From NCBI RefSeq assembly GCF_000426645.1, contig NZ_AUFT01000001.1, positions 124,001 through 188,000 of the forward strand: a DNA stretch of 64,000 nt, read 5' to 3'. This stretch comes from Nakamurella lactea DSM 19367 (GTDB lineage Bacteria > Actinomycetota > Actinomycetes > Mycobacteriales > Nakamurellaceae). Below the pieces are notes generated by a model, which was not told where the DNA came from, made no database searches, and saw only the letters and a list, made by a program, of their open reading frames with translations. Shown here one piece after another: positions 1 through 64,000 of the stretch. The number at the start of each line of letters is the position of its first letter. Positions within the stretch are counted from its first letter, which is position 1. The position numbers and the translations under genes are program-made.

Positions 1-2
1 AC

Positions 3-1301
3 ACCTCGGGCGTCTGGGCGGTCCGCGGCCGGATCGACGGCGCGAAGGTGATCGCCTACTGCACCGACGCCACCCGGCAGGGCGGCGCGATGGGGTTCGA
101 TGGCTGCCGGCACATCGTCGATGCCATCGACACCGCCATCCGCGAGCGGATCCCGGTGATCGGGCTGTGGCACTGCGGTGGGGCGCGGTTGCAGGAGGGC
201 GCCGCCTCGCTCGACGGCGTCGGCAACATGTTCGCCGCGATGGTCAGGGCCTCGGGCCGGGTGCCGCAGATCTCGGTGGTGCTCGGCGCCGCCGCCGGCG
301 GCGCCGCCTACGGGCCGGCCCTCACCGACATCGTGATCATGTCGCCGGAGGGGCGGATCTTCGTCACCGGACCGGATGTGGTCAAGTCGGTGACCGGCGA
401 ACAGGTCGACATGGAGGCCCTCGGCGGGCCGTCGGCGCACGGCCGCAAGTCCGGCGTGGTGCACATCGTCGCCGACTCCGAGGAAGACGCCTTCGTCCGG
501 GCCCGCAAGGTCACCTCGCTGTTCTCCCGGCCCGGCATTTCCGGGGTGGCCGGCATCGAGGACGATCCGGAGCTGGCAAACGTGTTGCCGGAGCAGCGGA
601 ATCGCGCCTACAACGTCCGGCCGCTGATCAACCGCATCCTGGACGAGCCGATGGAGGAACTGCAGGCGAAGTGGGCGCCGAACATCGTCGTCGGGTTGGG
701 CCGGCTGGCCGGCCGGAGCGTCGGCGTGGTGGCCAACAACCCGCTGCGGCTCGGCGGCTGCCTCGACTCGGTCTCCGCGGAGAAGGCATCCCGTTTCGTC
801 CGGATGTGCGACGCCTTCGGCATACCGCTGCTGGTGATCGTCGACGTGCCCGGCTACCTGCCGGGAGTCGGCCAGGAGTGGGACGGTGTGCTGCGCCGCG
901 GCGCCAAGCTGCTGCACGCGTTCGCCGAGGCGGTGGTCCCCCGGGTCACCCTGGTGACCCGCAAGGCGTTCGGCGGCGCCTACATCGCGATGAACTCGAA
1001 AGCGTTGGGCGCCACCGCGGTCTTCGCCTGGCCGGATGCCGAGATCGCCGTGATGGGCGCGAAGGCGGCCGTCGGCATCCTGCACCGCCGCAAGATCGCC
1101 GCGGTGCCGGAAGAGGAACGGGAAGCCTTCATCGCCCAGCTCGCGCAGGAGCAGGAGAAGATCGCCGGCGGTGTCGCCAGGGCCGTCGAGATCGGGGTGG
1201 TCGACGAGGTCATCACTCCGGCCGAGACCCGCCGCCGGGTGGCCGAGGCGCTCGCCTCCGCGCCCGCCGGCCGCGGCGCCCACGGCAACATCCCGCTGTA
1301 G
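3..1301 (+). CDS. Acyl-CoA (acetyl/propionyl-CoA) carboxylase carboxyltransferase subunit, 5'-truncated by window edge
   Basis: The reading frame is open from the first bases of the window, so the true start lies upstream; 432 residues are visible. The protein transfers the carboxyl group from carboxybiotin to an acyl-CoA, making malonyl- or methylmalonyl-CoA. Crotonase-fold carboxyltransferase signatures are clear: the glycine-rich stretch GAAAGGAAYGPAL near residue 100 and a second oxyanion-forming motif in the C-terminal half (KAFGGAYIAMNSK), followed by a typical C-terminal helix with EIGVVDEVI. Actinobacterial enzymes of this type work with a separate biotinylated alpha chain, which is not in the window. 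Acyl-CoA specificity cannot be read here. It converges on the GH3 gene across a long inverted repeat. Confidence 0.9.
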   Translation, partial: TSGVWAVRGRIDGAKVIAYCTDATRQGGAMGFDGCRHIVDAIDTAIRERIPVIGLWHCGGARLQEGAASLDGVGNMFAAMVRASGRVPQISVVLGAAAGGAAYGPALTDIVIMSPEGRIFVTGPDVVKSVTGEQVDMEALGGPSAHGRKSGVVHIVADSEEDAFVRARKVTSLFSRPGISGVAGIEDDPELANVLPEQRNRAYNVRPLINRILDEPMEELQAKWAPNIVVGLGRLAGRSVGVVANNPLRLGGCLDSVSAEKASRFVRMCDAFGIPLLVIVDVPGYLPGVGQEWDGVLRRGAKLLHAFAEAVVPRVTLVTRKAFGGAYIAMNSKALGATAVFAWPDAEIAVMGAKAAVGILHRRKIAAVPEEEREAFIAQLAQEQEKIAGGVARAVEIGVVDEVITPAETRRRVAEALASAPAGRGAHGNIPL

Positions 1302-1310
1302 GTCTGACTC

Positions 1311-1379
1311 CTTCGGGGTACCACCGTCGACTTCTGGACATCTCCAGTGGGTGACTGCGTCGAGATCGGTACCCCGAAG
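1311..1379. terminator. Inverted repeat between convergent genes (likely bidirectional terminator)
   Basis: A perfect 12-bp inverted repeat (CTTCGGGGTACC at 1311-1322 and its complement at 1368-1379) encloses a smaller CTGG/CCAG hairpin (1334-1347). It lies between two convergent stop codons and fills the intergenic gap. There is no clear T tract, so its action as a terminator is inferred from position. Confidence 0.5.
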
Positions 1380-1389
1380 ACGAGGAAGG

Positions 1390-2862
1390 TCAGCCTGCGG
1401 CGCGAGCCTTGGCGGCCAGTGCCCGGTGCTCCGGCGAATCGATGACGCTCATCGGCGGTTGGGCTACCCGGGCCGAGGCGATCCGCAGCGCCAGCACCGC
1501 GGTCGCGGCATCCGTCAGCCGCGTTCGATCGAGGCTGCCGTCCTTGACCGCGGTGACGATCCCGACTGCCGCGGCCTGCGGGTCGAGCGGCATCAACAGC
1601 AGGTCCTGACCGGCCTTCAGCGCCCGCCACCCGGCCTCACTGGACGGGTAGGTCTGCGTCACCGGCGTCATCTGCATCGAGTCGGAGACCGTCAGTCCGC
1701 GATACTCGAGCCCGGCGCAGTCGCCGTATCCCTTGCCGCGCAAGATGTCCGTCACCGCGTGCGAGGACAAACTGGTGGGCAGGGTGTCGGAACCGATCGC
1801 CGGGAACAGCACGTGACCGGTCATCACCAGCGCGACACCAGCCTTCACCCCGGCGGCCATCGGTACCCGGTCGGTGGCGTTCCAGCCCGCGCAGTCGTCG
1901 GTCAGGGTCGGCAGTTCGTTGTGGGTGTCGGCGGCCACCCGGCCGATGCCAGGGAAGTGCTTGATGGTGGCGGCGACGCCGCCCGATTGATATCCGCGAA
2001 CGGCCGCGGCGACCAACGCGCCGACCCGCTGCGGATCCGAGCCGTAGGAACGGCTGCCGATCCCGGACTCCCCCGAGGTGGGCAGCACGTCGGCGTCCGG
2101 CGCGAAGTCGACGTTGACGCCGACCGCCCGCATCTCGGCGGCGGCCGCCTTGGCCGACTGCTCGGTCAGTGCCACCGCGGTGTCGGTGTCGTCGATGGCG
2201 CCGAGCTCGCTCGCACTCGGGAAGTCGGTGAACCCGTGCACCAGCCTGGCCACCTCGCCGTACTCCTGGTCGACGCCGATCAGCAGCGGCACCCCGGCGG
2301 AGCGATCCCGCTGCGCCTGCAGCTTGGCCACCAACGTCTTCACCCGGGCAGGGGTGCCCGGTCCGGTGCCGTCGACGATGCCCTTGGTGCCCATCAGGAT
2401 CACTCCGCCGTAGTGCTGCGCGGCGATGCTGCCGTCCGCCTGGGAGGCGATCGGCATGATCACCGACCCGGCGAGCTCAGTGGTACTCATCCCGGCCACC
2501 GTCGCCGCCGCGGCGGCGTGGTCTGCCGCGGTCACCTTCAGTGCCGCGACGGTCGGCTTCGGCGCCGCGGTGCTGCTGCCCTTGGTCGTCACCCTGGCCG
2601 GATCGCTGGTCGACGGTTTCGCGGCGGTCGTGCGGCGCGGGGTGGTCGCGGTCGGCCGCGCCGTGGTCACCGAGGTGGCCGCCGCGGACGTATCGGCAGC
2701 CGCCGCGGATGACGGCGCCACGGACCCGGCCACCGACGACCCGACCGCGGTGGAACGGTCCGACGACTCCCCCGAGGCGGTGCAGCCGCCGATCGTCAGG
2801 GCGACGAGCACGGCGGTCACCGCCGCCAGACGGCGGCCGGCTGACGCAGTTCGTACGGGCAC
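1390..2862 (-). CDS. Glycoside hydrolase family 3 lipoprotein (NagZ-like beta-N-acetylhexosaminidase)
   Basis: The GTG at 2862 is chosen because AAGGAG sits just upstream and the protein then begins with a lipoprotein signal peptide ending in the lipobox TIGGC (Cys27). An Ala/Thr/Ser-rich linker of about 90 residues follows, then a GH3 catalytic domain with the NagZ signature KHFPG (about residues 301-305) and downstream D-T-H, and the GH3 nucleophile Asp394 in TVSDSMQM. Family members remove N-acetylglucosamine from muropeptides or glycans, and the lipid anchor would place this one on the outer face of the membrane. The total of 490 residues is long only because of the linker. Exact substrate is inferred from family. 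An upstream in-frame extension was rejected because it has no ribosome binding site and would bury the signal peptide. Confidence 0.88.
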   Translation of the reverse strand: MPVRTASAGRRLAAVTAVLVALTIGGCTASGESSDRSTAVGSSVAGSVAPSSAAAADTSAAATSVTTARPTATTPRRTTAAKPSTSDPARVTTKGSSTAAPKPTVAALKVTAADHAAAAATVAGMSTTELAGSVIMPIASQADGSIAAQHYGGVILMGTKGIVDGTGPGTPARVKTLVAKLQAQRDRSAGVPLLIGVDQEYGEVARLVHGFTDFPSASELGAIDDTDTAVALTEQSAKAAAAEMRAVGVNVDFAPDADVLPTSGESGIGSRSYGSDPQRVGALVAAAVRGYQSGGVAATIKHFPGIGRVAADTHNELPTLTDDCAGWNATDRVPMAAGVKAGVALVMTGHVLFPAIGSDTLPTSLSSHAVTDILRGKGYGDCAGLEYRGLTVSDSMQMTPVTQTYPSSEAGWRALKAGQDLLLMPLDPQAAAVGIVTAVKDGSLDRTRLTDAATAVLALRIASARVAQPPMSVIDSPEHRALAAKARAAG

Positions 2863-2954
2863 AGATCTCCTTGGGTCAATTCCGTCACGGGGCGAGCTCC
2901 GTTCGGGGGGCGGGCGCTCGCCGGTCCGGTTCGGGTCCGGTGACGATTGGTTCG

Positions 2955-3728
2955 TCAGGCCTCGCACGGCGAGTGCCGGGCCAGGTTCTCGTTCGATCGG
3001 CCGATCAGCAGCGTGTCGTCGACCGTGGTCAGCGGCAGGGTCACGGTCCAATCGATACAGGTCGACTCCTGGTCAGGGGCGAACTCGGGTGCCTGCCGCG
3101 ACCGGAAGGTGAGCTGCGCCTGCCGTGGCTCGGTCTCGATCGCCGTGATCGACATACCGGTGTCCGTAGTGGTGCTGTACTCGTTGCGCCACCGATCGCT
3201 CGAGATCGCCTTCGCCTGGTCCTTTGTCACGGTACCGGCCCAGAGCTGGTAGTCGCCGGCGTTGATCGCGTCGAAGTGACGTTGCAGCAGATCACGGATC
3301 TCGGAGGCCTGCGGATCCTTGCCGGCGGCCGCGGAGAGCCGGACCTCGGTGTCGTCGGTCAGGTCCCGGCCGGGGGCGGTGGTGAGTTCCGGCCCGACCG
3401 AGGCCGTCGGCGGTGCGGGCTCGGCGACCGAGCTGTCGGGCTCCGGCTCGTTGCCGACCGTGCTCCCGGCATCTTCGGTGCCCTGGTCGGGAACGGTGCC
3501 GCCGTCGGCTGCGGCGGTGTCTCCGGTGGATGCGGTGTCGTCACCGGCGGTGTCACCGGCTGTCGTTACGACTGCCGGACTGCTGTTCGGCTCGTCGGTC
3601 GGCGGGGTGGCAGCGGCGGCCTCGACTGCCGCCCGGTGCTGCCCCAGGAAATACGCGCCGACGCCGCCGGCCAGCAAACAAATCAACAGAGTGGCGAGCA
3701 GGGTGGCGGTCAGCCGCCGCTGGGTCAT
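2955..3728 (-). CDS. Single-pass membrane-anchored protein with an extracytoplasmic NTF2/SnoaL-like domain
   Basis: 257 residues. The N-terminus is short and basic, followed by one transmembrane helix (about residues 8-28), an acidic Thr/Ala/Pro-rich stalk of about 90 residues, and a folded C-terminal domain of about 110 residues. That domain begins with LLQRHFDAINAGDY, which resembles the first helix of NTF2/SnoaL-type folds, and ends close to the C-terminal Cys-Glu-Ala. The gene lies 92 bp upstream of the GH3 lipoprotein on the same strand, so co-transcription is plausible. No enzymatic motif is visible. The fold call is a resemblance only. Confidence 0.65.
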   Translation of the reverse strand: MTQRRLTATLLATLLICLLAGGVGAYFLGQHRAAVEAAAATPPTDEPNSSPAVVTTAGDTAGDDTASTGDTAAADGGTVPDQGTEDAGSTVGNEPEPDSSVAEPAPPTASVGPELTTAPGRDLTDDTEVRLSAAAGKDPQASEIRDLLQRHFDAINAGDYQLWAGTVTKDQAKAISSDRWRNEYSTTTDTGMSITAIETEPRQAQLTFRSRQAPEFAPDQESTCIDWTVTLPLTTVDDTLLIGRSNENLARHSPCEA

Positions 3729-3881
3729 GCCCGTTCACCCGCCTTGTCGTCTTCTCGACCGTTCACCGATCGCTGCGCCGACGGCCATTGTGCCCGTCGT
3801 AGCTCGGCATGCTCGCGTTCAGGACGCGGCAGCCCGCGCGATCGTTGCTCGGCTGTGACGAATCCCGCGATCCGACGGGCG

Positions 3882-4385
3882 TCAGACGACCTGATGCAGC
3901 CAGGTGACGGGCGCGCCGTCACCGGCCCTGCGGTACGGCTCGAGTTCGGCGTCGATGTCGGCCCCGAGCAGCTGGTTCAGCTCGTGGGTGAGCTTCTCCG
4001 CACCGAAGCCGTGGGCCAGCAATGCCCTGATCCGGTCCTCACCGACCACGATGTCGCCGTTCGCGGCGGTGTTGGCCCGCCAGATCGCCCGGCCGGGCAG
4101 GTGGCAGATGCGCTCACCGTCGGCGCCGGGGCTGGGCTCTTCGGTGATCTCGAAGCGCAGCATCGGCCAGGCCCTGAGCGCCGCGGCGATGCGACTGCCG
4201 GTGCCCACCTCGCCGGACCAGGACACCTCGGCACGCAGCAGTCCCGGCGAGGCCGGTTGGTCGGTCCAGGTCAGGGTGACGCGGCTACCCAGGACAGACG
4301 AAATCGCCCACTCGGCATGCGGGCAGATCGCTGCCGGCGCCGAGTGGATGTACACCACACCCCGTGCCAGTGACTGACCAGCCAT
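3882..4385 (-). CDS. DUF3145 family protein
   Basis: 167 residues starting at ATG 4385. The sequence matches the well-conserved actinobacterial DUF3145 pattern: GVVYIHSAPAAICPHAEW near the N-terminus, LRFEITEEPSPGADG in the middle, and ELEPYRRAGDGAPVTWL at the C-terminus. The family is widespread in Actinomycetota and has no established biochemical function that I know of. The much longer reading frame extending upstream to 5291 is antisense to the neighbouring surface-protein gene and was trimmed to the conserved start. Confidence 0.88.
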   Translation of the reverse strand: MAGQSLARGVVYIHSAPAAICPHAEWAISSVLGSRVTLTWTDQPASPGLLRAEVSWSGEVGTGSRIAAALRAWPMLRFEITEEPSPGADGERICHLPGRAIWRANTAANGDIVVGEDRIRALLAHGFGAEKLTHELNQLLGADIDAELEPYRRAGDGAPVTWLHQVV

Positions 4386-4679
4386 CACGCACCTCCGCTG
4401 TCTTTCGGCTCCGTCGTCTTCCCCAACGTGGAACCGAGCGCGGTGCTCGAGTGTGTCTCCGTCTGCAGTTGTGACGTGCTCGGCAGACCGACCGCGGCCG
4501 GAAACCGCAGCGACGCCTGAGCACATTGTGCACCCTGTGACGGGTGAGCGCCAGCGCAGCACGGCCCGCGTGTGGCGCCAGGCATCCCCGCCATCCCGGA
4601 CCCAGGGCACAAAACGTCCCGGCCGTTCGGGACACCAGGCCCCTGACAACGGGACATTTCCCGCCATAGGTTGCCGCCC
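4386..4679. other. Divergent intergenic region with short GGGAC hairpins
   Basis: About 290 bp separate DUF3145 (leftward) from the large surface protein (rightward). Near the right-hand gene there are two small inverted repeats, GTCCCG/CGGGAC around 4615-4632 and CGGGA-CATT-TCCCG at 4650-4663, sharing the string CGGGACA. They could be regulator sites for the surface protein. No convincing promoter hexamers were identified. Confidence 0.3.
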
Positions 4680-7600
4680 ATGGTTTCCTGCCGGCGCCCG
4701 TGGCGGACGGTGTCCGCCGCCCTGGCCACCGTCCTCGGCCTGCTGTTGCTGCTCACCGCCGGCCTGCTCCCCGGGCTGCCGCCGACGGCCTCCGCAGCGG
4801 CCGCACCGGGCTGCGGGTGCGACAAGACCGGACCGTTCGTCGATCCCGCCTCGACGAAGCCGGCGGTCAAGCCGCCGGCACCGTTCAAGGCCGACGGCAC
4901 CTCGCCGTCGGGGGCTTACACCGTGCAGTACGGCCAGGACGCCACCAACGCCACCCTGGTCATCACCCGCAGCAAGGACCAGCAGCGGGTCGCGACCCTG
5001 CACCTGGCGCTGTCGGAGAAGCCGCAATGGGGATTCAGCCCGGGCGACGATGAGTTCCTGGCGTTCGGCAGCGACTTCGCCCAGCTGTGGGACCTGACGT
5101 CGGTCGATCACCAGGTGTGGTCGCAGACCGGCGCGCCCGCGGCCTACGGCTTCAGCCCCCAAGGTGGCTACCTGCTGGAGATCCCGGCCGGCGCCACGCC
5201 GTCGGTCTTCGTCATCGACGCACACACCGGGGCGACCCGGTTGACCACCGAAGCGGTCGACAGCGAGGGCTTCAGCCCCGACGACACCCACTTACTCGCC
5301 TGGTCGGCAACCTCCGCGAAACTCTATGAGCTGCCGACCGGGCGGGTCGTGTGGTCGGACCCCGGACCGGCGCCCGACGCCTTCGGCTTCGCGCCCGGCG
5401 GCGGCTACCTGGAGATCAAGACCAGCACGAGTGCCACCCAGCTGACGACGACCGTCATCCGGACCAGCGACGGCGGTACCGCGTGGGCGTCCGGCACGAT
5501 CACGCTAACCGAGCCCCCGATCGGTTCGAACGACAAGATCGGCGCCGAGGGCTCCGGGTTCGGCCCGGACGGCCGCAGCTTCGTCGAGGCCCATCGGCTG
5601 CCGAACGGAACGACGATCGGCTGGGCGCTGATCAATCTGAGCAGCGGAGCGACCAGAAGCCAGAACATCACCGCCGGGTCGGCCTTCTGGCAGTTCAGCC
5701 CCTGTGGCGACGCGATCGGCCTGGTGGACACCGTCGGCGTGGCGATGTACGCCACCGGCGACGGACATCAGCTCGGCAGCACCTTCCCCACCGGCGGCGC
5801 CGGCGTGTCCATGACGTCGACGGACAACTCGCTGGTCGCGACCGTCGGCGGCACCGATCACGTGATCGCCGCCAACACCGCCGGCGGGTCGTGCACGCCG
5901 CCGTCCGGGCTGACCATCGCCGATGCCGTTCTCCCGGACGGTGTTTCGACAACCGCGACCGTGACGCTGGCGAAGGCCGCGACGGCCGACACCGAGGTCT
6001 CGCTGACGGCGGATAGCGAACTGATCGACCTCCCGGCTTCGGTCACCGTCACCAAGGGCGCAACCACGGCGACCTTCACGATCACCGGGCAGGGTGCCGT
6101 GAGCAGCACCGAGGTGGTGCTCACGGCGACTTCGGCCGGAGTGTCCAAGGCGGCCACCGTCACCGTCCGGCCGCCACTGGTCACCGGGCTGACCCTCGAG
6201 CCCAGCACGGTCGCCGGCGGCGAGCCGGTGACGGCCACCGTCACCGTGGACGGCACCGCACCGAACGGGGGCACCTCCGTCGACCTGGCCAGCTCCGGTT
6301 CCGCGGCGTCGGTACCGGGCGTGCTGGTGATCGATCCGGGCAAGAGGTCGGGCACCGTCGTCGTCAGCACCACGACCGTCGTCGCGGCCACCGCCGTGAA
6401 ACTCACGGCCAAGACCGGAAGCTCCTCGGCCACAGCGACTCTCACCGTGCAGCCGGTGCAGGTGACCGCGTTGTCCGTTCCCGACGACCCGCTGCCGATC
6501 AGCAGTGACGTGCCGTTCCCGGTCACCGTCCGGCTCAACGGTCACGCACCGGCCGGTGGGCACGTCGTCACGTTGCGCAGCGCCGACCCCGAACTCGCAT
6601 CGATACCGGCGTCGGTGCTGGTGCCGGCCGGGCGCACCGGCGTCACGGTGACCGTCACCCCGCACCCGATCGCGCTGCCGGAAGACTGGAACCCCACCAA
6701 CAATGGCAAGCGGTCGGTCGTGCTGACGGCCTCCGACACCTCCGGTTCGGCGCAGCTCGCCGTGACCCTGGTTCCCCCGGTGCAGCTGAACTACGCACAC
6801 TTCGAGGGAGGCGGTTATGCCGACAACTCCACGGCGTCGGCGGGAGAGCCGATCAGCATCATGGTCGCGCTGGCCCGGCCGTGGAACATCGCTGTCGAGG
6901 GCGACACCAAGGTGATCTCGCTGTCCACCGACCGGCCCGATCTGGTGTCGTTGCCGCTGGTGGACGGCCGGCCCGGCTACGCCGTCACCGAAGACGGCGA
7001 CGGCGACATCTCCGGCGCCACCTGGGAGCGGGATCTGTCGATCTCGGTGCGTCCGGTCAGCGAGCCGACCATCGCGGTCATCACCGTGTCGATCGGCGAG
7101 ACGAGCGTCGATCTCACCCTGGACATCGAACCGCCGGCGCCCGGGACGATCTTCACCATCGCCGGGACCGGTCTGGGCGTCGGTGAACAGGGCTCGACAC
7201 CATCGACGATTCAGCCGGGCGTCGCCAGCTCCGACCCGCTGCAGACCGACCTGTGCGGCTGCATCGCCGAGGCACCGGCGCCGGTCAAGGATGTCGCTGT
7301 TGCCGCCGACGGAACCGCTTACGTCTCGTACTCGACGGTCGCGCCCAACACCACCTACCACCCGACGCCGATCCCGCCCGGCATCGCCAAGGTCGATGCG
7401 TCCGGGCTGGTCAGGTTTGCCGATCTCTCCGGCGAGTTGGACACCGGAGCGGACGCCGACGGCCATCCGTCCAGCGGCCAACTCGACCTCGATACGGCCG
7501 GGAACCTGTATGTCGCGACCGGCCACTCGATCATCAAGGTCGCCCCCGACGGAACCAAGGCGACGGTGCCAGGGACCGAGGGCCTCGGACAGCTGGCCGA

Positions 7601-9659
7601 CGTCACCGTCGACCTCGCGGGCAATCTGTACGTCGCCGACTGGTCCGCGCGCCGGGTGTGGCGGATCAGCCCCGCCGGCGCCGTCACGGCCTATGCCGGG
7701 AGCGGCGTCGATGGCTCCAGCGGCGACGGTGGCCCGGCGACGCAGGCCCGGCTCGGGCCGGTGTACCTGGACATCAGCCCGCTCGGTGTGCTCTACCTCG
7801 GCGACATCGAGCACCACGAACTGCGCGCCGTCGATCCCGACGGAACCATCTCGAGCATTGCCGGGACCGGGACCGCCGGTCTGGGTCAGGACGGCAGACC
7901 GGCGGCTGACGAACCGGTGGACAGCCCCAATCCCACCGCCACCCAGGGCGGCGGGGTGCTGTTCGCCGACGACTACGATGTGCAATTCATCGATCCCGCC
8001 GGCTATCTGCACCACATCGCCGGTGAGGGGTCGCGGGGCGAATGCTGCGGGCAGCTCAGCACCGTCGGCGGAGTCACGGCCGACGGCGGTGGCAACGTCT
8101 ACATCGCCGACGCCGAGAACAATCGGGTGCGCGAGGTCGGGCACGCCTACCAGCTGTTCGACGTCCCGCCGATCACCGTGACCGGGGCGGCTCCGTTCGG
8201 CGAGGTCGCACTCGGCGCGCAGAGCGCGGCGCGCACGCTGACGCTGACCGACGACTCGGACCGGCCGATCACCCTGGGCGCGCTGGACGTCGCCGACCAG
8301 CCCGTCGACGGGACTCCGATCGGGGACTATCCGCTGTCCGCCGACACCTGCAGCGGCGCGACTCTGCAGCCGGCGCAGACCTGCACGGTCGATGTCCGGT
8401 TCCGGCCACTGGGCCCGTTCGGGCGGCCCGGGATCCTGCGGGCGCAGGTCAACGCATCGGGAACGCAGGCCGGCTACCAGTACGCCCTCGACGAACTCGA
8501 CGGAACCGGACTGAGCCCACTGCAGGCCACGCCCACGACGCTGAACTTCGGCTCGGTCTCCCCCGGGCAGGTCGGTGACGAGCAGGCGGTGACGGTGACC
8601 AACGGCTCCGGATCGGCCGTTACCTTGGGCGGGCTCGAGGCCGGCGGTGACCCGGCCTTCGCGGTGACGAAGGACGAGTGCAGCAATACCGTGCTCGCGG
8701 CCGCCGGGTCCTGCACCCTCTCGGTGAGCTATCGGCCGGGCGCAACGGGATCCGATTCGGCCACTCTGGCGCTGACCGGGCCGAGCCCGCTGGACGGCGA
8801 CACCGCTGTGGTGCGCTACCTCGAGGTCGATCTGTCCGGTAGCAGCGGAACGGACACGACTCCGTCGACGACCGAAACCACGCCAACGACCGAGACCACC
8901 GAGACCACTCCGATCACCGAGACCACCGAGACCACCGAGACCACCGAGACCACCGAGACCACTCCGACCACTCCGACCACCGAGACGACGGCGACCACCA
9001 CGACCACCCCGACGGCGACCACCCCAACCACATCCACCCCGAGGAAAACAACGTCGACCAGGGCGACGCAGACCACTGCGCCGACCGCGACAACGACGCC
9101 CACTTCAACGAGGGCGCCCACCTCGACCACAGCGCCCACGTCAACAACTGCACCCACCTCAACGGCGGCACCCAGGTCAACCGCGCCACCCGCCGCGACC
9201 GCGGCTACCGGGACGGTCCGGCAGGGCGATCCGCAGACGGTCAGCGGCTCCGGGTTCGACCCGGGCGAACCGGTGCAGGCGTGGCTGCACTCGCAACCGA
9301 TCGATCTCGGGGTCGTGCATGCCGACGCCGCCGGGATCGCATCGGTTCGGTTCACCGTGCCGAACACCCTGGCGACGGTGAACCACACGGTCGAGCTGAT
9401 CGGGCTGACGTCCGGTGTCACTGCCACCGTCGGCTTCGTGGTGTCGGCCGGACCGCCACCGATCACTACCCAGCCGACAGCACCCGGCACCAACGGCACG
9501 TCACGGCCGACGGAGCAGCAGATCGCCTACACCGGTTCGCCCACCTGGCAACTGCTTGCGGTCGGCGGGCTGCTGGTGCTGCTGGGGCTCTGGCTCCGGG
9601 CCGCAGCCCGGCGCAGCGCTAACCCGGGTCGGCACACCGGGTCCGGCCCTCGGCATTAG
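4680..9659 (+). CDS. Large secreted modular surface protein: beta-propeller, Ig-like, NHL and Hydin-like repeats, sortase-E-type anchor
   Basis: 1659 residues from ATG 4680; a TTG three codons upstream is an alternative, and neither has a strong ribosome binding site. Order of parts: signal peptide with Ala-rich cleavage region; a WD/TolB-like propeller of about 370 residues with repeated WGFSPGDD/YGFSPQGG motifs; several Ig/Calx-beta-like repeats; an NHL propeller with the classic SSGDGGPAT and NNRVREV motifs; two choice-of-anchor (Hydin/ASPM-like) domains; a Thr-rich stalk built of TTE/TTP repeats; a further Ig-like domain; then IAYTG (1615-1619), a transmembrane helix and an Arg-rich tail. 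The IAYTG resembles the LAxTG signal of class E sortases. A cell-wall adhesin or matrix-contact role is inferred. Confidence 0.85.
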   Translation: MVSCRRPWRTVSAALATVLGLLLLLTAGLLPGLPPTASAAAAPGCGCDKTGPFVDPASTKPAVKPPAPFKADGTSPSGAYTVQYGQDATNATLVITRSKDQQRVATLHLALSEKPQWGFSPGDDEFLAFGSDFAQLWDLTSVDHQVWSQTGAPAAYGFSPQGGYLLEIPAGATPSVFVIDAHTGATRLTTEAVDSEGFSPDDTHLLAWSATSAKLYELPTGRVVWSDPGPAPDAFGFAPGGGYLEIKTSTSATQLTTTVIRTSDGGTAWASGTITLTEPPIGSNDKIGAEGSGFGPDGRSFVEAHRLPNGTTIGWALINLSSGATRSQNITAGSAFWQFSPCGDAIGLVDTVGVAMYATGDGHQLGSTFPTGGAGVSMTSTDNSLVATVGGTDHVIAANTAGGSCTPPSGLTIADAVLPDGVSTTATVTLAKAATADTEVSLTADSELIDLPASVTVTKGATTATFTITGQGAVSSTEVVLTATSAGVSKAATVTVRPPLVTGLTLEPSTVAGGEPVTATVTVDGTAPNGGTSVDLASSGSAASVPGVLVIDPGKRSGTVVVSTTTVVAATAVKLTAKTGSSSATATLTVQPVQVTALSVPDDPLPISSDVPFPVTVRLNGHAPAGGHVVTLRSADPELASIPASVLVPAGRTGVTVTVTPHPIALPEDWNPTNNGKRSVVLTASDTSGSAQLAVTLVPPVQLNYAHFEGGGYADNSTASAGEPISIMVALARPWNIAVEGDTKVISLSTDRPDLVSLPLVDGRPGYAVTEDGDGDISGATWERDLSISVRPVSEPTIAVITVSIGETSVDLTLDIEPPAPGTIFTIAGTGLGVGEQGSTPSTIQPGVASSDPLQTDLCGCIAEAPAPVKDVAVAADGTAYVSYSTVAPNTTYHPTPIPPGIAKVDASGLVRFADLSGELDTGADADGHPSSGQLDLDTAGNLYVATGHSIIKVAPDGTKATVPGTEGLGQLADVTVDLAGNLYVADWSARRVWRISPAGAVTAYAGSGVDGSSGDGGPATQARLGPVYLDISPLGVLYLGDIEHHELRAVDPDGTISSIAGTGTAGLGQDGRPAADEPVDSPNPTATQGGGVLFADDYDVQFIDPAGYLHHIAGEGSRGECCGQLSTVGGVTADGGGNVYIADAENNRVREVGHAYQLFDVPPITVTGAAPFGEVALGAQSAARTLTLTDDSDRPITLGALDVADQPVDGTPIGDYPLSADTCSGATLQPAQTCTVDVRFRPLGPFGRPGILRAQVNASGTQAGYQYALDELDGTGLSPLQATPTTLNFGSVSPGQVGDEQAVTVTNGSGSAVTLGGLEAGGDPAFAVTKDECSNTVLAAAGSCTLSVSYRPGATGSDSATLALTGPSPLDGDTAVVRYLEVDLSGSSGTDTTPSTTETTPTTETTETTPITETTETTETTETTETTPTTPTTETTATTTTTPTATTPTTSTPRKTTSTRATQTTAPTATTTPTSTRAPTSTTAPTSTTAPTSTAAPRSTAPPAATAATGTVRQGDPQTVSGSGFDPGEPVQAWLHSQPIDLGVVHADAAGIASVRFTVPNTLATVNHTVELIGLTSGVTATVGFVVSAGPPPITTQPTAPGTNGTSRPTEQQIAYTGSPTWQLLAVGGLLVLLGLWLRAAARRSANPGRHTGSGPRH
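8860..9190 (+). repeat. Low-complexity Thr-rich stalk repeat inside the surface-protein gene
   Basis: Tandem copies of ACCGAGACC-type units give an array of Thr-Glu and Thr-Pro residues. Such tracts usually form an extended, possibly glycosylated stalk and vary in length between strains through slippage. The reverse strand shows an artefactual Val/Ser-rich open frame here. Confidence 0.8.
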
Positions 9660-9709
9660 TCAGCGCCCGGCGGGGCCGGCTCAAGGGCAGAGCAGGCGAT
9701 CGCCGTTCA

Positions 9710-10387
9710 TCATGCCGACGGCGTGAGCAGTTCCCAGTGACCCTCGGACAGCACCTCGACGGTGCCGTCGACCACCGAAATGGCCGTTTGGTCGTCGATC
9801 GCATACGCCGGTCCCGGGATCCTCGTCGCCCAGCTGCGCGCGCGGTCGAGCGTGTTGCTGGACCAGCCCGGGTAATCCAGATGCGGAAAGATCGAGAAGT
9901 CGACGACGCCCAGAACCTCGTCACCGCCGTCGGGGTGCCAGTCGACGAACTCGCGGCCGATCCGAGGCGTCATCACCATGCTGCCGGCACTCACTCCGAC
10001 CCAGACGGTGTCCCGCAGCGACGGAAGCAGATCGGCCAGCCCCGATTGCCGCATCCAATGGCAGAGGTAGATCGCCTCGCCGCCGTCGACCAACAGGACG
10101 TCTGCCTCGCGGACCCACGGAACCCAGCGGTCCTCGGCGATGCTCGGCAGTGCGGTGAGCTCGAGGACGCCGATCGATTTCCAGCCCAGGCCGCACAGTC
10201 CGGGGTCGTCCCCCCACTCGCCGGCGATCGACCGCCACACCGATGCGGGCGAGCAGGCCGGCTGGCCCCACTGCGCCGTCGGGATGAACAGCGCGCTCGA
10301 CTCGCTGATCGGCTTCCCCAACAGATCGACCAACGCTGTGCGGATGCTGGTGTTGGTGACTCCGCCGGAGGTGAGTAGCAGTTTCAT
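9710..10387 (-). CDS. S51 family serine peptidase (dipeptidase E-like, class I glutamine-amidotransferase fold)
   Basis: 225 residues starting at ATG 10387. The protein begins MKLLLTSGG, has VDGGEAIYL in the middle and the nucleophile motif GVSAGSMV typical of peptidase E, followed by VDFSIFPHLDYP, which carries the conserved His region of the family. Peptidase E enzymes are cytoplasmic and cleave Asp-X dipeptides; the substrate of this relative is not certain. It is transcribed divergently from the HxlR regulator with only about 100 bp between them, so it is the obvious candidate target of that regulator. Confidence 0.82.
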   Translation of the reverse strand: MKLLLTSGGVTNTSIRTALVDLLGKPISESSALFIPTAQWGQPACSPASVWRSIAGEWGDDPGLCGLGWKSIGVLELTALPSIAEDRWVPWVREADVLLVDGGEAIYLCHWMRQSGLADLLPSLRDTVWVGVSAGSMVMTPRIGREFVDWHPDGGDEVLGVVDFSIFPHLDYPGWSSNTLDRARSWATRIPGPAYAIDDQTAISVVDGTVEVLSEGHWELLTPSA

Positions 10388-10422
10388 GATGAGCCTTCTT
10401 GTGACCGACGGTCGCCGGGGAG

Positions 10423-10478
10423 AACTGGTTGCAAAGTGCGAGTAGTTGGCGAGACGCTAGCACAACCGGTTGCGAAGT
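10423..10478. promoter_or_regulatory. Paired direct-repeat operator and candidate leaderless promoter of the HxlR gene
   Basis: Two near-identical 15-mers, AACTGGTTGCAAAGT (10423-10437) and AACCGGTTGCGAAGT (10464-10478), lie 41 bp apart, close to four helical turns, in the divergent gap. The second touches a TACTAT hexamer (10478-10483) that ends exactly 7 nt before the HxlR ATG, as expected for a leaderless transcript. HxlR-type regulators commonly bind such sites near their own gene; binding here is inferred. Confidence 0.6.
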
Positions 10479-10490
10479 ACTATCAGCCTG

Positions 10491-11000
10491 ATGGCTGACT
10501 TCCAAGACGTGGTGCACCGGTCGGGTTGCCCGATCAACCTGGCCGTCGAGGTGCTGGGCGACCGGTGGTCGCTGGTGGTCCTGCGCGACGTGATGTTCGG
10601 CGATCGGCACTACTTCCGCGAGCTGCTGACGAGGTCGCAGGAGGGGATCGCGTCCAACATCCTCGCCGACCGGCTGCGGCGGCTGGTCGCCAACGGGCTG
10701 TTGTGGCGGTCCGCCGACGAGACCCACCGGCAGAAGATCCGCTACAGCCTCACCGAAGCGGGCGTGCAGCTGGTGCCGGTGATGGCGGCACTCGGCTCCT
10801 GGGGGCGGCGACACATGCCGGCCGGCCACGAGCTCTCCGTCCGCGCCGAGCTGCTCGAGCGGGGCGGGCCCGAGCTGTGGGACAGGTTCATGGACGAGCT
10901 GCGCGAGCAGCATCTCGGCATTCCGCGCCCGGCGGGGACGCCGTCGGTTTTCGCCGAGCTGCAGGCGGCATACGAAGCCGCGGTCGAGCAGGCAGGCTAG
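10491..11000 (+). CDS. HxlR-family winged-helix transcriptional regulator
   Basis: 169 residues. The HxlR core is plain: CPINLAVEVLGDRWSLVVLRD at the N-terminus with the conserved Cys, FRELLTRSQEGIASNILADRLRRL as the recognition-helix region, and RYSLTEAGVQLVPVM as the wing. The ATG at 10491 is preferred over the in-frame ATG 21 nt upstream because a TACTAT hexamer lies 7 nt before it. Members of the family often sense electrophiles or redox stress through the N-terminal Cys and regulate a divergent neighbour, here the S51 peptidase. Its stop codon lies 115 bp before attL, so the gene is host DNA. Confidence 0.9.
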   Translation: MADFQDVVHRSGCPINLAVEVLGDRWSLVVLRDVMFGDRHYFRELLTRSQEGIASNILADRLRRLVANGLLWRSADETHRQKIRYSLTEAGVQLVPVMAALGSWGRRHMPAGHELSVRAELLERGGPELWDRFMDELREQHLGIPRPAGTPSVFAELQAAYEAAVEQAG

Positions 11001-11040
11001 CGCCAACGATCGCGCAGCCGCGATGACGGGTGCCCCAGAA

Positions 11041-11093
11041 ACGCAAGAAACCCCCTGGGAGACGCAAGAAACCCCCTGGCGAGAGGGGGTTTC
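11041..11093. terminator. Intrinsic terminator with a duplicated left arm
   Basis: A 10-bp stem (GAAACCCCCT at 11068-11077 with its complement at 11084-11093, loop GGCGAG) lies between the HxlR gene and attL. The left arm with its flank is tandemly duplicated (ACGCAAGAAACCCCCTGG at 11041-11058 and 11062-11079, 21-bp period). Before phage insertion this hairpin would have stood just downstream of tRNA-Asn, so it probably terminated the tRNA transcript as well. Confidence 0.65.
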
Positions 11094-11115
11094 CTGGGCA
11101 TTTCACCTGGTCCTG

Positions 11116-11160
11116 GCTCCCCCGGCTGGACTCGAACCAGCAACCGTCCGATTAACAGTC
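11116..11160. repeat. attL core (displaced 3' end of tRNA-Asn)
   Basis: 45 bp identical to 60276-60320, running from the discriminator end of the tRNA into the anticodon loop. After one mismatch four further bases match, then the sequences diverge. This copy lacks the 5' half of the tRNA and cannot give a functional tRNA. It is the original host 3' end left behind by insertion. Confidence 0.95.
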
Positions 11161-11229
11161 AGAAGGTTGGGCCGTCCAGATGTATCATTCATAGGCTCCC
11201 ATCAGGCAAAATGTCTACAGGGCGCTACG

Positions 11230-11267
11230 GGGTCCCGTGGTAACCTATGGGTCCCTGAATGGGTCCC
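11230..11267 (+). promoter_or_regulatory. Candidate integrase arm-type sites, left side (three GGGTCCC repeats)
   Basis: GGGTCCC occurs at 11230-11236, 11249-11255 and 11261-11267, twice in the longer form ATGGGTCCC or TGGGTCCC, between the attL core and the integrase start. Two more copies lie on the phage side of attR (60184-60190, 60195-60201), in the same orientation. Tyrosine integrases of this type bind core and separate arm sites; the assignment is inferred from placement and repetition. Confidence 0.5.
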
Positions 11268-11299
11268 CGGCCTCACCAGCAACCAAGGCGGTAACAGTC

Positions 11300-12523
11300 A
11301 TGGCGGTGTACGAAGACGCGAACGGTGTGTGGTGGGCGAAGATCGACGCGGGCTACACCAAGAGTGGCGGCCGGCGCAGGATCAAACGCAGCGTCAAGCC
11401 CAAAGGCGAGAAGGGCAAGAAGGCCGCCGAGGTCGAGGAACGCAAGCTGCTGCGCGCGAAGAACGAGGGCACGCTCACGATCAAATCCACGAAGGTCAAG
11501 GCATGGGCCGACGAGTGGCTGGAGCGGCAGGCATCACGCGTCCGGCCCAAGACGTGGCTCGGCTATCGGACCACCGTCAGCTACATCATCCCGACGATCG
11601 GTCACAAGGATCTGGATAAGCTCACTCCGGCCGATGTGCGGGCCGTTGCTGCCAAGGTCAAGGCCGATGGAGGGAACTCGACCACGGCGCGCGGCCACCA
11701 GACTGTCACCGTCAAGATGCTGCGCGATGCACTGGCCGAGGGTCACAAGGTTCCGGCCCCTGTCTTTGTGGTGGAGCTGCCGAAGATAGCGACGAACGAT
11801 CGAGATGCGATCCCCGGTGACGATGGCCGCGCGCTACTCGCCACCGCAGCCCAACTCCCCGACGGATCCCGCTGGGTCGCCGCGCTGCTACAGGGCATGC
11901 GTCAGGGTGAGTGTCTGGGGCTGACGTGGCAGTGTGTCGACCTCGCACGCAACACACTCGACGTGTCTTGGCAGCTACAGGCGCTCCCCTACGCCCACGG
12001 CTGCGACCCGAAGTGTGGCCGCAAGTTCGGCGGCGATTGCCCGCAACGGTTCCTCCAGGTGCCCGATGGATACGAGTACAGGATCCTGTACGGCGCGGTC
12101 TGCCTCGTGCGCCCCAAGTCCAAGAGCGGCAAGCGCATCATCCCGCTCGTGCCCTGGATGGCCGCCGCGCTCCGAGGATGGAAGCGTGAAGCGCCGGCCT
12201 CGCCGCACGATCTCGTGTGGCCCGACGCGACAGGCGAACCGCGTGACCCCGACGACGACCGAGCCGTATGGAAGGCCCTACAGGACGCCGCGAAGGTAGC
12301 GTTACCCGAAGGCCGCCACTGGCACCTGCACGAAGCGCGGCACACCACCGCGACGCTGCTCCTGGAGGCCGACGTGGATCCCCAGACCGTCATCGCCATC
12401 ATGGGACACGCGTCGATCGTCACGTCCCGCGGATACCAACACGTGCCGCAGGCATTGGCCCGGCAGGCGTTGGAGCGGGTAGCCGAGCGGTTGGGATTGC
12501 CCTCGGGTGAAACCGCCACATGA
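11300..12523 (+). CDS. int: Tyrosine-family site-specific integrase
   Basis: 407 residues from ATG 11300. A GTG 63 nt upstream would place coding sequence over the candidate arm sites and is less likely. The N-terminus has the three-strand arm-binding fold (VYEDANGVWWAKIDAG), followed by a SAM-like core-binding domain and the catalytic domain with Arg201 (GMRQGECLGL), a Lys in the PKSKSGKR beta turn, His344 and Arg347 (HEARHT), His370 (MGHAS) and the nucleophile Tyr379. A Cys-containing insert (about 235-250, GCDPKCGRKFGGDC) is common in actinobacteriophage integrases and might bind metal. The enzyme integrates and excises the phage at tRNA-Asn. Confidence 0.95.
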   Translation: MAVYEDANGVWWAKIDAGYTKSGGRRRIKRSVKPKGEKGKKAAEVEERKLLRAKNEGTLTIKSTKVKAWADEWLERQASRVRPKTWLGYRTTVSYIIPTIGHKDLDKLTPADVRAVAAKVKADGGNSTTARGHQTVTVKMLRDALAEGHKVPAPVFVVELPKIATNDRDAIPGDDGRALLATAAQLPDGSRWVAALLQGMRQGECLGLTWQCVDLARNTLDVSWQLQALPYAHGCDPKCGRKFGGDCPQRFLQVPDGYEYRILYGAVCLVRPKSKSGKRIIPLVPWMAAALRGWKREAPASPHDLVWPDATGEPRDPDDDRAVWKALQDAAKVALPEGRHWHLHEARHTTATLLLEADVDPQTVIAIMGHASIVTSRGYQHVPQALARQALERVAERLGLPSGETAT

Positions 12524-12535
12524 CGTCGCGATCAG

Positions 12536-13042
12536 CTACGACACGATCCCGATGATGATGGCAATGGCGATGGCCGTGAAGACCACGATGTAGGCCCAGT
12601 CGCTCGGGAGTAGCGGGTTCTTCCCGGCCGCCTTGCGCTCCTTGCGACGCCGCGCCTTGTCGTCGGTGATCGCCTTCGTGGCGGCAGCTGTTCCGAGGTT
12701 CGCGCCATTGACCGTGCCGCCCTTGGCGATCGTGTTGATCCCGGCCGCGAACTTGCGTGCATCGTTCGACAGCTTCGGGTCAACGCGCATCGCCATCGAG
12801 TACTCGGGAGCGTCGACCAGGATGTACAGCTCGCGGTTGTCCTTCTTCTTCTGCCACGCCAGCGCGAAGACTCCGGTCAGCAGGATCCGGGACGCGGTGA
12901 TCCGCTTGTCCAGGTTCCCGGCACTGTCCACCGTGGCAACGGCGCCTTCCAGCGACCCGCCCTGGCCGGCACATCGGATCGTCTTCGCATCCGTGTTCAG
13001 CGTCATCACGCCATCGAGCGTCTTCAATGGCCATTGCGCCAT
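12536..13042 (-). CDS. Tail-anchored membrane protein of the lysogeny cassette (PH-like domain suspected)
   Basis: 168 residues from ATG 13042, with AAAGGAAG upstream. The first ~110 residues look like a beta-rich domain (alternating strands around TLDGVMTLNTD, ITASRILLTGVFALAWQKK and RELYILVDAP) ending in a helix, reminiscent of bacterial PH-like domains. A charged Lys/Arg linker follows, then a C-terminal transmembrane helix with Ile/Ala repeats and only two residues after it. It is the last gene of the leftward repressor operon, converging on the integrase. Genes in this position are usually expressed in the lysogen and often act in superinfection exclusion or host modification; that role is inferred from position only. 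Confidence 0.65.
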   Translation of the reverse strand: MAQWPLKTLDGVMTLNTDAKTIRCAGQGGSLEGAVATVDSAGNLDKRITASRILLTGVFALAWQKKKDNRELYILVDAPEYSMAMRVDPKLSNDARKFAAGINTIAKGGTVNGANLGTAAATKAITDDKARRRKERKAAGKNPLLPSDWAYIVVFTAIAIAIIIGIVS

Positions 13043-13058
13043 GGTGATCAGCTTCCTT

Positions 13059-13358
13059 TCAAGCAACCTGAGTAGCGGACATCCTCCGTGCGAGTCGGGG
13101 GATCACCTCGTGAGTCTCGCCATCGACCATGCATCCCAGACAACGCTCCTGACCTAACGCCATCACCTTCTGCAGAGCCGCCCGCCGCCGGAACGGCGTC
13201 AGCCTCTCTGACACCTCGACGTGTTGCAGCCCCGCAAGATAGAGAGCCGCCCGGCCCGCCGGCAGATCCGTCACGTAGACGTTGATCCCGTGCTGATCCA
13301 TCCATCGATCTACAGAATGCATTCCCCTGCGCCCCATCCGACCCGAGCCCGACCCCAT
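13059..13358 (-). CDS. ImmA/IrrE-like protein lacking the HExxH zinc motif
   Basis: 99 residues from ATG 13358, preceded by AAGGAG. The middle of the protein follows the order seen in phage-encoded ImmA/IrrE metallopeptidases beside repressors: HGINVYVTDLPAGRAALYLAG, then HVEVSERLTPFRRRAALQK, where the family normally continues into HExxH. Here that segment reads QKVMALGQERC, with no histidine pair. ImmA proteins cleave or inactivate the phage repressor. If the fold call is right, this copy is catalytically dead and could act as a non-proteolytic partner of the repressor. The gene lies between the repressor and the tail-anchored protein. The resemblance is moderate. Confidence 0.5.
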   Translation of the reverse strand: MGSGSGRMGRRGMHSVDRWMDQHGINVYVTDLPAGRAALYLAGLQHVEVSERLTPFRRRAALQKVMALGQERCLGCMVDGETHEVIPRLARRMSATQVA

Positions 13359-13461
13359 TGGTTAACTCCTTACCGGCAGAGGTTACGGGGCGACACGCTC
13401 CGTAGGCAATAGCAGTCAGGGTGAACGCGCGCAACACGAACGGGTGTATTCGTGGCAGGGA

Positions 13462-13770
13462 TCACCCCGCCTCTCCCCCGTTTGCGTCATCATCGTCAAC
13501 CCACAGCACCTCCGAGCGCGCCATCAACGCCTCGGCCTGCTCCACAACCTCAGACATCGTGACCCCAAGGGCAGACGCGTAGGCCCACGCCTTGTCGATG
13601 CTCAGCGTCCGAGAGTTCTGGCTCTCCATGTTCGAGGTCGTCGTCCGTGAGATCTCACCTGGCGACGTGCCAAGTCGGGTTGCCAACTCCCGGCCGCTCA
13701 CGCCTAGTTCCTTCATCAGCACTGTCACAGCCAGGCGCACGTAGCGCTCGTACAACCGGTCGTCGTTCAT
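13462..13770 (-). CDS. HTH phage repressor (immunity repressor)
   Basis: 102 residues from ATG 13770. A helix-turn-helix of the XRE/Cro type is visible (VSGRELATRLGTSPGEISRTTT), followed by TLSIDKAWAYASALGVTMSEVV, the usual C-terminal extension of short repressors. No ribosome binding site precedes the ATG; instead a TACTCT hexamer ends 7 nt upstream, as for a leaderless mRNA. The protein is divergent from the Cro-like gene across a region with repeated ACCGATCTGG elements. An upstream in-frame extension overlapping those operators was rejected. It would maintain lysogeny by blocking the rightward early promoter. Confidence 0.8.
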   Translation of the reverse strand: MNDDRLYERYVRLAVTVLMKELGVSGRELATRLGTSPGEISRTTTSNMESQNSRTLSIDKAWAYASALGVTMSEVVEQAEALMARSEVLWVDDDDANGGEAG

Positions 13771-13775
13771 GATCA

Positions 13776-13888
13776 GGAGAGTACAGATCTGGCGTACTAG
13801 ATACCGGAACGGGTGACGGAATCCGCCGATCGGGTGATTAACCGATCTGGTGTTGTTCAGAACCGATCTGGGGTCTACAGTAACCATC
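13776..13888. promoter_or_regulatory. Divergent immunity-switch promoters with three ACNGATCTGG operators
   Basis: Rightward promoter: TTGTTC (13853-13858), a 17-bp spacer, TACAGT (13876-13881), then 7 nt to the Cro ATG, so the transcript should be leaderless. Operators: ACCGATCTGG at 13841-13850 and 13862-13871, 21 bp or two helical turns apart, straddling the -35 box. A variant, ACAGATCTGG (13784-13793), lies just upstream of the leftward -10 (complement of 13778-13783), suggesting that the repressor controls its own gene. Leftward -35 is weak. Confidence 0.65.
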
Positions 13889-14125
13889 ATGGTTAACCAG
13901 ACGGCAGCGCTGCTACAGGTCGTGCAAGCCGAAGTTGCCCGGTCGGGTCGGAGTCAAGCCGACTTGGCCGCCGCTTCTGGAATCAATCGCGTCACGTTAG
14001 GCCGCCGGCTCAACGGCTCGATCCCGTTCACCTGGGACCAGCTGTATGCCCTCGGCCGTGCGCTCGGAGTGACCCCACTCAGGTGGTTCGCCGAGATCGA
14101 GGCTGCACAGTCGCAGCCGTCCTAA
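13889..14125 (+). CDS. Cro-like HTH DNA-binding protein
   Basis: 78 residues from ATG 13889. An XRE-type helix-turn-helix is evident (RSQADLAAASGINRVTLGRRLNG) followed by the conserved helix DQLYALGRALGVTPLRWF. It is the first gene read rightward from the switch, opposite the repressor, and its ATG coincides with the predicted transcription start. By position it would act as Cro, turning down the repressor after induction; binding to the ACCGATCTGG elements is likely but not shown. Confidence 0.8.
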   Translation: MVNQTAALLQVVQAEVARSGRSQADLAAASGINRVTLGRRLNGSIPFTWDQLYALGRALGVTPLRWFAEIEAAQSQPS

Positions 14126-14304
14126 AGGGACCCGATCCTTCACAACTCCATACAGCGCACGGACGTAGATACGGGAGCACCCACGCCATCGGGTGTTGCT
14201 ACACGCCAAGTGAGGTCGGCCAGGCAGCCGAAGGAACCCACCACTGGTAGGGAACGGAATCCGAGCGCGGCACACGAGGGCCGGTATGTCCCGGATCGCT
14301 TGTG
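14126..14304. other. Early-operon leader, possibly encoding a 31-residue peptide
   Basis: Between the Cro-like gene and the next coupled frames there is about 180 bp without a recognised gene. A GTG at 14210 opens a 31-codon frame that ends at 14305 in TGATG, overlapping the start of the following frame. This coupling is the only support for the peptide. No clear promoter or terminator is seen. Confidence 0.25.
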
Positions 14305-14553
14305 ATGCAACACCAATCAGCAATGCCCCGCCCAGCCCAGTGCCGCACGGACCTCCGAGCGCGTGGATGGCTGGCCGCCGAGTTCAAGTCGGGCCGGGGC
14401 ACGTATCCGCACCCAGTGGCTATGCCTGCCACGCATCGGGTGCAAGCGCTGCCAGTAGCGGCGAACGGTCATGCCGACCGAACGGGGCGCGCCATCGACG
14501 CCCACAGCGCACCGACACCAATCCCCCACCCCGACCGGAAGGACCGACCATGA
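14305..14553 (+). CDS. Hypothetical early protein (doubtful)
   Basis: 82 residues, starting in a TGATG overlap (ATG 14305) and ending in an ATGA overlap with the next gene. The composition is rich in Ala, Arg, Pro and His with no recognisable motif, so it may be a chance frame; coupling at both ends argues mildly for a real gene. Confidence 0.35.
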   Translation: MQHQSAMPRPAQCRTDLRARGWLAAEFKSGRGTYPHPVAMPATHRVQALPVAANGHADRTGRAIDAHSAPTPIPHPDRKDRP

Positions 14554-14735
14554 AGTCAACCCCGACACCGCTCACCGTGCACGCATCAGCCTGCACCACC
14601 CGCACCTATCAATACCAGGCGCCATGGAAGTTGCGAGCGCCGATCATCGCCGTCTGCACCACCCCGAACTGCGGCGCCACTCGCCGGCTCGTTGGTCGTG
14701 ATGTTCCCAAGCCGATCTCGGAGTTGGCCCAGTGA
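14550..14735 (+). CDS. Small early protein with a CxxxxC pair
   Basis: 61 residues from ATG 14550, with GGAAGGA 8 nt upstream. Contains VCTTPNCGATRRL, a possible half zinc ribbon. I do not recognise a family. Its stop overlaps the GTG of the next gene. Confidence 0.6.
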   Translation: MKSTPTPLTVHASACTTRTYQYQAPWKLRAPIIAVCTTPNCGATRRLVGRDVPKPISELAQ

Positions 14736-14932
14736 GCGCGCCGACCAAGTGGGCGGTTCTCAGCGAGAACTCCACCGGCTACCGCAGTACCAGCCTGTAT
14801 GGACCGTACAGAGATCTCAGCATGGCCATCGCCCAGGCCGAGAGCTACGCGGCGGACTGGGATGGCTCGAACCCCCGCCGATACGCCGTCGTTGAACTGG
14901 TCGAGCACTACATCACGGAGAGCACCCGATGA
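14732..14932 (+). CDS. Hypothetical early protein
   Basis: 66 residues from GTG 14732, coupled to both neighbours by 4-nt overlaps. It resembles small phage proteins that begin with a W-x-V-L-x-E-N strand and contain an amphipathic helix (MAIAQAESYAADW). Function unknown. Confidence 0.6.
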   Translation: MSAPTKWAVLSENSTGYRSTSLYGPYRDLSMAIAQAESYAADWDGSNPRRYAVVELVEHYITESTR

Positions 14933-15123
14933 CCGCGCCGAAGCTGTTCCTCACACTCCCCGAAGCTGTTGCGGCAACGGGTATGAGTCGGGAGCAGATC
15001 AAGAAGTACATCCACACTACGAATCCGAACGATCACCTACCGGCCAAGAAGCTGGACAACGGCCGCTACCTGATCAAGGTCACCGTGTTCAACGAGTGGT
15101 TCGAGCGGCAGGCAGACGCATGA
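14929..15123 (+). CDS. Excisionase/MerR-like helix-turn-helix protein
   Basis: 64 residues from ATG 14929. TLPEAVAATGMSREQIKKYIH is a typical HTH_17/excisionase start: a winged helix reading like the beginning of MerR proteins, with the wing KKLDNGRYLIKVTVFNEW. Such small proteins either bend DNA for integrase-mediated excision or regulate transcription. Its early position after the Cro gene suits an excisionase (recombination directionality factor), though the second HTH protein at 29680 is a rival. Confidence 0.65.
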   Translation: MTAPKLFLTLPEAVAATGMSREQIKKYIHTTNPNDHLPAKKLDNGRYLIKVTVFNEWFERQADA

Positions 15124-15341
15124 GCGCGCGAGATGACGCGCGACCGAATGCCGTCGAGCCACTAAGGCGAACGCCGCACTGCTACCGGCAGGGATCTGTC
15201 GCATCGAGCCCGACGACCCTTGTCGGGGCGGGGTCGGGTAGAGGGCTTAGCGACGACGATTCGGAGTGTGCGTTCTGCTTCACGGAGACTGGTCTCCATT
15301 CCCGGTCCTGCCCAGTCGGGAAATCCAAGGGGTCGGCATGA
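15120..15341 (+). CDS. Small early protein with a CxxC...C zinc-like motif
   Basis: 73 residues from ATG 15120 (ATGA overlap). The C-terminal part contains CAFCFTETGLHSRSCPVG, spacing compatible with a single zinc site. The N-terminal part looks disordered. No family recognised. Confidence 0.55.
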   Translation: MSARDDARPNAVEPLRRTPHCYRQGSVASSPTTLVGAGSGRGLSDDDSECAFCFTETGLHSRSCPVGKSKGSA

Positions 15342-15805
15342 CCACACTCCCCCGATTCTCCCACGCCGAGATCCGTTCGTTCGCAGACTGGCTGATCGAC
15401 CAGGGTTGGACGTACACGGGCGACGACGCGGACGGTCACGCACTGTTCAGCTACCCGAATGGTGCGGCCTACAAGTTGCCCGAGACGCCGCGTTACTTCC
15501 CCGTCCAGCGAAACCGGGTCGCGGTCCAGAAGTTGATGGGCCACAAGGTCGACGGCAAACGTTCTGCCGCCGCTGCCCGTGATCGTCAAGCGCGTGAGGC
15601 ATTGCGTGCCAGGGAATACCAGCAACACAGAGACGACGAACTGTCCCGGATCGTTGCACGCATCGACTCACGAGATGAGCGGGCACAGCAGCAGATCCGG
15701 GAAGCAGCCGACGAACTTGGTTGCCATGCCAGCGTCCGGGCCATTGATGCCCGACGCCGAGAGCTGATGTCAATCGCTGCCCTGATGGGTACGCGCATCC
15801 CTTAG
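15338..15805 (+). CDS. HicA-like-fold phage protein with coiled-coil tail
   Basis: 155 residues from ATG 15338, which overlaps the previous stop as ATGA. Residues about 1-65 resemble the double-stranded-RNA-binding-like fold of HicA toxins: helix SHAEIRSFADWLIDQGW, strands HALFSYPNGAAYKLP, then a helix around VAVQKLMGHK. The rest is a charged helix suited to a coiled coil. No HicB-like antitoxin is adjacent, so it is more likely a phage effector of that fold than a toxin-antitoxin pair. Fold inference only. Confidence 0.5.
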   Translation: MTTLPRFSHAEIRSFADWLIDQGWTYTGDDADGHALFSYPNGAAYKLPETPRYFPVQRNRVAVQKLMGHKVDGKRSAAAARDRQAREALRAREYQQHRDDELSRIVARIDSRDERAQQQIREAADELGCHASVRAIDARRRELMSIAALMGTRIP

Positions 15806-15815
15806 GAGTTCCGTC

Positions 15816-16004
15816 GTGGACCAGCGCAGCAAGAACCGATGGTGGGAACACTCTCGCCCCGGTCATGAACTGACACCGGAGGGCAGTCCGCTCTCTGGCA
15901 ATCAATTCTCTGGACGTACGTACGTACTTCGCGGCCACGTCATCCACCGGTGCTCATGTGGCTGGTTCGGATGGATCCACCCCTCACCCAAGGAGTTCCA
16001 GTGA
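15816..16004 (+). CDS. Small protein with C-x-C-G motif
   Basis: 62 residues from GTG 15816, with AGGAG 7 nt upstream. It contains HVIHRCSCGWFGWIHP, part of a zinc-ribbon-like knuckle. The DNA carries GGACGTACGTACGTAC (15912-15927), whose first 13 bases recur in the iteron region at 27075. Confidence 0.55.
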   Translation: MDQRSKNRWWEHSRPGHELTPEGSPLSGNQFSGRTYVLRGHVIHRCSCGWFGWIHPSPKEFQ

Positions 16005-16249
16005 ACACCGTTGTTTCCGTGGTCCTCATCATCGCGGGACTGAACCTGCTACTCGTGGCCGTCCTGCTGGTCGGCTTCATCCGTCGCCCATTCTCGAAGC
16101 GCAACACGATCGGCCATGCGCTGCAACACGTTGACGATCCGGTCGACTTCTACCCGGCCGAGTTCGTTGAGGTCGACTGGGAACAGCTCGTGTTCCACAA
16201 CGCCGACTTCGATGACGAGTGCGACAACCTGTACGGCAGCGAGTCATGA
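16001..16249 (+). CDS. Small membrane protein
   Basis: 82 residues from GTG 16001, preceded by AAGGAG. One N-terminal transmembrane helix (about residues 3-26), then a basic turn and a strongly acidic cytoplasmic tail. Function unknown. Confidence 0.6.
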   Translation: MNTVVSVVLIIAGLNLLLVAVLLVGFIRRPFSKRNTIGHALQHVDDPVDFYPAEFVEVDWEQLVFHNADFDDECDNLYGSES

Positions 16250-16431
16250 CCACTCTCGCCGACGCCTTCATCATCCTCCCCGACGCACACGGACCAACCA
16301 GCCACCACGACCCCAGCAACATGCGCCCCGAGATCGAGGCCAGGTTGCATCGTCGTCGGCGGCTCGTGTTCGACATTCGCCTAGGCCGATCCGTTGTGCG
16401 GCCTGCATACCACCAGGAGCGTCCGTCGTGA
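16246..16431 (+). CDS. Hypothetical early protein
   Basis: 61 residues from ATG 16246 (ATGA overlap). Contains HHDPSNMRPEIEARLHRRRR; no family recognised. Confidence 0.5.
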   Translation: MTTLADAFIILPDAHGPTSHHDPSNMRPEIEARLHRRRRLVFDIRLGRSVVRPAYHQERPS

Positions 16432-16625
16432 TCTTCGAATACGGATCAGCACCCCGAGGCCAGCAACCCAAGCCGCTGCCCTACTTCGTGCCCGTCGGCT
16501 ACCAGCGCTACGACCTCATGACCGACTCGAACGGCAACCTGTACCTACAGGACGCCGTGACCTGGACCAGCCAGCCTGACCCGAGGGCCAAGCGCTGGGA
16601 TCCGATTGGGCCGGTGGAACTGTGA
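16428..16625 (+). CDS. Hypothetical early protein
   Basis: 65 residues from GTG 16428, with AGGAG upstream. Contains FVPVGYQRYDLMTDSNGN, suggestive of a small beta fold. Function unknown. Confidence 0.5.
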   Translation: MIFEYGSAPRGQQPKPLPYFVPVGYQRYDLMTDSNGNLYLQDAVTWTSQPDPRAKRWDPIGPVEL

Positions 16626-16885
16626 TGGACCTGCAAATCGGCAACGGCGTGCTGAGCTTCCCGATCCCCGCTGACCCATACTTCGTGGACGTGACCCGTT
16701 GTGACGACGGCGAGTGGCTCATCGGCATGAAGGACGTCCGGATCCACGGCACCGACGAGACGGTAGAGCGGCTGGTCTTCGAGGCCATCTGCCAGATCGT
16801 CGATGCCCACGGTCGCAACGCGGTTGAGCGCATGGTGCACGAGGCCATCGCCAAGACCTATGCGCGGCAGGCGGTGGCATCGTGA
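16622..16885 (+). CDS. Hypothetical early protein
   Basis: 87 residues from GTG 16622 (an ATG directly follows). A beta-rich N-terminal half is followed by an amphipathic helix. It sits immediately before and is coupled to the YqaJ exonuclease, so it may assist recombination; that is positional inference only. Confidence 0.55.
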   Translation: MMDLQIGNGVLSFPIPADPYFVDVTRCDDGEWLIGMKDVRIHGTDETVERLVFEAICQIVDAHGRNAVERMVHEAIAKTYARQAVAS

Positions 16886-17847
16886 CCGCCGCAGAAGTAG
16901 ACCCATTGCACCCTTGCCCTGAATCCGTGTCGGTCGTCTCCGGTCACCGTGAGGACTGGCTGGCGAAGCGCTCCACTGGCATCGGCGGCTCCGACGTGTC
17001 GGCGATCCTGGGCATGAACAAGTACTCCAGCCCCCGCGACATCTGGCTGTCGAAGACTGGGCAGGGCAAGGACGCTCACTCGTGGCCGATCATGCGGGGC
17101 AACGCACTGGAGCGCCCACTGCTGGATTGGTTCGCCGAGCAGACGGGCCGGGCGGTTGCGTCTCTACCCATGCAGAGGAACGTCGAGCGGCCTTGGATGC
17201 TCGGGTCGACTGATGGGATCTCCGGCGACGGGATCCTGGAAGCGAAGACGGCGAGCTACTGGGTGGGACGGCATGACTGGGCCGACGGCATCGCGGACCA
17301 CGCCGAGATTCAGATCCAGTGGTACATGGCCGTTACCGGTCTCACTCATGGCTGGGTGATTGCGGCCCTGGGCGATGACGATCCGGTGATCAAGCCTGTG
17401 CAGCGCGACCAGAAGCTGATCGATGTGCTGATCGATGCGGCCGAAACCTTCTGGGTGCACAACGTTCTCGGCGAGGTCGAGCCTGAGCTGACGTGGCTGG
17501 ATCGCGGCACCGTCGCCGACGAGTACCCGACCGTTGAGCGTCACCGGGTGGACGGCTCGGCCGAGGTGGACGTGCAGATCACCACCCGTCAGTGGGCGGC
17601 CGACGAGATCAAGCGGGTCACGAAGATCAAGGACGCCGCCGAGGCCGAGATCATCCAAGCCTTGGGCGACGGCGACCACCTTGTGATCGACGGCCAGGTC
17701 GCCGCCACCCGCAAGGCGCGGAGCACCACCAGGTTCGACCGTTCCGCCGCCGAGGCTGACGGCCTGGACCTCACCCCGTACATGAACACCACCGAATCCC
17801 GCGTGCTCCGCATCCCCGCGAAGCGCGCCCCCTGGAAGGAAATCTGA
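16882..17847 (+). CDS. YqaJ-family viral recombinase (lambda-exonuclease-like nuclease)
   Basis: 321 residues from GTG 16882. The N-terminal signature RSTGIGGSDVSAILGMNKYSS and the downstream D-G-ILEAKTAS (D-x-E-x-K) are the hallmarks of YqaJ nucleases of the PD-(D/E)XK superfamily, and QIQWYMAVTG is the conserved glutamine helix. It would resect double-strand ends 5'-3' to provide single strands for the RecT annealing protein encoded two genes downstream. Together they form a phage recombination system analogous to lambda Exo/Beta. Confidence 0.92.
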   Translation: MTAAEVDPLHPCPESVSVVSGHREDWLAKRSTGIGGSDVSAILGMNKYSSPRDIWLSKTGQGKDAHSWPIMRGNALERPLLDWFAEQTGRAVASLPMQRNVERPWMLGSTDGISGDGILEAKTASYWVGRHDWADGIADHAEIQIQWYMAVTGLTHGWVIAALGDDDPVIKPVQRDQKLIDVLIDAAETFWVHNVLGEVEPELTWLDRGTVADEYPTVERHRVDGSAEVDVQITTRQWAADEIKRVTKIKDAAEAEIIQALGDGDHLVIDGQVAATRKARSTTRFDRSAAEADGLDLTPYMNTTESRVLRIPAKRAPWKEI

Positions 17848-18554
17848 TGGGCTGCGACATTCACCTGTACACCGAAGTGCAGAGCGACGATGGAACCTGG
17901 CGCACCACAACCGAACCAGTGGTCGCGGACGCTGGGACGGAGGACGAATACACCAGCCTGGAAGCTACGTTCCGCGGGCGAAACTACGACCTGTTCGCCA
18001 TCTTGGCTGGCGTTCGAAATGGCCGCGGCTTCGCCGGTACCGATCTCGGGGACCCGACCGTGCCGATCTCCGAACCCCGCGGGATTGCCGACGATGCATC
18101 CGAGCAATACCGCGCCGAGTCGGACCGGTGGGGCGTCGACGGCCACTCGCACAGTTACTTCACCCTGACGGAGTTGCTGCGGCACACCTGGACCGAATCG
18201 ACTACAACGCACCGGATGTGGGTGCGACGCAAGAAAACCGCGTCCGCGATGAGCCAGTACCTACTCAGTCAGGGACTCGATGACCCTGACAAATTCGCGG
18301 CCCGGATGCAGGAGATCTTTCAGTCCACCGGGGAAGACGGATACCGCTATCTGGAGAACTGGGAGGCCGAGGGTTGCGGTCGCTCCAGTGAAGGCCAGGG
18401 TGCATCTGGCTGGCGCACGATTCAGTGGACGACCAATCACCTTGAGTCGGCCGGTTCGAGTTGGTCGAAGTTCCTGGTGTCCCTGTGCTCGCTGGCTGCG
18501 ACCTACGGACTGACCAACGACCAGGTCCGCATCTCCTTCTTCTTCGACAACTGA
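17847..18554 (+). CDS. Phage protein of the MGCDIH-start family, unknown function
   Basis: 235 residues from ATG 17847 (TGATG overlap). The opening MGCDIHLYTEV is a very conserved start seen in many phage proteins of unknown role, followed by YDLFAILAGVRNG and FTLTELLRHTW. The position between exonuclease and annealing protein suggests a link to recombination or replication, but I know of no demonstrated activity. Confidence 0.7.
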   Translation: MGCDIHLYTEVQSDDGTWRTTTEPVVADAGTEDEYTSLEATFRGRNYDLFAILAGVRNGRGFAGTDLGDPTVPISEPRGIADDASEQYRAESDRWGVDGHSHSYFTLTELLRHTWTESTTTHRMWVRRKKTASAMSQYLLSQGLDDPDKFAARMQEIFQSTGEDGYRYLENWEAEGCGRSSEGQGASGWRTIQWTTNHLESAGSSWSKFLVSLCSLAATYGLTNDQVRISFFFDN

Positions 18555-18565
18555 GAGGCACCACT

Positions 18566-19387
18566 ATGGCATCGAATCTCGCAGCCCGCGCCGCCGAACA
18601 GGTCGAGCAGCAGACTGCACCGAACCGTCCGCCGACGATCAAGGAACAGATCGGCCGGATGGAATCGCAGTTCGCGCTGGCTATGCCTCGCGGCTCGGAG
18701 GCGGCGCAGCTGGTGCGTGACGCGATCACCGCGATCAACACCAACCCTCAGCTTGCCGAGTGCACGCCGGCTTCGGTGCTCGGGGCTTTGATGACGTGCG
18801 CGCAATTAGGGCTACGCCCAGGCGTTCTGGGTCACGCCTGGGTCCTGCCGTTCCGGTCCAAGGGCGTGATGCAGGCGCAGCTGGTGATCGGCTATCAGGG
18901 CCTCGTTGAGTTGGCCCACCGCACCGGTCAGGTCGCATCCTTGATCGCCCGGGAGGTCCACGAGCGCGACCACTTCGACGTGGACTACGGCCTCGCAGAC
19001 TCGTTGATCCACAAGCCTTTGCTCAACGGCGACCGCGGTCCCGTCACCGGGTACTACGCCATCGTCAAGTTTAAGGGTGGCGGCCACTCGTTCATCTACG
19101 CCAGCAAGGCCGACGTCGAGGCGCACCGCGACAAGTTCTCCAAGATGAAGAGCTTCGGTCCGTGGGTCGACAACTTCGACAGCATGGCCTTGAAGACGGT
19201 CGTGCGGATGCTGGCCAAGTGGATGCCCAAGTCCACCGAGTTCGCCAACGCAATCAGCGCCGACGAGGGCGTGCGGGTCGACTACTCCCCCACCGCCGAC
19301 GTCGCGCAGGCAACCGAGTATGTGCAGCCGCAGCTGGAAGAGGCACCGGTCGAGGGCGTCGTCGTCTCCGAGGGTGGCGAGTCCTGA
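18566..19387 (+). CDS. recT: RecT-family single-strand annealing protein
   Basis: 273 residues from ATG 18566, with GAGAGG upstream. The RecT core is clear: SVLGALMTCAQLGLRPG, HAWVLPFRSKG, LVIGYQGLVELAHRTGQV, GYYAIVKFKGGGHSFIY and KTVVRMLAKWMPKS. RecT forms rings and filaments on single-stranded DNA and anneals complementary strands, working with the YqaJ exonuclease. The C-terminal 40 residues are acidic and probably disordered. Confidence 0.95.
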   Translation: MASNLAARAAEQVEQQTAPNRPPTIKEQIGRMESQFALAMPRGSEAAQLVRDAITAINTNPQLAECTPASVLGALMTCAQLGLRPGVLGHAWVLPFRSKGVMQAQLVIGYQGLVELAHRTGQVASLIAREVHERDHFDVDYGLADSLIHKPLLNGDRGPVTGYYAIVKFKGGGHSFIYASKADVEAHRDKFSKMKSFGPWVDNFDSMALKTVVRMLAKWMPKSTEFANAISADEGVRVDYSPTADVAQATEYVQPQLEEAPVEGVVVSEGGES

Positions 19388-19656
19388 TGGCCGATAACGT
19401 CGAACCCCCCAAGATCACCCACCTGGGGATGCAGCGTGGCGTGTGGCCCGTGCAGGTGTTCACCAGTTCCCTCTATGCCGCCAACTGGGCGGCCGATGCC
19501 AATGCAGGAGTGCAGACCCGCTACATCTGGCCAGTCCTCAGTGTCGAATTGGGCAAGCGCCAGAAGGCCGAGCATGTACCGGCCCGCACCGTGTTGGTCG
19601 ACTACGACGATTACGCAAACCTGATCGCCGAGCCCGACACGGACGCCGACCAGTGA
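19387..19656 (+). CDS. Hypothetical early protein downstream of recT
   Basis: 89 residues starting in a TGATG overlap with recT. Contains GVWPVQVFTSSLYAANWA and a beta-strand-rich C-terminal half. Function unknown. Confidence 0.6.
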   Translation: MADNVEPPKITHLGMQRGVWPVQVFTSSLYAANWAADANAGVQTRYIWPVLSVELGKRQKAEHVPARTVLVDYDDYANLIAEPDTDADQ

Positions 19657-19820
19657 ACACCCGTCAGTACCAACACCTCTGCCGCCGAGCCGAACGCGAG
19701 GGCTACGACGGCGACATTGCCGACCTGATCTACGAGGACCACGAGCGCGCACAGGATCAGCGGCGCGCGGAACGTGAGCGCGGCAAGGCATACGACTACG
19801 AACAGGAGAAGGTGTCATGA
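19653..19820 (+). CDS. Small highly charged helical protein
   Basis: 55 residues from GTG 19653, coupled at both ends. Rich in Glu, Arg and Asp (YEDHERAQDQRRAERERG), predicted helical. Function unknown. Confidence 0.55.
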   Translation: MNTRQYQHLCRRAEREGYDGDIADLIYEDHERAQDQRRAERERGKAYDYEQEKVS

Positions 19821-20215
19821 GCACACCCATCAAGTTCGAGGACATCCGAGTCGGGGACCGGGTGCGCGGGATCGACCATCACGACAACGGGACCACGGTC
19901 ACGGTTGAGTGTGTGGTCACAGACCTGGACGACAACTGGTTCACGGACGGCGGGAACTTCGAGTCTTTCCGGGCACCGAAGACAACTCCTGGGGTTCGTC
20001 GGACGTTCGAGCTGATCGAGCGCCCAAAGCCGGAGTTCAAGCCGGGCCAGATCTGGCGGCACCGTGTCAGCGGCAACAGGTACCTGATCCTAGAGATCGG
20101 CAACAGTGACCCGCTGGCCTGGGGCATCGACTCCCGCATCCTGATTGCCTACCACGACTTCGACAACCACCTGACCTACGTCGGCGAGGCTGAGATCACG
20201 GTGAAGCAGCCATGA
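19817..20215 (+). CDS. Hypothetical protein with two SH3-like halves
   Basis: 132 residues from ATG 19817. The two halves have similar layout, IRVGDRVRGIDHHDNG and FKPGQIWRHRVSGNRYLIL, each starting with a G-x-x-W/V-R strand, suggesting two small beta barrels. Function unknown. Confidence 0.6.
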   Translation: MSTPIKFEDIRVGDRVRGIDHHDNGTTVTVECVVTDLDDNWFTDGGNFESFRAPKTTPGVRRTFELIERPKPEFKPGQIWRHRVSGNRYLILEIGNSDPLAWGIDSRILIAYHDFDNHLTYVGEAEITVKQP

Positions 20216-20415
20216 CTGACTACTACATCTCCCGCGACCAGGAGTGCATCGTCGTGGAGCTGGAGGACACCTGCAACCACCGCGATGCCGGCGTCTCCCT
20301 CACCACCACCGAGTGGGAAGCATTCGTCGCAGAAGGTGACGCGATCCGGGATGCGATCGAGTCCGGGGCTGACGATCCGGACGTGCTGGGCGATCTGATC
20401 CGGGACGGTGCGTGA
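20212..20415 (+). CDS. Small acidic protein
   Basis: 67 residues from ATG 20212. Strongly acidic (repeated Asp/Glu in the C-terminal half), with DYYISRDQECIVVELE as a beta hairpin. Small acidic phage proteins can mimic DNA, but nothing here proves that. Confidence 0.55.
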   Translation: MTDYYISRDQECIVVELEDTCNHRDAGVSLTTTEWEAFVAEGDAIRDAIESGADDPDVLGDLIRDGA

Positions 20416-20678
20416 TGAGCATCGATCCTAGTGACGTCCACCAGCGCGTCGATGCCGAAGTGACCGCGATCGAGTACGCGGTTTGGCTGCCTGGCTTCGG
20501 TCAAGTAGTCCGGGGTGTCGATGAGTCCCGAGCGCGGGAAGTCGTTGATGCACACCGGGCCGAAGGTCGCTACTGCACCGTGACGTTCCGCAAGCGTCGG
20601 ACGCAGTGGACCGCATGGTCGGACTCGTACAACCCGTCCGAGATCGCGTGGACCACCTGGACAGGTGATCCCGAATGA
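20412..20678 (+). CDS. Hypothetical early protein
   Basis: 88 residues from GTG 20412 (ATG 20415 is an equally good start). The C-terminal half is tryptophan-rich (WTAWSDSYNPSEIAWTTW). Function unknown. Confidence 0.55.
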   Translation: MMSIDPSDVHQRVDAEVTAIEYAVWLPGFGQVVRGVDESRAREVVDAHRAEGRYCTVTFRKRRTQWTAWSDSYNPSEIAWTTWTGDPE

Positions 20679-20791
20679 CCTGCTGCATATGCCATTCCCC
20701 AGCCCACACCGTCTACGCCGAGGGTCCGGAGATCGCAGGGTTTTGCGCCATCTGCGATCGGATCGGCGCTGAAGATCAGGAGGAATTGTGA
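20675..20791 (+). CDS. Mini-protein with two CxxC pairs (zinc ribbon)
   Basis: Only 38 residues, from ATG 20675 to TGA 20791. It contains CCICHS near the N-terminus and CAICDR about 25 residues later, the spacing of a four-Cys zinc ribbon. It is coupled to both neighbours, by ATGA and by GTGA overlap, which supports it as a real gene. Confidence 0.6.
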   Translation: MTCCICHSPAHTVYAEGPEIAGFCAICDRIGAEDQEEL

Positions 20792-21093
20792 ACACCCGAC
20801 TCTTGCATGACATGATTTACATGCAGTGCCCCGCTTGCGATTTCCTGCACGGCGTCAGGATCATCGGTCAGGGCGCCTGGGACTGGGACTGCAACAGGGA
20901 TGCGCCGACCATCTCCCCGTCGATCCTGGTTCAGGGTGGCGCTGAGAACATCCGCTGCCACTCATTCCTCAAGGCTGGGCGCTGGGAGTTCCTGTCCGAC
21001 TGCACTCATGCGTTCGCCGGGCAAACCGTCGACATGGTGCCACTTCCCCCCGTGCGATGGTACGGCGCCGGGGATGACGAGGACGAGACATGA
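20788..21093 (+). CDS. DUF6527 family protein
   Basis: 101 residues from GTG 20788, with AGGAGG upstream. The order of motifs fits DUF6527: MQCPACDFLHGV, WDWDCNRDAPTISPSIL, IRCHSFLKAGRWEFLSDCTHAFAGQTV. The Cys and His positions suggest a metal site. The family is common in phages and prophages; no established function known to me. Confidence 0.75.
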   Translation: MNTRLLHDMIYMQCPACDFLHGVRIIGQGAWDWDCNRDAPTISPSILVQGGAENIRCHSFLKAGRWEFLSDCTHAFAGQTVDMVPLPPVRWYGAGDDEDET

Positions 21094-21287
21094 GCGACCT
21101 AATGAACTTCATCCCCACCGTGCCTGTAGGCAGCGGCGTCTCGGTCGATGTCATCTTGGAGATCCGGCGCGTCACATTCCTTGAAGCGGCGGCGCTACTG
21201 GATACCGAAGCGCCCGAGCACTTTGGGAGCTACTGGGGATGGCGTGCCGCTGCCGACCGTCTGCGCCTCGCTGCTGAGGAGGACTGA
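21090..21287 (+). CDS. Hypothetical early protein
   Basis: 65 residues from ATG 21090, coupled upstream (ATGA) and downstream (TGATG). Contains SYWGWRAAADRLRLAAEED, a C-terminal helix. Function unknown. Confidence 0.55.
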   Translation: MSDLMNFIPTVPVGSGVSVDVILEIRRVTFLEAAALLDTEAPEHFGSYWGWRAAADRLRLAAEED

Positions 21288-21388
21288 TGAGCGCCCCCAT
21301 GGAGTCCGCCCGCTCGGTCTACCTGGGTGGCCTGGCGCTGCTGCTGATCATCGTGGCGGCTGCGGTCATCTGCGGGGTGCTTCGATGA
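21287..21388 (+). CDS. Single-helix membrane mini-protein
   Basis: 33 residues, from ATG 21287 (TGATG overlap) to TGA 21388 (ATGA overlap with the next gene). Almost the whole protein is one transmembrane helix (GGLALLLIIVAAAVI). One of several such peptides in this operon. Confidence 0.5.
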   Translation: MSAPMESARSVYLGGLALLLIIVAAAVICGVLR

Positions 21389-21888
21389 GCGAGTGCGAGT
21401 GCTTCCCGGTCGAGAACCCTTGGACCTACTACGGAATCGTGGAGCCGGGTGGGGCAATGGATCCGAACCCCGACTGTCCGGTTCACTTCCCCGCGAACGA
21501 GAAGGGGCCGACGCTGCGGGAGCGGTACCTACGAGCCACCCTGACTACCCGCTCGGCCGTCGTGAAGATGTACGGCAAATGGTGGTACGGATGCGATTTC
21601 AACCATCGGCCTGGCCTCGTCGATGAGCAGTTCCCCACCCACGCCGAAGCTCTTGCCGCTGCCAACCAGCACGCCTTGAAGCACGTGATGCAGGACTATC
21701 GCCCCTGCTGCTGGTGCTCACGATGCCAGGACGTGGAGATCCAACGGGAGCTTGCTGCCGGTCGATTCCCCGCCCGCTTCATGATCGTGTGTCCCGACTG
21801 CGGCAACAAGCGTTGCCCCCGAGCCACTTTCCACGAGCACACATGCACCGGATCCAACGATCCGGGCCAGGAAGGAAGTCGGTACTGA
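21385..21888 (+). CDS. Cys-rich phage protein with C-terminal zinc motif
   Basis: 167 residues from ATG 21385. The N-terminal part has CECFPVENPWTYYGIV and DPNPDCPVHFP. The C-terminal part ends in VCPDCGNKRCPRATFHEHTCTGSN, a Cys/His cluster that recurs at the end of many actinobacteriophage early proteins. Binding of zinc and then nucleic acid is plausible; function unknown. Confidence 0.65.
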   Translation: MSECECFPVENPWTYYGIVEPGGAMDPNPDCPVHFPANEKGPTLRERYLRATLTTRSAVVKMYGKWWYGCDFNHRPGLVDEQFPTHAEALAAANQHALKHVMQDYRPCCWCSRCQDVEIQRELAAGRFPARFMIVCPDCGNKRCPRATFHEHTCTGSNDPGQEGSRY

Positions 21889-22280
21889 TGACCATCAGCT
21901 TGGCCGCACTGGAGGCGGCAGACAAGGCAGCAACCGAGAGGCCGTGGCGCGCCGACGACGAGCACGGACTCATCCCCGGCGCGACCCCGGCTTGGTGCGT
22001 ATCGCTGGACGATGGCTCCGAAGGGTACGTCCGGGACATTGCCTACACCACGGGCATTCACGAGCAGACCGACGCCGAGCTTATAGCCCTCTACCGCAAC
22101 GCCACACCGCAACTGGCGCAGGCGCTTCGGGCGGTGCTGGCGCTGGCGGACAAGTGGGACCAGGAGTCCAAGCGGCAGGCAATCATGCGCGGTCTGGGCA
22201 ACACCTGGCGGTCCGAAGATCTTGACGAGTGCTCACGTCTTGTCAGACAGGCCATCGCCGACGCAGGGGTGGAGCCGTGA
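21888..22280 (+). CDS. Hypothetical early protein
   Basis: 130 residues starting in a TGATG overlap. Resembles phage ead/Ea22-type small proteins in layout: a helix with ALEAADKAATERPW, then DAELIALYRNATPQLAQALRAVLALADKW. The resemblance is weak. Confidence 0.5.
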   Translation: MTISLAALEAADKAATERPWRADDEHGLIPGATPAWCVSLDDGSEGYVRDIAYTTGIHEQTDAELIALYRNATPQLAQALRAVLALADKWDQESKRQAIMRGLGNTWRSEDLDECSRLVRQAIADAGVEP

Positions 22281-22507
22281 CCGAGCACGAACCCATCGAT
22301 CTCCTTGGCGCTCTGGCACGCAGCATCGAAGCCACACGGGTGCAACGTCGCATCAACCGACTGCCCCGAGCGTGCGAGCTCTGCCGCCGGTACGAGCCCG
22401 ACCACGAGGCGACGTGTCCAGTTCGGCTGGCGCAACAACTCGAACGCATCAACCCATCGCTCGCGGCTGACATTGCCGCCGACAGAACGGAACACGACCA
22501 TGCCTAG
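22277..22507 (+). CDS. Small protein with CxxC...H...C motif
   Basis: 76 residues from GTG 22277. CELCRRYEPDHEATCPVRL gives three Cys and a His in a zinc-knuckle-like spacing. Function unknown. Confidence 0.55.
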   Translation: MTEHEPIDLLGALARSIEATRVQRRINRLPRACELCRRYEPDHEATCPVRLAQQLERINPSLAADIAADRTEHDHA

Positions 22508-22670
22508 GAATAACAGCAAGGAACGCAAGGACCGCCGACGTCAGGTAGTGGCGCTGAACCAGGCGCAACTGGTCGAGGTCTTCAAGTGCTGCGACGACAA
22601 GACGATCCTGACGTTCGCCGAGCATCAGAAGCGGGCGCACGGAACGGTTGGCGCCGAGGCCACATCATGA
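22500..22670 (+). CDS. Small basic protein
   Basis: 56 residues from ATG 22500, overlapping the previous stop by 8 nt. Basic N-terminus (NNSKERKDRRRQ), then a helical segment with CC. Function unknown. Confidence 0.5.
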   Translation: MPRNNSKERKDRRRQVVALNQAQLVEVFKCCDDKTILTFAEHQKRAHGTVGAEATS

Positions 22671-22765
22671 CCCGCCTCGTCCCCGCCATCCTCATCCTCT
22701 GGGCCGTGTCGGTGCTGGTGCTGCTGCCCCGCCTGGTGTCTGACGTCCGGGCGGTGTGGGCATGA
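22667..22765 (+). CDS. Single-helix membrane mini-protein
   Basis: 32 residues, ATG 22667 to TGA 22765, coupled at both ends. It is essentially one transmembrane helix (LVPAILILWAVSVLVLLP). Confidence 0.5.
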   Translation: MTRLVPAILILWAVSVLVLLPRLVSDVRAVWA

Positions 22766-22974
22766 GCCGGCTAGTGAGCGGCGGCCCGTGGACGGCAAGG
22801 AGTCAGCTGGTCGATGTCCTGCGCCGGATCACAGACGATGCGCAATCCGATGCGCTGGTCGATGCTTTCGAGGCAGAGATTCACGCCGCCATCCTGCGGG
22901 CCGCCAGTCAAAGAGCCTTCGCAGCAGCCGCTGCCGCCGCTGATCGCCTGCGGGCTGGGGAAGGAGACCAGTGA
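22762..22974 (+). CDS. Small helical protein upstream of the methyltransferase
   Basis: 70 residues from ATG 22762, Ala-rich helices, ending in an overlap with the methyltransferase start. Function unknown. Confidence 0.5.
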   Translation: MSRLVSGGPWTARSQLVDVLRRITDDAQSDALVDAFEAEIHAAILRAASQRAFAAAAAAADRLRAGEGDQ

Positions 22975-24542
22975 TCACGGTGACCGACATTTTCGCAGGC
23001 GCCGGCGGGTCGAGCTCCGGCGCAGTGCAGGTGCCGGGCGTCCATGTCGCCCTGGCAGCGAATCACTGGCAGCTGGCCGTGGACGTCCACAACTCCAACC
23101 ACCCGACGACCGAGCACGCCTGCGTCGACCTGCACATGGAGGACCCCCGGAACTTCCCGAAGACCGACATCCTGTGGGCATCTCCGGAGTGCACCAAGTG
23201 GTCGATCGCCAACAGCAAGGCGACCGCGCTCAGTGTGGAGATGGGCGGCGACCCCAGCCTTTTCGATGACGTGCCGGACGAGCTGATCAGCACCGACGAG
23301 GACGAGATCAGTCGTTCCCGGCTGCTGATGTTTGACGTCCTCCGGTTCATCGAGTACCACCGCTACCGGGCCGTCGTTGTGGAGAACGTCGTGGACATTG
23401 CCACCCAACCGAAGTACGGCACCGCCTGGGAGTCGTGGAAGCGTGGCCTGCACAACCTGGGCTACCAGTTCCGGATCGTGTCCCTCAACTCCATGCACGC
23501 CGGGGCGATGGGCAGGCCAGCACCGCAGTCCCGGGACCGCCTGTACATCATCGCCGTCCCCGTCGGCGAGAAGTTCCCCGACGTCGACTCGATCCTCCGA
23601 CCACGGGCCTACTGCGGGCGCTGCGACAAGATCGTGGAGACCAGCCAGTCCTGGAAGAACGGGAAGACGGTCGGCCGGTACCGGGCGCAGTACGTGTACG
23701 TGTGCACCGGCTGCTGGAAGGCTGTCGAACCGGCATGGCTGCCCGCGTCGACGGCGATCGACTGGTCCATCCAAGGCCAGCGGATCGGTGACCGCACGAA
23801 GCCGCTGTCTCCCAAGACCATGGCGCGCATCCGCGAAGGGCTCAGGAGGTACGGGCACGAGTTCCTGACAATCCACCGCGGCGACCGGACACCAGGTGTG
23901 GCCGACAACCGGGTCATGGCAACCACCGACGCGCTCCCCGCACTGACTGCGTCCGGGAACTTCCTCGGCCTGGCGGTGCCCGTCGAAGGCAGAGACGGCA
24001 AGGAGGCCCGGCCGATCAACAAGCCGCTTCGCACCATGACCACCCGCAATGAGACGGGCATCCTGACGATGCTGCGGGGCACCAACTCCCCGAAGCTCAC
24101 GAACGAACCGCTGGACACCATGGCGGCTTCCGGGAATCACCACGGACTCCTGGTGCCCTACTACTCGTCGTCGGACACCGGCCGACCAACGAGCGATCCG
24201 ATCGGCACGCTCACCACCCGCGACCGATACGCGCTACTAATGCGGAACAACTCGAGCAAGGGCGACGGGGCCGAGATGGTCACCCCGTCTCACGAGCCGA
24301 TGCGAACCCTCACCACCCACGGCCATCAGTCCGTCCTGGAACCCGCCACGATCGATCCGGAGGACTGCTCGTTCCGGATGCTCGAACCACACGAGATCGC
24401 CGCCGGCATGAGCTTCCCAGCCGACTACCGGTGGGTCGGGTCGAAGCGGGACCGGGTCCGGATGGCCGGGAACGCTGTCACTCCCCCGGCTGCACGGGAT
24501 CTCGTCGCGGTCGTAGCCGAATCGCTGGGGGGTGCGGCATGA
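22971..24542 (+). CDS. C5 cytosine-specific DNA methyltransferase with zinc-ribbon insert and repeated motif-IX-like units
   Basis: 523 residues from GTG 22971. S-adenosylmethionine motif I is DIFAGAGGSSSG (6-17); the catalytic loop reads ASPECTKWS with Cys74, so PEC replaces the usual PPC; motif VI is ENV (138-140); motif VIII QSRDRLYII (186 on); motif X AGNAVTPPAA at the C-terminus. Between VIII and IX there is a four-Cys ribbon (Cys215, 218, 245, 248). Then come about five repeats, each near 30 residues, of the form P-L-x-T-M/L-T-x (around 320, 351, 379, 409, 442), where ordinary enzymes have one motif IX. It probably methylates phage DNA against restriction. The target sequence is unknown and no partner nuclease is nearby. 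Confidence 0.9.
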   Translation: MITVTDIFAGAGGSSSGAVQVPGVHVALAANHWQLAVDVHNSNHPTTEHACVDLHMEDPRNFPKTDILWASPECTKWSIANSKATALSVEMGGDPSLFDDVPDELISTDEDEISRSRLLMFDVLRFIEYHRYRAVVVENVVDIATQPKYGTAWESWKRGLHNLGYQFRIVSLNSMHAGAMGRPAPQSRDRLYIIAVPVGEKFPDVDSILRPRAYCGRCDKIVETSQSWKNGKTVGRYRAQYVYVCTGCWKAVEPAWLPASTAIDWSIQGQRIGDRTKPLSPKTMARIREGLRRYGHEFLTIHRGDRTPGVADNRVMATTDALPALTASGNFLGLAVPVEGRDGKEARPINKPLRTMTTRNETGILTMLRGTNSPKLTNEPLDTMAASGNHHGLLVPYYSSSDTGRPTSDPIGTLTTRDRYALLMRNNSSKGDGAEMVTPSHEPMRTLTTHGHQSVLEPATIDPEDCSFRMLEPHEIAAGMSFPADYRWVGSKRDRVRMAGNAVTPPAARDLVAVVAESLGGAA

Positions 24543-24694
24543 CCTGCATCTGCGGCCATGACGCCGCTGACCACCAGCTCGTGCCTGTGAGCGACAAGGC
24601 GTACGAGATCCACGAATGCGACCTGTGCCCGTGTCCTGGCTACTGCGCCGACGAGGCACTAGCGGCGGTAGAAGCGATGGGAGACAAGGAATGA
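24539..24694 (+). CDS. Small Cys-rich protein
   Basis: 51 residues from ATG 24539. CICGHDAADHQL and HECDLCPCPGYC give a Cys/His pattern seen in small actinobacteriophage proteins and compatible with a zinc site. Coupled to the methyltransferase and to the DUF4326 gene. Confidence 0.6.
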   Translation: MTCICGHDAADHQLVPVSDKAYEIHECDLCPCPGYCADEALAAVEAMGDKE

Positions 24695-25059
24695 GCCCGA
24701 AGCGAATCCAGATGTCCCGCCAGCATCCGTGGCGGGCTGACAACCCCGACGCGGTAATCGTCAGCCGGCCGTCGAAGTGGGGCAATCCGTTTCGGGTGAT
24801 GCGGGCTGACTGTAGCGCCGGCGGTAGGTGCTGGGCCGTTGCTCTCGGGGCGATGGTCGTTTACCAACACCCAAGCAGTCTGTCGCTTGCCCGCGAGATG
24901 GCCGTTGAGTTCTTCAAGTCGTGGATGGCAGAAGACGACCACCATGACCTCGCGGACCCATCTCCACTGGCTGGTAAGGACTTGGCCTGCTGGTGCCCGC
25001 TCGATCAGCCGTGCCATGCAGATGTGCTGCTGGAACTGGCGAACGGCGGTGCCTCGTGA
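24691..25059 (+). CDS. DUF4326 domain protein
   Basis: 122 residues from ATG 24691. PWRADNPDAVIVSRPSKWGNPF is the diagnostic opening of DUF4326, and LAGKDLACWCPLDQPCHADVLLELAN the diagnostic end, with conserved Cys and His. The family is frequent in phages. No established activity known to me. Confidence 0.85.
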   Translation: MSPKRIQMSRQHPWRADNPDAVIVSRPSKWGNPFRVMRADCSAGGRCWAVALGAMVVYQHPSSLSLAREMAVEFFKSWMAEDDHHDLADPSPLAGKDLACWCPLDQPCHADVLLELANGGAS

Positions 25060-25178
25060 CCACCATCCTCGCTTGCCTCGCCACCACCACAGCCCTCCTG
25101 CTGCTCCTGTGGCACACGGGCTGGATCTTCGAAGTCCTCGGGCGGATACCCGGGGCTGATGTCAGGGAGCGCAAGTGA
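25056..25178 (+). CDS. Single-helix membrane mini-protein
   Basis: 40 residues from GTG 25056. One transmembrane helix (CLATTTALLLLLWHTGWIF) with a basic C-terminal end. Coupled to DUF4326 and to the WhiB gene. Confidence 0.55.
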   Translation: MTTILACLATTTALLLLLWHTGWIFEVLGRIPGADVRERK

Positions 25179-25441
25179 ACCCGTACCTGCCCCCAATCCG
25201 TGAGGATCCCCAGCCCGACGACGCCTTGTGTCGCAAGGTGGGCCACCCAGACGACTGGTTCCCGACCAGGATCCGGGACGCCGCCGAGCCGATCAAGGCT
25301 TGCTGGAGATGCCCGCTGATCAAGGGGTGCGCAGCTGCCGCTCTCGACACCATGCAGCGACACGGGGTGTGGGCCGGGGTGCTGCTCAATGACGCCGACA
25401 TTCAGACGTCCCGTGACCAACTCAGGGAGATCTTGAAATGA
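25175..25441 (+). CDS. WhiB-family iron-sulfur transcription factor (phage-borne)
   Basis: 88 residues from GTG 25175. The four cluster ligands are Cys19, Cys43, Cys46 and Cys52 (CWRCPLIKGC), followed by the turn GVWAG (64-68). The usual basic C-terminal AT-hook is absent, the protein ending in DQLREILK. WhiB proteins bind a [4Fe-4S] cluster and the primary sigma factor. Phage WhiB proteins are known to interfere with host WhiB regulation and can influence superinfection, as shown for mycobacteriophage TM4 WhiB. A similar role is inferred here. Confidence 0.88.
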   Translation: MNPYLPPIREDPQPDDALCRKVGHPDDWFPTRIRDAAEPIKACWRCPLIKGCAAAALDTMQRHGVWAGVLLNDADIQTSRDQLREILK

Positions 25442-26181
25442 CATCACCACACGGCAGTTCCAGTGCCTACTTCATCGACCGTTGCAGGTGTGACGTGTGC
25501 AAGCTGGCACAGTTCCGGCGAGCCAAGACCTGGCGTCGGAAGCGCCACCTTGACCCGATGGTGGACGCGGCCCCAGCATACGAACGGCTCCGGGAATGGG
25601 AGGCGGAAGGCTTTGCGCTCCGACCGGTCGCCGCGTACTCGGGGCTTAAGCGGGTTGCCCACGACCAGAAGCACATCCACCGGTCGTTGTCCGAACGGAT
25701 CCTTGCCGTCACCCGAGCCGAGCTGCTGGCCAACCTGCCCGACGGTGCCCGCGTCCCGAATATAGGCAGCCATAGGCGGGTCAAGGCTCTGGTCGCTCTC
25801 GGGCACACTCACGAGTCGCTTGGCGTCACCGCGAAGAATGCCAGCAGCAGTCGATCCAACCGCGTGACAGCCGCCGTGCACCGCCAGGTCGCGGCACTCT
25901 ACGACCAACTGGCCATGACTCCCGGCACGTCTGAGCGGGGCAAGAAACTGGGCAAGCACCTACCGCCGCCCCTCGCCTGGGATGACGACGCGATCGATGA
26001 CCCCGAAGCCACCGCCGCGCAATGGATCCGTACGGCTGGCACCGACCTCCGTGACGAGCTCACCGAGCGTCGCGAGGCCATCGCCAAGCTCACCAAGGCT
26101 GGACTGTCCGCCGCCGAGATCGCAGACCGTTTGCAACTCGCGCCGCGGACCATCGAACGCCACCGCAAGATCGCATCCTGA
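25438..26181 (+). CDS. Phage HTH protein (possible regulator)
   Basis: 247 residues from ATG 25438. An N-terminal Cys motif (YFIDRCRCDVCK) is followed by a helical middle region and a C-terminal LuxR/sigma-4-like helix-turn-helix (KLTKAGLSAAEIADRLQLAPRTIERHRKI). Proteins of this layout occur beside whiB in actinobacteriophages. It may act as a middle or late transcription regulator; this is inferred. Confidence 0.65.
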   Translation: MTSPHGSSSAYFIDRCRCDVCKLAQFRRAKTWRRKRHLDPMVDAAPAYERLREWEAEGFALRPVAAYSGLKRVAHDQKHIHRSLSERILAVTRAELLANLPDGARVPNIGSHRRVKALVALGHTHESLGVTAKNASSSRSNRVTAAVHRQVAALYDQLAMTPGTSERGKKLGKHLPPPLAWDDDAIDDPEATAAQWIRTAGTDLRDELTERREAIAKLTKAGLSAAEIADRLQLAPRTIERHRKIAS

Positions 26182-26192
26182 AAGGAACCAAC

Positions 26193-26612
26193 ATGGCACT
26201 CCCCTACATCACAATCCAAGGCAATATCGTCCGCGATCCGGAGCTGAGATTCACCGCATCCGGTAAGGCTGTCGCATCCATCACCGTCGCCGCGAACGAG
26301 CGCTACAAGGACAAGGCTGGCGAGTGGCAGGACGGCTCGTCACTGTTCCTCGACGCCTCCATCTGGGGTCCGGAAGGTGAAGAGGTAGCCAACCTACTGC
26401 ACCGTGGCTCGAAGGTCACCGTCACCGGGAAGCTGCACACCCGCTCATGGGAGACGAAGGACGGCACCAAGGCGTCGAAGGTCGAGTTGAAGGACGCGAC
26501 GGTCGCTGAGGTCATCCAGGCGCCCAAGGACTCGGCTGGTGGGCAGCGGCCGGCGGATCCATGGGAGCAGGTCCCGGCGGCTGTTCCCGGTGACGATTCC
26601 CCGCCTTTCTGA
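26193..26612 (+). CDS. ssb: Single-stranded DNA-binding protein
   Basis: 139 residues from ATG 26193, with AAAGGAA upstream. OB-fold signatures: YITIQGNIVRDPELRFTASGKAV, FLDASIWGPEGEEVANLLHRGSKVTVTGKL. The C-terminus ends DDSPPF, the acidic tip that recruits partner proteins. It would protect phage single strands during replication and RecT recombination. Confidence 0.95.
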   Translation: MALPYITIQGNIVRDPELRFTASGKAVASITVAANERYKDKAGEWQDGSSLFLDASIWGPEGEEVANLLHRGSKVTVTGKLHTRSWETKDGTKASKVELKDATVAEVIQAPKDSAGGQRPADPWEQVPAAVPGDDSPPF

Positions 26613-26661
26613 CCGGAATTCGGTAACAGGATGGTAACAACGGAGAGGTTTTTGGACTGAA

Positions 26662-27018
26662 ATGGCGCTCCCCTGGGTCCGTTTGGACACCCAAATTTCG
26701 TCCAATCCGAAGGTCCTCATGCTGCTCGCCGACAGTCACCAGCAGGCCGTGTGCGTCTACCTATTCAGCCTCGGCTACTCGGGCGCACATGGCACGGACG
26801 GCTTCATCCCCAAGCTCGCACTCCCGATGATCCACGGCAGCATGGCCGACGCGAAACGCCTTGTCGGCGTGGGCTTATGGTCCAGCGCTGGTGGAGGGTG
26901 GGACATCAACGGCTGGACAGAATTTCAGCCGACGAGCGACGAGAACGCCGAGCGGAAACGCAAGGCCAAGCTGGCCGCCCACAAGCGCTGGCACCCGGAC
27001 GAGCCGTTCACCGAGTGA
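26662..27018 (+). CDS. Replication-associated phage protein (initiator-like N-terminal winged helix)
   Basis: 118 residues from ATG 26662. LPWVRLDTQISSNPKVLMLLAD with later GTDGFIPKLALPMIHG resembles the N-terminal winged-helix region of phage replication initiators, and the end is basic (ERKRKAKLAAHKRW). It lies between ssb and a block of short inverted and direct repeats, the arrangement expected of an origin-binding protein beside its origin. Function inferred. Confidence 0.55.
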   Translation: MALPWVRLDTQISSNPKVLMLLADSHQQAVCVYLFSLGYSGAHGTDGFIPKLALPMIHGSMADAKRLVGVGLWSSAGGGWDINGWTEFQPTSDENAERKRKAKLAAHKRWHPDEPFTE

Positions 27019-27090
27019 TGCTCAGCATGCTCCGAGCATATGCGCCAAGCATTGCTCCGAGCATATGCACGTACGGACGTACGTACGGAC
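27018..27090. other. Iteron/palindrome block, candidate phage replication origin
   Basis: Directly after the initiator-like gene are ATGCT-C-AGCAT (27018-27028), ATGCTC-C-GAGCAT (27027-27039) and two direct copies of TGCTCCGAGCATATGC (27028-27043 and 27053-27068, 25 bp apart), then GTACGGACGTACGTACGGAC (27071-27090). The density of repeats in a 115-bp non-coding gap and the neighbours ssb, initiator-like and resolvase-like genes suggest an origin or a strong operator. Confidence 0.45.
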
Positions 27091-27133
27091 GAACTTACTT
27101 AGAGAGTTCTCACCTTGAGAGGAAAATCTTCTG

Positions 27134-27580
27134 TTGAGTAACGCGCACGCGAACGAGGAACAGAGTTATCCACAATTTGGGGACAAGCCAGGCGCTACGC
27201 GCACTGGCAGGTCCAGGAAGTCCGCGAAGGCTGCGGGGTCACGGTTCGAGAGGTCCATCGCCGACTGGTTGGCAGCGAACGTAGACGACCGCATCGACCG
27301 GCGACCGCGAAACGGCGCAAAGGACAGGGGCGACATCGGTGGCGTGAGACTTTCGCCCGCCCTTGGTGGTGGCCGTGTGGTCCTGGAGTGCAAAGACGTC
27401 GCCAAGCTCTCGTTGGGCACTTGGTACTCGGAAGCATTGACGGAGATGGGCAACGACGACGCTGTGGTGGCCGCTGTGGTTCATAAGCGGGTCGGCAAGG
27501 GCAATCCCGCCGACCAGTGGGTCACGATGAGCCTGGGCGATCTGAGGGCGTTGCTGATCGGCGAGCGGGTGGAGTCGTGA
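27134..27580 (+). CDS. PD-(D/E)XK nuclease, Holliday-junction-resolvase-like
   Basis: 148 residues from TTG 27134, with GAGAGGAAAA upstream. SRFERSIADWLAAN, then KDRGDIGGV, then RVVLECKDVAKL form the E...D...E-x-K signature of small phage nucleases related to Holliday junction resolvases and Mrr/VRR-type folds. The position after ssb and the origin-like block supports resolving replication or recombination intermediates before packaging. Structure-specificity is inferred. Confidence 0.8.
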   Translation: MSNAHANEEQSYPQFGDKPGATRTGRSRKSAKAAGSRFERSIADWLAANVDDRIDRRPRNGAKDRGDIGGVRLSPALGGGRVVLECKDVAKLSLGTWYSEALTEMGNDDAVVAAVVHKRVGKGNPADQWVTMSLGDLRALLIGERVES

Positions 27581-27756
27581 GCCGCTACTCCCGACGTCTC
27601 AACGGCGGCTGGAACCCACGAGCCAAGGGCCACCAACGCAACTACCGACGATGCAACTGCCCCGAGTTCTGCCAGTGGGTCGACCGGATCGAACGAATCT
27701 ACGTGATGCACGCCCAGTACCACGCCAAGACCAAACACCGCAGGAGGAACCGATGA
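27577..27756 (+). CDS. Small basic Cys-containing protein
   Basis: 59 residues from GTG 27577. Very basic, with RRCNCPEFCQW giving three Cys. Likely binds nucleic acid; function unknown. Confidence 0.55.
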   Translation: MSRYSRRLNGGWNPRAKGHQRNYRRCNCPEFCQWVDRIERIYVMHAQYHAKTKHRRRNR

Positions 27757-28133
27757 GCACCTTCCTTACCGTTCTCGGGATCATCATCGTCGTCGCTCTA
27801 GGGTTGGGATCACTGGCGCTGCCGCTTGTCGCATGGTTCTCCTACAGCGACATCAAAGAGTCCGAGAAGATCGGATACCCGACCATCTCGGACAAGCAAC
27901 GTTGGTTCTCGAAGCACCGAATCTCGCTGACCGTACAGGTCTTCATAGTGATCCCCTTGCTTGCGACTGGCGTGGTTGCGATCGGTCTGGGCGCCGAGGG
28001 AAACGCAGCGCACTGTGGCCAAGGAACCCGGTACGTGGAAGCGACTACCACTAGCTCGGGCGTGATCATGGTCGGCTCGACCGTTGTCCCGACCTCATCG
28101 TCGGATACCGACTGGTGGTGTGTTGCCGAATGA
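27753..28133 (+). CDS. Membrane protein with two transmembrane helices
   Basis: 126 residues from ATG 27753. Helices at about residues 4-30 and 58-80, with a cytoplasmic basic loop (SDKQRWFSKHR) and an outward C-terminal domain containing two Cys that could form a disulfide. Function unknown; an early membrane protein may act in exclusion. Confidence 0.55.
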   Translation: MSTFLTVLGIIIVVALGLGSLALPLVAWFSYSDIKESEKIGYPTISDKQRWFSKHRISLTVQVFIVIPLLATGVVAIGLGAEGNAAHCGQGTRYVEATTTSSGVIMVGSTVVPTSSSDTDWWCVAE

Positions 28134-28291
28134 CCACCCTCACGCCAGCCGAAGAAGCCTGGGTCGAGCAACTAGCCGGCGCCGATGCCCTGATCGAGTT
28201 CGGGCGCTGGTTGAACATCCGCAAACTCACCGACGGCATCTGCACCGAGGCTGCTGAGCGGCTTATTGAGCTACTGGAGGAAGAGAGATGA
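28130..28291 (+). CDS. Small acidic helical protein
   Basis: 53 residues, ATG 28130 to TGA 28291, coupled at both ends by ATGA. Predominantly helical and acidic (LIELLEEER at the end). Function unknown. Confidence 0.5.
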   Translation: MTTLTPAEEAWVEQLAGADALIEFGRWLNIRKLTDGICTEAAERLIELLEEER

Positions 28292-28476
28292 GCACCGTCT
28301 ATCGATACGCCGATGGGTCGGAAGGGTTGACACCGCCACCTCAATCTGTTTGCTACGACCACGACTGGGTGACCATCGGTGCCCCGTTCCTGTTCCTCTC
28401 GGAACTCGGCTTCGTGGAGTGCGCAACATGTGGCCTGCGTGGCTTCCGGCGCAGCTACTTGGAGGCATCGTCATGA
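28288..28476 (+). CDS. Hypothetical protein with CxxC
   Basis: 62 residues from ATG 28288. Contains CYDHDW and VECATCGLRGF, a probable zinc ribbon. Function unknown. Confidence 0.5.
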   Translation: MSTVYRYADGSEGLTPPPQSVCYDHDWVTIGAPFLFLSELGFVECATCGLRGFRRSYLEASS

Positions 28477-28688
28477 ACCTGCCCCTGCGCATCTGCCTCA
28501 TCGCCGCAGCAGGTATCGGCGCGCTGATCGGTCTGTCCAATGCGATCGCTCGGACGGCTTGGATGTACGAGGGTGGGCTACTGGGGCTGCCTGATGCGCC
28601 TGACATTGAGCCGCAGACCGACTGGACCGATAGCAGCGGGTATGACGCAACCTGGGCGCCGACGCATCTGTTCGGAGGTTCGAGATGA
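28473..28688 (+). CDS. Small membrane protein
   Basis: 71 residues from ATG 28473. N-terminal transmembrane helix (ICLIAAAGIGALIGL), then an acidic, Trp-containing tail. Function unknown. Confidence 0.5.
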   Translation: MNLPLRICLIAAAGIGALIGLSNAIARTAWMYEGGLLGLPDAPDIEPQTDWTDSSGYDATWAPTHLFGGSR

Positions 28689-28888
28689 GCACCCCGGCGC
28701 AACCCGACTGGCACGACGGCCATCAGGTGATCAAGCACCTACGCACCCGGTGCGCGACTTGCGGCGAGCAGATCGACGTGCCAATTGTCCGCAGCACCAG
28801 CCGTATCGGAGGCGCGCTCGTTATCAGCATGGGATCCGACACGTACGACTACGAAGCGCATCAGCTGACACATGAGGTACATCCATGA
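28685..28888 (+). CDS. Hypothetical protein with CxxC
   Basis: 67 residues from ATG 28685. RTRCATCGEQIDV suggests one zinc knuckle. Function unknown. Confidence 0.5.
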   Translation: MSTPAQPDWHDGHQVIKHLRTRCATCGEQIDVPIVRSTSRIGGALVISMGSDTYDYEAHQLTHEVHP

Positions 28889-28995
28889 GGGCCGCACTCA
28901 TCGGCCTACTCGCCATCGTCTACACCCTGTACCGCAACCCGCTACTCGCCCACCGAGCAACCGTCACCTACCTGCAATGGAGAGGCCGCCGATGA
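28885..28995 (+). CDS. Membrane mini-protein
   Basis: 36 residues, ATG 28885 to TGA 28995, coupled at both ends by ATGA. A short hydrophobic N-terminal helix and a basic tail. Function unknown. Confidence 0.4.
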   Translation: MRAALIGLLAIVYTLYRNPLLAHRATVTYLQWRGRR

Positions 28996-29699
28996 GTGAC
29001 CAGATACAGGAATTCACCAGGTGTGTCCGAGGATGCACGATGCGCTGCAAGTCCTTCGACTGCAAGGAAGCCGGCGCGCACGATCACGAGCCAATCCCCC
29101 GACAGTCCGAGGTTGGCCTACTATGCGCCATCTGTGCTCGCAGGATCTTGGAAGCGCTAGCCGACATCGAGCTGATGTATCCCGAACTGAGCATCTACGC
29201 CCAGCAACAAGGCCAGCAGCAAGAGGGCAAGCGGGGCAAGCTCTCCGGATCCCCCGCGCTGATCCGGCTGGACGTGCTCGCGATGCTGGACTTCAACGCC
29301 AACCCCGGCGATGGCGTCCGGTCCATCATGGGCACACTCGCCTCATGGGCCGACTGCGTGCGTGACGACCTGGGACTCGTTACGTCAGGCTCGCCCATCG
29401 ACATCCTGCGCACCTGGCACGCGCGCATCTGCGCACTGCCCTGGATCGATGACTACTGGGACGAGGTGACCGAACTGGCGGGCATGCTACGACGCGCCAC
29501 CAATCAACCCAAGCCCATCGGCAGATGCTTCGGTCGCGCCACCAACAAGGGCTGCGGACGGAGACTCTACGAACCCGTGCCACCAGAAACCGCCATCGTC
29601 TGCCCAGATGAGAACTGCGGCAGGCGATACGACGGCGCCGAGCTGGTCAAGCTCCAGATCCAAGGAGAGAGGGATCGGGTTGGTAGCCGTATCGCGTAG
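28992..29699 (+). CDS. Phage protein with N- and C-terminal zinc-ribbon motifs
   Basis: 235 residues from ATG 28992. The N-terminal part has CVRGCTMRCKSFDC and LLCAICARR; a helical middle region follows; the C-terminal part has CFGRATNKGCGRRLYE and VCPDENCGRRYDG, spaced as a zinc ribbon. Similar proteins with helical cores and terminal Cys clusters are common at the end of actinobacteriophage early operons. Function unknown, DNA binding plausible. Confidence 0.6.
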   Translation: MSDQIQEFTRCVRGCTMRCKSFDCKEAGAHDHEPIPRQSEVGLLCAICARRILEALADIELMYPELSIYAQQQGQQQEGKRGKLSGSPALIRLDVLAMLDFNANPGDGVRSIMGTLASWADCVRDDLGLVTSGSPIDILRTWHARICALPWIDDYWDEVTELAGMLRRATNQPKPIGRCFGRATNKGCGRRLYEPVPPETAIVCPDENCGRRYDGAELVKLQIQGERDRVGSRIA

Positions 29700-29901
29700 G
29701 GCATGGCGGCCCACCATCACCGAAGCGGCACGGTTCTACGACGTGCCCGTGCACAGGGTGGACAAGTGGCTACAGCGCGGCAAGGTGCACCGCAATGAGG
29801 ATGGCACCGTGAACGTGAGGTGCCTTGGGTTATGGCTGATCCGCCACACGCTTGACGACTACGTTGCGGATCACGCTGAGGTGTGTCAGACTTTGACCTG
29901 A
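29680..29901 (+). CDS. Small helix-turn-helix protein at the end of the early operon
   Basis: 73 residues from TTG 29680, about 10 nt after AAGGAG and overlapping the previous gene by 20 nt. RPTITEAARFYDVPVHRVDKWLQRGKVHRNEDGTVNV is a MerR/excisionase-type winged helix. It could be the recombination directionality factor or a regulator of the late genes. The start is uncertain because no ATG or GTG fits. Confidence 0.55.
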   Translation: MVAVSRRAWRPTITEAARFYDVPVHRVDKWLQRGKVHRNEDGTVNVRCLGLWLIRHTLDDYVADHAEVCQTLT

Positions 29902-29919
29902 CCCCGTATACCCATTTGC

Positions 29920-29953
29920 TCCCCGTCGTCCGACAGGGCTGGCGGGGTTTTTG
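29920..29953 (+). terminator. Intrinsic terminator of the early operon
   Basis: CCCCG (29921-29925) pairs with CGGGG (29943-29947), with additional weaker pairing inward, followed by TTTTTG. It lies 20 bp after the last early gene and separates early from late genes. Confidence 0.75.
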
Positions 29954-30204
29954 CTTCCCCGGCCCGCCACGTCAGCACATCTCACACGAGGCGTGAGCTG
30001 TGGCCGGGGACTTAGCACCACGCATACGTCGGGCTACCGCGGGCCAATGAGTGGCTAGGCGGCTAGGTCGTGCGCTAGGAATACGCACCCAAGGACGAGC
30101 GTGGAACCCTGCACCGTGCGCACGGTGCGGACAACTTCATAGCGCGAGCCGATCGCCAGGACCATGCACGGACTGGCGATCGGCTCGGCACAACGGAGGA
30201 CGTC
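29954..30204. other. Non-coding region with an 18-bp palindrome and a 15-bp-stem hairpin; possible packaging (cos) region
   Basis: No gene is seen here. It holds a perfect palindrome, GCACCGTGC with its complement (30111-30128), and a perfect 15-bp inverted repeat (CGAGCCGATCGCCAG at 30145-30159 and its complement at 30173-30187, 13-nt loop) just 17 bp before the ribosome binding site of the next gene. No T tract follows, so it is not a standard terminator. Its place between early operon and HNH/terminase genes is where cohesive ends often lie in such phages. Confidence 0.45.
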
Positions 30205-30345
30205 GTGAGTCGCTGGCACGCATGCTCAGCCGACGACTGCGACCAGTTGGCCTACGACTACGACGAGTGCGACGACTGCCGAGAAGCACGCGGACAGGAT
30301 CGGCGCACCAAGCGACACGAGACACGCGATGAGTTGGACGAGTAG
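30205..30345 (+). CDS. Mini-protein with Cys pairs
   Basis: 46 residues, GTG 30205 to TAG 30345, preceded by GGAGG. CSADDCDQLAYDYDECDDC has two Cys pairs, so it may bind zinc; the tail is charged. The stop overlaps the HNH gene. Confidence 0.55.
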   Translation: MSRWHACSADDCDQLAYDYDECDDCREARGQDRRTKRHETRDELDE

Positions 30346-30628
30346 CGACCGACGATCGAGACTGCCGAGCAACTGGCCGTCACTCGTCAAAGCCGTGAAG
30401 ACTCGAGCCGGCGGACAATGCCAAGCCATCGACCACGGCATACGTTGCACCGTCAAGGGTTCCGACTGCGACCACATCATCCCCGGCGACGACCACAGCA
30501 TGAGCAACCTGCAATGGCTCTGCCGCGACCACCACAAGATCAAGACCGCGAAGGAATCCCGCGCCGCTCGAGCGCGACTCCGACGCGAACGGTATCGACC
30601 ATCGCCGAAGCATCCCGGCCTAAGCTGA
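30329..30628 (+). CDS. HNH endonuclease associated with terminase
   Basis: 99 residues from ATG 30329. The betabetaalpha-metal motif is visible: CDHIIPGDDHSMSNLQWLCRDHHKIKT, i.e. D-H...N...H-H, with Cys residues flanking. HNH proteins next to terminase genes are required for cos cleavage in HK97-type phages together with the large terminase. It most likely serves packaging rather than homing. Confidence 0.85.
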   Translation: MSWTSSDRRSRLPSNWPSLVKAVKTRAGGQCQAIDHGIRCTVKGSDCDHIIPGDDHSMSNLQWLCRDHHKIKTAKESRAARARLRRERYRPSPKHPGLS

Positions 30629-30778
30629 CCCCCTGGGGGGAGGCCCCGGGTCGGCCCGATAAGAGTACCGCGGGAGCTAGCAAGCCTGGTCCGACGAACG
30701 ACCCTCGGGCATTTCAGACCCTTTTTTCGTGATCCATCCGGCTCGCCCAGGCGGTGAGTGTCGCCCCAGGAGGGCACC
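30629..30778. other. Intergenic region before terminase, GC-rich inverted repeats
   Basis: About 150 bp with GGGGGGAGGCCCCGGG-type self-complementary sequence near 30643 and a T-run (TTTTTT, about 30721) preceded by AGACCC. Either a terminator or part of the packaging site; not resolved from sequence. Confidence 0.3.
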
Positions 30779-31123
30779 GTGAACGACTCCCCCGATCGCT
30801 TGAGCGCCACGGCATTGAGCCTCTGGTCTGCAACAACGGCCAAGTATGAGCTGCGTACAGATGAGTTGGCCGTGCTCGAGGCGGCTTGTCGTGAGATGAC
30901 GCTGATCGAGCGGATGGACGCGATCCTGGCCGAGGCGGAGCCGGTGGTGAAGGGTTCCATGGGGCAGCCGGTTGTGAATCCGTTGATCGGCGAGATTCGT
31001 CAGCACCGTTCGACGATGAACACTCTGCTGCGTTCGTTGAAGCTGCCGGATGATGGCGGGTCGGTGAATCAGCAGCGGTCCGCCGGCCAGTCCTCTTGGG
31101 CTGCTCGGGCTCGTGGCGCGTAG
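30779..31123 (+). CDS. terS: Terminase small subunit (P27-like)
   Basis: 114 residues from GTG 30779, with AGGAGG upstream. LSATALSLWSATTAKYELRTDELAVLEAACREMTLIERMDAIL resembles the helical core of P27-type small terminases, and NPLIGEIRQHRSTMNTLLRSLKLP is the usual C-terminal oligomerisation segment. It recognises phage DNA and delivers it to the large subunit, whose start it overlaps by 11 nt. Confidence 0.82.
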   Translation: MNDSPDRLSATALSLWSATTAKYELRTDELAVLEAACREMTLIERMDAILAEAEPVVKGSMGQPVVNPLIGEIRQHRSTMNTLLRSLKLPDDGGSVNQQRSAGQSSWAARARGA

Positions 31124-32939
31124 TCGGTCGGCTGCATCTGAGGCTGATGAGTCGCCGGAGATCATCGCCTGGTACCGCGACCTTCTGGATAACGCTGCGC
31201 CGCCGACGGATCTCGCCTGGGAGCCGGTGAAGGTCGGTCCGACGTGGCAGTGGGACAACGGCTGGGTGCTGCCCGAACTGACTCTCGGCTGGGATGTCCT
31301 GGCCTGGTGTGGTCAGTATCTCCGGGCGAAGCGTGGTGGGCCGTGGACGTTCACGGCTGAGCAGGCGCGGTTCATCCTGTGGTTCTACGCGCTCGAGGAA
31401 TCGGGCGAGTTCGCCTGCCACTCGGCAGTGTTGCAGCGATTGAAGGGCTGGGGCAAGGATCCGGTCGCTGCCTGTCTGGCGATGGCGTCGATGCTGGGTC
31501 CAGTGACGTTCGATCACTGGGACGGTGATCGTCCGGTCGGCCGCGATGAGCCGGCGGCGTGGATCCAGCTGGTGGCCGTGTCGCAGGAGCAGACGCAGAA
31601 CACGATGAAGCTGTTCCCTGGTCTTGTGCCGGCTGAGACGCGGCTTCGGTTCGGTGTGCAGATCTCGAAGACCAACGTCTGGGCGTTGGGCGATGAGCGG
31701 CAGATTCAGGCTGTTACGTCGTCGCCGCTTGCGATCGAGGGTGGTCGGCCCACGCTGATCGTGCGGAACGAAACGCAGAACTGGAACACGTCGAACGACG
31801 GGTTCACGATGGCTGGTGCGATCGAGGGTAACGCTGCGAAGTCTGAGGATGGTGCGGCGCGGATCTTGGATATCTGCAACGCCTATCGTCCCGGTGAGGA
31901 ATCGGTCGGGCGGCAGGTTCGCGAGGCGTGGGAGGCGACACAGGGCGACGCAGACGCTGAGGATGAGCAGGACCGGCCGCGAGCCGCGTCGGTGGGCGTC
32001 ATGTATGACTCGCTCGAGGCTCCCCCGGAAGCGCCACTGACGGCTGAGGATGCGCCGGCTGTGGTTGAGTCGATCCGCGGTGATGCGGTGTGGCTTAACA
32101 CGAAGCGGATCGTCAAGTCGATCCTGAACTTGTCGAACCCACCTTCGGAGTCTCGTCGCAAGTGGTACAACCAGATCACGGCGGCCGAGGATTCTTGGGC
32201 GACGCCGCAGCAGTGGCAGATCATGGCCGCGCCCCGGGTCGAGGTTTCCGAGGATGACGAGATCGGGCTGTTCTTCGACGGTTCCAAGTCGGACGATGCA
32301 ACCGGCCTGATCGGGTGTCGGATGTCTGACGGGCATCGGATGACGCTGGGTATGTGGCAGCGTCCGCCTGGTGTCCGCGGCAAGGGCTGGTTGGTTCCGC
32401 GCGATCGGGTCGATGAGCGCGTGCAGGACATCATGAACCGGTACAAGGTGGTTGCGTTCTTCGGTGATCCGTCGCATACCCGCGATGACGAGACGCAGGA
32501 ACGGTACTGGGATGGCCTGTTCGATGAGTGGCACCGCCGCTACAAGGACCAGTTGAAGATCTGGGCGACGCCGGGACGTGAGGGTCACGCAGTGATGTGG
32601 GACATGTCGAACGTGAAGCGGGTCCGGGAGTTCACGGATGCGGCCGGCAGGACGCTCGAGGACATCGAGGAATCGGAGCGTCGCGCTCAGCAGAATCCGC
32701 CCTTGCTGCCGGTGTTCACGCACGATGGCGATGCACGGTTGGCGTTGCATGTCCGGAATGCCAGGCGTGCTCCGAACAACTTCGGCGTCTCGATCATGAA
32801 GCGCCACAGGGAGTCTCCCGACAAGATCGACCTGGCGGTTTGCATGATTGGCGCGGGCATGGTCCGGCGCATGTACTTGAACAACCGCAAGTCGGAACGA
32901 GAACGTACCGGAGAAGCCTACTTCCGGCCGAGATGGTAA
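31113..32939 (+). CDS. terL: Terminase large subunit
   Basis: 608 residues from GTG 31113. The packaging ATPase has a Walker A variant RLKGWGKDP (109-117) after FTAEQARFILWFYAL, and the C-terminal nuclease begins at FFDGSKSDDATGLIG, with later acidic residues (FFGDPSHTRDD, DKIDLAVCMIGAG). This order matches HK97-like large terminases. The enzyme cuts and translocates concatemeric DNA into the prohead through the portal encoded next. Confidence 0.93.
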   Translation: MARSRSAASEADESPEIIAWYRDLLDNAAPPTDLAWEPVKVGPTWQWDNGWVLPELTLGWDVLAWCGQYLRAKRGGPWTFTAEQARFILWFYALEESGEFACHSAVLQRLKGWGKDPVAACLAMASMLGPVTFDHWDGDRPVGRDEPAAWIQLVAVSQEQTQNTMKLFPGLVPAETRLRFGVQISKTNVWALGDERQIQAVTSSPLAIEGGRPTLIVRNETQNWNTSNDGFTMAGAIEGNAAKSEDGAARILDICNAYRPGEESVGRQVREAWEATQGDADAEDEQDRPRAASVGVMYDSLEAPPEAPLTAEDAPAVVESIRGDAVWLNTKRIVKSILNLSNPPSESRRKWYNQITAAEDSWATPQQWQIMAAPRVEVSEDDEIGLFFDGSKSDDATGLIGCRMSDGHRMTLGMWQRPPGVRGKGWLVPRDRVDERVQDIMNRYKVVAFFGDPSHTRDDETQERYWDGLFDEWHRRYKDQLKIWATPGREGHAVMWDMSNVKRVREFTDAAGRTLEDIEESERRAQQNPPLLPVFTHDGDARLALHVRNARRAPNNFGVSIMKRHRESPDKIDLAVCMIGAGMVRRMYLNNRKSERERTGEAYFRPRW

Positions 32940-32951
32940 AGGGGGTAGGCA

Positions 32952-34373
32952 ATGGGCTTGAGTCAGTCTGCGGCGCTTGACGCTGTGCGCAACATTATGC
33001 AGTCCGCTCGAGCCGCTGAACTCCCCCGGCTCGAGCGGATCCATGCTGCGATGCAGCCGATCGGGCCACTCCGGAAGTCTCAGGTTGAGGTTCCGATAGA
33101 TGCGCCGAACGTGATGCGACGTCTCGCAGAGAAGGCCGACACGAACCTGTTGCCGCTGGTGGTGAAGACCTTCTCGCAGGTGTTGAAGATCGACGGCTAC
33201 TACACCGCCTCGTCTCCGGATCGCTCCACTGCATGGAACTACTTCCAGCGCAACCGGATGAATGCCGGACAGACCGGGATCCATCGCTCGGCGCTGCAAT
33301 ACGGCGCGTCGTATGCGACGGTCCTGCCTGGCAGTCAGGGGCCAGTGTCGAAGGGCTACTCGCCGCGTCAGATGACTGCGGTCTATTCGGATCCGACGTG
33401 GGACGAGTGGCCGATGCTGGCACTCGACATCGACGGTCAGATGCTCCGCCTGTTCGACGAAGAGAAGGTCTACTACATCGGCGCGCAGAACCCTGTGCGC
33501 GGTACGTTCCAGGACGACTCCGTACTGGGCGCATCCGCGAATCAGTTCCACTACATCGAGTCCAGGAGTCACGACGCCGGGATCTGCCCGGTTGTTCGGT
33601 GGCGGGATCGGATGTTGCTGGACGGTGAAGAGCAGTTCGGCATCGTTGAGCCGCTGATGACTGTGCAAGCGCGGATCAACGAAACCGTGTTCGGGCAGCT
33701 TGTCGCCCAGTTCTTCGCTGCGTTCAAGCAGAAGTATGTGCTGGGTTGGATTCCGAAGTCTGAGGCCGAAGAGCTTCGGATGGGCGCCTCCGACATCTGG
33801 TACTTCGCGGACGGCAAGTCGGAGGGCATGGAGGTTGGGTCGCTTCCGGAGACGGACCTGACCCGATACATCTCCGCGAAAGAGTCGGCCATGTTGGACA
33901 TGGCCGCTCAGGGTCAGTTGCCCGCGCAGAACTTGGGGATCCCGGCGCTGTCGAACATCTCAGCTGAGACCCTTGCCGCCCTTGAGGCTGGCAAGGAGCG
34001 CGAGGCGGACGAGATCGGGACCAGCTTGGGTGAGTCTTGGGAGCAGTGGTTCCGTCTCTGCTCGCACTTGGATGGCCAGGCCGAGGCTGCCGCGGATTAC
34101 ACGTCCGAGGTCCGCTGGAAGGACGCCACCGCCCGTTCGTTCGCCCAGACTGTCGATGGTCTCGGAAAGTTGGCGCAGATGCTTGGCCTGCCGTCGGAGA
34201 TCCTGTGGGAGAAGGTTCCGACCCTCACGACTCAGGACATCGAGCGCGCGAAGGTCATTCGGACCCGCGAGCAGGCCCGACAAGGCTTGGCTGGACTCGG
34301 GTTTGCTGCCGGTGCCGCTCGGCAGGATCCGACCGTTCAGCAGGCGGTGAACCAGCGTGCCGACGCTGGCTGA
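32952..34373 (+). CDS. Portal protein (SPP1 gp6-like)
   Basis: 473 residues from ATG 32952, with AGGGGGTAGG upstream. Features of portal proteins: NVMRRLAEKADTNLLPLVV near the N-terminus, DRSTAWNYFQRNRMNAGQTGIHRSALQYG, PVVRWRDRM, and the stem/crown helices around INETVFGQLVAQFFAAFKQ and ISAETLAALEAGKEREADE. Twelve copies form the ring through which DNA enters and leaves the head. The last 17 nt overlap the next gene. Confidence 0.9.
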   Translation: MGLSQSAALDAVRNIMQSARAAELPRLERIHAAMQPIGPLRKSQVEVPIDAPNVMRRLAEKADTNLLPLVVKTFSQVLKIDGYYTASSPDRSTAWNYFQRNRMNAGQTGIHRSALQYGASYATVLPGSQGPVSKGYSPRQMTAVYSDPTWDEWPMLALDIDGQMLRLFDEEKVYYIGAQNPVRGTFQDDSVLGASANQFHYIESRSHDAGICPVVRWRDRMLLDGEEQFGIVEPLMTVQARINETVFGQLVAQFFAAFKQKYVLGWIPKSEAEELRMGASDIWYFADGKSEGMEVGSLPETDLTRYISAKESAMLDMAAQGQLPAQNLGIPALSNISAETLAALEAGKEREADEIGTSLGESWEQWFRLCSHLDGQAEAAADYTSEVRWKDATARSFAQTVDGLGKLAQMLGLPSEILWEKVPTLTTQDIERAKVIRTREQARQGLAGLGFAAGAARQDPTVQQAVNQRADAG

Positions 34374-35085
34374 CGTTCAAGGGTTCCAGTCGTCACTCGA
34401 TGACGTTTCGTCTGCATCGCTTGCGGAGTTCCTGGCGGTCTGGCGGGTGTTGGATCTCGGGAACGCGGCTGCGGCTACGGGCGCGATTCGCGAAGCTATT
34501 GCGGCCCTGATCGAGCAGTACGGCCCGATGTCCGCGGAGCTTGGCGCGCAATGGTTCGACGATCTGCGGGTTCAGGCTGGGCAGTCGGTCAGGTATGAGG
34601 CGCGGCTGTCGAAAGTCGTGATCACCGACGCCTTGCAATCTCGGATCGGTTGGTCGGCGTACCCGCTGTTCCTCGAGCAGCCGAACGCTCAGCAGGCCCT
34701 TTCACGGTTTACGGCAACACTTCAGCAGGAAGTGACGGAGCCGGCGAAGGAAACCGTCGAGGTCAACGTGGAGCGGGATCCGGCGCGGCCACGGTGGGCG
34801 CGTCACGCTTCGGCGAACGCGTGCGCATGGTGTGCGCTGCTGGCGACCCGCGGCCCGGTGTATAGGTCGGAGACGTCGGCTGGCGGCGGGAAGAAGTACC
34901 ACCCGCACTGCCATTGTGTGCCGGTCGCCGTGTGGTCGAACCAAACGTTCGAGCCTGCACCGTGGGTCGCCGACTGGGACAAGGGCTATCGGGCCGCGCG
35001 GAAGAAGTTGGACACCAAGGATTCCGCAGCGGTCCCGTCCAAGGCGATCCTCGCTGAGATGCGTACCTCTCTCGGCCTGAAGTAG
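34357..35085 (+). CDS. MuF-like minor capsid (head morphogenesis) protein
   Basis: 242 residues from GTG 34357. The C-terminal half carries the MuF-type signature ASANACAWCALLATRGPVYRS followed by KYHPHCHCVPVAVW, with conserved Cys and His. Such proteins sit inside the capsid near the portal and may be ejected with the DNA. The position directly after the portal gene is standard. Confidence 0.85.
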   Translation: MPTLADVQGFQSSLDDVSSASLAEFLAVWRVLDLGNAAAATGAIREAIAALIEQYGPMSAELGAQWFDDLRVQAGQSVRYEARLSKVVITDALQSRIGWSAYPLFLEQPNAQQALSRFTATLQQEVTEPAKETVEVNVERDPARPRWARHASANACAWCALLATRGPVYRSETSAGGGKKYHPHCHCVPVAVWSNQTFEPAPWVADWDKGYRAARKKLDTKDSAAVPSKAILAEMRTSLGLK

Positions 35086-35148
35086 AAACTTCCCGTCCTG
35101 GTGGCGGAAGAGCAGTACCCCATCACTCAGCCCCAGGAGGGCACACCA

Positions 35149-35718
35149 ATGCCGGAAGACGTGTCGCAGAACGCAGTGCCAGCAGCGCCGGAAGTTCAGC
35201 CGGAACCAGCCGCCCCGGAGGCGACTGCGACCGAGCCTGCTCCGACCGGTGATCTCTCGCAGCTCCCCGAGTGGGTGCGCGCCGAACTGACGAAGGTTCG
35301 AAACGAGGCCGCCAACTACCGGACCAAGCTGCGAGAGGCCGAACCGCTTGCCCAGAAGGCTCGCGAGTTGGAAGAGGCACAGAAGACCGAAGTTCAGAAG
35401 CTCGCGGAAGCCCGCACAGCTGCCGAGGCTCGCGCCGAAGCCGCCGTGTCGGAAGCTCTCCGTCTGCGCATCGCCGTCAGGCACGGCATCGCGGAAGCCG
35501 ACTTCGATCTTCTCGGATCCGGCACGGAGGAACAGATCGAGGCCAGGGCGAAGCGGATCGCTGAGCTTGCAACCGCATCGGCTCCCAGCACCACCACGAC
35601 CCCACCGCCGTCCGACAGGCCCGTCGAGCAGTTGCGCCCCGGCGCGACGCCGACGGATGTGCCCTTGGGGCAACAGGACAGCTATCCGGCGCACTGGCTA
35701 CCAGGGCGCACCGAATGA
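35149..35718 (+). CDS. Capsid scaffolding protein
   Basis: 189 residues from ATG 35149, which has AGGAGG 8 nt upstream; an upstream GTG at 35101 has none. An acidic Pro/Glu-rich N-terminus, a long heptad-like helix (PEWVRAELTKVRNEAANYRTKL..., repeated Ala/Glu), and a short C-terminal segment are typical of scaffolds removed before maturation. No protease motif is visible. Confidence 0.82.
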   Translation: MPEDVSQNAVPAAPEVQPEPAAPEATATEPAPTGDLSQLPEWVRAELTKVRNEAANYRTKLREAEPLAQKARELEEAQKTEVQKLAEARTAAEARAEAAVSEALRLRIAVRHGIAEADFDLLGSGTEEQIEARAKRIAELATASAPSTTTTPPPSDRPVEQLRPGATPTDVPLGQQDSYPAHWLPGRTE

Positions 35719-35730
35719 AAGGAATGAACA

Positions 35731-36111
35731 GTGGCGAATGAAGCAATTCCCCTGTTCCGGCCGGGATCTGACGTAACCGTTCAGACCACCGCTGCCGTGA
35801 CCGGCAAGACCTTCCTCGGCGTCTCTGGCGCTCGGGACACCACCACCGGACTTGTGAAGGTGGCCCCCGCAACCGCGGCCGGCGCCGTCTTCGGAGTCGC
35901 CGCGTACGACGCGGCCTCGGGCGCTCGCGTCCCGTCGATCTCCGGCCCCGGAACCATCCTCTTCGTGACCGCTGGCGGCACCATCGCTGCTGGCGCACAG
36001 GTCGAGGTCGGCTCCGGCGCCAAGGCGGTCACCCTGGCCAGCGGGATCGCTGTCGGTCAGGCCCTCGAAGCAGGCGCGGCGAACGCCGACGTCCTGATCA
36101 AGCTCTACTAA
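35731..36111 (+). CDS. Capsid decoration/stabilisation protein (DUF2190-like)
   Basis: 126 residues from GTG 35731, with AAAGGAA upstream. A Gly/Ala/Val-rich beta protein (GKTFLGVSGARDTTTGLVKV, AAGAQVEVGSGAKAVTLASG), the pattern of small capsid-decorating proteins of the DUF2190 type. It lies between scaffold and major capsid genes. Confidence 0.7.
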   Translation: MANEAIPLFRPGSDVTVQTTAAVTGKTFLGVSGARDTTTGLVKVAPATAAGAVFGVAAYDAASGARVPSISGPGTILFVTAGGTIAAGAQVEVGSGAKAVTLASGIAVGQALEAGAANADVLIKLY

Positions 36112-36124
36112 GGAGGGCTGAACA

Positions 36125-37024
36125 ATGGCACAGAACCCCGTTTCTTACCCGCTCGGCGCTCCCGTCGTCAGTGGCACCGAGATCACTCTCGACACCATGC
36201 TGAACGAGCCGACCCGGATCACCCGCTACCTGTCGGATCTGACCCTGCGGAAGATGTTCTCGCAGCGGATCTTCTCCAACGGCGGCAGCGTTTCCGGCGG
36301 CGCGGTCATCTACGACCAGCTGACCGCGAACGATCTGTTCACCGACCGCGACGTGCAGAACGTCGAGCCGGGTGCAGAGTTCCCGATCGTCACCTCGAGC
36401 CGCGCAACGTCGAAGGTTGCCCAGGTCGAGAAGTTCGGTGGCAAGTTCTTCGTCACCGACGAGGCTCGGGACCGCAATGACCCGCTGGCCCTCCGGATTG
36501 GTGCGCAGAAGTTGGCGAACACCATCCAGCGCAAGACCGATGGTCGCGCCCTGGCTGTCCTGAACGCCGCGGTGACCGAGTTCTCGCAGACCGCCACCGG
36601 CACCAACTGGGCCACTGCCCTGTCGACCGCGGCCGGTTCGATGACCAAGGCCATCGAGCCCGCGGCGGACTTCGCGAAGGTGCAGCTGTCCGCTGACACC
36701 GACGAGCTGGGGGTTGAGTACAACCTGTGGATCGTCAACCCGGCGCAATACTCGAACCTGGTGCAGTTCTACGGCGCCAGCAACCTGAGTGCCGTGCTGT
36801 CGGCCAACGGGATCGAGATGATCCCGACCAACCGGCAGACCGCCGGTGAGGCCCTGGTCGTCGAGGCTGGGCAGGTTGGTGAGATGCGATTCGAGAAGTC
36901 GCTGAGCACCGAGACCTGGCGCGAGCAGGCCACGGAGCGGACCTGGGTTCAGTCCAGCGTGCGCCCTGTGTTCGTCGTGACGAACCCGTACTCCGTCATC
37001 AAGGTCACCGGCCTCGCAGGCTGA
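36125..37024 (+). CDS. Major capsid protein (HK97 fold)
   Basis: 299 residues from ATG 36125, with AGGAGGGCTG upstream. LDTMLNEPTRITRYLSDLTLRKMFSQRIF is the N-terminal arm; FGGKFFVTDEARDRNDP and VQSSVRPVFVVTNPYSVIKVTGLA are typical of actinobacteriophage capsid proteins with the HK97 fold. No delta domain or prohead protease is apparent, consistent with the separate scaffold gene. Confidence 0.9.
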   Translation: MAQNPVSYPLGAPVVSGTEITLDTMLNEPTRITRYLSDLTLRKMFSQRIFSNGGSVSGGAVIYDQLTANDLFTDRDVQNVEPGAEFPIVTSSRATSKVAQVEKFGGKFFVTDEARDRNDPLALRIGAQKLANTIQRKTDGRALAVLNAAVTEFSQTATGTNWATALSTAAGSMTKAIEPAADFAKVQLSADTDELGVEYNLWIVNPAQYSNLVQFYGASNLSAVLSANGIEMIPTNRQTAGEALVVEAGQVGEMRFEKSLSTETWREQATERTWVQSSVRPVFVVTNPYSVIKVTGLAG

Positions 37025-37302
37025 TGGCTTCTCGGAACGAGCGCACCGTCCGGGCGAAGGTGGTCACCTACCTGAGCCCGGACGGGCACCGCACGGCAAT
37101 TCGCGGTGACGTGATCACGCTGGCCGCCGGGGATCTTGCCCGATTCGACCAGGCGGAGGTCGCGGCCGGTTATCCGTCGCTCGAATCCGAGACTGATGCG
37201 AGGGAGGTGTCCGGTGGCGATAGCTCAACCGGAGGAAGTCGCCCGGCGGCTGGGTCGCGAGTTCAGCGCAAGCGAAACGGATCAGGCCGGCGCTCTTCTT
37301 GA
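37024..37302 (+). CDS. Small head protein/connector candidate
   Basis: 92 residues starting in a TGATG overlap with the capsid gene. The first ~60 residues are a plausible small domain (VRAKVVTYLSPDGHRTAIRGDVITL). The rest is Gly/Ser/Arg-rich and overlaps the next gene by 89 nt in another frame, an unusually long overlap. Similar short proteins follow the capsid gene in related phages. Confidence 0.6.
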   Translation: MASRNERTVRAKVVTYLSPDGHRTAIRGDVITLAAGDLARFDQAEVAAGYPSLESETDAREVSGGDSSTGGSRPAAGSRVQRKRNGSGRRSS

Positions 37303-37594
37303 TGACATCGAGTTGGAGATATCCCTGCGCGTGCCGGACTTCGCTTCTCGGCTGACGAACGACGTCGCATTCGCGGAAGTGGTGGGTCTGCTCGAGGTCC
37401 GCGCGGTTCGGCGCGTGATGTTGAATCCGCTCGGTGTTCGGCAGCGCTCGGATTCGGTTGATGACCACACGGAGTCGGAGACGCTAGACCCGTCGATCGC
37501 CTCGAGTGGTCTGTATCTGACGGATGCGGAGTGGGCCATGCTGATCCCGGGGCAAACTGCCGGGACGGTGCAGGGCTCGGGCGGGTACGCATGA
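37214..37594 (+). CDS. Head-tail connector (adaptor) protein
   Basis: 126 residues from GTG 37214, with GGGAGG 6 nt upstream. QPEEVARRLGREFSASETDQAGALLDDIELEISLRVP is the helical start of phage head-tail adaptors (HK97 gp6/SPP1 gp15 type), followed by VVGLLEVRAVRRVMLNPLG and an extended C-terminal arm. It docks on the portal. Confidence 0.8.
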   Translation: MAIAQPEEVARRLGREFSASETDQAGALLDDIELEISLRVPDFASRLTNDVAFAEVVGLLEVRAVRRVMLNPLGVRQRSDSVDDHTESETLDPSIASSGLYLTDAEWAMLIPGQTAGTVQGSGGYA

Positions 37595-38013
37595 ACCCGG
37601 ACCGCCTTGCCGGGGTGCTGGCCAGGGGACGCGATCACGCGAACGCGCTCATGCAGGACTCCTGCACCATCACCATCCCGGGCGAGGGTGAAGGCACATA
37701 CGACCCGGGCACGAACACGACGATCCCACCGGATCCGACCGTGATCTACGACGGCAGGTGTCGGATCCAACTGTCCCAGCCAGTGTCCGATCGCCCGCTC
37801 GTTGCGGTTGATCAGAAGACGGTCGTGTCGCACGTGATCTCGATTCCGGTGGGTTCGCCGACTGTGCCGAGAATGGCCCTGATCACGATCACGGCGAGCA
37901 CTCACGATCCGGCGAATATTGGCCGCCAGTTCACGGTGCGTTCGCGGTTGTCGAAGACTCACGCTACGGCTGAGCGGTTGCAGGCAGACGAGTTGCAGTT
38001 GGAGGCGCCGTGA
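37591..38013 (+). CDS. Head-closure protein (DUF6093-like)
   Basis: 140 residues from ATG 37591 (ATGA overlap). A beta-barrel type pattern: QDSCTITIPGEGEGTYDPG, YDGRCRIQLSQP, SIPVGSPTVPRMALITIT. It matches the arrangement of actinobacteriophage head-closure/stopper proteins placed after the adaptor. Confidence 0.72.
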   Translation: MNPDRLAGVLARGRDHANALMQDSCTITIPGEGEGTYDPGTNTTIPPDPTVIYDGRCRIQLSQPVSDRPLVAVDQKTVVSHVISIPVGSPTVPRMALITITASTHDPANIGRQFTVRSRLSKTHATAERLQADELQLEAP

Positions 38014-38387
38014 TCACGGTTACTGGCCTCAATGAGCTGATCTCGGATCTGCGTGCGGCTCCGGCGAGGCTTGAGTCTCAGGCGAGGCGGAACGTATCGA
38101 AGACCGCCCTTGAGGTGAAGAAGGGCGCTCAGGCTCGGGTTCGTGCTGCTACTCCTGGCGCGTCTCACCTGCCGCACTATGCCCGCTCGATCGACTATGA
38201 CCTGCTTGATGGCGGGTTGGCGGCCGAGGTTGGTCCGAATCCCGACAAGATTCAGGGCCAGTTCGGCGTGGGTGTCGAGTTCGGTTCGGCTCGTACGGCC
38301 CCGATCTCGCACATGTTGCCGTCGGCGGATGAGCAGTGGGCGAAGTATGTGGCTGGCATGGATCAAGCTGCGGCGGATTCGCTGTGA
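38010..38387 (+). CDS. HK97 gp10-like tail completion protein
   Basis: 125 residues from GTG 38010. GLNELISDLRAAPARLESQARRNVSKTALEVKKGAQARVRAATP followed by GVGVEFGSARTAPISHMLPS is the gp10 family layout. It joins head and tail together with the neighbouring proteins. Confidence 0.82.
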   Translation: MITVTGLNELISDLRAAPARLESQARRNVSKTALEVKKGAQARVRAATPGASHLPHYARSIDYDLLDGGLAAEVGPNPDKIQGQFGVGVEFGSARTAPISHMLPSADEQWAKYVAGMDQAAADSL

Positions 38388-38794
38388 CGACGGTCCAGGA
38401 GGCGTTCATTGCGGTTGTGAAGGCTGCTGTTCCGGCGGGTGTGAAGGTCTTTGACTCGATCGTCACCGGGAACACCACGGCCCAGTATGTGGCGGTGTAC
38501 CCGGATAACGGGGATCGCACGCAGGGCGCGGCGCAGGGGTTCAACGACGGCAAGTTCCGTTTCCAGATCACGTCTGTTGCTTCCGGTTCCGTCCAGCTGG
38601 GCCAGGAGCTCCGGGGCCTGCGTAAGCGCGTGTCTGATGCGCTGATCGGTGTGCGGCTCGTGGCTGACGGCTGGTTGTGTGGCCCGGTTGAGTCGGACTT
38701 CTCGAACAAGCCGCTTGCTGACGAGTCCGCATTGCCGACTCCGACGGTGTATGGCACCGACGGCTTCGTGTTGCTCGCCGATCGCCTGACCTGA
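38384..38794 (+). CDS. Tail terminator protein
   Basis: 136 residues from GTG 38384. AFIAVVKAAVPAGVKVFDSIVTG and a central beta sheet with FRFQITSVASGSVQLGQELRGLRKRVSDAL fit the tail-terminator (gpU-like) fold. It caps the tail tube after the length set by the tape measure. Confidence 0.75.
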   Translation: MTTVQEAFIAVVKAAVPAGVKVFDSIVTGNTTAQYVAVYPDNGDRTQGAAQGFNDGKFRFQITSVASGSVQLGQELRGLRKRVSDALIGVRLVADGWLCGPVESDFSNKPLADESALPTPTVYGTDGFVLLADRLT

Positions 38795-38859
38795 CCCACC
38801 TCCTGTCTGCCCGCGCCGGTTCGGTGTCGGGCCAATTGTCATGCCCGAAAGGGGATCTG

Positions 38860-39075
38860 ATGCCAGTCATCCGATACCGCAAGCCCAATGCGAAGTCCTG
38901 GGCGACTGTCGCTCAGATCAGGGCGAATCTTGCTGCCGCCGAGGCAGCAGCCAAGGCGAATGCCTCGGTGGCAGTTCCGCAGGTGCGCACCACTCCTCCG
39001 GCCACTGAGGCCACCACCGAAGCGGAGCAGAAGCCCGCCACCCCCAAGGAGAACACTCATGGCACGTCTCGTTGA
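38860..39075 (+). CDS. Small hypothetical protein before the major tail gene
   Basis: 71 residues from ATG 38860, with AAAGGGG upstream. Ala-rich, with a Pro/Thr-rich end; it overlaps the next start by 17 nt. Function unknown. Confidence 0.6.
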   Translation: MPVIRYRKPNAKSWATVAQIRANLAAAEAAAKANASVAVPQVRTTPPATEATTEAEQKPATPKENTHGTSR

Positions 39076-39571
39076 CTCCGAAGTCACCAAGCTGGTCTGG
39101 TTGGCCGGCGACGCAACTGTCATCGCCGACATCAAGGCCCCGACGGTCACTGAGCTGACCGCCGCCGTCGACATCACCTGCTACGTCCTGAAGAACTACG
39201 AAGTTCGCGCGGACGCTTCCGACACCACCGACGAATCGGCCGTGTGCGACTCGGCTGCCGGTGCGGTCCCGACCCGGAAGAAGTACACCGGCAACCTGCC
39301 GCTGTTCCGCGACTTCGCGTCGACTGGACTGCCGGACACCACGGACCTGCTGGCCGTGTTCCACGAGGACTACCCGCAGGGGTACTTCATTCGCCGGGTG
39401 GGCAAGCCGCAGGAGACCGCGTTTGCCGCGACGGATGTCCTGGACATCTACCACTTCTCGGGCGACGTTCCGCAGATCCAGGGTGGCACCGGTGAGGGCT
39501 TCCTGAAGATGACCGTGCCGCTGCTGCCGACCGGCAAATTCACCACGAAGGCCGTCGTCGCTGGCCCGTGA
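39059..39571 (+). CDS. Major tail protein
   Basis: 170 residues from ATG 39059, with AAGGAGA upstream. APTVTELTAAVDITCYVLKNYEVRAD, the central RKKYTGNLPLFRDF and GYFIRRVGKPQETAFAATDVLDIYHF are typical of siphovirus tail-tube subunits of actinobacteriophages. Hexamers stack to form the tube. Confidence 0.85.
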   Translation: MARLVDSEVTKLVWLAGDATVIADIKAPTVTELTAAVDITCYVLKNYEVRADASDTTDESAVCDSAAGAVPTRKKYTGNLPLFRDFASTGLPDTTDLLAVFHEDYPQGYFIRRVGKPQETAFAATDVLDIYHFSGDVPQIQGGTGEGFLKMTVPLLPTGKFTTKAVVAGP

Positions 39572-39663
39572 TCTGACTCCGCCTGGCCCGGGGCGTGTTT
39601 GAGGCGTCCCGGGCCGGGTGGCTCCACGTAGTTCCGTTGTTCCGTCTTACCGAAGGAGATACC

Positions 39664-40047
39664 GTGGCTGATACCACGCACTACGTCCGCGCCAGGAAGG
39701 CCCTCGAAGGTCTGCCAGGCGGCAAGGACTCCGCTGCTCTCGATGCGTCCCTTGCGGTTTCGACTGCAACCCGCGAGGTCACTGCTGCGATCATCGCGCA
39801 GACCCGGGCGGTTGAGACCAAGCTGCACGACATCGCTTCCGCGCTTGAGCCCGATGCTGGGCTCGTGCGGTTCCAGTCGCCCAGCGGTAACGCTGACGTC
39901 TGGATCTCCCCCAGTCACGTCGTGGCCGTTGGGCAGGGCGTCAACACCTCGAACGAGGCCACCGTCTTCACGAGTCTGGCCGCCGCTCCGATGCTTGTGC
40001 AGGGTTCGCCCGCCGACGTCGCCGCCAAGCTGGGAGTGTCGGCATGA
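39664..40047 (+). CDS. Hypothetical protein between tail tube and chaperone genes
   Basis: 127 residues from GTG 39664, with AAGGAGATACC upstream. Helical N-terminal half (AALDASLAVSTATREVTAAIIAQTRAVETKLHDIASAL), beta-rich C-terminal half. Probably structural or assembly-related by position. Confidence 0.6.
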   Translation: MADTTHYVRARKALEGLPGGKDSAALDASLAVSTATREVTAAIIAQTRAVETKLHDIASALEPDAGLVRFQSPSGNADVWISPSHVVAVGQGVNTSNEATVFTSLAAAPMLVQGSPADVAAKLGVSA

Positions 40048-40439
40048 GCGAGAGACTGCTGATCGTCAGTCTGTTGACGGCGCTGAATATCGACCCGTTC
40101 CGAGTCGCCCAGAAGGGCTGGACCGTCACCGAAATCGGCGACGGAGAAGCCATCGTCTACTACGACGAGTTTGACCTGGACAAGTTCGGCAAGCGAGTCC
40201 TGGTGGAGAACAAGGACGGCTCTGTGAGTTTCGCCAGGACACGGAAGACCTTCACTGTCACGGCGAGCACGCCTCGACCCGACACTGGGCCGGACGTCTG
40301 GTCGCACATACCCAACATCATGGCCAAGAGCCTGGAGGGTCAGCAGGTGACCTTGAAGGTCGGCGACGAGCAGATCCGCGCCATCGTCAAGGACGAGATC
40401 GGCCGGGCCGCCATGGTCGCGAAGGGTGCGAAGCGATGA
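40044..40439 (+). CDS. Hypothetical tail-region protein
   Basis: 131 residues from ATG 40044, coupled on both sides by ATGA. Begins with a short helix, then beta-rich sequence (GWTVTEIGDGEAIVYYDEF). Function unknown. Confidence 0.55.
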   Translation: MSERLLIVSLLTALNIDPFRVAQKGWTVTEIGDGEAIVYYDEFDLDKFGKRVLVENKDGSVSFARTRKTFTVTASTPRPDTGPDVWSHIPNIMAKSLEGQQVTLKVGDEQIRAIVKDEIGRAAMVAKGAKR

Positions 40440-41008
40440 CCACCCCGGAGGCGAAGGTCGACGCGAAGTCATTCGACCTGGACGCATTCCTGGGCAACTT
40501 CACCGCGCCGAACTGGAAAGTTCGCATCCCGACCCGGGGTGATCTGCTGGTGGAGATCGAACGTCTCCGTGTCGAGATCGCCGCCATTGAGGCCGCAGAG
40601 TCCGGCGACGAAGCCGTTGGTGATGGTCGCTCGAAGACGAAGCTGATCACCGAGCACAACAAGCTCGTCGACCAGTTCGAGGCCGAGAATGTGGAGTTCA
40701 CGTTCCGCCCCACGAACATCGACGATCACATCACCGCCCGCGCCAACGCCCAAGCCGACGGACTGGATCTGTCCGCCGAGGGATCCGCAGAGAGGCTGCT
40801 GCCCTATCAGTGGGCCGTCGCATGCGTCGAGCCGGCCGGGATCACCGCGCAGGCATTCATCGCGCTCCGTGAACGTGTCGGTGACGCGGCCCTCGGGATC
40901 CTCCACGCCATGTGGCTCAAGGCCAACAACGGCGGTGGTCTGATCGAGGCCCCTTTCTCGCCGAAGTCCTTGCCTACCCCCACAACCGCGGCGCGGTCCA
41001 GAAGGTAA
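40436..41008 (+). CDS. Tail assembly chaperone (gpG-like)
   Basis: 190 residues from ATG 40436. FDLDAFLGNFTAPNWKVRIPTRGDLLVEIERL and the helical remainder fit the first tail chaperone of siphoviruses, which coats the tape measure during tail assembly. Near its end it carries the heptamer C-CCT-TTC (40951-40957) in the zero frame, where a -1 shift would extend it into the frame ending at 41295. The unshifted product is more abundant in phages of this kind. Confidence 0.85.
   Translation: MTTPEAKVDAKSFDLDAFLGNFTAPNWKVRIPTRGDLLVEIERLRVEIAAIEAAESGDEAVGDGRSKTKLITEHNKLVDQFEAENVEFTFRPTNIDDHITARANAQADGLDLSAEGSAERLLPYQWAVACVEPAGITAQAFIALRERVGDAALGILHAMWLKANNGGGLIEAPFSPKSLPTPTTAARSRR
40951..40957 (+). 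promoter_or_regulatory. -1 programmed ribosomal frameshift slippery site
   Basis: CCCTTTC read as C-CCT-TTC fits the X-XXY-YYZ rule. It is in the zero frame of the upstream chaperone, 51 nt before its stop, and the -1 frame is open from here to 41295. Confidence 0.8.
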
Positions 41009-41295
41009 GGGCTGCCCTGCGCGCCGGTCGTTCCCCGCTCGTCTACTGGACGGGCCGGAACGAATGGAACGCTCGGGCCGACATGATCAACCTGGCGCTG
41101 ATCATGTACGACGACTCGCTGTGCGGGTCGTGTGGGCAATCTGCGATTCACGCATTCAATCCCCGCAACTCCGGCGAGTTCGAGATCGCTGACGACACGG
41201 TGTGTCTCGGCTGCGAAGTGATGGAGCAGCACGGCGACGTGAAGAACCCTGCTGGCACGAAGGTCTACGTGCAAAACCACCTGAGTGACGACTGA
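40957..41295 (+). CDS. Frameshift extension of the tail chaperone (gpT-like part of gpGT)
   Basis: No independent start or ribosome binding site is convincing, and the frame is -1 relative to the upstream gene. Reading 40436-40957 and then 40957-41295 gives a 286-residue fusion. The extension begins LAEVLAYPHNRGAVQKVRAAL and has a C-terminal zinc-like part (CGSCGQSAIHAF, CLGCEVMEQHG). Tail chaperone pairs made by frameshift are almost universal in siphoviruses. Confidence 0.85.
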   Translation, partial: LAEVLAYPHNRGAVQKVRAALRAGRSPLVYWTGRNEWNARADMINLALIMYDDSLCGSCGQSAIHAFNPRNSGEFEIADDTVCLGCEVMEQHGDVKNPAGTKVYVQNHLSDD

Positions 41296-41313
41296 TTTGG
41301 GGAGGTGCTGACC

Positions 41314-44300
41314 ATGCCGCAACGGGAACTCGTCGTCAAGGTCAGTGCCGACATCCACCAGTACCAGCAGGCGATGACGCTTGCCGCGTCGTCGGCGCAC
41401 GGTTTCCAGCAGGCGATCGGTGCCGCCGGCCAGTCCATGCAGGGCTTCCAGTCGGCGTCGTCGTCGGCCGGTTCGGCCGCTACCCACGTTGGGCAAGCTC
41501 AGCATCAGGCGGCGTCGCAGGTCAACTCTGCGAACAGCCAGATCGCGTCGTCGAACAACAATGCGGGCAACAGCTTCACTGCGTTCGCGAAGAAGGCCGT
41601 CGCGATCGTCGGCATCGGTGCTGCGATCAAGTCGACCGCCAAGGCCGGAATGGACTTCCAGTCGCAGTTGAACACCCTGGGCGCCGTGTCTGGTGCCAGT
41701 GCCACGCAGATGAAGAAGGTCGGCGATCAGGCGCGCGCTCTGGGCGCCGATATCGAGATCCCGGGTGCGTCTGCGGCGACTGCTGCCCAGGCGATGACGG
41801 AGCTGGCCAAGGGTGGCCTCAATGTCCAGCAGTCGATGGCTGCTGCGAAGGGCACCCTTCAGTTGGCTGCTGCTGCCCAGATCGATGGGGCTGAGGCTGC
41901 CGAGATCCAGGCCAAGGCGATCAACACGTTCGGTCTGGCTGGCAAGGACGCCGCGCACGTTGGCGATGTCCTGGCGAACACTGCCAACGCTGCTTCGGGT
42001 GAGATCACCGACTTCGCTGCGGCCCTTGCTCAGGGTGGCCTTGTCGCGCATTCGATGGGCATCTCGATCGATGACACGTCGACCGCTCTGGGTATCTTCG
42101 CGAATCAGGGGCTCGTCGGCTCTGATGCTGGTACGTCGCTGAAGACGATGCTCGTCAGCTTGCAGTCGCCGACGAAGCAGCAGGCCGCGGCTCTGGATCA
42201 GTTGGGCGTCAAGGCGTTCGATGCTCAGGGCAATTTCGTCGGCATGCGCACGATCACCGAGGAACTGGCGAACGCTCAGGCGACCCTGACGCAGGAGCAG
42301 TACGCCGCTGCTGCCTCGACCGCGTTCGGTACCGATGCTGTGCGTGCTGCGGTCGCTGTTGCTGCTGGTGGCACCGAGGCGTGGGACAACATGGCCGCCG
42401 CGGTCGGTAAGGCTGGCGGTGCTGCGGAGTTGGCGGGCGCTCAGACCAAGGGGCTGAAGGGTGCTTTCGGTCTGGTCGAGAACGCTGTGCAGGACGCTCA
42501 GATCGCGCTGATGGAGAAGCTGTCTCCGGCCCTCGAAGCTGGGACGCGGTCGCTTGCGGACATGGTGCCGGCGCTGGCTGATTCGCTGGTGCCTGCCCTG
42601 TCGACTGCGGGTCAGGCCGTGATCGGTATCGCGCAGTCGGCGCTGCCCCTGTTGGCGTCTGCTGCTACGGCGATCGGCCCGCTGTTCACTGCCGCCGCGG
42701 ATGGTGTCGGCGCGATCATGCCGGTGCTGAACATCGTCGTCGGTGTCGTCGGTGCGGCTGCGAACCTGTTCGCGTCTCTCCCCGCCCCGGTTCATGCTGC
42801 GGTGCTGGCGATGCTACTGCTGCGTACGGTTCGTGGGCCGCTGAACTCTGTGGGTACGGCTGCGGCTGGGTTGCGCACTCAGTTGACGCTGATGGGCCGC
42901 CAGATCAGCTACCTGAAGTTCCAGGGCATGAATGCCGGGCTTGCGACGATGCGTGTTGGCCTGCGTGGTCTTGGCGTTGCTGCGGCTACTGCTGGCCGTG
43001 GGCTGATGGCTGCGTTCGGTGGGCCTGTTGGTCTGGCGATCATCGGTATCACGACGGCCCTGTCCATCTTCTCGTCGAACAGTGCCGAGGCTGCTCAGCG
43101 GACGCAGGAGTTCAACGATCGGTCGAAGGAACTGGCCGACACCCTGGAGAAGACGACGGGTGCGATCTCGTCTGACACGACGTCGAAGATCGTCTCCGAC
43201 TTCGCGAACGTTGCGTCCGAGTTCGACAACGTAGGGATCAAGTCGGGTGACGCGGCTCAGGCGATCATCGACTACGGCAAAGGTGCTGCTGGTGCCAAGG
43301 CGAAGGTTGACGGGATCCGCGACTCGATCCTGAAGACGACCAACGTTGTCGACAATAGCGACATCAACAACGGCCAGGCCGCGATGGCGCTCGATGCCTA
43401 CTCGACTGCGCTCGGAATGACCGGGATCACCTTCGATGATCTGAAGCGTGCGGCCCTGGGTGGCAATGATGCGATCGCTGCGATGGCGTCGAAGATCGCG
43501 GCTCAGGGTGGCGACTACGAAGCGGCTGCCCGGAAGATGCGGGACTACCGCGGCCAGGCTGAGTCTGCCGTTCCTGCCCTGCGTTCATTGAATGCCGAGC
43601 AGGACGTCGTGGCGGCTGGTCTGCATGTCCAGGCTGAGGCGTTCAAGACGGCCAAGGATGCTGCGACGGCTGCGGCTGGTGCGTACGGGTCGCAGCTCCA
43701 GCAGGCGATGCGGAATGCGTCAACGTCGGGTGCCTCGCTCGAAGAAGCGATGACGGCGCTGAACATCCCCGCCGAGCAGCAGGCCGCGATCATGGCTGCC
43801 CTCGCCCCGCAGCTGTCCGCTGTGGGTGACAAGGCGCACTACATGACGCCGGAAGCTCAGGCGGCGGCTCAGGCTCTCGGTGTCACTGGCGACAAGGCTG
43901 GCGAGACTGCCGGGAACCTTGATCGCTTGAAGGGTTCCGTTCCGACGTCGGCATTGCAGGCGTTGCACGGCGACGCTGATCACGTGGCGGGCTCTGTCGG
44001 TGGTGCGGCCACTGCGGTTGGTGATTGGGCGAAGGCTCTGGAGGATGCGAAGGAGCCGACGGGCGGCTTGTCGTCTGCTCTGGCCGAGGTGAAGGCTGCC
44101 GCGGACAACGTGACGACGGCTTCGGATCTGATGGCTGCCGCTGTTCTCCGGGCTGCTGGTGTGGATCTGACTGCCGAGCAGGCACAGCGCGAGAATGCTG
44201 CTGCCCTGCGAGGTATCACCGAGGGCATCTACGACAAGGCCCGCGCGTCTGCCGATGACCAGCTGGCCACCCGCGATCGGATCCAAGCCGAGAAGGACCT

Positions 44301-47025
44301 TGCGGAGGCGCAGAAGGACGGCCGGAAGACCGACGAGGACGGCAAGTACACCGAGACGCAGGAAGAGTACGACCGGCGGATCATCGACTCGAAGGACAAG
44401 GTTCGCGACGCCCGTCGCAAGGAGCAGGACGCACACCTGAAGAACGCGGCTGCTCAGACCGCCGACAAGGAGGCGTACGGGAAGGCCGCTCAGTCGGCGC
44501 TGGACATGGCGAACAAGTCGGGTCTGGCTGCTGCTGCTACGGGCTCGGTCAAGGATGCGTCGAAGGCCGCGCAGGTTGAGATCGGCAAGCAGCGCAAGGC
44601 GTTCATTGACGCTGCGGTGTCGGCAGGCGTGTCGGAGAAGGCTGCGGCGAAGCTGGCCGATCAGTACGGGCTGACCCCGAAGGCTGTCAAGACCGCGTTC
44701 GAGGCGCAGATCAGGGATGCCGAGAAGAATGGCACCCACCTGTTCCAGGTGTACGACAAGACGACTGGCACTTGGTCGGCGCAGTTCCTGACACGGGATG
44801 ATGCTGCGGCGAAGCTCAAGGCTGGCGACGTCTTGAAGGCGTACGACAAGACCAAGGGCAAGTGGACCGGCAAGATCACCGCCGACAATGTTGATGCTCT
44901 GGACAAGATGGAGGCGACTCAGAAGAAGGTCGACTCCCTCAAGGGCAAAGAGGTGCAGATCACCTACAAGGGTGTGATCACCACCCCGGATCTGGCTGCC
45001 ACGTCGGGGCTGAACAAGGCCCGGGCGAACGCGGCGGGTGGTTATCAGGTTGGTCCGGGTACTGGCACGTCGGATTCGATCCTGTCGTGGCTGTCCAATG
45101 GCGAGTACGTCGTCAATGCGAAGGCAACGGCGAAGAATCGGCCCCTACTGGAGCAGATCAACCGGGACACTCCGGCATTTGCGTCCGGTGGTTTCATGGG
45201 GAACTCCGGCAAGGAGATCCGCTACGGCATCACTGGTTCGTCTGCGGGTGCTCCGGACTTCGCGAAGATGCTGGCCGATGGTGCTCAGGGTATGGCGTCG
45301 GCGGTCGGTAAGAAGCTGACGGCCTCGATTCCACCGATTCCTGCCGCGAACTATTCGGGCGTGTCTCAGTGGCTTCCGTTGGCTCAGAAGGTATTCGCAG
45401 CCAAGGGTGCTCCGATGTCGGTGCTGCCGATCATGATGGAGCAGATGAAGCATGAGTCCGGGGGTAATCCTCGGGCCATCAACCTCTACGACATCAACGC
45501 CCAGCGCGGCACGCCTTCCAAGGGTCTGTTGCAGTTCATCGATCCGACGTTCCGTGCATATGCGGATCCTGGCTACAACACGAACATTTGGGATCCGGAG
45601 TCGCAGATCCGTGCGTTCCTGAACTATGTGCCGGCGCGCTACGGATCGTTCGACTACCTGACGCGCATCGGCAACGGTGCATATGCCGAGGGTGGCCCTG
45701 TCGCCGCTCCCGGAACCGGCACGTCTGACTCCGGGTTGGCTCGGGTGTCTAACGGCGAGTTCATCGTCAATGCCCGGTCAGCGTCGAAGAACTACGGCCT
45801 GCTGCATGCGATCAACTCCGGGATGCCTGGGTTCGCGTCCGGTGGTCTGGTTGGCGCTTCGGCGTTGGCGGGTATCGGTGCCCGGAACTTCGGCGAGCGC
45901 GAGAGCGTCACTGTTCAGGCGTTGCAGGATCTCGCGGCTTCGGTGCGGGATCTCCGGGCGTCGGCGAACACGCTGGCGGCGAGTGCGCGGGAGTCGGCTA
46001 CGGCTGCTCGTCGTGTCGCTGCGGATCAGGCGTCGAAGGTTCGGGAGACGGCCAAGTCAGGTGCGGGCAAGGTGTCTGCGGCCGAGAACAAGCTGGACGA
46101 AGCCCGGAAGCGTTCGGCGAAGACGGCGGGTCAGCAGGCGGCGAAGGCTACGGCAATCGCTCGGGCTGAGGCTGCGTTGGCGAAGGCGCGGACTGCTGCG
46201 GCTGATGCGAACACGAAGGCCGAGGCGTCGTCGAAGAAGGCCACTGCTAGCGCGAATGCGAAGGCGGCGGCTGATGCGAAGGCTGCTACCACGGCCAAGC
46301 AACGCGCGGATGCCGAGTCGCAGAACGTCAAGGCGACGGCGAAGTTGCAGGGCGCGTTGCGGTCTAGCGCGCTGCACTACGACCAGGTGACGGCGGCGCT
46401 GTCGAAGGCCAACGAGAAGTTGGTGGACCTGCGGGCCAAGGTGTCCGACGTCGTGTCTGACGCCCGGTCGAAGGCGCTCGGGCTGAACGGCGGCATCCTC
46501 GGGGATTCGTCGTCCACGGCGAAGATCACGGCGGACGCGATCCAGAAGGCGTTGCGGGGCGACATTGCCCAGCAGAACGCTTTCACGAAGACGCAGCAGA
46601 AGGCTCTGAAGTTGGGGCTGTCTGCGTCGCTGGTCGACTCCCTGTCGGACGTCGGTGGGCGTGGTGGCGATGTGCTGTCGGCGATCGTTGCCGGTGGCTC
46701 AGGCAAGGCCAAGTCCATCCAGGCGCTCTACTCGCAGCTGTCGGCTGCGGGTGCTCGTTCGGGCAACGTCCGGGCGAACGCACTGTTCGGCGGCCAGATC
46801 AGCCAGACGTCGGCGCAGATCCGTTCGTTGCAGATCGACAAGGCGGGGACGGAGGCGGCGTTGAGGTACGGCGCTCAGGTCACGGCCAAGGCGATCCGCG
46901 ATGGGCTGCACGGCACGGAGATGACACTCCGGGCCGGAACCCATGCGTTCGATGTGGTGGTTGATATGCGGATGAAGGCAGCAGCAGCAGCCACGAAGGC
47001 GGCTGCGACAGGGAGGCGACGATGA
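41314..47025 (+). CDS. Tape measure protein with lytic transglycosylase domain
   Basis: 1903 residues from ATG 41314, with GGGGAGG upstream. It sets tail length and is ejected into the cell. Residues about 110-370 form a TP901-type tail-tape core (LGAVSGASATQMKKVGDQARALG through FGTDAVRAAVAVAAGG); hydrophobic segments follow near 470-580. Around 1345-1450 is a soluble lytic transglycosylase-like domain with MKHESGGNPRAIN (catalytic Glu about 1381) and PSKGLLQFIDPTFRAYA. This domain is framed by two copies of the PGTGTSDS...SNGE[YF][VI]VNA module. The C-terminal region is a long Ala/Lys coiled coil. Confidence 0.95.
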   Translation: MPQRELVVKVSADIHQYQQAMTLAASSAHGFQQAIGAAGQSMQGFQSASSSAGSAATHVGQAQHQAASQVNSANSQIASSNNNAGNSFTAFAKKAVAIVGIGAAIKSTAKAGMDFQSQLNTLGAVSGASATQMKKVGDQARALGADIEIPGASAATAAQAMTELAKGGLNVQQSMAAAKGTLQLAAAAQIDGAEAAEIQAKAINTFGLAGKDAAHVGDVLANTANAASGEITDFAAALAQGGLVAHSMGISIDDTSTALGIFANQGLVGSDAGTSLKTMLVSLQSPTKQQAAALDQLGVKAFDAQGNFVGMRTITEELANAQATLTQEQYAAAASTAFGTDAVRAAVAVAAGGTEAWDNMAAAVGKAGGAAELAGAQTKGLKGAFGLVENAVQDAQIALMEKLSPALEAGTRSLADMVPALADSLVPALSTAGQAVIGIAQSALPLLASAATAIGPLFTAAADGVGAIMPVLNIVVGVVGAAANLFASLPAPVHAAVLAMLLLRTVRGPLNSVGTAAAGLRTQLTLMGRQISYLKFQGMNAGLATMRVGLRGLGVAAATAGRGLMAAFGGPVGLAIIGITTALSIFSSNSAEAAQRTQEFNDRSKELADTLEKTTGAISSDTTSKIVSDFANVASEFDNVGIKSGDAAQAIIDYGKGAAGAKAKVDGIRDSILKTTNVVDNSDINNGQAAMALDAYSTALGMTGITFDDLKRAALGGNDAIAAMASKIAAQGGDYEAAARKMRDYRGQAESAVPALRSLNAEQDVVAAGLHVQAEAFKTAKDAATAAAGAYGSQLQQAMRNASTSGASLEEAMTALNIPAEQQAAIMAALAPQLSAVGDKAHYMTPEAQAAAQALGVTGDKAGETAGNLDRLKGSVPTSALQALHGDADHVAGSVGGAATAVGDWAKALEDAKEPTGGLSSALAEVKAAADNVTTASDLMAAAVLRAAGVDLTAEQAQRENAAALRGITEGIYDKARASADDQLATRDRIQAEKDLAEAQKDGRKTDEDGKYTETQEEYDRRIIDSKDKVRDARRKEQDAHLKNAAAQTADKEAYGKAAQSALDMANKSGLAAAATGSVKDASKAAQVEIGKQRKAFIDAAVSAGVSEKAAAKLADQYGLTPKAVKTAFEAQIRDAEKNGTHLFQVYDKTTGTWSAQFLTRDDAAAKLKAGDVLKAYDKTKGKWTGKITADNVDALDKMEATQKKVDSLKGKEVQITYKGVITTPDLAATSGLNKARANAAGGYQVGPGTGTSDSILSWLSNGEYVVNAKATAKNRPLLEQINRDTPAFASGGFMGNSGKEIRYGITGSSAGAPDFAKMLADGAQGMASAVGKKLTASIPPIPAANYSGVSQWLPLAQKVFAAKGAPMSVLPIMMEQMKHESGGNPRAINLYDINAQRGTPSKGLLQFIDPTFRAYADPGYNTNIWDPESQIRAFLNYVPARYGSFDYLTRIGNGAYAEGGPVAAPGTGTSDSGLARVSNGEFIVNARSASKNYGLLHAINSGMPGFASGGLVGASALAGIGARNFGERESVTVQALQDLAASVRDLRASANTLAASARESATAARRVAADQASKVRETAKSGAGKVSAAENKLDEARKRSAKTAGQQAAKATAIARAEAALAKARTAAADANTKAEASSKKATASANAKAAADAKAATTAKQRADAESQNVKATAKLQGALRSSALHYDQVTAALSKANEKLVDLRAKVSDVVSDARSKALGLNGGILGDSSSTAKITADAIQKALRGDIAQQNAFTKTQQKALKLGLSASLVDSLSDVGGRGGDVLSAIVAGGSGKAKSIQALYSQLSAAGARSGNVRANALFGGQISQTSAQIRSLQIDKAGTEAALRYGAQVTAKAIRDGLHGTEMTLRAGTHAFDVVVDMRMKAAAAATKAAATGRRR

Positions 47026-47807
47026 TCCTGTCAGCTGCTCAGTCCGCCACCGATTACCCGTCGGTGGATCTGTTGGTGGATGCGCTCCCCGCCGGCACAG
47101 CAACGGTCACGATCTACCGGTCTTATCAGGGCACTCGCTCTGTGATCCGGCAGGCCAATGCTGCGCCGACGATGGGCGCTTCTTCTCGTCCGTACATCGA
47201 TGCGGAGCCGCCGTTGTCGCAGGCGATCACGTATAGCGCGTATGCGACTTCGGCGGCTGGTGCGCAGTTGGATGTTGCGCAGGCTGCTCCGGTGACGGTG
47301 GTGTCGGATCAGGCGTGGATCTCGGATCCGTTGGCGCCGGGTCGGGCTACTCCGGTCATTCCGATCAACGAATCGATGGAAGAGATCGAGCATGTCACGC
47401 CGGGGACGATCTCGGATGTGATCGATTCGGCGCTTCCGATCGCAAGTATGGGCACGACGCAGACCGGCAATTTCCAGTTGGTGTTGATGGCTCCGACGGC
47501 GATGATCTCGGGGAAGTACCGGCTGGTGTTGCAGTACGCGAACCCGTTCCTGTTGCGGATTCCGCCGAGTTGGAACTACGACCTTCCGTCGTTGGCGTAC
47601 CTGGCACACACCGGGTACGTCACGAAGAAGGCGTCGGCGGTGCTGGGTGAGCGCGACTATCTCTCCCTGTCCGTGACCGCAGTGCAGCCTCCCCCGTCGC
47701 CGGTTGTGTTGCCTGCCAGGACGTACGGCGACGTGCGCGATGAGGCCACGACCTACGGCGGGCTGGCGTCCCTGTGGCCGTCGTACCTTGATCTCCTGAG
47801 GGGCTGA
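47022..47807 (+). CDS. Minor tail protein (distal-tail-like)
   Basis: 261 residues from ATG 47022, overlapping the tape-measure stop. The order, directly after the tape measure, and the beta-rich sequence with WISDPLAPGRATPV and GKYRLVLQYANPFLLRIPPSW fit the first tail-tip protein of actinobacteriophages. Confidence 0.75.
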   Translation: MILSAAQSATDYPSVDLLVDALPAGTATVTIYRSYQGTRSVIRQANAAPTMGASSRPYIDAEPPLSQAITYSAYATSAAGAQLDVAQAAPVTVVSDQAWISDPLAPGRATPVIPINESMEEIEHVTPGTISDVIDSALPIASMGTTQTGNFQLVLMAPTAMISGKYRLVLQYANPFLLRIPPSWNYDLPSLAYLAHTGYVTKKASAVLGERDYLSLSVTAVQPPPSPVVLPARTYGDVRDEATTYGGLASLWPSYLDLLRG

Positions 47808-47809
47808 CG

Positions 47810-48934
47810 GTGCAGACTTCGCGGCCGGACCTGCTACAGGGTTCGGGCCGGCCAGTGGTTACCGCCAACGCGTGGCGTGGTGGTCGGTGTGTGGCTCGGG
47901 GTTTGCAGATCACTGACGGCTCGTTGAAGATCACGGCAGGCCAGTCGGTCCGCTCGGCTCTATCGCTGACGATCGTTGATCCGACGGGGAATCTGCGGCC
48001 GACGGCTGATGGTCCGCTGTCTCCGTACGGCTCGGAGATCGAGCTGCGGGGCGGATCTGCCCAGGGCACGGTTCCGCTCGGCTGGTATCGGATCGGTTCG
48101 GCTGATCCGACCGAGGGTTACCGGGTGTACGAGTCGCCTATCGACGGCGCGGTCACGTACGTATCGACGGGCGTCACGGTCACACTGTCCGGTTCGGATC
48201 GCGCCGAGAAGGTGCGGCTTGATCTGCTGGTGAACGGCGAGCAGCCGTCGAAGCCAACGGTTCTCGCTGAGATTGCCCGCCTGTTGCAGGGTGTCGTTCC
48301 GTGGCAGGCGCCGTCGATCGCTGACAAGTCGCTGACGGCAACAGCTGTCACGTACGACTCGGACCGGTTGAAGGCGTGCACGGATCTCGCGGCGCTGTTG
48401 GCGTGTGACTTGATCTTCACGCCGACGGGTGCCGCGACGTTGGTTCGTAAGGTGCCGCCGCTGGTGTCGGTGTGGGATCTGCCGCGCGGGTCGTCGTCGG
48501 TGATCGGTTCGATCCAGACGTCGATGTCGTCGGACGATGTGCACAACGCAGTGTTTGCGAAGGCCACGTCAACCGACTTCGCGGGGAACGTCACGCCGCT
48601 GATCGGCAAGGCGTACGACCGGACGGCGGGCATTGCGTGGGGCGGCCCGTTCGGTCGGGTGCCTTTGGTCATCGACGCGGATCTTGCCACCACTCAGGCG
48701 GACGTCGACAAGGCCGCCGCTGACGAGTTGGCGATGGAGCAGCGGTCTCGGTGGCTGATCGTCACCGTCCAGTGTGTCTGCAACTTCGCGCTGGAGGTCG
48801 GCGATGTGGTGTCGATTCCGATGCCGAAGCGTCGCGTGCTGGGTCAGGTCACGTCGGCTGACTGGCCACTCACTCAGGGTCCGATGACGATCACCGTCGC
48901 GGTGGATCCGTTCGTCTGGGAGAACGCGCAATGA
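47810..48934 (+). CDS. Minor tail protein, DUF5047-like (baseplate hub)
   Basis: 374 residues from GTG 47810. LKITAGQSVRSALSLTIVDPTGNLRP followed by EIELRGGSAQGTVPLGWYRIGSADPTE corresponds to DUF5047, and the later domain (KACTDLAALLACDLIFTPTG) to the hub of Tal-like proteins. It forms part of the tail tip contacting the cell. Confidence 0.75.
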   Translation: MQTSRPDLLQGSGRPVVTANAWRGGRCVARGLQITDGSLKITAGQSVRSALSLTIVDPTGNLRPTADGPLSPYGSEIELRGGSAQGTVPLGWYRIGSADPTEGYRVYESPIDGAVTYVSTGVTVTLSGSDRAEKVRLDLLVNGEQPSKPTVLAEIARLLQGVVPWQAPSIADKSLTATAVTYDSDRLKACTDLAALLACDLIFTPTGAATLVRKVPPLVSVWDLPRGSSSVIGSIQTSMSSDDVHNAVFAKATSTDFAGNVTPLIGKAYDRTAGIAWGGPFGRVPLVIDADLATTQADVDKAAADELAMEQRSRWLIVTVQCVCNFALEVGDVVSIPMPKRRVLGQVTSADWPLTQGPMTITVAVDPFVWENAQ

Positions 48935-49686
48935 GCAACCCCCTGGCCGATCTCCTGGCCGCTGGTCGTCAGGACGAGCGGAACACCGCCGCGGGTCCGC
49001 AACAGATCGATCTCGGCGTTGTCACTCAGGCGTCGCCGCTGCTGGTCCGTTGCGCTGGCTTCGATGAGCAGGTCATCGCGTTGGACGGCAAGACGTTCGC
49101 GCTGGGCGATTCGGTTCTGCTGGCACGGTTCCGCGGCGTCGCGTACGTGCTGGGCAAGGCTGGTGTCGGTTCTGCTCCGTCCGCGCCGTCGCCCGATCCG
49201 TTGTCGGGTTCGGATCAGTTCGCGGCTGTCGAGACGTTCTCGTGGCGGTCGGGTTACCCGTTCGCGTATCAGCAGGACGTGCGGCAGGGCGAGGGCGGCG
49301 TCTCGGGCGCGTGGACTGGCGCGTGGTTCTACCAGGGCGGGCCGGGTGCATCGCTTGCTGGGGTGACTGTTTCCTCGGCGTCTGTCCGTGTTGCTCGCGG
49401 CTCGGGTGGCACGCCGGGACCACAAGCGGCGCACCTGTTCCTGTCGTCGTCTGGGATCTGGCCGACTCCTGGTCAGTCCGCTCCGACAACTGTCGGCACA
49501 TCGGTTGACGTGATCCTGCTGCCGGGTGAGTTCAAGGACGCTGCAATTCCGTCGGCGTGGGCTCAGTCGATCGTCGACACAAACGCCGGACTGATGGTGT
49601 CCGGTACTTCACCGCAAGTGTTTCTCGCCGGTCGGGACTCTGATCCTGAGTCCGGCCTACTCCAAATCAACTGGGAGCGCGCATGA
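48931..49686 (+). CDS. Minor tail/baseplate protein
   Basis: 251 residues from ATG 48931. The N-terminal OB-like part (IDLGVVTQASPLLVRCAG, LGDSVLLARFRGVAYVLGK) is typical of tail-tip spikes; the C-terminal part is Gly/Ser-rich and beta. Coupled to both neighbours. Confidence 0.65.
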   Translation: MSNPLADLLAAGRQDERNTAAGPQQIDLGVVTQASPLLVRCAGFDEQVIALDGKTFALGDSVLLARFRGVAYVLGKAGVGSAPSAPSPDPLSGSDQFAAVETFSWRSGYPFAYQQDVRQGEGGVSGAWTGAWFYQGGPGASLAGVTVSSASVRVARGSGGTPGPQAAHLFLSSSGIWPTPGQSAPTTVGTSVDVILLPGEFKDAAIPSAWAQSIVDTNAGLMVSGTSPQVFLAGRDSDPESGLLQINWERA

Positions 49687-50285
49687 GTCAGACCACTGGC
49701 ACCGGTAAGCGGGTGCCGACGATCTCCGATGACCCGGACGTTCCCCGCGACATGCTGGCTTTGGCAACGGACATTGACCCGGACCTGGTGCAGCAGTTCG
49801 CTACCACCACGGAGCGGGATGCAGCGTTCTCGCTGGTCGCATTCAAGCTGTGTTTCGTCGGCGACGTGCTCTACCGCCGCCGCGGATCGTCCTGGTACGA
49901 GGTCCGCGACGCCGGACAGGAAGCAACATATCTGCACCAGGCGGCCAACGGAGTGAGCATCGGCAGTGGCGGCGGGACATTGGGCTACATCACAACACTC
50001 GCGGTCCCGGCCGTGTCCTGGCGTCGGGTGGTGACGGTGACCGCGCGAGCCTACTTCTCCAGTGTGGCAACGAATGCCGATCTCGTGCTCCGGACCGAGA
50101 CGACGGAGTTGTACCGGGCAAAGGCCGACACCGGCAACTCGGCCATCATCACGTACAGCGCCTATCACGAGGCAGGCGAACTCACCCGGTACAACGCGGT
50201 GATCACCAGCCCCGGCACCTGCGTCGCCACCAGTGATGGCCGGTATGCGGGCATGGACATCGTCGCTGTTCCCGCGGCGACATGA
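49683..50285 (+). CDS. Minor tail protein, receptor-proximal
   Basis: 200 residues from ATG 49683. The short N-terminal segment TTTERDAAFSLVAFKLCFVGDVLYRRRGSSW is a common opening of phage minor tail proteins; the rest is a beta domain with YHEAGELTRYNAVI. Function inferred from position. Confidence 0.6.
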   Translation: MSQTTGTGKRVPTISDDPDVPRDMLALATDIDPDLVQQFATTTERDAAFSLVAFKLCFVGDVLYRRRGSSWYEVRDAGQEATYLHQAANGVSIGSGGGTLGYITTLAVPAVSWRRVVTVTARAYFSSVATNADLVLRTETTELYRAKADTGNSAIITYSAYHEAGELTRYNAVITSPGTCVATSDGRYAGMDIVAVPAAT

Positions 50286-50554
50286 ACGCCGGCGAGTGGA
50301 TCGCTGCGGTTCTCCTGATCCTGGGAGCAATCGGCGGCGCAGTGAAATACCTGAGCACCCGACGCGACGCCCGCTACGACCAACTCCAAGAGGACGTCGG
50401 GATCCTGCGCTCCGAGATCAAAGACCTACGCACGGAAGTCAAAGACCTCCGCGCCGACCGAGGTGCGCTCTACAACTACGCATCCGAGTTGCGCGGTCAC
50501 ATCTTCGACCAGAAGCCGCCACCCCCACCCCCTTGGCCACACGGCCTCGGCTGA
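50282..50554 (+). CDS. Membrane protein with coiled coil (holin-like or DUF2746-type)
   Basis: 90 residues from ATG 50282. One N-terminal transmembrane helix (WIAAVLLILGAIGGAVKYL), then a heptad coiled coil (LRSEIKDLRTEVKDLRADRGAL) and a Pro-rich tail. Such proteins appear near lysis genes and could regulate lysis timing; the true holin candidate is at 54670. Confidence 0.6.
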   Translation: MNAGEWIAAVLLILGAIGGAVKYLSTRRDARYDQLQEDVGILRSEIKDLRTEVKDLRADRGALYNYASELRGHIFDQKPPPPPPWPHGLG

Positions 50555-50612
50555 CCCATCCAGCGCAGTAACACCCGGGCCGAACGGTCCTAACTGAAAG
50601 CTGAGTAAGTCA

Positions 50613-50837
50613 ATGAACTTGCAGGAACTCGCAGCACGCGGACCGATCGCAGTCGGCAGCAAGATCGATCAGTACCTCGCACGGATGGATGCCGACACCC
50701 GCGCGCTCGCATCGAAGTTACTGATGGACAAGGCATACAGCGCACCGGAAGTTGCCGAAGCATTGACCGGTTCCGACTATCCCGTCGGCCGATCGGCCGT
50801 CGGGGACTGGCGCAGGGCACACAAGGTCGGCCAGTGA
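50613..50837 (+). CDS. Small HTH-like protein
   Basis: 74 residues from ATG 50613. KAYSAPEVAEALTGSDYPVGRSAVGDWRR suggests a helix-turn-helix. It starts like the next protein (MNLQELAARGPI versus VNLEDLARRGPT), as if the two share a docking segment. Confidence 0.55.
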   Translation: MNLQELAARGPIAVGSKIDQYLARMDADTRALASKLLMDKAYSAPEVAEALTGSDYPVGRSAVGDWRRAHKVGQ

Positions 50838-52015
50838 ATCTCGAAGACCTCGCACGCCGGGGTCCGACAGTTGCAACTGGGATGCCGCGCAAGGAGTTCG
50901 CGCCAAGCTTCCAAGCCGTCGGCCCGGACTCCTACGAACTACTCACGCTGACCGAGGACGCCACGGCGGCGATCGAAGAACTGCGGCTGCTGGGCGTCAC
51001 CGTGCCCGAGGGATTCGTCCCCAGGCTCGTTGAAGCTAAGCACGACCCGGCGGCGTGGCACCGTGACGAAGCGTTCACCAACGGCAAGAGGACTCCGGCC
51101 GTTACGCGCGGGATCGTTCGGCGACGGTGGCTGTTCGACTTCGCAGCGATGCCCGCACAGGACGTGAAGCGCCTTGTCGACTGGGTAATGGAACGCAAGC
51201 CTGCCGCGACAATCAAGGACCCCGACGTCGACTCTGCCGTGGCTGTCCCGTCCGACTGGCAGCTCGGCAAGGTCGACTCTCGCGGCGGCACCAAAGAAAC
51301 GATCAACCGCGTCATGGACGGCATCGATCAGGCCGTCGACCTCTTCCGATCCATGAAGCCCAAGCGAATCCGCGTGTTCGATCCAGGCGACATCCTGGAG
51401 AACTTCGACAACACGCCAGGCCAGTCGTTCACCAACGATCTGTCGCTACCCGAACAGGTAGACCTGGCTGCCACGCTGACCACGCGCATGCTGAAGTCGT
51501 TCGCGGAAGTGGCGCCCACCGATTACTACGCGGTGCCCTCGAATCACTGCCAATGGCGGCGCGGTGGCAAGGCCGCGGGTAAGCCTGCGGACGACTGGGG
51601 TATCAACAACGCCCGGCAGCTCGCTCGCGTGTTTGGTGAGGCAGGACGTGATGACATCACGATCACGATCCCCGAGCCATTCCGAGAGTCGCTGGTTGTT
51701 GACATCGACGGTCTGCCAATCGGTATGGCTCACGGGCACCAGGCCAACAACCCGGACAAGCTAGTCGACTGGTGGCGCGGTCAGACGTTCGGCAATCAGC
51801 CGATGGCGGCTGCACGGCTGGCGATCTTCGGGCACTACCACTCCTGGCGATTGCAGGAGGTCGGCGACTCGAAACATCTGCTGGTTGCGAAGACCAGCGA
51901 TAGTGGATCGTCGTGGTTCACCAACCTGAAGGGCGAGGATTCATCCCCCGGCATGGTGACGTTCACCGTTACCGATGGCCGATGGAACCACCTGCAAGTT
52001 GTGGGGGGCGTGTGA
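50834..52015 (+). CDS. Calcineurin-like metallophosphoesterase
   Basis: 393 residues from GTG 50834. Metallophosphoesterase motifs run in order: SDWQLGKVD (metal Asp), FDPGDILENF (GDxxE-like), SNHCQWRRG (N-H), MAHGHQAN and FGHYHSWRL (GHxH). The N-terminal ~90 residues are a helical extension. Substrate could be nucleic acid or phosphomonoesters. It is odd to find it between tail and lysis genes, grouped with an HNH protein and nucleotide-metabolism proteins. Confidence 0.8.
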   Translation: MNLEDLARRGPTVATGMPRKEFAPSFQAVGPDSYELLTLTEDATAAIEELRLLGVTVPEGFVPRLVEAKHDPAAWHRDEAFTNGKRTPAVTRGIVRRRWLFDFAAMPAQDVKRLVDWVMERKPAATIKDPDVDSAVAVPSDWQLGKVDSRGGTKETINRVMDGIDQAVDLFRSMKPKRIRVFDPGDILENFDNTPGQSFTNDLSLPEQVDLAATLTTRMLKSFAEVAPTDYYAVPSNHCQWRRGGKAAGKPADDWGINNARQLARVFGEAGRDDITITIPEPFRESLVVDIDGLPIGMAHGHQANNPDKLVDWWRGQTFGNQPMAAARLAIFGHYHSWRLQEVGDSKHLLVAKTSDSGSSWFTNLKGEDSSPGMVTFTVTDGRWNHLQVVGGV

Positions 52016-52527
52016 TGAAGACCTGTTCAATCGAGGATTGCGAGCGGTCGGCATGGGCGCGCGGATGGTGCGCGAAGCACTACCAACGTTGGCGCTCGAA
52101 CGGAGATCCGACCGTGGCTCAAGTGCGCACCCGGGCCATATGTGATCAGCCCGACTGTGACGATCCGACCATCGGCCGACAGATGTGCCGCAAGCACTAC
52201 CTTCGGTGGTACAAGTACGGCGACCCAACCGCTCTGCATAAGGGTGGTGCATCCGGCCAGGACCACTACCTTTGGGCTGGCGCGGCTGTCGGATACCGCG
52301 CACTACATAATCGACTCGCCGTCGCCCGGGGCAAGGCGTCGAGCTATCAATGCGCCCACTGCGCCGCGCCGGCAGTCGAGTGGGCGTACGACCACCGCGA
52401 TCCGAACGTATTGACTAGCGACCGCGGCCTGCCGTACAGCACTGATCTTGATCACTATCACCCATTGTGTCATGGCTGCCATGTCCGACTGGACAAGTCT
52501 GGCGCTCACCTGATCGGAGCCTCCTGA
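52015..52527 (+). CDS. HNH endonuclease with N-terminal Cys/His repeats (homing type)
   Basis: 170 residues from ATG 52015. Two tandem zinc-like units (CSIEDCERSAWARGWCAKHYQRW and CDQPDCDDPTIGRQMCRKHYLRW) precede an HNH domain with YQCAHC, YDHRDP and LDHYHPLCHGCHVRLD. This arrangement is typical of free-standing phage homing endonucleases. It sits between two metabolic genes and may have inserted there. Confidence 0.8.
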   Translation: MKTCSIEDCERSAWARGWCAKHYQRWRSNGDPTVAQVRTRAICDQPDCDDPTIGRQMCRKHYLRWYKYGDPTALHKGGASGQDHYLWAGAAVGYRALHNRLAVARGKASSYQCAHCAAPAVEWAYDHRDPNVLTSDRGLPYSTDLDHYHPLCHGCHVRLDKSGAHLIGAS

Positions 52528-52811
52528 TGCGTGTCTACATCTCCGGCCCGATGACCGGAATACCTGGTCTCAACTTCACGGCATTCAATGACGCAGAAGT
52601 CAGGCTCAAAGCTGCTGGCTACGGCGTATCGAACCCTGCAGCCAAGGGCGAGATCGACGGCTTCACGTGGTCAGACTATCTGCGGGTTGACCTCCGCGAA
52701 CTGACCACGTGCGGCGGCATCTACCTGTTGCCCGGCTGGGAGAACTCCAAGGGTGCGTGCCTGGAATACCACGTCGCCAAGGAACTTGGACTGACGGAGG
52801 TTCGCCTGTGA
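52527..52811 (+). CDS. DUF4406 protein (nucleoside 2-deoxyribosyltransferase-like fold)
   Basis: 94 residues from ATG 52527. VYISGPMTGIPGLNFTAFNDAE, then LPGWENSKGACLEYHVAKELGL is the full DUF4406 signature, related to nucleoside 2-deoxyribosyltransferases. It probably acts on nucleotides; phage members lie beside dNTP-modifying genes, as here. Confidence 0.88.
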   Translation: MRVYISGPMTGIPGLNFTAFNDAEVRLKAAGYGVSNPAAKGEIDGFTWSDYLRVDLRELTTCGGIYLLPGWENSKGACLEYHVAKELGLTEVRL

Positions 52812-53146
52812 CCGCAAAGGAAGTGCGGGTCACATCCGAGACGGGCGGCCAGAAGGGGACCAAGCTCGCACGCTACGACCTGATCCCCAGCGAGGCATTG
52901 CGCACTGTAGCCGAGTTGTACGGCAAGGGCGCCGAGAAGTACGACGATCACAACTGGGCCAAGGGCTATGACTGGTCACTCTCCTTCGCCGCACTCCAAC
53001 GCCACGCCTGGCAATTCTGGGCCGGCGAGAACAACGACGAAGAGACTGGCCTGCCACACATGGCATCCGTCGCCTTCCATGCCCTCGCACTGATCACGTT
53101 CATGACCGAGCACCCCGAGTACGACAACCGGCCCGGCACTGGCTGA
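52808..53146 (+). CDS. dATP/dGTP diphosphohydrolase N-terminal domain-like protein (DUF5664 type)
   Basis: 112 residues from GTG 52808. GTKLARYDLIPSEALRTVAELYGKGAEKYDDHNWAKGYDWS and RHAWQFWAGENNDEETGLPHMASVAFHALAL match the family annotated as dATP/dGTP diphosphohydrolase N-terminal domain, an all-helical nucleotide-hydrolase relative. It may adjust the dNTP pool during infection. Coupled to DUF4406. Confidence 0.78.
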   Translation: MTAKEVRVTSETGGQKGTKLARYDLIPSEALRTVAELYGKGAEKYDDHNWAKGYDWSLSFAALQRHAWQFWAGENNDEETGLPHMASVAFHALALITFMTEHPEYDNRPGTG

Positions 53147-53263
53147 ACCGTACCGATTCCGGTACGGAGTCGGCGTACGGCGACATTCCACATTGCCGCC
53201 GTACGGCGCATTGCATACCTGCGACCTGACGGAATGCATACCTCCCACACAAGCGAGGCACCG
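53147..53263. promoter_or_regulatory. Intergenic region with two GTACGG hairpins and GCATACCT repeats
   Basis: CCGTACCG-ATT-CCGGTACGG (about 53148-53167) and CGTACGGCG...CGCCGTACG (about 53175-53206) form successive hairpins, followed by GCATACCT twice (about 53213 and 53236). It is the longest gap in the late region and precedes the lysis-proximal genes, so a promoter or regulator site is likely. Confidence 0.4.
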
Positions 53264-53536
53264 ATGACTCACCCAATCCCCGGCGGATTACCAGCAACTC
53301 CGATCCCTTCGACGCTGGCGAAACCTCAGCCGCCCGTACTCAATCCGCCGCCGAACCTAGCGATCATCACGCTCATGGTTGAGCTGAATCGCCTGGAGGC
53401 CAAGCACAACGAGGCCCTGCGACTCATGCACTGGCACGACAAGTTGCGCCACTACCAGTGCTCCATCATGGATCAGCTGTCCGGTGAGCGGCGAGAGATC
53501 GAGCAGGCAATCAACGCGATCAAGAGGGCGATATGA
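53264..53536 (+). CDS. Hypothetical coiled-coil protein
   Basis: 90 residues from ATG 53264, with GCGAGG upstream. A Pro-rich N-terminus followed by a long helix (LMVELNRLEAKHNEALRLMHWHDKLRHYQ ...). Function unknown. Confidence 0.55.
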   Translation: MTHPIPGGLPATPIPSTLAKPQPPVLNPPPNLAIITLMVELNRLEAKHNEALRLMHWHDKLRHYQCSIMDQLSGERREIEQAINAIKRAI

Positions 53537-53709
53537 GTGAGCAACGAACCGAGATGACACGCGATCAGATCACGTTCGACTGGGCGATCTTGCGGGCCGC
53601 CACCATGTTCCGCACCGCTGAGACCGAGACGGACCGCGAGCTGATGCGCCTGTTCATGGAGCTGGGCGGCTACTTCGTTGGCCTCGCTGACACTTTGAAG
53701 GAGAGCTAG
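53533..53709 (+). CDS. Small helical protein
   Basis: 58 residues, ATG 53533 to TAG 53709, overlapping the previous stop as ATGA and abutting the next gene. Two amphipathic helices (FDWAILRAATMFRTAE and ELMRLFMELGGYFVGLADTL). Function unknown. Confidence 0.5.
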   Translation: MSEQRTEMTRDQITFDWAILRAATMFRTAETETDRELMRLFMELGGYFVGLADTLKES

Positions 53710-53892
53710 ATGACCGAACCCCGCCCCGATTCCGAAGAGCCGCAGGACGGCCACGCCCAGTACCTCCCGCAGGCCGACTGGGACGCAGTCAACGCGACTG
53801 CCGACGCCCTCGACAACCCCGAGGTCGACACCGACCAGGACGACCCGGATGCGCCGGAGGTCGATGTGGAGGTGATCCCCGATGGCGGGTGA
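53710..53892 (+). CDS. Small acidic protein upstream of endolysin
   Basis: 60 residues from ATG 53710, with about one third Asp/Glu, probably disordered. It overlaps the endolysin start by 11 nt and could couple its translation. Confidence 0.5.
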   Translation: MTEPRPDSEEPQDGHAQYLPQADWDAVNATADALDNPEVDTDQDDPDAPEVDVEVIPDGG

Positions 53893-54673
53893 TCTGGACG
53901 CCTACACCAGTTGGTCTCCGTCGCCGAACTTCTCCAGCCGCACCAGGTCTGACGATGCGGCGATCGTGCACACCGTGGAATCCGACCTGCGGGACTCGTT
54001 GGCCGTGTCGCTCGCCGGCCCGGACTGGTTCGGTTCGACCAAGGCCGGGACGTCGCCACACGCGATCGTCGGTCCGGTGTCCCGGGTCGGCACCGTGCTC
54101 CGGAAGTTCAAGTCGTGGGCTGTCGGCTCCCCCGGCAACAACATCACCTACAACATCGAGCAGACCGGGCGTGCTGCGTTCACCCGCGCACAGTGGTTGA
54201 CCACCGAAGGTCTCGCGCAGATCAGCAACGTCGCGCTAGTCATCGCCGACTGGGCGAAGGCCAAGGGCGCCACCAAGCCTCCAACCCGCGGCACCCGCGA
54301 CGAACTCCGCCGGTACGCGAACGGGGAGAACGTCGGTCTGCGCTACTACGGCCACGTCGACGTCACCGACACCCTCGGCGGCACCACACACACCGACCCC
54401 GGCGACCAGTACCCGTACGACGTTCTGCAAGCCCAGATCAACCTGCATTTCGGCATCGGGCCGACACCGACACCAGTCCAGGAGGACGACATGCCACTGA
54501 ACGCCGCCGACAAGGCGTGGATCCAGACCGCGATCACCAACACCATCCGCAAGGAAGCTGGTCCGGCCGTGTGGAGGACGAAGCTCAAGGGCGGGTTCCT
54601 GAACGCAGGTGCCGGTGCCGCACTGGCTGACGTGTTCACCCAGGTCCGCAAGCTCCGAGGTCAGGGCAAGTGA
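53882..54673 (+). CDS. lysA: Endolysin, N-acetylmuramoyl-L-alanine amidase (Amidase_2)
   Basis: 263 residues from ATG 53882. The zinc ligands of the Amidase_2 fold are apparent: His30 in IVHTVES and the C-terminal THTDPGD (His170), with SPHAIVGP as the usual middle strand. The last ~75 residues are a separate segment that may bind the wall. It degrades peptidoglycan once the holin opens the membrane. Note that the window has no lysin B gene. Confidence 0.85.
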   Translation: MAGDLDAYTSWSPSPNFSSRTRSDDAAIVHTVESDLRDSLAVSLAGPDWFGSTKAGTSPHAIVGPVSRVGTVLRKFKSWAVGSPGNNITYNIEQTGRAAFTRAQWLTTEGLAQISNVALVIADWAKAKGATKPPTRGTRDELRRYANGENVGLRYYGHVDVTDTLGGTTHTDPGDQYPYDVLQAQINLHFGIGPTPTPVQEDDMPLNAADKAWIQTAITNTIRKEAGPAVWRTKLKGGFLNAGAGAALADVFTQVRKLRGQGK

Positions 54674-54957
54674 ACGGCGACACGATCCCGTCGCTGATCA
54701 GGACCTGGGTCCCGCTGGCCGTGGCTTGGCTGGTCGGATTCCTTGCGTCACTGGGGATCCAGGTCGACTCCGGTACACAGGCGGCTCTTGCGTCTGCGAT
54801 CGGCGCCATCGTCGCGGGGGCCTACTACGCCGCCGTCCGTTGGGCCGAGCAGCGCTGGCCGTGGGTCGGCAGGTTCCTGGGCTCCACGAAGCAGCCGGTC
54901 TACGCAGACATGCACATTGCCCGCGTGAAGGGAGATCCGAATGGCCCTGCCAGCTGA
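54670..54957 (+). CDS. Holin
   Basis: 95 residues from GTG 54670, overlapping the endolysin stop. Two transmembrane helices (WVPLAVAWLVGFLASLGI and LASAIGAIVAGAYYAAV) with a short loop, then a basic cytoplasmic tail, the layout of class II holins of actinobacteriophages. It determines lysis timing. Confidence 0.8.
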   Translation: MNGDTIPSLIRTWVPLAVAWLVGFLASLGIQVDSGTQAALASAIGAIVAGAYYAAVRWAEQRWPWVGRFLGSTKQPVYADMHIARVKGDPNGPAS

Positions 54958-56011
54958 CCTACTCGCAGCGCACGTCACCGGCCGGGTGGTCGACGGAACG
55001 ACTGGCGCAGTCATCCCGATCATCGTGGAGTTCGTCCCGAACTTCACCGTCCTCAACGACCTGCCCGGCGGAACCGACCCTAGCGACACTGGCTCCATCG
55101 TCGTCGGATTCCCGACGCTGATCTCCGTCGACAACTCGACCGACCACACGAACACCGGCGGCATCTGGGACTACGCAGCAGATGCCGCGGACGGAACCTT
55201 CAACGTCACGCTTCTGGGCTACTCGGACGGCGTGAACGGTAAGGGCTACACGTACACCGTCACCGTGAAGCGCAAGTCCGACGGCACACAGCTCTTGTCC
55301 CCGTGGAATTTCAAGATCCAGGCGGGCGCAACCGTTGACCTGTCCGCGATGGCACCCGTTGCAGCTTCGGGCGGCTCGTCCGTCTCCGTCGTCAACGTCG
55401 GCGGAAGTGGTGGCGGCGGCACTGGGGCATGGGCTGACATCACCGGCAAGCCCGCATTCATCGCTGCGGGATCCACCGCCGCGGCTGCACGTACCGCGAT
55501 CGGTGCCACGGACCTCGTGCTAGGTACCAGTGCGACAACGGCGAAGGCTGGCAACGCGCACGACGCATGGTCGGACATCACGAGCAAGCCTGCCGTCATT
55601 GCTGCCGGTGCGGATCAGGCCGCAGCACGTGCCGCCATCGCCGCCGGGACTTCCAGCCTGGTCACTGGCACGACTGCCGGAACTGCTGCGGCGGGCAACG
55701 ATTCGCGACTGTCGGATGCTCGGGTGCCGCTCTCGCACACTCACGTCCCCACCGACATCACCGGATCCGGGACCGTCGGCCGCGCCGTCCTGGCCACCAG
55801 CACCGAGGGTGCTGCCCGTACTGCCGTGGGCATGTCGGCTCTCGGTTCATCCCTCGTGACCGCCGCCGATCAGGCCGCGATGAAGTCGATCATCGGCGTG
55901 ACCGACGGAGCCGATGGTGCACCGGGTGTCGGTGTCCTCGTTCTCGGTCCGTCCGACGCAGTCCCTGGCGGCACTGCTGCCAATACCGTCATCGTTCGAA
56001 AGGTCTCCTGA
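54941..56011 (+). CDS. Tail fibre protein with repeat region
   Basis: 356 residues from ATG 54941, preceded by GGGAGA. The N-terminal ~130 residues form a beta domain (HVTGRVVDGTTGAVIPIIVEFVPN). The middle holds repeats of W-[AS]-D-I-T-x-K-P-A-x-I-A-A-G and AAAARTAIGA type, as in trimeric fibre shafts, then LSDARVPLSHTH. The end is a short Gly-rich cap. It likely binds the host surface. Confidence 0.78.
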   Translation: MALPADLLAAHVTGRVVDGTTGAVIPIIVEFVPNFTVLNDLPGGTDPSDTGSIVVGFPTLISVDNSTDHTNTGGIWDYAADAADGTFNVTLLGYSDGVNGKGYTYTVTVKRKSDGTQLLSPWNFKIQAGATVDLSAMAPVAASGGSSVSVVNVGGSGGGGTGAWADITGKPAFIAAGSTAAAARTAIGATDLVLGTSATTAKAGNAHDAWSDITSKPAVIAAGADQAAARAAIAAGTSSLVTGTTAGTAAAGNDSRLSDARVPLSHTHVPTDITGSGTVGRAVLATSTEGAARTAVGMSALGSSLVTAADQAAMKSIIGVTDGADGAPGVGVLVLGPSDAVPGGTAANTVIVRKVS

Positions 56012-56012
56012 C

Positions 56013-56366
56013 ATGCCCCTCAATGACACCGCCCTCAACTACGGGAATGCCGCGATCCAGGTCGACAAGCTGAAGTATGCGTCGCTGCATCTGAGCCTCC
56101 CGAATAGCTCCGGCAGTGGCACCACCTCAGCCGCCCGGAAGCTCATCGTCTGGGACACCGCCGCGAGTGGCGACATGATCGCCACCACCGATCTCCTGTT
56201 CACCGGCGGCGCATCGCTCGGGACTGTGGGATGGGTTGGATTCTGGGATGCAGGTCCGACCGGCGGCAACTTCATGGGCTACCTGTCCGTGACCGGCGAT
56301 GGTGCGTTCAATGCTTCGGGCGAGTACACGCTGACCGGCATCACCATCACCGGCACGGCGTCCTGA
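56013..56366 (+). CDS. Short tail fibre-like protein
   Basis: 117 residues from ATG 56013. MPLNDTALNYGNAAIQVDKLKYASLHLSLPNSSGSG and WVGFWDAGPTGGNFMGYLSVTG match a conserved type of small phage fibre protein. It presumably assembles with the neighbouring fibre. Confidence 0.7.
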   Translation: MPLNDTALNYGNAAIQVDKLKYASLHLSLPNSSGSGTTSAARKLIVWDTAASGDMIATTDLLFTGGASLGTVGWVGFWDAGPTGGNFMGYLSVTGDGAFNASGEYTLTGITITGTAS

Positions 56367-57757
56367 TGCGGCGCCAACTCGCGGTACTGATCGCGGGGGG
56401 CGCGCTGGTTCTGACGGGGGTCGGTGTCGCTGCTGCGGCTGGAACGTCGGCCGCGCCTGAGTGTGCTGGGCCGACCGATCCGTCATCCCTGGCGCAGGTC
56501 CAGGCATGGGAAGCGTGTCGCTTCGATGCGTTGCAGGCGGCCGTGTCCAAGCCGCCTGTCACCGTCGACCACACGACCACTGAGACCACGACCGAGGTCA
56601 GCGTCGTCACCGGCGCACCCACCACGGTTGACCGCACGGTGACGCAGACGGTTCCGACCACGGTCATGCAGACCGTCACGGCCAGGACCACGGTTCGCAC
56701 CACCATTCCCGGACCTACCGTCACTGTGACGGAATCGGGTGGGGTCACCGCACCCGAAACCTCCACGCCTGAACCGACTTCCGAGGCTCCGACCACCTCG
56801 ACCACCACGCCGACGTCGTCTGACCCTGTCCCCGCTGGTGATTGCGTCGGCGCCGCGAACACTCCCGGCGGTGCTGATCCTTGGGGCGGGTGCTGGCCCG
56901 GCGCGCAGAACACCGGCTACCCGCACGGACTCCCCGGCGACACCCGCGCGCCCGTCACATTGAAGGCGTACACCGGACCGACCACGATCCGATCCTGCGG
57001 CGTCGTCATCGATTCCAAGATCGTCCCGCAAGACCTGCTGATCGAAGCGGGCAACGGCACCAACCTCGACAAGCCCTGTGTCACCATCAAGAACTCGCTC
57101 GTCAAGGGCGTCATCTTCGCCGAGCAATCCAACTACGGACCGGTCTTGATCAGCGACACCGAGGTTGTACCCGATGGCCTGTCATGGTGGGAGAACATCG
57201 GCCGCAGTAACTTCCGGGCAATCCGCGTCAACTCCCACGGCTCGCAGGGTGTCATCAAGTGCGACCAGAACTGTGAGGCAATCGACTCCTGGGTGCACGG
57301 CATGGAAGTCGGCAAGTCCTACCACTACAACGCGTTCGGCGGCAACGGCACGAACGGGTTCCTGATCAAGCACAACTATGGGACGTGCGGCGACTGGTCC
57401 TCGACCGAGGCCGGCCTGACCGGTGACGCCGGCTGCTCTGCGGTGATCGGCTTCTACGGCGACTTCGCGCAGAACCAGAACATCACCATCACTCGCAATC
57501 ACCTCGCCTCCACATTCGCGGGCGACCAGGACCGGCAGGCGGGCTACTGCATCAACCCCGGCTACTACCCCGGCAAGCCCTACCCCGACACGAAGAACAT
57601 CAGCGTCACTGACAACGTGTTCGGTCGTGGCGGTTCCGGCAAGTGTGGCGTGTTCGGGCCGAGCAACAGCCTGAACGGCGTGGGCAAGCCGAACGGAAAC
57701 GTGTGGTCCGACAACCGCTACGACGACGGGACGCCGATCGCTCGCGTTGAGGAATAG
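56366..57757 (+). CDS. Secreted right-handed beta-helix protein with Thr-rich linker
   Basis: 463 residues starting in a TGATG overlap. A clear signal peptide (RRQLAVLIAGGALVLTGVGVAAAAG) is followed by a Thr/Val/Pro-rich linker (about 60-155) and a C-terminal ~300-residue domain with the rung pattern of a parallel beta-helix (CVTIKNSLVKGVIF, GPVLISDTEVV, FLIKHNYGTCGDW, NITITRNHLAS). Pectate-lyase-like spikes have this fold. A Sec signal on a phage protein in the fibre cassette is unusual; it may be exported by the lysogen or degrade a surface polymer. Confidence 0.75.
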   Translation: MRRQLAVLIAGGALVLTGVGVAAAAGTSAAPECAGPTDPSSLAQVQAWEACRFDALQAAVSKPPVTVDHTTTETTTEVSVVTGAPTTVDRTVTQTVPTTVMQTVTARTTVRTTIPGPTVTVTESGGVTAPETSTPEPTSEAPTTSTTTPTSSDPVPAGDCVGAANTPGGADPWGGCWPGAQNTGYPHGLPGDTRAPVTLKAYTGPTTIRSCGVVIDSKIVPQDLLIEAGNGTNLDKPCVTIKNSLVKGVIFAEQSNYGPVLISDTEVVPDGLSWWENIGRSNFRAIRVNSHGSQGVIKCDQNCEAIDSWVHGMEVGKSYHYNAFGGNGTNGFLIKHNYGTCGDWSSTEAGLTGDAGCSAVIGFYGDFAQNQNITITRNHLASTFAGDQDRQAGYCINPGYYPGKPYPDTKNISVTDNVFGRGGSGKCGVFGPSNSLNGVGKPNGNVWSDNRYDDGTPIARVEE

Positions 57758-57786
57758 CCCGCCGCCGACTAGCTGATTGGAGCACC

Positions 57787-60174
57787 ATGCCCACCCATTC
57801 GATCTTCGGCGCATCCCCGCCACCCGGTACCCAGGTCGCCGCCGATGATGGCCAGCCGATCTGGGTAGGCAACACGTTCTACACCTACGGATCCGGCGCA
57901 GCTGGCTGGCGTTGCTACGGCGGACGGCTCTACATCGCGCCCGGCAACGTCGCATCCATGCCCGCCACCGTGACCGCCGCCGTGTGGAACAACACCACCC
58001 GCACGGCGAACAACCTGGACGCGACACCACTCGATACCAAGACCGTCACGATCCCGGCAGGCGGCGGCTGGGTTGAGTGGACGTGGACCACGCCCATCAC
58101 CATCACCGCGGGCCAAGTGGTGATGATCGGCTACACCGGCGGCACCAAGTACCTGTCGTCGCCGAGCCCGACCAACTCGTTCATCCCAGCATCCGACAGC
58201 TCAACCCTGGTGATGACCGACGGCGTCAACGCTGGCCCGGGACTCGACCGCACCTACTACCGGTACGGCACCAGCGCGATCGTCTGGCTGACCGACACCA
58301 GCGCGTCGCTGTGGGGCGTCGACATCCTGGTCGACGAAGGCAGTGGCCCGGCACCTACGACGGGGTCCGCGTCAGGTTCGATCGGCTGGGTTGGTACCGC
58401 CACCGGCACCGCGATCACTTCGGCTGGCGGCGCTGCGTCCGGGTCCATCACTTGGGCTGGCACGGCCACCGGCTACAAGATGCCGCAGGGCGCCGCGTCC
58501 GGCTCAGTCTCCTGGGTGGGCCGGGCGACTGGTCCGAACTCCGGCCGCACCATCGCGCAGGAGAACGAGCTGACCGGTGCACCTTCGTCCGAGTGGGAGA
58601 TCACCGGCGCCGGGGACTACGACAATGTTGGGTTCCCGCGCCAGTTCTCGTCCAATGTCGGCGAAACCGTCGAGTTCTCCTGCACCACCGACGGCGGCGG
58701 CGTGGTCCTCGACATCTACCGCATCGGCTACTACGGCGGCGACGGTTGGCACAAGGTCACAAGCCTGGTCAACACCGCGATCACGCAGCCGACACCGACG
58801 ACGATCCCGAGCAGCAATGGCGGGATCAGCTGCTCGAACTGGTCGGTCACCGCATCCTGGGACATCCCCTCCGATGCGACGACCGGCCTGTATGTCGGCG
58901 TCTACCGCAACGCTGCTGGCAACGATGCGAGCTACATCCCATTTGTAGTTCGCGACGATGCACGCCAGGCCGACATCATCATCAAGACCTCGGAGACCAC
59001 CTGGGCGTTGGCCTACAACTACTACGGCGGCCCGGCTGCACCACTGGCCGGCAAGAGCCTGTACGGATCCGGCGGCCCACTCGGTGACATCACCACCCGC
59101 GCGCAGGCAGTCAGCTACGACCGGCCCGTCGTCACCCGGCAAGGCGTGACGCAGACCTACTGGCTTGCGTGCGAGGCCCCGATGATTCGTTGGGCCGAAC
59201 GGATGGGCTACAACGTCAAGTACGTTGCTAGCCGTGACCTTGACGATGACCCCAGCCGTATCGCTGGGGCCAAGATCCTGGTGTCGTCCGGTCATGATGA
59301 GTACTGGACGACTGGCATGCGGGACACCGTCGAAGCGTTCCGCAACTCCGGCGGCCACGTCCTGTTCCAGTCTGGCAACGAGGTGTTCTGGCGCACGCGG
59401 CTCGACTCCACCGACCCGAACGTGATGTGGTGTTTCAAAGACACCCAGGACGGCCCGGGCGGTCACGACGGCGGCACCGCGATCGACCCAGTGTTCTGGA
59501 CCGGCTCATGGTCAGACACCCGCTGGGTCGGCCGCAAGCCCACCAACACCCTCAATGGCACGTACTTCCGGATGAACGGCGTCAACGACAAGACGGCGAC
59601 ATTCGACCACACGGCCGCCTACGCATCACACCCGATGTGGCGGAACACCGTGCTCGCATCCGGCTCGTCCTTCTCGGTCGCCGGGATCATCGGATTCGAG
59701 GCCGACGAGTATGACCCGCCCGCCGGGATCAACCCCGTCCGGCTCGGGCAGACCATCGTCACTGGCACCAACATCAGGGCCGACGACAACGGGGAGTTCT
59801 ACACCCTGCCCGGCAACATCGACTGGGGCATCTGCTCCCAGCGTAGATCGTCTGGGGCCGTCGTCATCGGCTTCGGAACCTGCCAATGGTCCTGGGGACT
59901 CGACGCAACCCACGACCGCGGCAGCAACGTCGCCAACCTCAACATCCAACAGGCGGAGTACAACATCCTCAGAGACCTCGGAGCCAACCCGGCGACCCCA
60001 CACTCGGGGATCGTCACCAGCTCGCCGGCCGCACTCACCGCGTACGGCACGGCACCCACCGCAGTCCCGCAGTGGTCGCTGTGGAATGGGTCCGCCGAGG
60101 TGCCACTCACCCTCGCCGGAGTGTGGGACGGCAGCACCATCGTCGAAGCCACCGCAACCGAGATCACCACCTGA
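57787..60174 (+). CDS. Large tail-associated protein: DUF4082-like domain, W-G-x-A-T-G repeats, N,N-dimethylformamidase-beta-like domain
   Basis: 795 residues from ATG 57787. Residues about 1-180 resemble DUF4082 (SIFGASPPPGTQVAADDGQPIWVGNTFYTY; WVEWTWTTPITITAGQVVMIGYTGG). Three repeats of ASGS[IV]xWxGxATG (about 190-255) form a linker. The remaining 530 residues match the N,N-dimethylformamidase beta-subunit-like domain (FSCTTDGGGVVLDIYRIGYYGGDGWHKV; ILVSSGHDEYWTTGMRDTVEAF; GNEVFWRTRL), which contains an amidotransferase-like fold. No signal peptide. Likely a structural enzyme acting on a host surface amide or glycan; substrate unknown. Confidence 0.78.
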   Translation: MPTHSIFGASPPPGTQVAADDGQPIWVGNTFYTYGSGAAGWRCYGGRLYIAPGNVASMPATVTAAVWNNTTRTANNLDATPLDTKTVTIPAGGGWVEWTWTTPITITAGQVVMIGYTGGTKYLSSPSPTNSFIPASDSSTLVMTDGVNAGPGLDRTYYRYGTSAIVWLTDTSASLWGVDILVDEGSGPAPTTGSASGSIGWVGTATGTAITSAGGAASGSITWAGTATGYKMPQGAASGSVSWVGRATGPNSGRTIAQENELTGAPSSEWEITGAGDYDNVGFPRQFSSNVGETVEFSCTTDGGGVVLDIYRIGYYGGDGWHKVTSLVNTAITQPTPTTIPSSNGGISCSNWSVTASWDIPSDATTGLYVGVYRNAAGNDASYIPFVVRDDARQADIIIKTSETTWALAYNYYGGPAAPLAGKSLYGSGGPLGDITTRAQAVSYDRPVVTRQGVTQTYWLACEAPMIRWAERMGYNVKYVASRDLDDDPSRIAGAKILVSSGHDEYWTTGMRDTVEAFRNSGGHVLFQSGNEVFWRTRLDSTDPNVMWCFKDTQDGPGGHDGGTAIDPVFWTGSWSDTRWVGRKPTNTLNGTYFRMNGVNDKTATFDHTAAYASHPMWRNTVLASGSSFSVAGIIGFEADEYDPPAGINPVRLGQTIVTGTNIRADDNGEFYTLPGNIDWGICSQRRSSGAVVIGFGTCQWSWGLDATHDRGSNVANLNIQQAEYNILRDLGANPATPHSGIVTSSPAALTAYGTAPTAVPQWSLWNGSAEVPLTLAGVWDGSTIVEATATEITT

Positions 60175-60183
60175 TGCGAAAAT

Positions 60184-60201
60184 GGGTCCCGGCCGGGTCC
60201 C
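60184..60201 (+). promoter_or_regulatory. Candidate integrase arm-type sites, right side (two GGGTCCC repeats)
   Basis: GGGTCCC at 60184-60190 (within ATGGGTCCC) and 60195-60201, 75-92 bp inside attR, same orientation as the three copies inside attL. Confidence 0.5.
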
Positions 60202-60230
60202 GAGCCTCTTCGTAGTGGTCATGAATCGAA

Positions 60231-60270
60231 CAAGCCCCCCATCTGTTTCGGCAGATGGGGGGCTTGTTTT
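60231..60270 (+). terminator. Strong intrinsic terminator at the end of the late operon
   Basis: A perfect 15-bp stem (60231-60245 with 60252-60266; loop TTTCGG) followed by TTTT. It closes the late operon immediately before attR and shields the antisense-oriented tRNA-Asn from phage transcription. Confidence 0.95.
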
Positions 60271-60275
60271 CGTAC

Positions 60276-60320
60276 GCTCCCCCGGCTGGACTCGAACCAG
60301 CAACCGTCCGATTAACAGTC
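60276..60320. repeat. attR core (3' half of the restored tRNA-Asn)
   Basis: 45 bp identical to 11116-11160. The phage supplies this copy, so the tRNA gene stays intact after insertion. Confidence 0.95.
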
Positions 60321-60349
60321 GGAAGCTCTGCCAATTGAGCTACAGGGGA
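60277..60349 (-). tRNA. tRNA-Asn(GTT)
   Basis: A 73-nt cloverleaf on the minus strand: acceptor TCCCCTG/CGGGGGA, D arm around GCTCAATTGGCAGAGC, anticodon stem TCCGA/TCGGA with loop CTGTTAA (anticodon GTT), T arm GCTGG-TTCGAGT-CCAGC, discriminator G. CCA is not encoded. Its 3' half belongs to the att core. Confidence 0.97.
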
Positions 60350-60492
60350 CCGTCGGCGCCGAAGCACCCGCGCCGCTGCGGTCGATCGGCGCGTCACCAA
60401 GGATAGCCCACCGATCAGGATGCTCTCGACCGCCCCGACCCCCTTGCCCACCCTGATCGAACGGTCGACGGCGACCGGTATCGTCCACCGAT

Positions 60493-60567
60493 GGGGCGGT
60501 AGCTCAGTTGGTCAGAGCAGCGGACTCATAATCCGTCAGGTCGTGGGTTCGAGCCCCACTCGCCCCA
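60493..60567 (+). tRNA. tRNA-Met(CAT)
   Basis: A 75-nt cloverleaf: acceptor GGGGCGG/TCGCCCC, D arm GCTCAGTTGGTCAGAGC, anticodon loop CTCATAA (CAT), T arm GTGGG-TTCGAGC-CCCAC, discriminator A, no encoded CCA. Elongator methionine type is most likely; a tRNA-Ile2 precursor is less likely. Confidence 0.95.
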
Positions 60568-60729
60568 CTCACAGCTCGATGCTCGGCCTCATCGGGCGAG
60601 CTCCCGGGAACCAGGTCCGGGAGCGTCCGTGATGATGCTGGCGATGGCGTCCCTGGCGGTCACTGCCGCCGAACAAAACGAGCGGACACCGACCTACACC
60701 AGCCGGCAAGCTGGTGCGTAAAACTAAAC

Positions 60730-60750
60730 TTGACGACTGAGGGTCGTCAA
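60730..60750. promoter_or_regulatory. Inverted repeat operator candidate
   Basis: TTGACGAC (60730-60737) and its complement (60743-60750), 5-nt loop, 15 bp upstream of a short broken frame. TTGACG also resembles a -35 box. Possibly the operator of a lost toxin-antitoxin gene. Confidence 0.35.
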
Positions 60751-60764
60751 CGCAACATTTACGT

Positions 60765-60952
60765 ATGCAGATCCGGGGAGCCGCCCGGAAACACGGGGTG
60801 ACCGATGCCGACCAGCAGTTCGGGCGGTAATCCGGGCATCCGTCGCCGACCGTGTGGCTCGCCGGGTCGCGGCTCTACTGACCGCCGACCGGCGGCTGGC
60901 CCGCGGCCTCGACGGGATCGCCACCTGCCGGGTGGACACGCTCGCGCTCTGA
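60765..60952 (+). pseudogene. Degenerate remnants of toxin-like genes
   Basis: ATG 60765 opens 21 codons ending at TAA 60830 with ARKHGVTDAD, the opening of a common small toxin-like family. After that stop, another frame up to TGA 60952 reads ARRVAALLTADRRLARGL, which resembles the C-terminal end of PIN-domain (VapC) toxins. Neither part is complete. No other gene is seen between tRNA-Met and 61040. Confidence 0.35.
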
Positions 60953-61039
60953 GTGATCGGCGCCCGGTATCCTTCGATGATCCCGGCGAACTGCCGCGGT
61001 ATTGGCCGGTTCACCGGCCACGACCCACCGGAGGACCCC

Positions 61040-61219
61040 ATGTTCCGATTGCTGCTCGGCGCCGCCATCGGGTACGTGCTCGGTTCGCGGGCGGGCCGGG
61101 AACGCTACGAGCAGATCAAACGCTGGAGCGTCCGGGCCGCCGACCATCCGGCCGTGCAGGGGGCGGCCGGCTTCGTGCAGGCCAAGATCGGCGAGATCCT
61201 GCCTGGACACAAGCAGTAG
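61040..61219 (+). CDS. Small YtxH-like membrane-associated protein
   Basis: 59 residues from ATG 61040, with GGAGGA upstream. MFRLLLGAAIGYVLGSRAGRERY is a short hydrophobic helix followed by the R-A-G-R-E-R-Y turn common in actinobacterial YtxH-like proteins, then an amphipathic helix. Function unknown. The longer frame starting at 60953 lacks a ribosome binding site. Confidence 0.75.
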   Translation: MFRLLLGAAIGYVLGSRAGRERYEQIKRWSVRAADHPAVQGAAGFVQAKIGEILPGHKQ

Positions 61220-61237
61220 ACGGGGCTGACGCACCGC

Positions 61238-61807
61238 TCAGTCATCGACGCCGGTGGCGTCGGTCGGTTCCTGACCGCTCAGTTCGGCGCCGACCTGTTC
61301 GGCGGCAGCGGTCAGCCCGGGGTTGTCCGGTCTCGCCCCGGGATCCAGCCGCAACTGCAACAGCACACCGTCGCGACCTGCCACCCGGCGCAGCGTCACC
61401 CACCCGCCACCACCGGGCCACGGCAGGTGTCGACTGGCCACCACCGACCGGCGAACCCTGGCGTGCACCTGGTCGGTGAGCCGGGCGGGCGCCGCCAGCG
61501 AGAAGGCATCCGGCGTTGCGTCCCGGACGATCTCACCGCCCCCAGGAAGCTCGCCGACGACCTCCAGCCCGACCACGGTCAGCGTCGCGTCCCGCAGCGT
61601 CACCTTCGCCACCCGGTACCACGGCAGTGAGCGCACGGGCTGCTGCCCGACGGGCAGCACCAGCAGCCGGCGCCGGGTGACGGCGAGTTCGGTGCCGTCG
61701 ACGCTGACGGCCCTGCCCATCACCAGTTCCTCCGGATCCAAGGCGCCGCGAACGGCGTCGCTCGGCCGGTCCCGCCGGCGACGAACGGAAATCCCGAACA
61801 GCGCCAT
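61238..61807 (-). CDS. Conserved actinobacterial protein downstream of dnaG
   Basis: 189 residues from ATG 61807, overlapping the dnaG stop by one base (TGATG), so it is translationally coupled to it. Beta-rich with PH-like layout: GRAVSVDGTELAVTRRRLLVLP, WYRVAKVTLRDATLTVVGLEV, then a helix with ADNPGLTAAAEQVGAEL-type sequence. No known activity. Confidence 0.75.
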   Translation of the reverse strand: MALFGISVRRRRDRPSDAVRGALDPEELVMGRAVSVDGTELAVTRRRLLVLPVGQQPVRSLPWYRVAKVTLRDATLTVVGLEVVGELPGGGEIVRDATPDAFSLAAPARLTDQVHARVRRSVVASRHLPWPGGGGWVTLRRVAGRDGVLLQLRLDPGARPDNPGLTAAAEQVGAELSGQEPTDATGVDD

Positions 61808-63798
61808 CAGGCCTCCCCCCTGGCCCGGTCGGCCAACGCCCGCCGGTAGGCCGTCATCGCGAACAGATCGGTCTGCAGCGTCGTCGACCGGTCCCGGTCG
61901 CCGTCGGCCTCGGCCCGCTGCAGCTGCGACCGCAGCCGGGTTTCGTCGATCGCCGCCACCCTTTCGGCCATCCTGGCCAGGATCGCCCCGGCATAGTGCG
62001 CATCCGGCGCACCCGACCGACGGGGCGGTTCCACCGACAGCTCGCTGACCAACGACCGCAGGACGCCGGCCGGGACGTGTTCGGAGACGCTCATCATCCA
62101 GGCCGGGCCGCGCGGCGCGTTCGCCGGTCCACCGGCGGCGACGATGGCGGTGTGGACAGCTGAATAGGCCGGCTCGGTGAACGCCACATCCCTGACCTGT
62201 CCGTAGTCGGCCGCCACGAGTTCCGGTTGCTGCAGCGCAAGTTTCAACGCCTCCCGCTCCACCGAGGACCGGGGGTCGGCCGGGTTCGGACGCCTGACGC
62301 CGTCGGATTCCGCGGGCCGTCCTGGGCCCGCCACCGAGTTGGCCCGATCACCGTTCGACGTCGGACCCGGCCGGCGGCCGGGTGGCCCGTCGCCGGCACG
62401 GCTCGGCATCGGCCGGCCGTTCACCTGGCGGCCGGAGGCCTGTCCGGGCCCGCGGTCCTCGCGTTGTGCCGATCGCGCCTCCCGGTACACCAGCGCCCTG
62501 ATCTCTGTCATCTCGGCGCCCAGCCAGCCGGCCAGCTGACGGGCGTACTCCTCGCGCAGCGGCGCCTCCTTGATCCTGGCCACCATCGGCACCGCGGCGG
62601 CGGTCGCGGCCACCCGGCCCTCCGGGGTGTCAAGGTCGTAGCGGGCAATGCTGTTGCGGATGGCGAACGCGAACAGGTTCTTCCGGCCGTCGACCAGGGC
62701 GCGGACCGCCGCGTCGCCCTTGGCCTGCCGCAGCTCGCACGGATCCATCCCGTCCGGCGCGATCGCCACGTAGGTGTTGGCGGCGAATCGCTGATCGGAG
62801 TCGAACGCCTTCAACGCAGCCTTCTGGCCGGCCGCGTCGCCGTCGAAGGTGTAGATCACCTCGCCGCGGATGATGTCGGAGTCCAGCAGGTACCGGCGCA
62901 GCACACTGATGTGCTCGTCGCCGAACGCGGTGCCGCAGGACGCGACCGCAGTGGTGATACCGGCCAGGTGCATGGCCATCACGTCGGTGTAACCCTCGAC
63001 CACCACCGCTCGCCGCTGCTTGGCGATGTCCCGCTTCGCCAGGTCGAGTCCGTACAGCACCTGGGACTTGCGGTAGACCGAGGTCTCGGCGGTGTTGACA
63101 TACTTCGCCTCGATCCGGTCGTCGTCGAACAGCCGGCGGGCACCGAAGCCGACCACGTCACCGGAGGCATCCCTGATCGACCACAGCAGCCGGCGGTGGA
63201 ACTGATCGATCGGACCACGCTGTCCCTGCTTGGCAACACCGGCCTTGATCATCTCCGGCAGCGAGAATCCCTGTGCCAACAGCGCTTTCACCAACCGGTC
63301 CCAGCCCGATGGCGCGTAGCCGCAGCCGAATGCCGCGGCCGTCTCCAGATCGAACCCGCGCTCGGTGAGGTAGTCCCTGGCGGTCGACGCCTCCGGGCTG
63401 TGCAGCTGTTCGGCGTAGAACGCCGCCGCCGCCTTGTTGACCGCGATCAGCCGAGCCCTGGTGCCCGGTTCGCTGCGACTGGAGGTGCCGCCCTCGACCC
63501 TGGTCAGGGTGATGCCGGTGCGCTCGGCCAGCCGTTCGACCGCCTCGATGAAGGTCAGGTGTTCCATCTTCTCGATGAAGGCGAAAACGTCGCCGCCCTC
63601 TTCGCAGCCGAAGCAGTGGAAGGTGCCGTGCGACGGGCGGACGTTGAACGACGGCGTCTTCTCGTCGTGGAACGGGCAGAGCCCCTTGAGGTTCCCGCCG
63701 CCGCCGGGCCGCAGCGACACGTACTCGCCGACCACCGACTCGATCCGATTGGCGTCGCGGACCCGCTCCTTGTCCGCCTCGGTGATCCGTCCCGCCAC
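61807..63798 (-). CDS. dnaG: DNA primase
   Basis: 663 residues from ATG 63798. CHC2 zinc-binding domain with Cys41, His44, Cys62 and Cys65 (CPFH...HCFGC); catalytic core; Toprim domain with VVVEGYTDVMAMH and the acidic YTFDGDAAGQKA; a variable, Arg/Pro-rich linker; and a C-terminal DnaB-interaction domain (SVEREALKLALQQPELV onward). It makes RNA primers at the replication fork. Length and order are as in actinobacterial primases. Confidence 0.97.
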   Translation of the reverse strand: MAGRITEADKERVRDANRIESVVGEYVSLRPGGGGNLKGLCPFHDEKTPSFNVRPSHGTFHCFGCEEGGDVFAFIEKMEHLTFIEAVERLAERTGITLTRVEGGTSSRSEPGTRARLIAVNKAAAAFYAEQLHSPEASTARDYLTERGFDLETAAAFGCGYAPSGWDRLVKALLAQGFSLPEMIKAGVAKQGQRGPIDQFHRRLLWSIRDASGDVVGFGARRLFDDDRIEAKYVNTAETSVYRKSQVLYGLDLAKRDIAKQRRAVVVEGYTDVMAMHLAGITTAVASCGTAFGDEHISVLRRYLLDSDIIRGEVIYTFDGDAAGQKAALKAFDSDQRFAANTYVAIAPDGMDPCELRQAKGDAAVRALVDGRKNLFAFAIRNSIARYDLDTPEGRVAATAAAVPMVARIKEAPLREEYARQLAGWLGAEMTEIRALVYREARSAQREDRGPGQASGRQVNGRPMPSRAGDGPPGRRPGPTSNGDRANSVAGPGRPAESDGVRRPNPADPRSSVEREALKLALQQPELVAADYGQVRDVAFTEPAYSAVHTAIVAAGGPANAPRGPAWMMSVSEHVPAGVLRSLVSELSVEPPRRSGAPDAHYAGAILARMAERVAAIDETRLRSQLQRAEADGDRDRSTTLQTDLFAMTAYRRALADRARGEA

Positions 63799-63859
63799 CC
63801 AGCGAGTCTATGCGGGATCGCAGCGGTGCCGATGCCGGTCCACATCGGGGGTGGATCCG

Positions 63860-64000
63860 TCAGCCGCCGAGCATCCCGGTGACCAGCTGCACGACGAGTT
63901 TCGGCTCGTCCTGGTAGATGTAGTGGCCGCTGGAAGGCGCGACCACCGAAGGTCAGTTGGTGCCACCGTCGGCCGCAAGGACCAGCCGGCCGTGCCAGGC
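63860..64000 (-). pseudogene. 3' end of an alpha/beta-hydrolase-like gene with an in-frame stop
   Basis: Reading leftward to TGA 63860-63862, the last residues are VVAPSSGHYIYQDEPKLVV and LVTGMLGG, where the His of SGHYIYQDEP is the catalytic-triad His region of alpha/beta hydrolases. In the same frame a TGA lies at 63953-63955, and beyond it WHGRLVLAADGGTN continues the expected sequence to the window edge. Either the gene is broken by a nonsense change or there is a sequencing error. Confidence 0.4.

Follow-up and report, generated by a model that had tools for sequence, protein, structure and literature searches.

The window analysed here, a 64,000-nucleotide stretch of the Nakamurella lactea DSM 19367 chromosome, carries the same 45 bp twice, which raises the question of whether the DNA between the two copies is a complete temperate phage and, if so, what the unusual gene at its right-hand end contributes to it. 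A window-wide repeat scan placed the two exact copies at 11116-11160 and 60276-60320, with a repeat-to-repeat distance of 49,160 bp, so that the perfect repeat at both ends and the 49,160-bp predicted circle claimed in an earlier note on this DNA were both borne out. The only other direct exact repeats of at least 24 bases in the window form a short array of 9-bp period near 8.9 kb; with no further repeat of this class present, a chance origin of the 45-bp repeat was rejected. The right copy forms the 3' part of a full tRNA-Asn gene and the left copy lies in a tRNA fragment, supporting the further claim that the phage copy regenerates the tRNA. As in other prophages of tRNA genes, a direct repeat marks both ends and one copy completes the tRNA. 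A 171-base query from the tRNA region, run against all 27 contigs of the genome (98% complete), returned four matches: one full copy, the only one found genome-wide; the left fragment, which forms the left att site, at 135116-135165 of contig 1; a partial match at 80%; and, on the opposite strand, the terminator hairpin. The features of the borders and of the early region are as follows.

11116-11160, minus strand: left att core, the displaced 3' part of tRNA-Asn (45-bp repeat and partial tRNA-region match)
11300-12523, plus strand: tyrosine integrase, 407 aa (PHROG integrase, E 4.8e-57)
13462-13890, minus strand: candidate immunity repressor (PHROG regulator, E 7e-6; Pfam HTH_3, E 2.5e-6)
13889-14125, plus strand: candidate Cro-type regulator (PHROG transcriptional repressor, E 7e-14; the Cro role is presumed)
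14929-15123, plus strand: candidate excision factor (weak Pfam HTH_17, E 1.7e-5, under the cut-off; no PHROG match)
16927-17847, plus strand: RecE-like exonuclease (PHROG, E 1.8e-73)
17847-18554, plus strand: unknown gene between the RecE-like gene and RecT (PHROG, E 2.5e-42)
18566-19387, plus strand: RecT (PHROG, E 6e-88)
22971-24542, plus strand: DNA methyltransferase (PHROG, E 9.7e-65)
26193-26612, plus strand: SSB (PHROG)
26662-27018, plus strand: replication initiator (PHROG)
27134-27580, plus strand: RusA-like resolvase (PHROG)
60276-60349, minus strand: tRNA-Asn(gtt), whose 3' part is the right att core 60276-60320 (ARAGORN, repeat, genome search)

The integrase adjoins one att site, is accompanied by repressor-type regulators, and carries MRQGE (200), HEARH (344), MGHAS (368) and RGYQH (377), which we take to be its catalytic motifs. 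By the known biology of such enzymes, it would have recombined a phage attP through the 45-bp core, restoring tRNA-Asn with the phage copy of the core upon integration, and excision would yield a 49,160-bp circle. The GC content is 0.641 within the prophage versus 0.703 and 0.700 in its flanks. The tRNA block is inverted in orientation compared with relatives in the genus; a search of 4301-11200 against 60201-61300, in both orientations, for repeats that might explain the inversion found no exact match of more than 12 bases beyond the att core.

In the prophage our own gene finder predicted 83 genes, at a coding density of 0.91; small call no. 88 fits better as plus-strand 56013-56366, and call no. 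54 may be spurious. Early PHROG matches comprise the integrase, regulators, RecE-like exonuclease, RecT, RusA, SSB and replication initiator, and late ones the small and large terminase, portal, maturation protease, scaffold, capsid, head-tail adaptor, major tail protein, tape measure and endolysin.

Within 30779-37024, plus strand: small and large terminase, portal and VG15-type maturation protease (PHROG; Pfam VG15)
Within 30779-37024, plus strand: scaffold, second scaffold or DUF2190-type protein, and major capsid protein (PHROG; Pfam Phage_capsid_4)
Within 37214-41008, plus strand: head-tail adaptor and completion proteins (PHROG)
39059-39571, plus strand: major tail protein (PHROG)
40436-41008, plus strand: tail assembly chaperone (position and frameshift extension; itself without a PHROG match)
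40912-41295, plus strand: -1 frameshift extension of the chaperone (PHROG tail assembly chaperone, E 9.7e-7)
41314-47025, plus strand: tape measure protein, 1903 aa (PHROG, E 8.8e-76)
47022-50285, plus strand: distal and minor tail genes (placed 3' of the tape measure gene; among them, 47810-48934 alone has a PHROG tail-protein match)
53882-54673, plus strand: endolysin (PHROG, E 8e-26)
54670-54957, plus strand: candidate holin (position only; its PHROG carries no function)
54941-56011, plus strand: virion structural or fibre gene (PHROG)
56013-56366, plus strand: small structural gene (PHROG)
56366-57757, plus strand: 463-aa protein with a signal-like start and a Thr/Pro-rich linker (sequence)
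57787-60174, plus strand: last gene, a 795-aa fusion of a fibre-type (DUF4082-like) domain, repeats and DMFA2_C (Pfam PF20254, E 5.8e-80)
60229-60268, no strand assigned: strong hairpin 3' of the last gene, a likely phage terminator (17-bp perfect arms; fold z -5.25; not listed by the terminator scan)

The integrase, regulator, recombination, terminase, portal, capsid, tail (including the major tail protein), tape-measure and endolysin frames are all open, and no interrupted structural gene was seen among the 83 calls. Of the earlier statement that all essential modules are present and open, the part from integrase through endolysin therefore held, while holin and excision factor are represented by candidates only. 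A slippery CCCTTTC at 40951-40957 lies in register with the chaperone frame. As to tail type, there is a 1903-aa tape measure with a single major tail protein, and a sheath is absent from the PHROG matches of the scanned genes. The late genes would be read rightward, from terminase through the last gene. The locus is a complete-looking prophage of a temperate phage, probably a siphovirus, lying between two 45-bp cores of tRNA-Asn in the Nakamurella chromosome; it may be inducible, as the earlier note suggested.

This prophage is already catalogued in IMG/VR as IMGVR_UViG_2524614512_000001, with two proteins at 100% identity; that 48,875-bp entry corresponds by position to 11300-60174 of the window, stopping at the outer genes and lacking both att sites. 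Compared with 50,697 phage records, the prophage DNA gave short matches only: 11116-36000 shared short stretches with Mycobacterium phages, in eleven records, and 36001-60320 matched none in this collection. No close relative suited to measuring selection on the prophage was found. Among known phages it comes closest to the isolated Gordonia phage GMA4 (NC_030939) and related actinobacterial siphoviruses. The head genes of GMA4 follow the order seen here, with 60% identity for the capsid, 46% for the portal and 67% for the DUF2190-type protein, and its chaperone is likewise annotated with a programmed frameshift; 7 of the 83 prophage proteins match GMA4, over 27,231 of its 45,537 bases. The prophage as such is ordinary, and its unusual part is the last gene, which the earlier note passed over along with the catalogue entry and the inverted tRNA block.

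The protein encoded by 57787-60174 consists of a fibre-type domain (residues ~2-187), repeats of the type ASGSIxWxGxATG, and a C-terminal DMFA2_C domain scoring 269.9 bits against a curated cut-off of 27 (PF20254, presumably the family once named DUF6605). A first model of the full-length protein was poor at the N-terminus (mean pLDDT 60.6), so weight was placed on an AlphaFold2 model of residues 251-795, built on 36 sequences (mean pLDDT 89.9). The six top solved entries for this model were acylase and dimethylformamidase (Z 31.2-32.3 over 413-429 residues), with the next structural row at Z 16.9; Foldseek with the earlier full-length model likewise placed these two enzymes first, in nine rows. 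Judged by the models, the DMFA2_C domain is predicted to have the fold of dimethylformamidase domains I and III. A structure search against viral models gave nothing convincing (best E 7.2e-4, with TM-scores to the query of at most 0.23 in the 50 rows listed), the gene had no match in the 50,697 phage records at E 1e-5, and three members of the DMFA2_C protein family had no PHROG match. Literature searches on these two enzymes and on the fibre-type domain in phages found no amidase-like fold tied to phage tail or structural genes.

Its fusion partner points to the tail. Residues 2-187 match the C-terminus of the gene upstream of DMFA2_C at two other viral loci (L063, 32% identity, E 1e-18; L064, E 2e-12), where DMFA2_C is a separate gene directly after the fibre-type gene, and weakly match the upstream gene at L067 (E 0.002); the two domains thus occur in neighbouring genes on two other viral contigs, and weakly on a third. 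Elsewhere on the viral branch, PHROG scans of chosen neighbours in the fetched flanks identified a structural gene at all nine loci, though at L063 this was only a fibronectin-type match. The gene directly upstream is tail- or fibre-like in six of these nine (L063, L064, L065, L067, L068 and L069), several of these calls depending on Ig or fibronectin repeats, and at L067, L068 and L069 the DMFA2_C gene is flanked by a tail gene on one side and the tape measure on the other. Less in keeping with a tail protein, the L070 protein has a twin-arginine-like start, and no adjoining tail gene was called there, only a portal ~7.4 kb off. In the window as at the other loci, the gene is encoded among tail or late genes, as are tail fibres and tailspike enzymes.

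DMFA2_C is also found in cellular bacterial proteins, which share the domain at 34-43% identity and have longer frames: at least 1,000 aa in 66 of 80, a set that comprises the best 80 of 407 matches and includes one Actinoplanes prophage (L118), with some of the shorter frames cut by contig ends. In a tree of 9 viral and 30 cellular copies (29 matches that came with a locus, plus the host copy), the cellular proteins were separated from the viral ones by a single branch (support 100/99). In the larger tree of 119 rows, a branch with an SH-aLRT of 99 contained exactly the 9 viral rows and L118, whose genes include those for capsid, major tail protein and tape measure and which was therefore counted as phage. 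If L118 keeps its first label, cellular, the tree requires two changes of the 'viral' label, since L071 is the row that pairs with it. One step further out, a branch with support 89 takes in L160 as well, the structural-gene check having covered the 10-row branch. Left out of these trees were L066/L051, whose match values equal those of L065/L050 and which were accordingly treated as one virus with them, and the 5.25-kb fragment L053.

We propose that the last gene encodes a tail-associated protein in which a repeat linker joins the fibre-type domain at the N-terminus to the DMFA2_C domain at the C-terminus. DMFA2_C would sit at the tail tip and, as the phage adsorbs, hydrolyse an amide, such as an N-acyl group, of a polymer on the host surface. 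Other phages use tailspike hydrolases and deacetylases at this step. A virion location of the 795-aa protein is likely and catalysis by its DMFA2_C possible.

The active-site comparison bears on the second of these. The dimethylformamidase iron site consists of two tyrosines and one glutamate (Y399, Y440 and E521), H519 is essential, N547 lies in the active site, and the enzyme requires a small subunit (PMC7686228). Compared with the large subunit of this Paracoccus N,N-dimethylformamidase (6lvb; PMC7686228), the last-gene protein shares the fold over 429 residues (Z 31.2) and keeps the equivalents of Y399, H519, E521 and N547 as Y410, H503, E505 and N531 (positions counted on the alignment), and these four, together with Y426, are identical in 119 of 119 sequences. 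It differs in that its DMFA2_C is joined to a fibre-type domain and encoded in a cluster of late phage genes. A further difference is that Y440, the second iron ligand, falls in an unaligned insert; Y426 aligns instead to Y435, at a distance of five residues, which makes the metal site putative. The acylase, which acts on N-acetyl-(R)-beta-phenylalanine, has histidine rather than tyrosine in the Y426 column. Filing the protein as a dimethylformamidase was rejected, Y440 not being aligned.

A tail protein whose DMFA2_C binds the surface polymer without cutting it is an alternative that we regard as somewhat unlikely. Fibre proteins commonly bind without cutting, and the unaligned second ligand of the family prototype suits this reading. 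Invariance alone argues weakly for catalysis, because the 119 rows share 24 invariant columns, of which just five were matched to the proposed site; that the four aligned active-site positions are among those invariant throughout nevertheless speaks against mere binding.

It is improbable that the last gene, together with 56366-57757, is instead lysogenic-conversion cargo, a secreted or surface protein derived from bacterial DMFA2_C and acting outside the virion. In favour of cargo are its place at the attR edge, the host's own 1713-aa DMFA2_C protein with its signal-like start, and the neighbouring 463-aa protein, whose signal-like start could mean secretion. That neighbour has no Pfam match and no match in the phage collection; its three distant relatives, at non-self viral loci and 32-36% identical, share membrane- or signal-like starts and Pro-rich linkers. 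Against cargo, the last-gene protein itself has no signal-like start, and its gene is chained to the late genes, beginning 29 nt after 56366-57757, which is in turn joined to the lysis genes by overlaps or a 1-nt gap; our scan listed no promoter-like and no plus-strand terminator-like site between the lysis genes and the last gene. Its DMFA2_C also falls on the virus-side branch, apart from the host copy, and three related loci place the gene between tail gene and tape measure; a host cargo gene was rejected as first choice on the branch, the chaining and the absent promoter-like site. That the prophage is cryptic or domesticated, looking whole but excising no DNA and forming no particles through changes invisible in open frames, draws on the weak holin and excision-factor calls and the inverted tRNA block, and is hard to credit against its uninterrupted structural genes and coding density, the kept in-register -1 slippery site, the integrase motifs and the identical att cores.

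Taken together, the locus is probably a complete-looking temperate prophage whose last gene encodes a tail-associated, possibly amide-hydrolysing DMFA2_C protein. More tentatively, and as a prospect we hold open rather than favour, there may be a virus-side tail family with a dimethylformamidase-type metallo-amidase, free-standing or fused to a fibre, that strips an N-acyl group at adsorption and has been overlooked in annotation. The value of the prophage entry lies in the exact ends it supplies for a temperate phage of Nakamurella. It also places a member of this putative amidase-fold tail family in a sequenced bacterium, where its role can be tested; if catalytic, the domain would be a new chemistry among known tail enzymes.

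The earlier note had the element bounded by an exact 45-bp repeat, and our repeat analysis of the window bears out the repeat, its coordinates (11116-11160 and 60276-60320) and the 49,160-bp spacing. The right-hand copy coincides with a tRNA gene:

60276-60349, minus strand: tRNA-Asn(gtt), located by ARAGORN

Given this placement, the right copy is the 3' part of tRNA-Asn and the left copy a displaced fragment. Across the whole genome (5,820,860 bp, 27 contigs) the tRNA region occurs in full once; the search otherwise returned the left fragment, a partial match at 80% and the hairpin. GC content is 0.641 inside the prophage versus 0.70 in its flanks.

Between the repeats, a small codon-usage gene finder called 83 genes at a coding density of 0.91. 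PHROG scans of chosen genes matched an integrase, two regulators, a RecE-like exonuclease, RecT, a DNA methyltransferase and RusA; small and large terminase, portal, maturation protease, scaffold, capsid and head-tail adaptor in the head module; a major tail protein, tape measure, a tail protein and endolysin for tail and lysis; and, further, an SSB, a replication initiator and a WhiB-like gene. Only candidates could be named for the holin and the excision factor. Inside the presumed tail assembly chaperone gene, named by its position, the -1 slippery heptamer CCCTTTC lies in register at 40951-40957, and the second frame beyond it stays open to 41295 and matches a chaperone PHROG (E 9.7e-7); Gordonia phage GMA4 (NC_030939) is annotated with the same -1 frameshift device. 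GMA4 is also the best capsid relative (60%); for the terminase, Microbacterium phage Footloose ranks first (60%). Of the 83 prophage proteins, 7 matched GMA4, for which 27,231 of its 45,537 bases were compared. Among 50,697 phage records, 11 held short near-DNA matches to 11116-36000 and none matched 36001-60320, and the IMG/VR entry IMGVR_UViG_2524614512_000001 is this prophage itself (48,875 bp, computed as window 11300-60174). As a phage, the prophage adds a new member to a kind already familiar.

Eight genus relatives were examined, and in all seven informative ones tRNA-Asn has its 3' end towards homologues of genes 60977-63798 (the final one we take by its sequence to be dnaG), whereas in the window that end points away from them; gene 3882-4385 likewise lies on the opposite side in both relatives where it is in view. 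Judged from these two differences, the tRNA-Asn/tRNA-Met block (11116-60568) has been inverted with respect to the genes on either side, whether or not the prophage was then inside it; no long repeats were found at the block's edges. One relative's genome (G006) has another element, about 12.3 kb long, inserted in this tRNA-Asn (L060 3350-3426 and 15752-15807), with a distant integrase-like frame (28% identity over 217 residues), which makes the tRNA a target of more than one element.

The last prophage gene (57787-60174, plus strand, 795 aa) matched Pfam DMFA2_C at E 5.8e-80; over its full length it gave neither a PHROG match (E 0.001) nor a hit in the phage collection (E 1e-5). IMG/VR scans found five loci with the protein itself and ten with a three-sequence alignment, each count including the prophage. 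In three of these viral-contig loci (L067, L068, L069/L052) the DMFA2_C gene has a tail-like gene on one side and the tape measure on the other. In L064 a 994-aa tail-fibre gene precedes it, downstream of a portal gene, and in L065/L050 a fibronectin/Mtd_N gene does, with a terminase about 4 kb downstream. L071 holds portal, minor head and tape measure genes, and in L063 a fibronectin/DUF4082-like gene directly before DMFA2_C is the sole structural call. The weakest structural neighbourhood is that of L070, where the portal is about 7.4 kb away and the DMFA2_C protein has a twin-arginine-like start.

Residues 2-187 of the last protein matched the C-terminus of the gene directly before DMFA2_C in L063 (32% identity, E 1e-18), and in L064 (E 2e-12), with a weak match in L067 (E 0.002). 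Most simply read, one gene here holds the domains of two adjacent tail genes. 'DUF4082-like' is a weak label, because the L063 match (E 3.8e-4) falls under the Pfam cut-off and the prophage gene's own N-terminus has no Pfam match.

A 39-sequence tree contained one branch parting 9 viral from 30 cellular copies (support 100/99). When the best 80 of 407 genome-scan loci were added, a branch with support 99 held exactly the nine viral rows plus L118, an Actinoplanes siamensis locus (NZ_BOMW01000066) that we read as a prophage because major capsid, major tail and tape measure genes flank it. Since the trees are unrooted, this division is a split rather than a proven clade. Best-segment identity to the last-gene query was at most 40% in those best 80 of 407 loci, and in the order search 31 of 298 genomes, the window's own counted, matched at E 1e-60 or below, with identities of at most 41% once the query itself was set aside. 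The DMFA2_C genes of L118 and L071 share 70% DNA identity over 2.5 kb, and blastn (E 1e-10) found nothing else in common between the two 21-kb stretches. Likeness confined to this one gene suggests, from sequence comparison, that it moves between phages.

The predicted model of residues 251-795 (36 sequences, pLDDT 89.9) aligned in VIA-align with N-acetyl-(R)-beta-phenylalanine acylase (Z 32.3, 413 residues, 2.8 A) and dimethylformamidase 6lvb (Z 31.2, 429 residues, 3.0 A), GH42 enzymes ranking next (Z 16.9). Across 119 sequences, Y410, Y426, H503, E505 and N531 are identical in all and belong to 24 invariant columns. In the printed profile alignment, Y410, H503, E505 and N531 stand opposite dimethylformamidase Y399, H519, E521 and N547; in that enzyme, Y399 and E521 are named as ligands, H519 is needed for activity and N547 lies in the active site (PMC7686228). 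We rejected filing the protein as a dimethylformamidase because Y440, that enzyme's second tyrosine ligand, falls in an alignment insert, and Y426 faces Y435, a column where the acylase has histidine.

Once one gene is re-read at 56013-56366, every gene from the endolysin to 57757 overlaps its neighbour or is 1 nt from it; a gap of 29 nt precedes the last gene. Scanning 55800-60420 gave no promoter-like site (sigma-70 consensus only) and a single terminator-like site, which is on the minus strand. Missing from the scan's list, presumably for too few T after the stem, is this feature:

60229-60268: strong hairpin

Spacing and scan suit a late gene better than a cargo gene expressed independently, although taken alone they are weak evidence. 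The neighbouring late gene 56366-57757 combines a signal-like start with a Thr/Pro-rich linker; in its three relatives from viral contigs (32-36%), a membrane- or signal-like start is followed by a Pro-rich linker.

On our reading, the anatomy implies integration and late expression. Gene neighbourhoods would place the last protein in the tail, where, judging further from the predicted fold and aligned residues, it may cleave an amide on the host surface. The host also encodes a 1713-aa DMFA2_C protein of its own with a signal-like start (L081 8952-14090; contig 13, about 77 kb), which groups with the cellular copies, apart from the prophage gene. This protein hints, speculatively, at a suitable substrate outside host cells.
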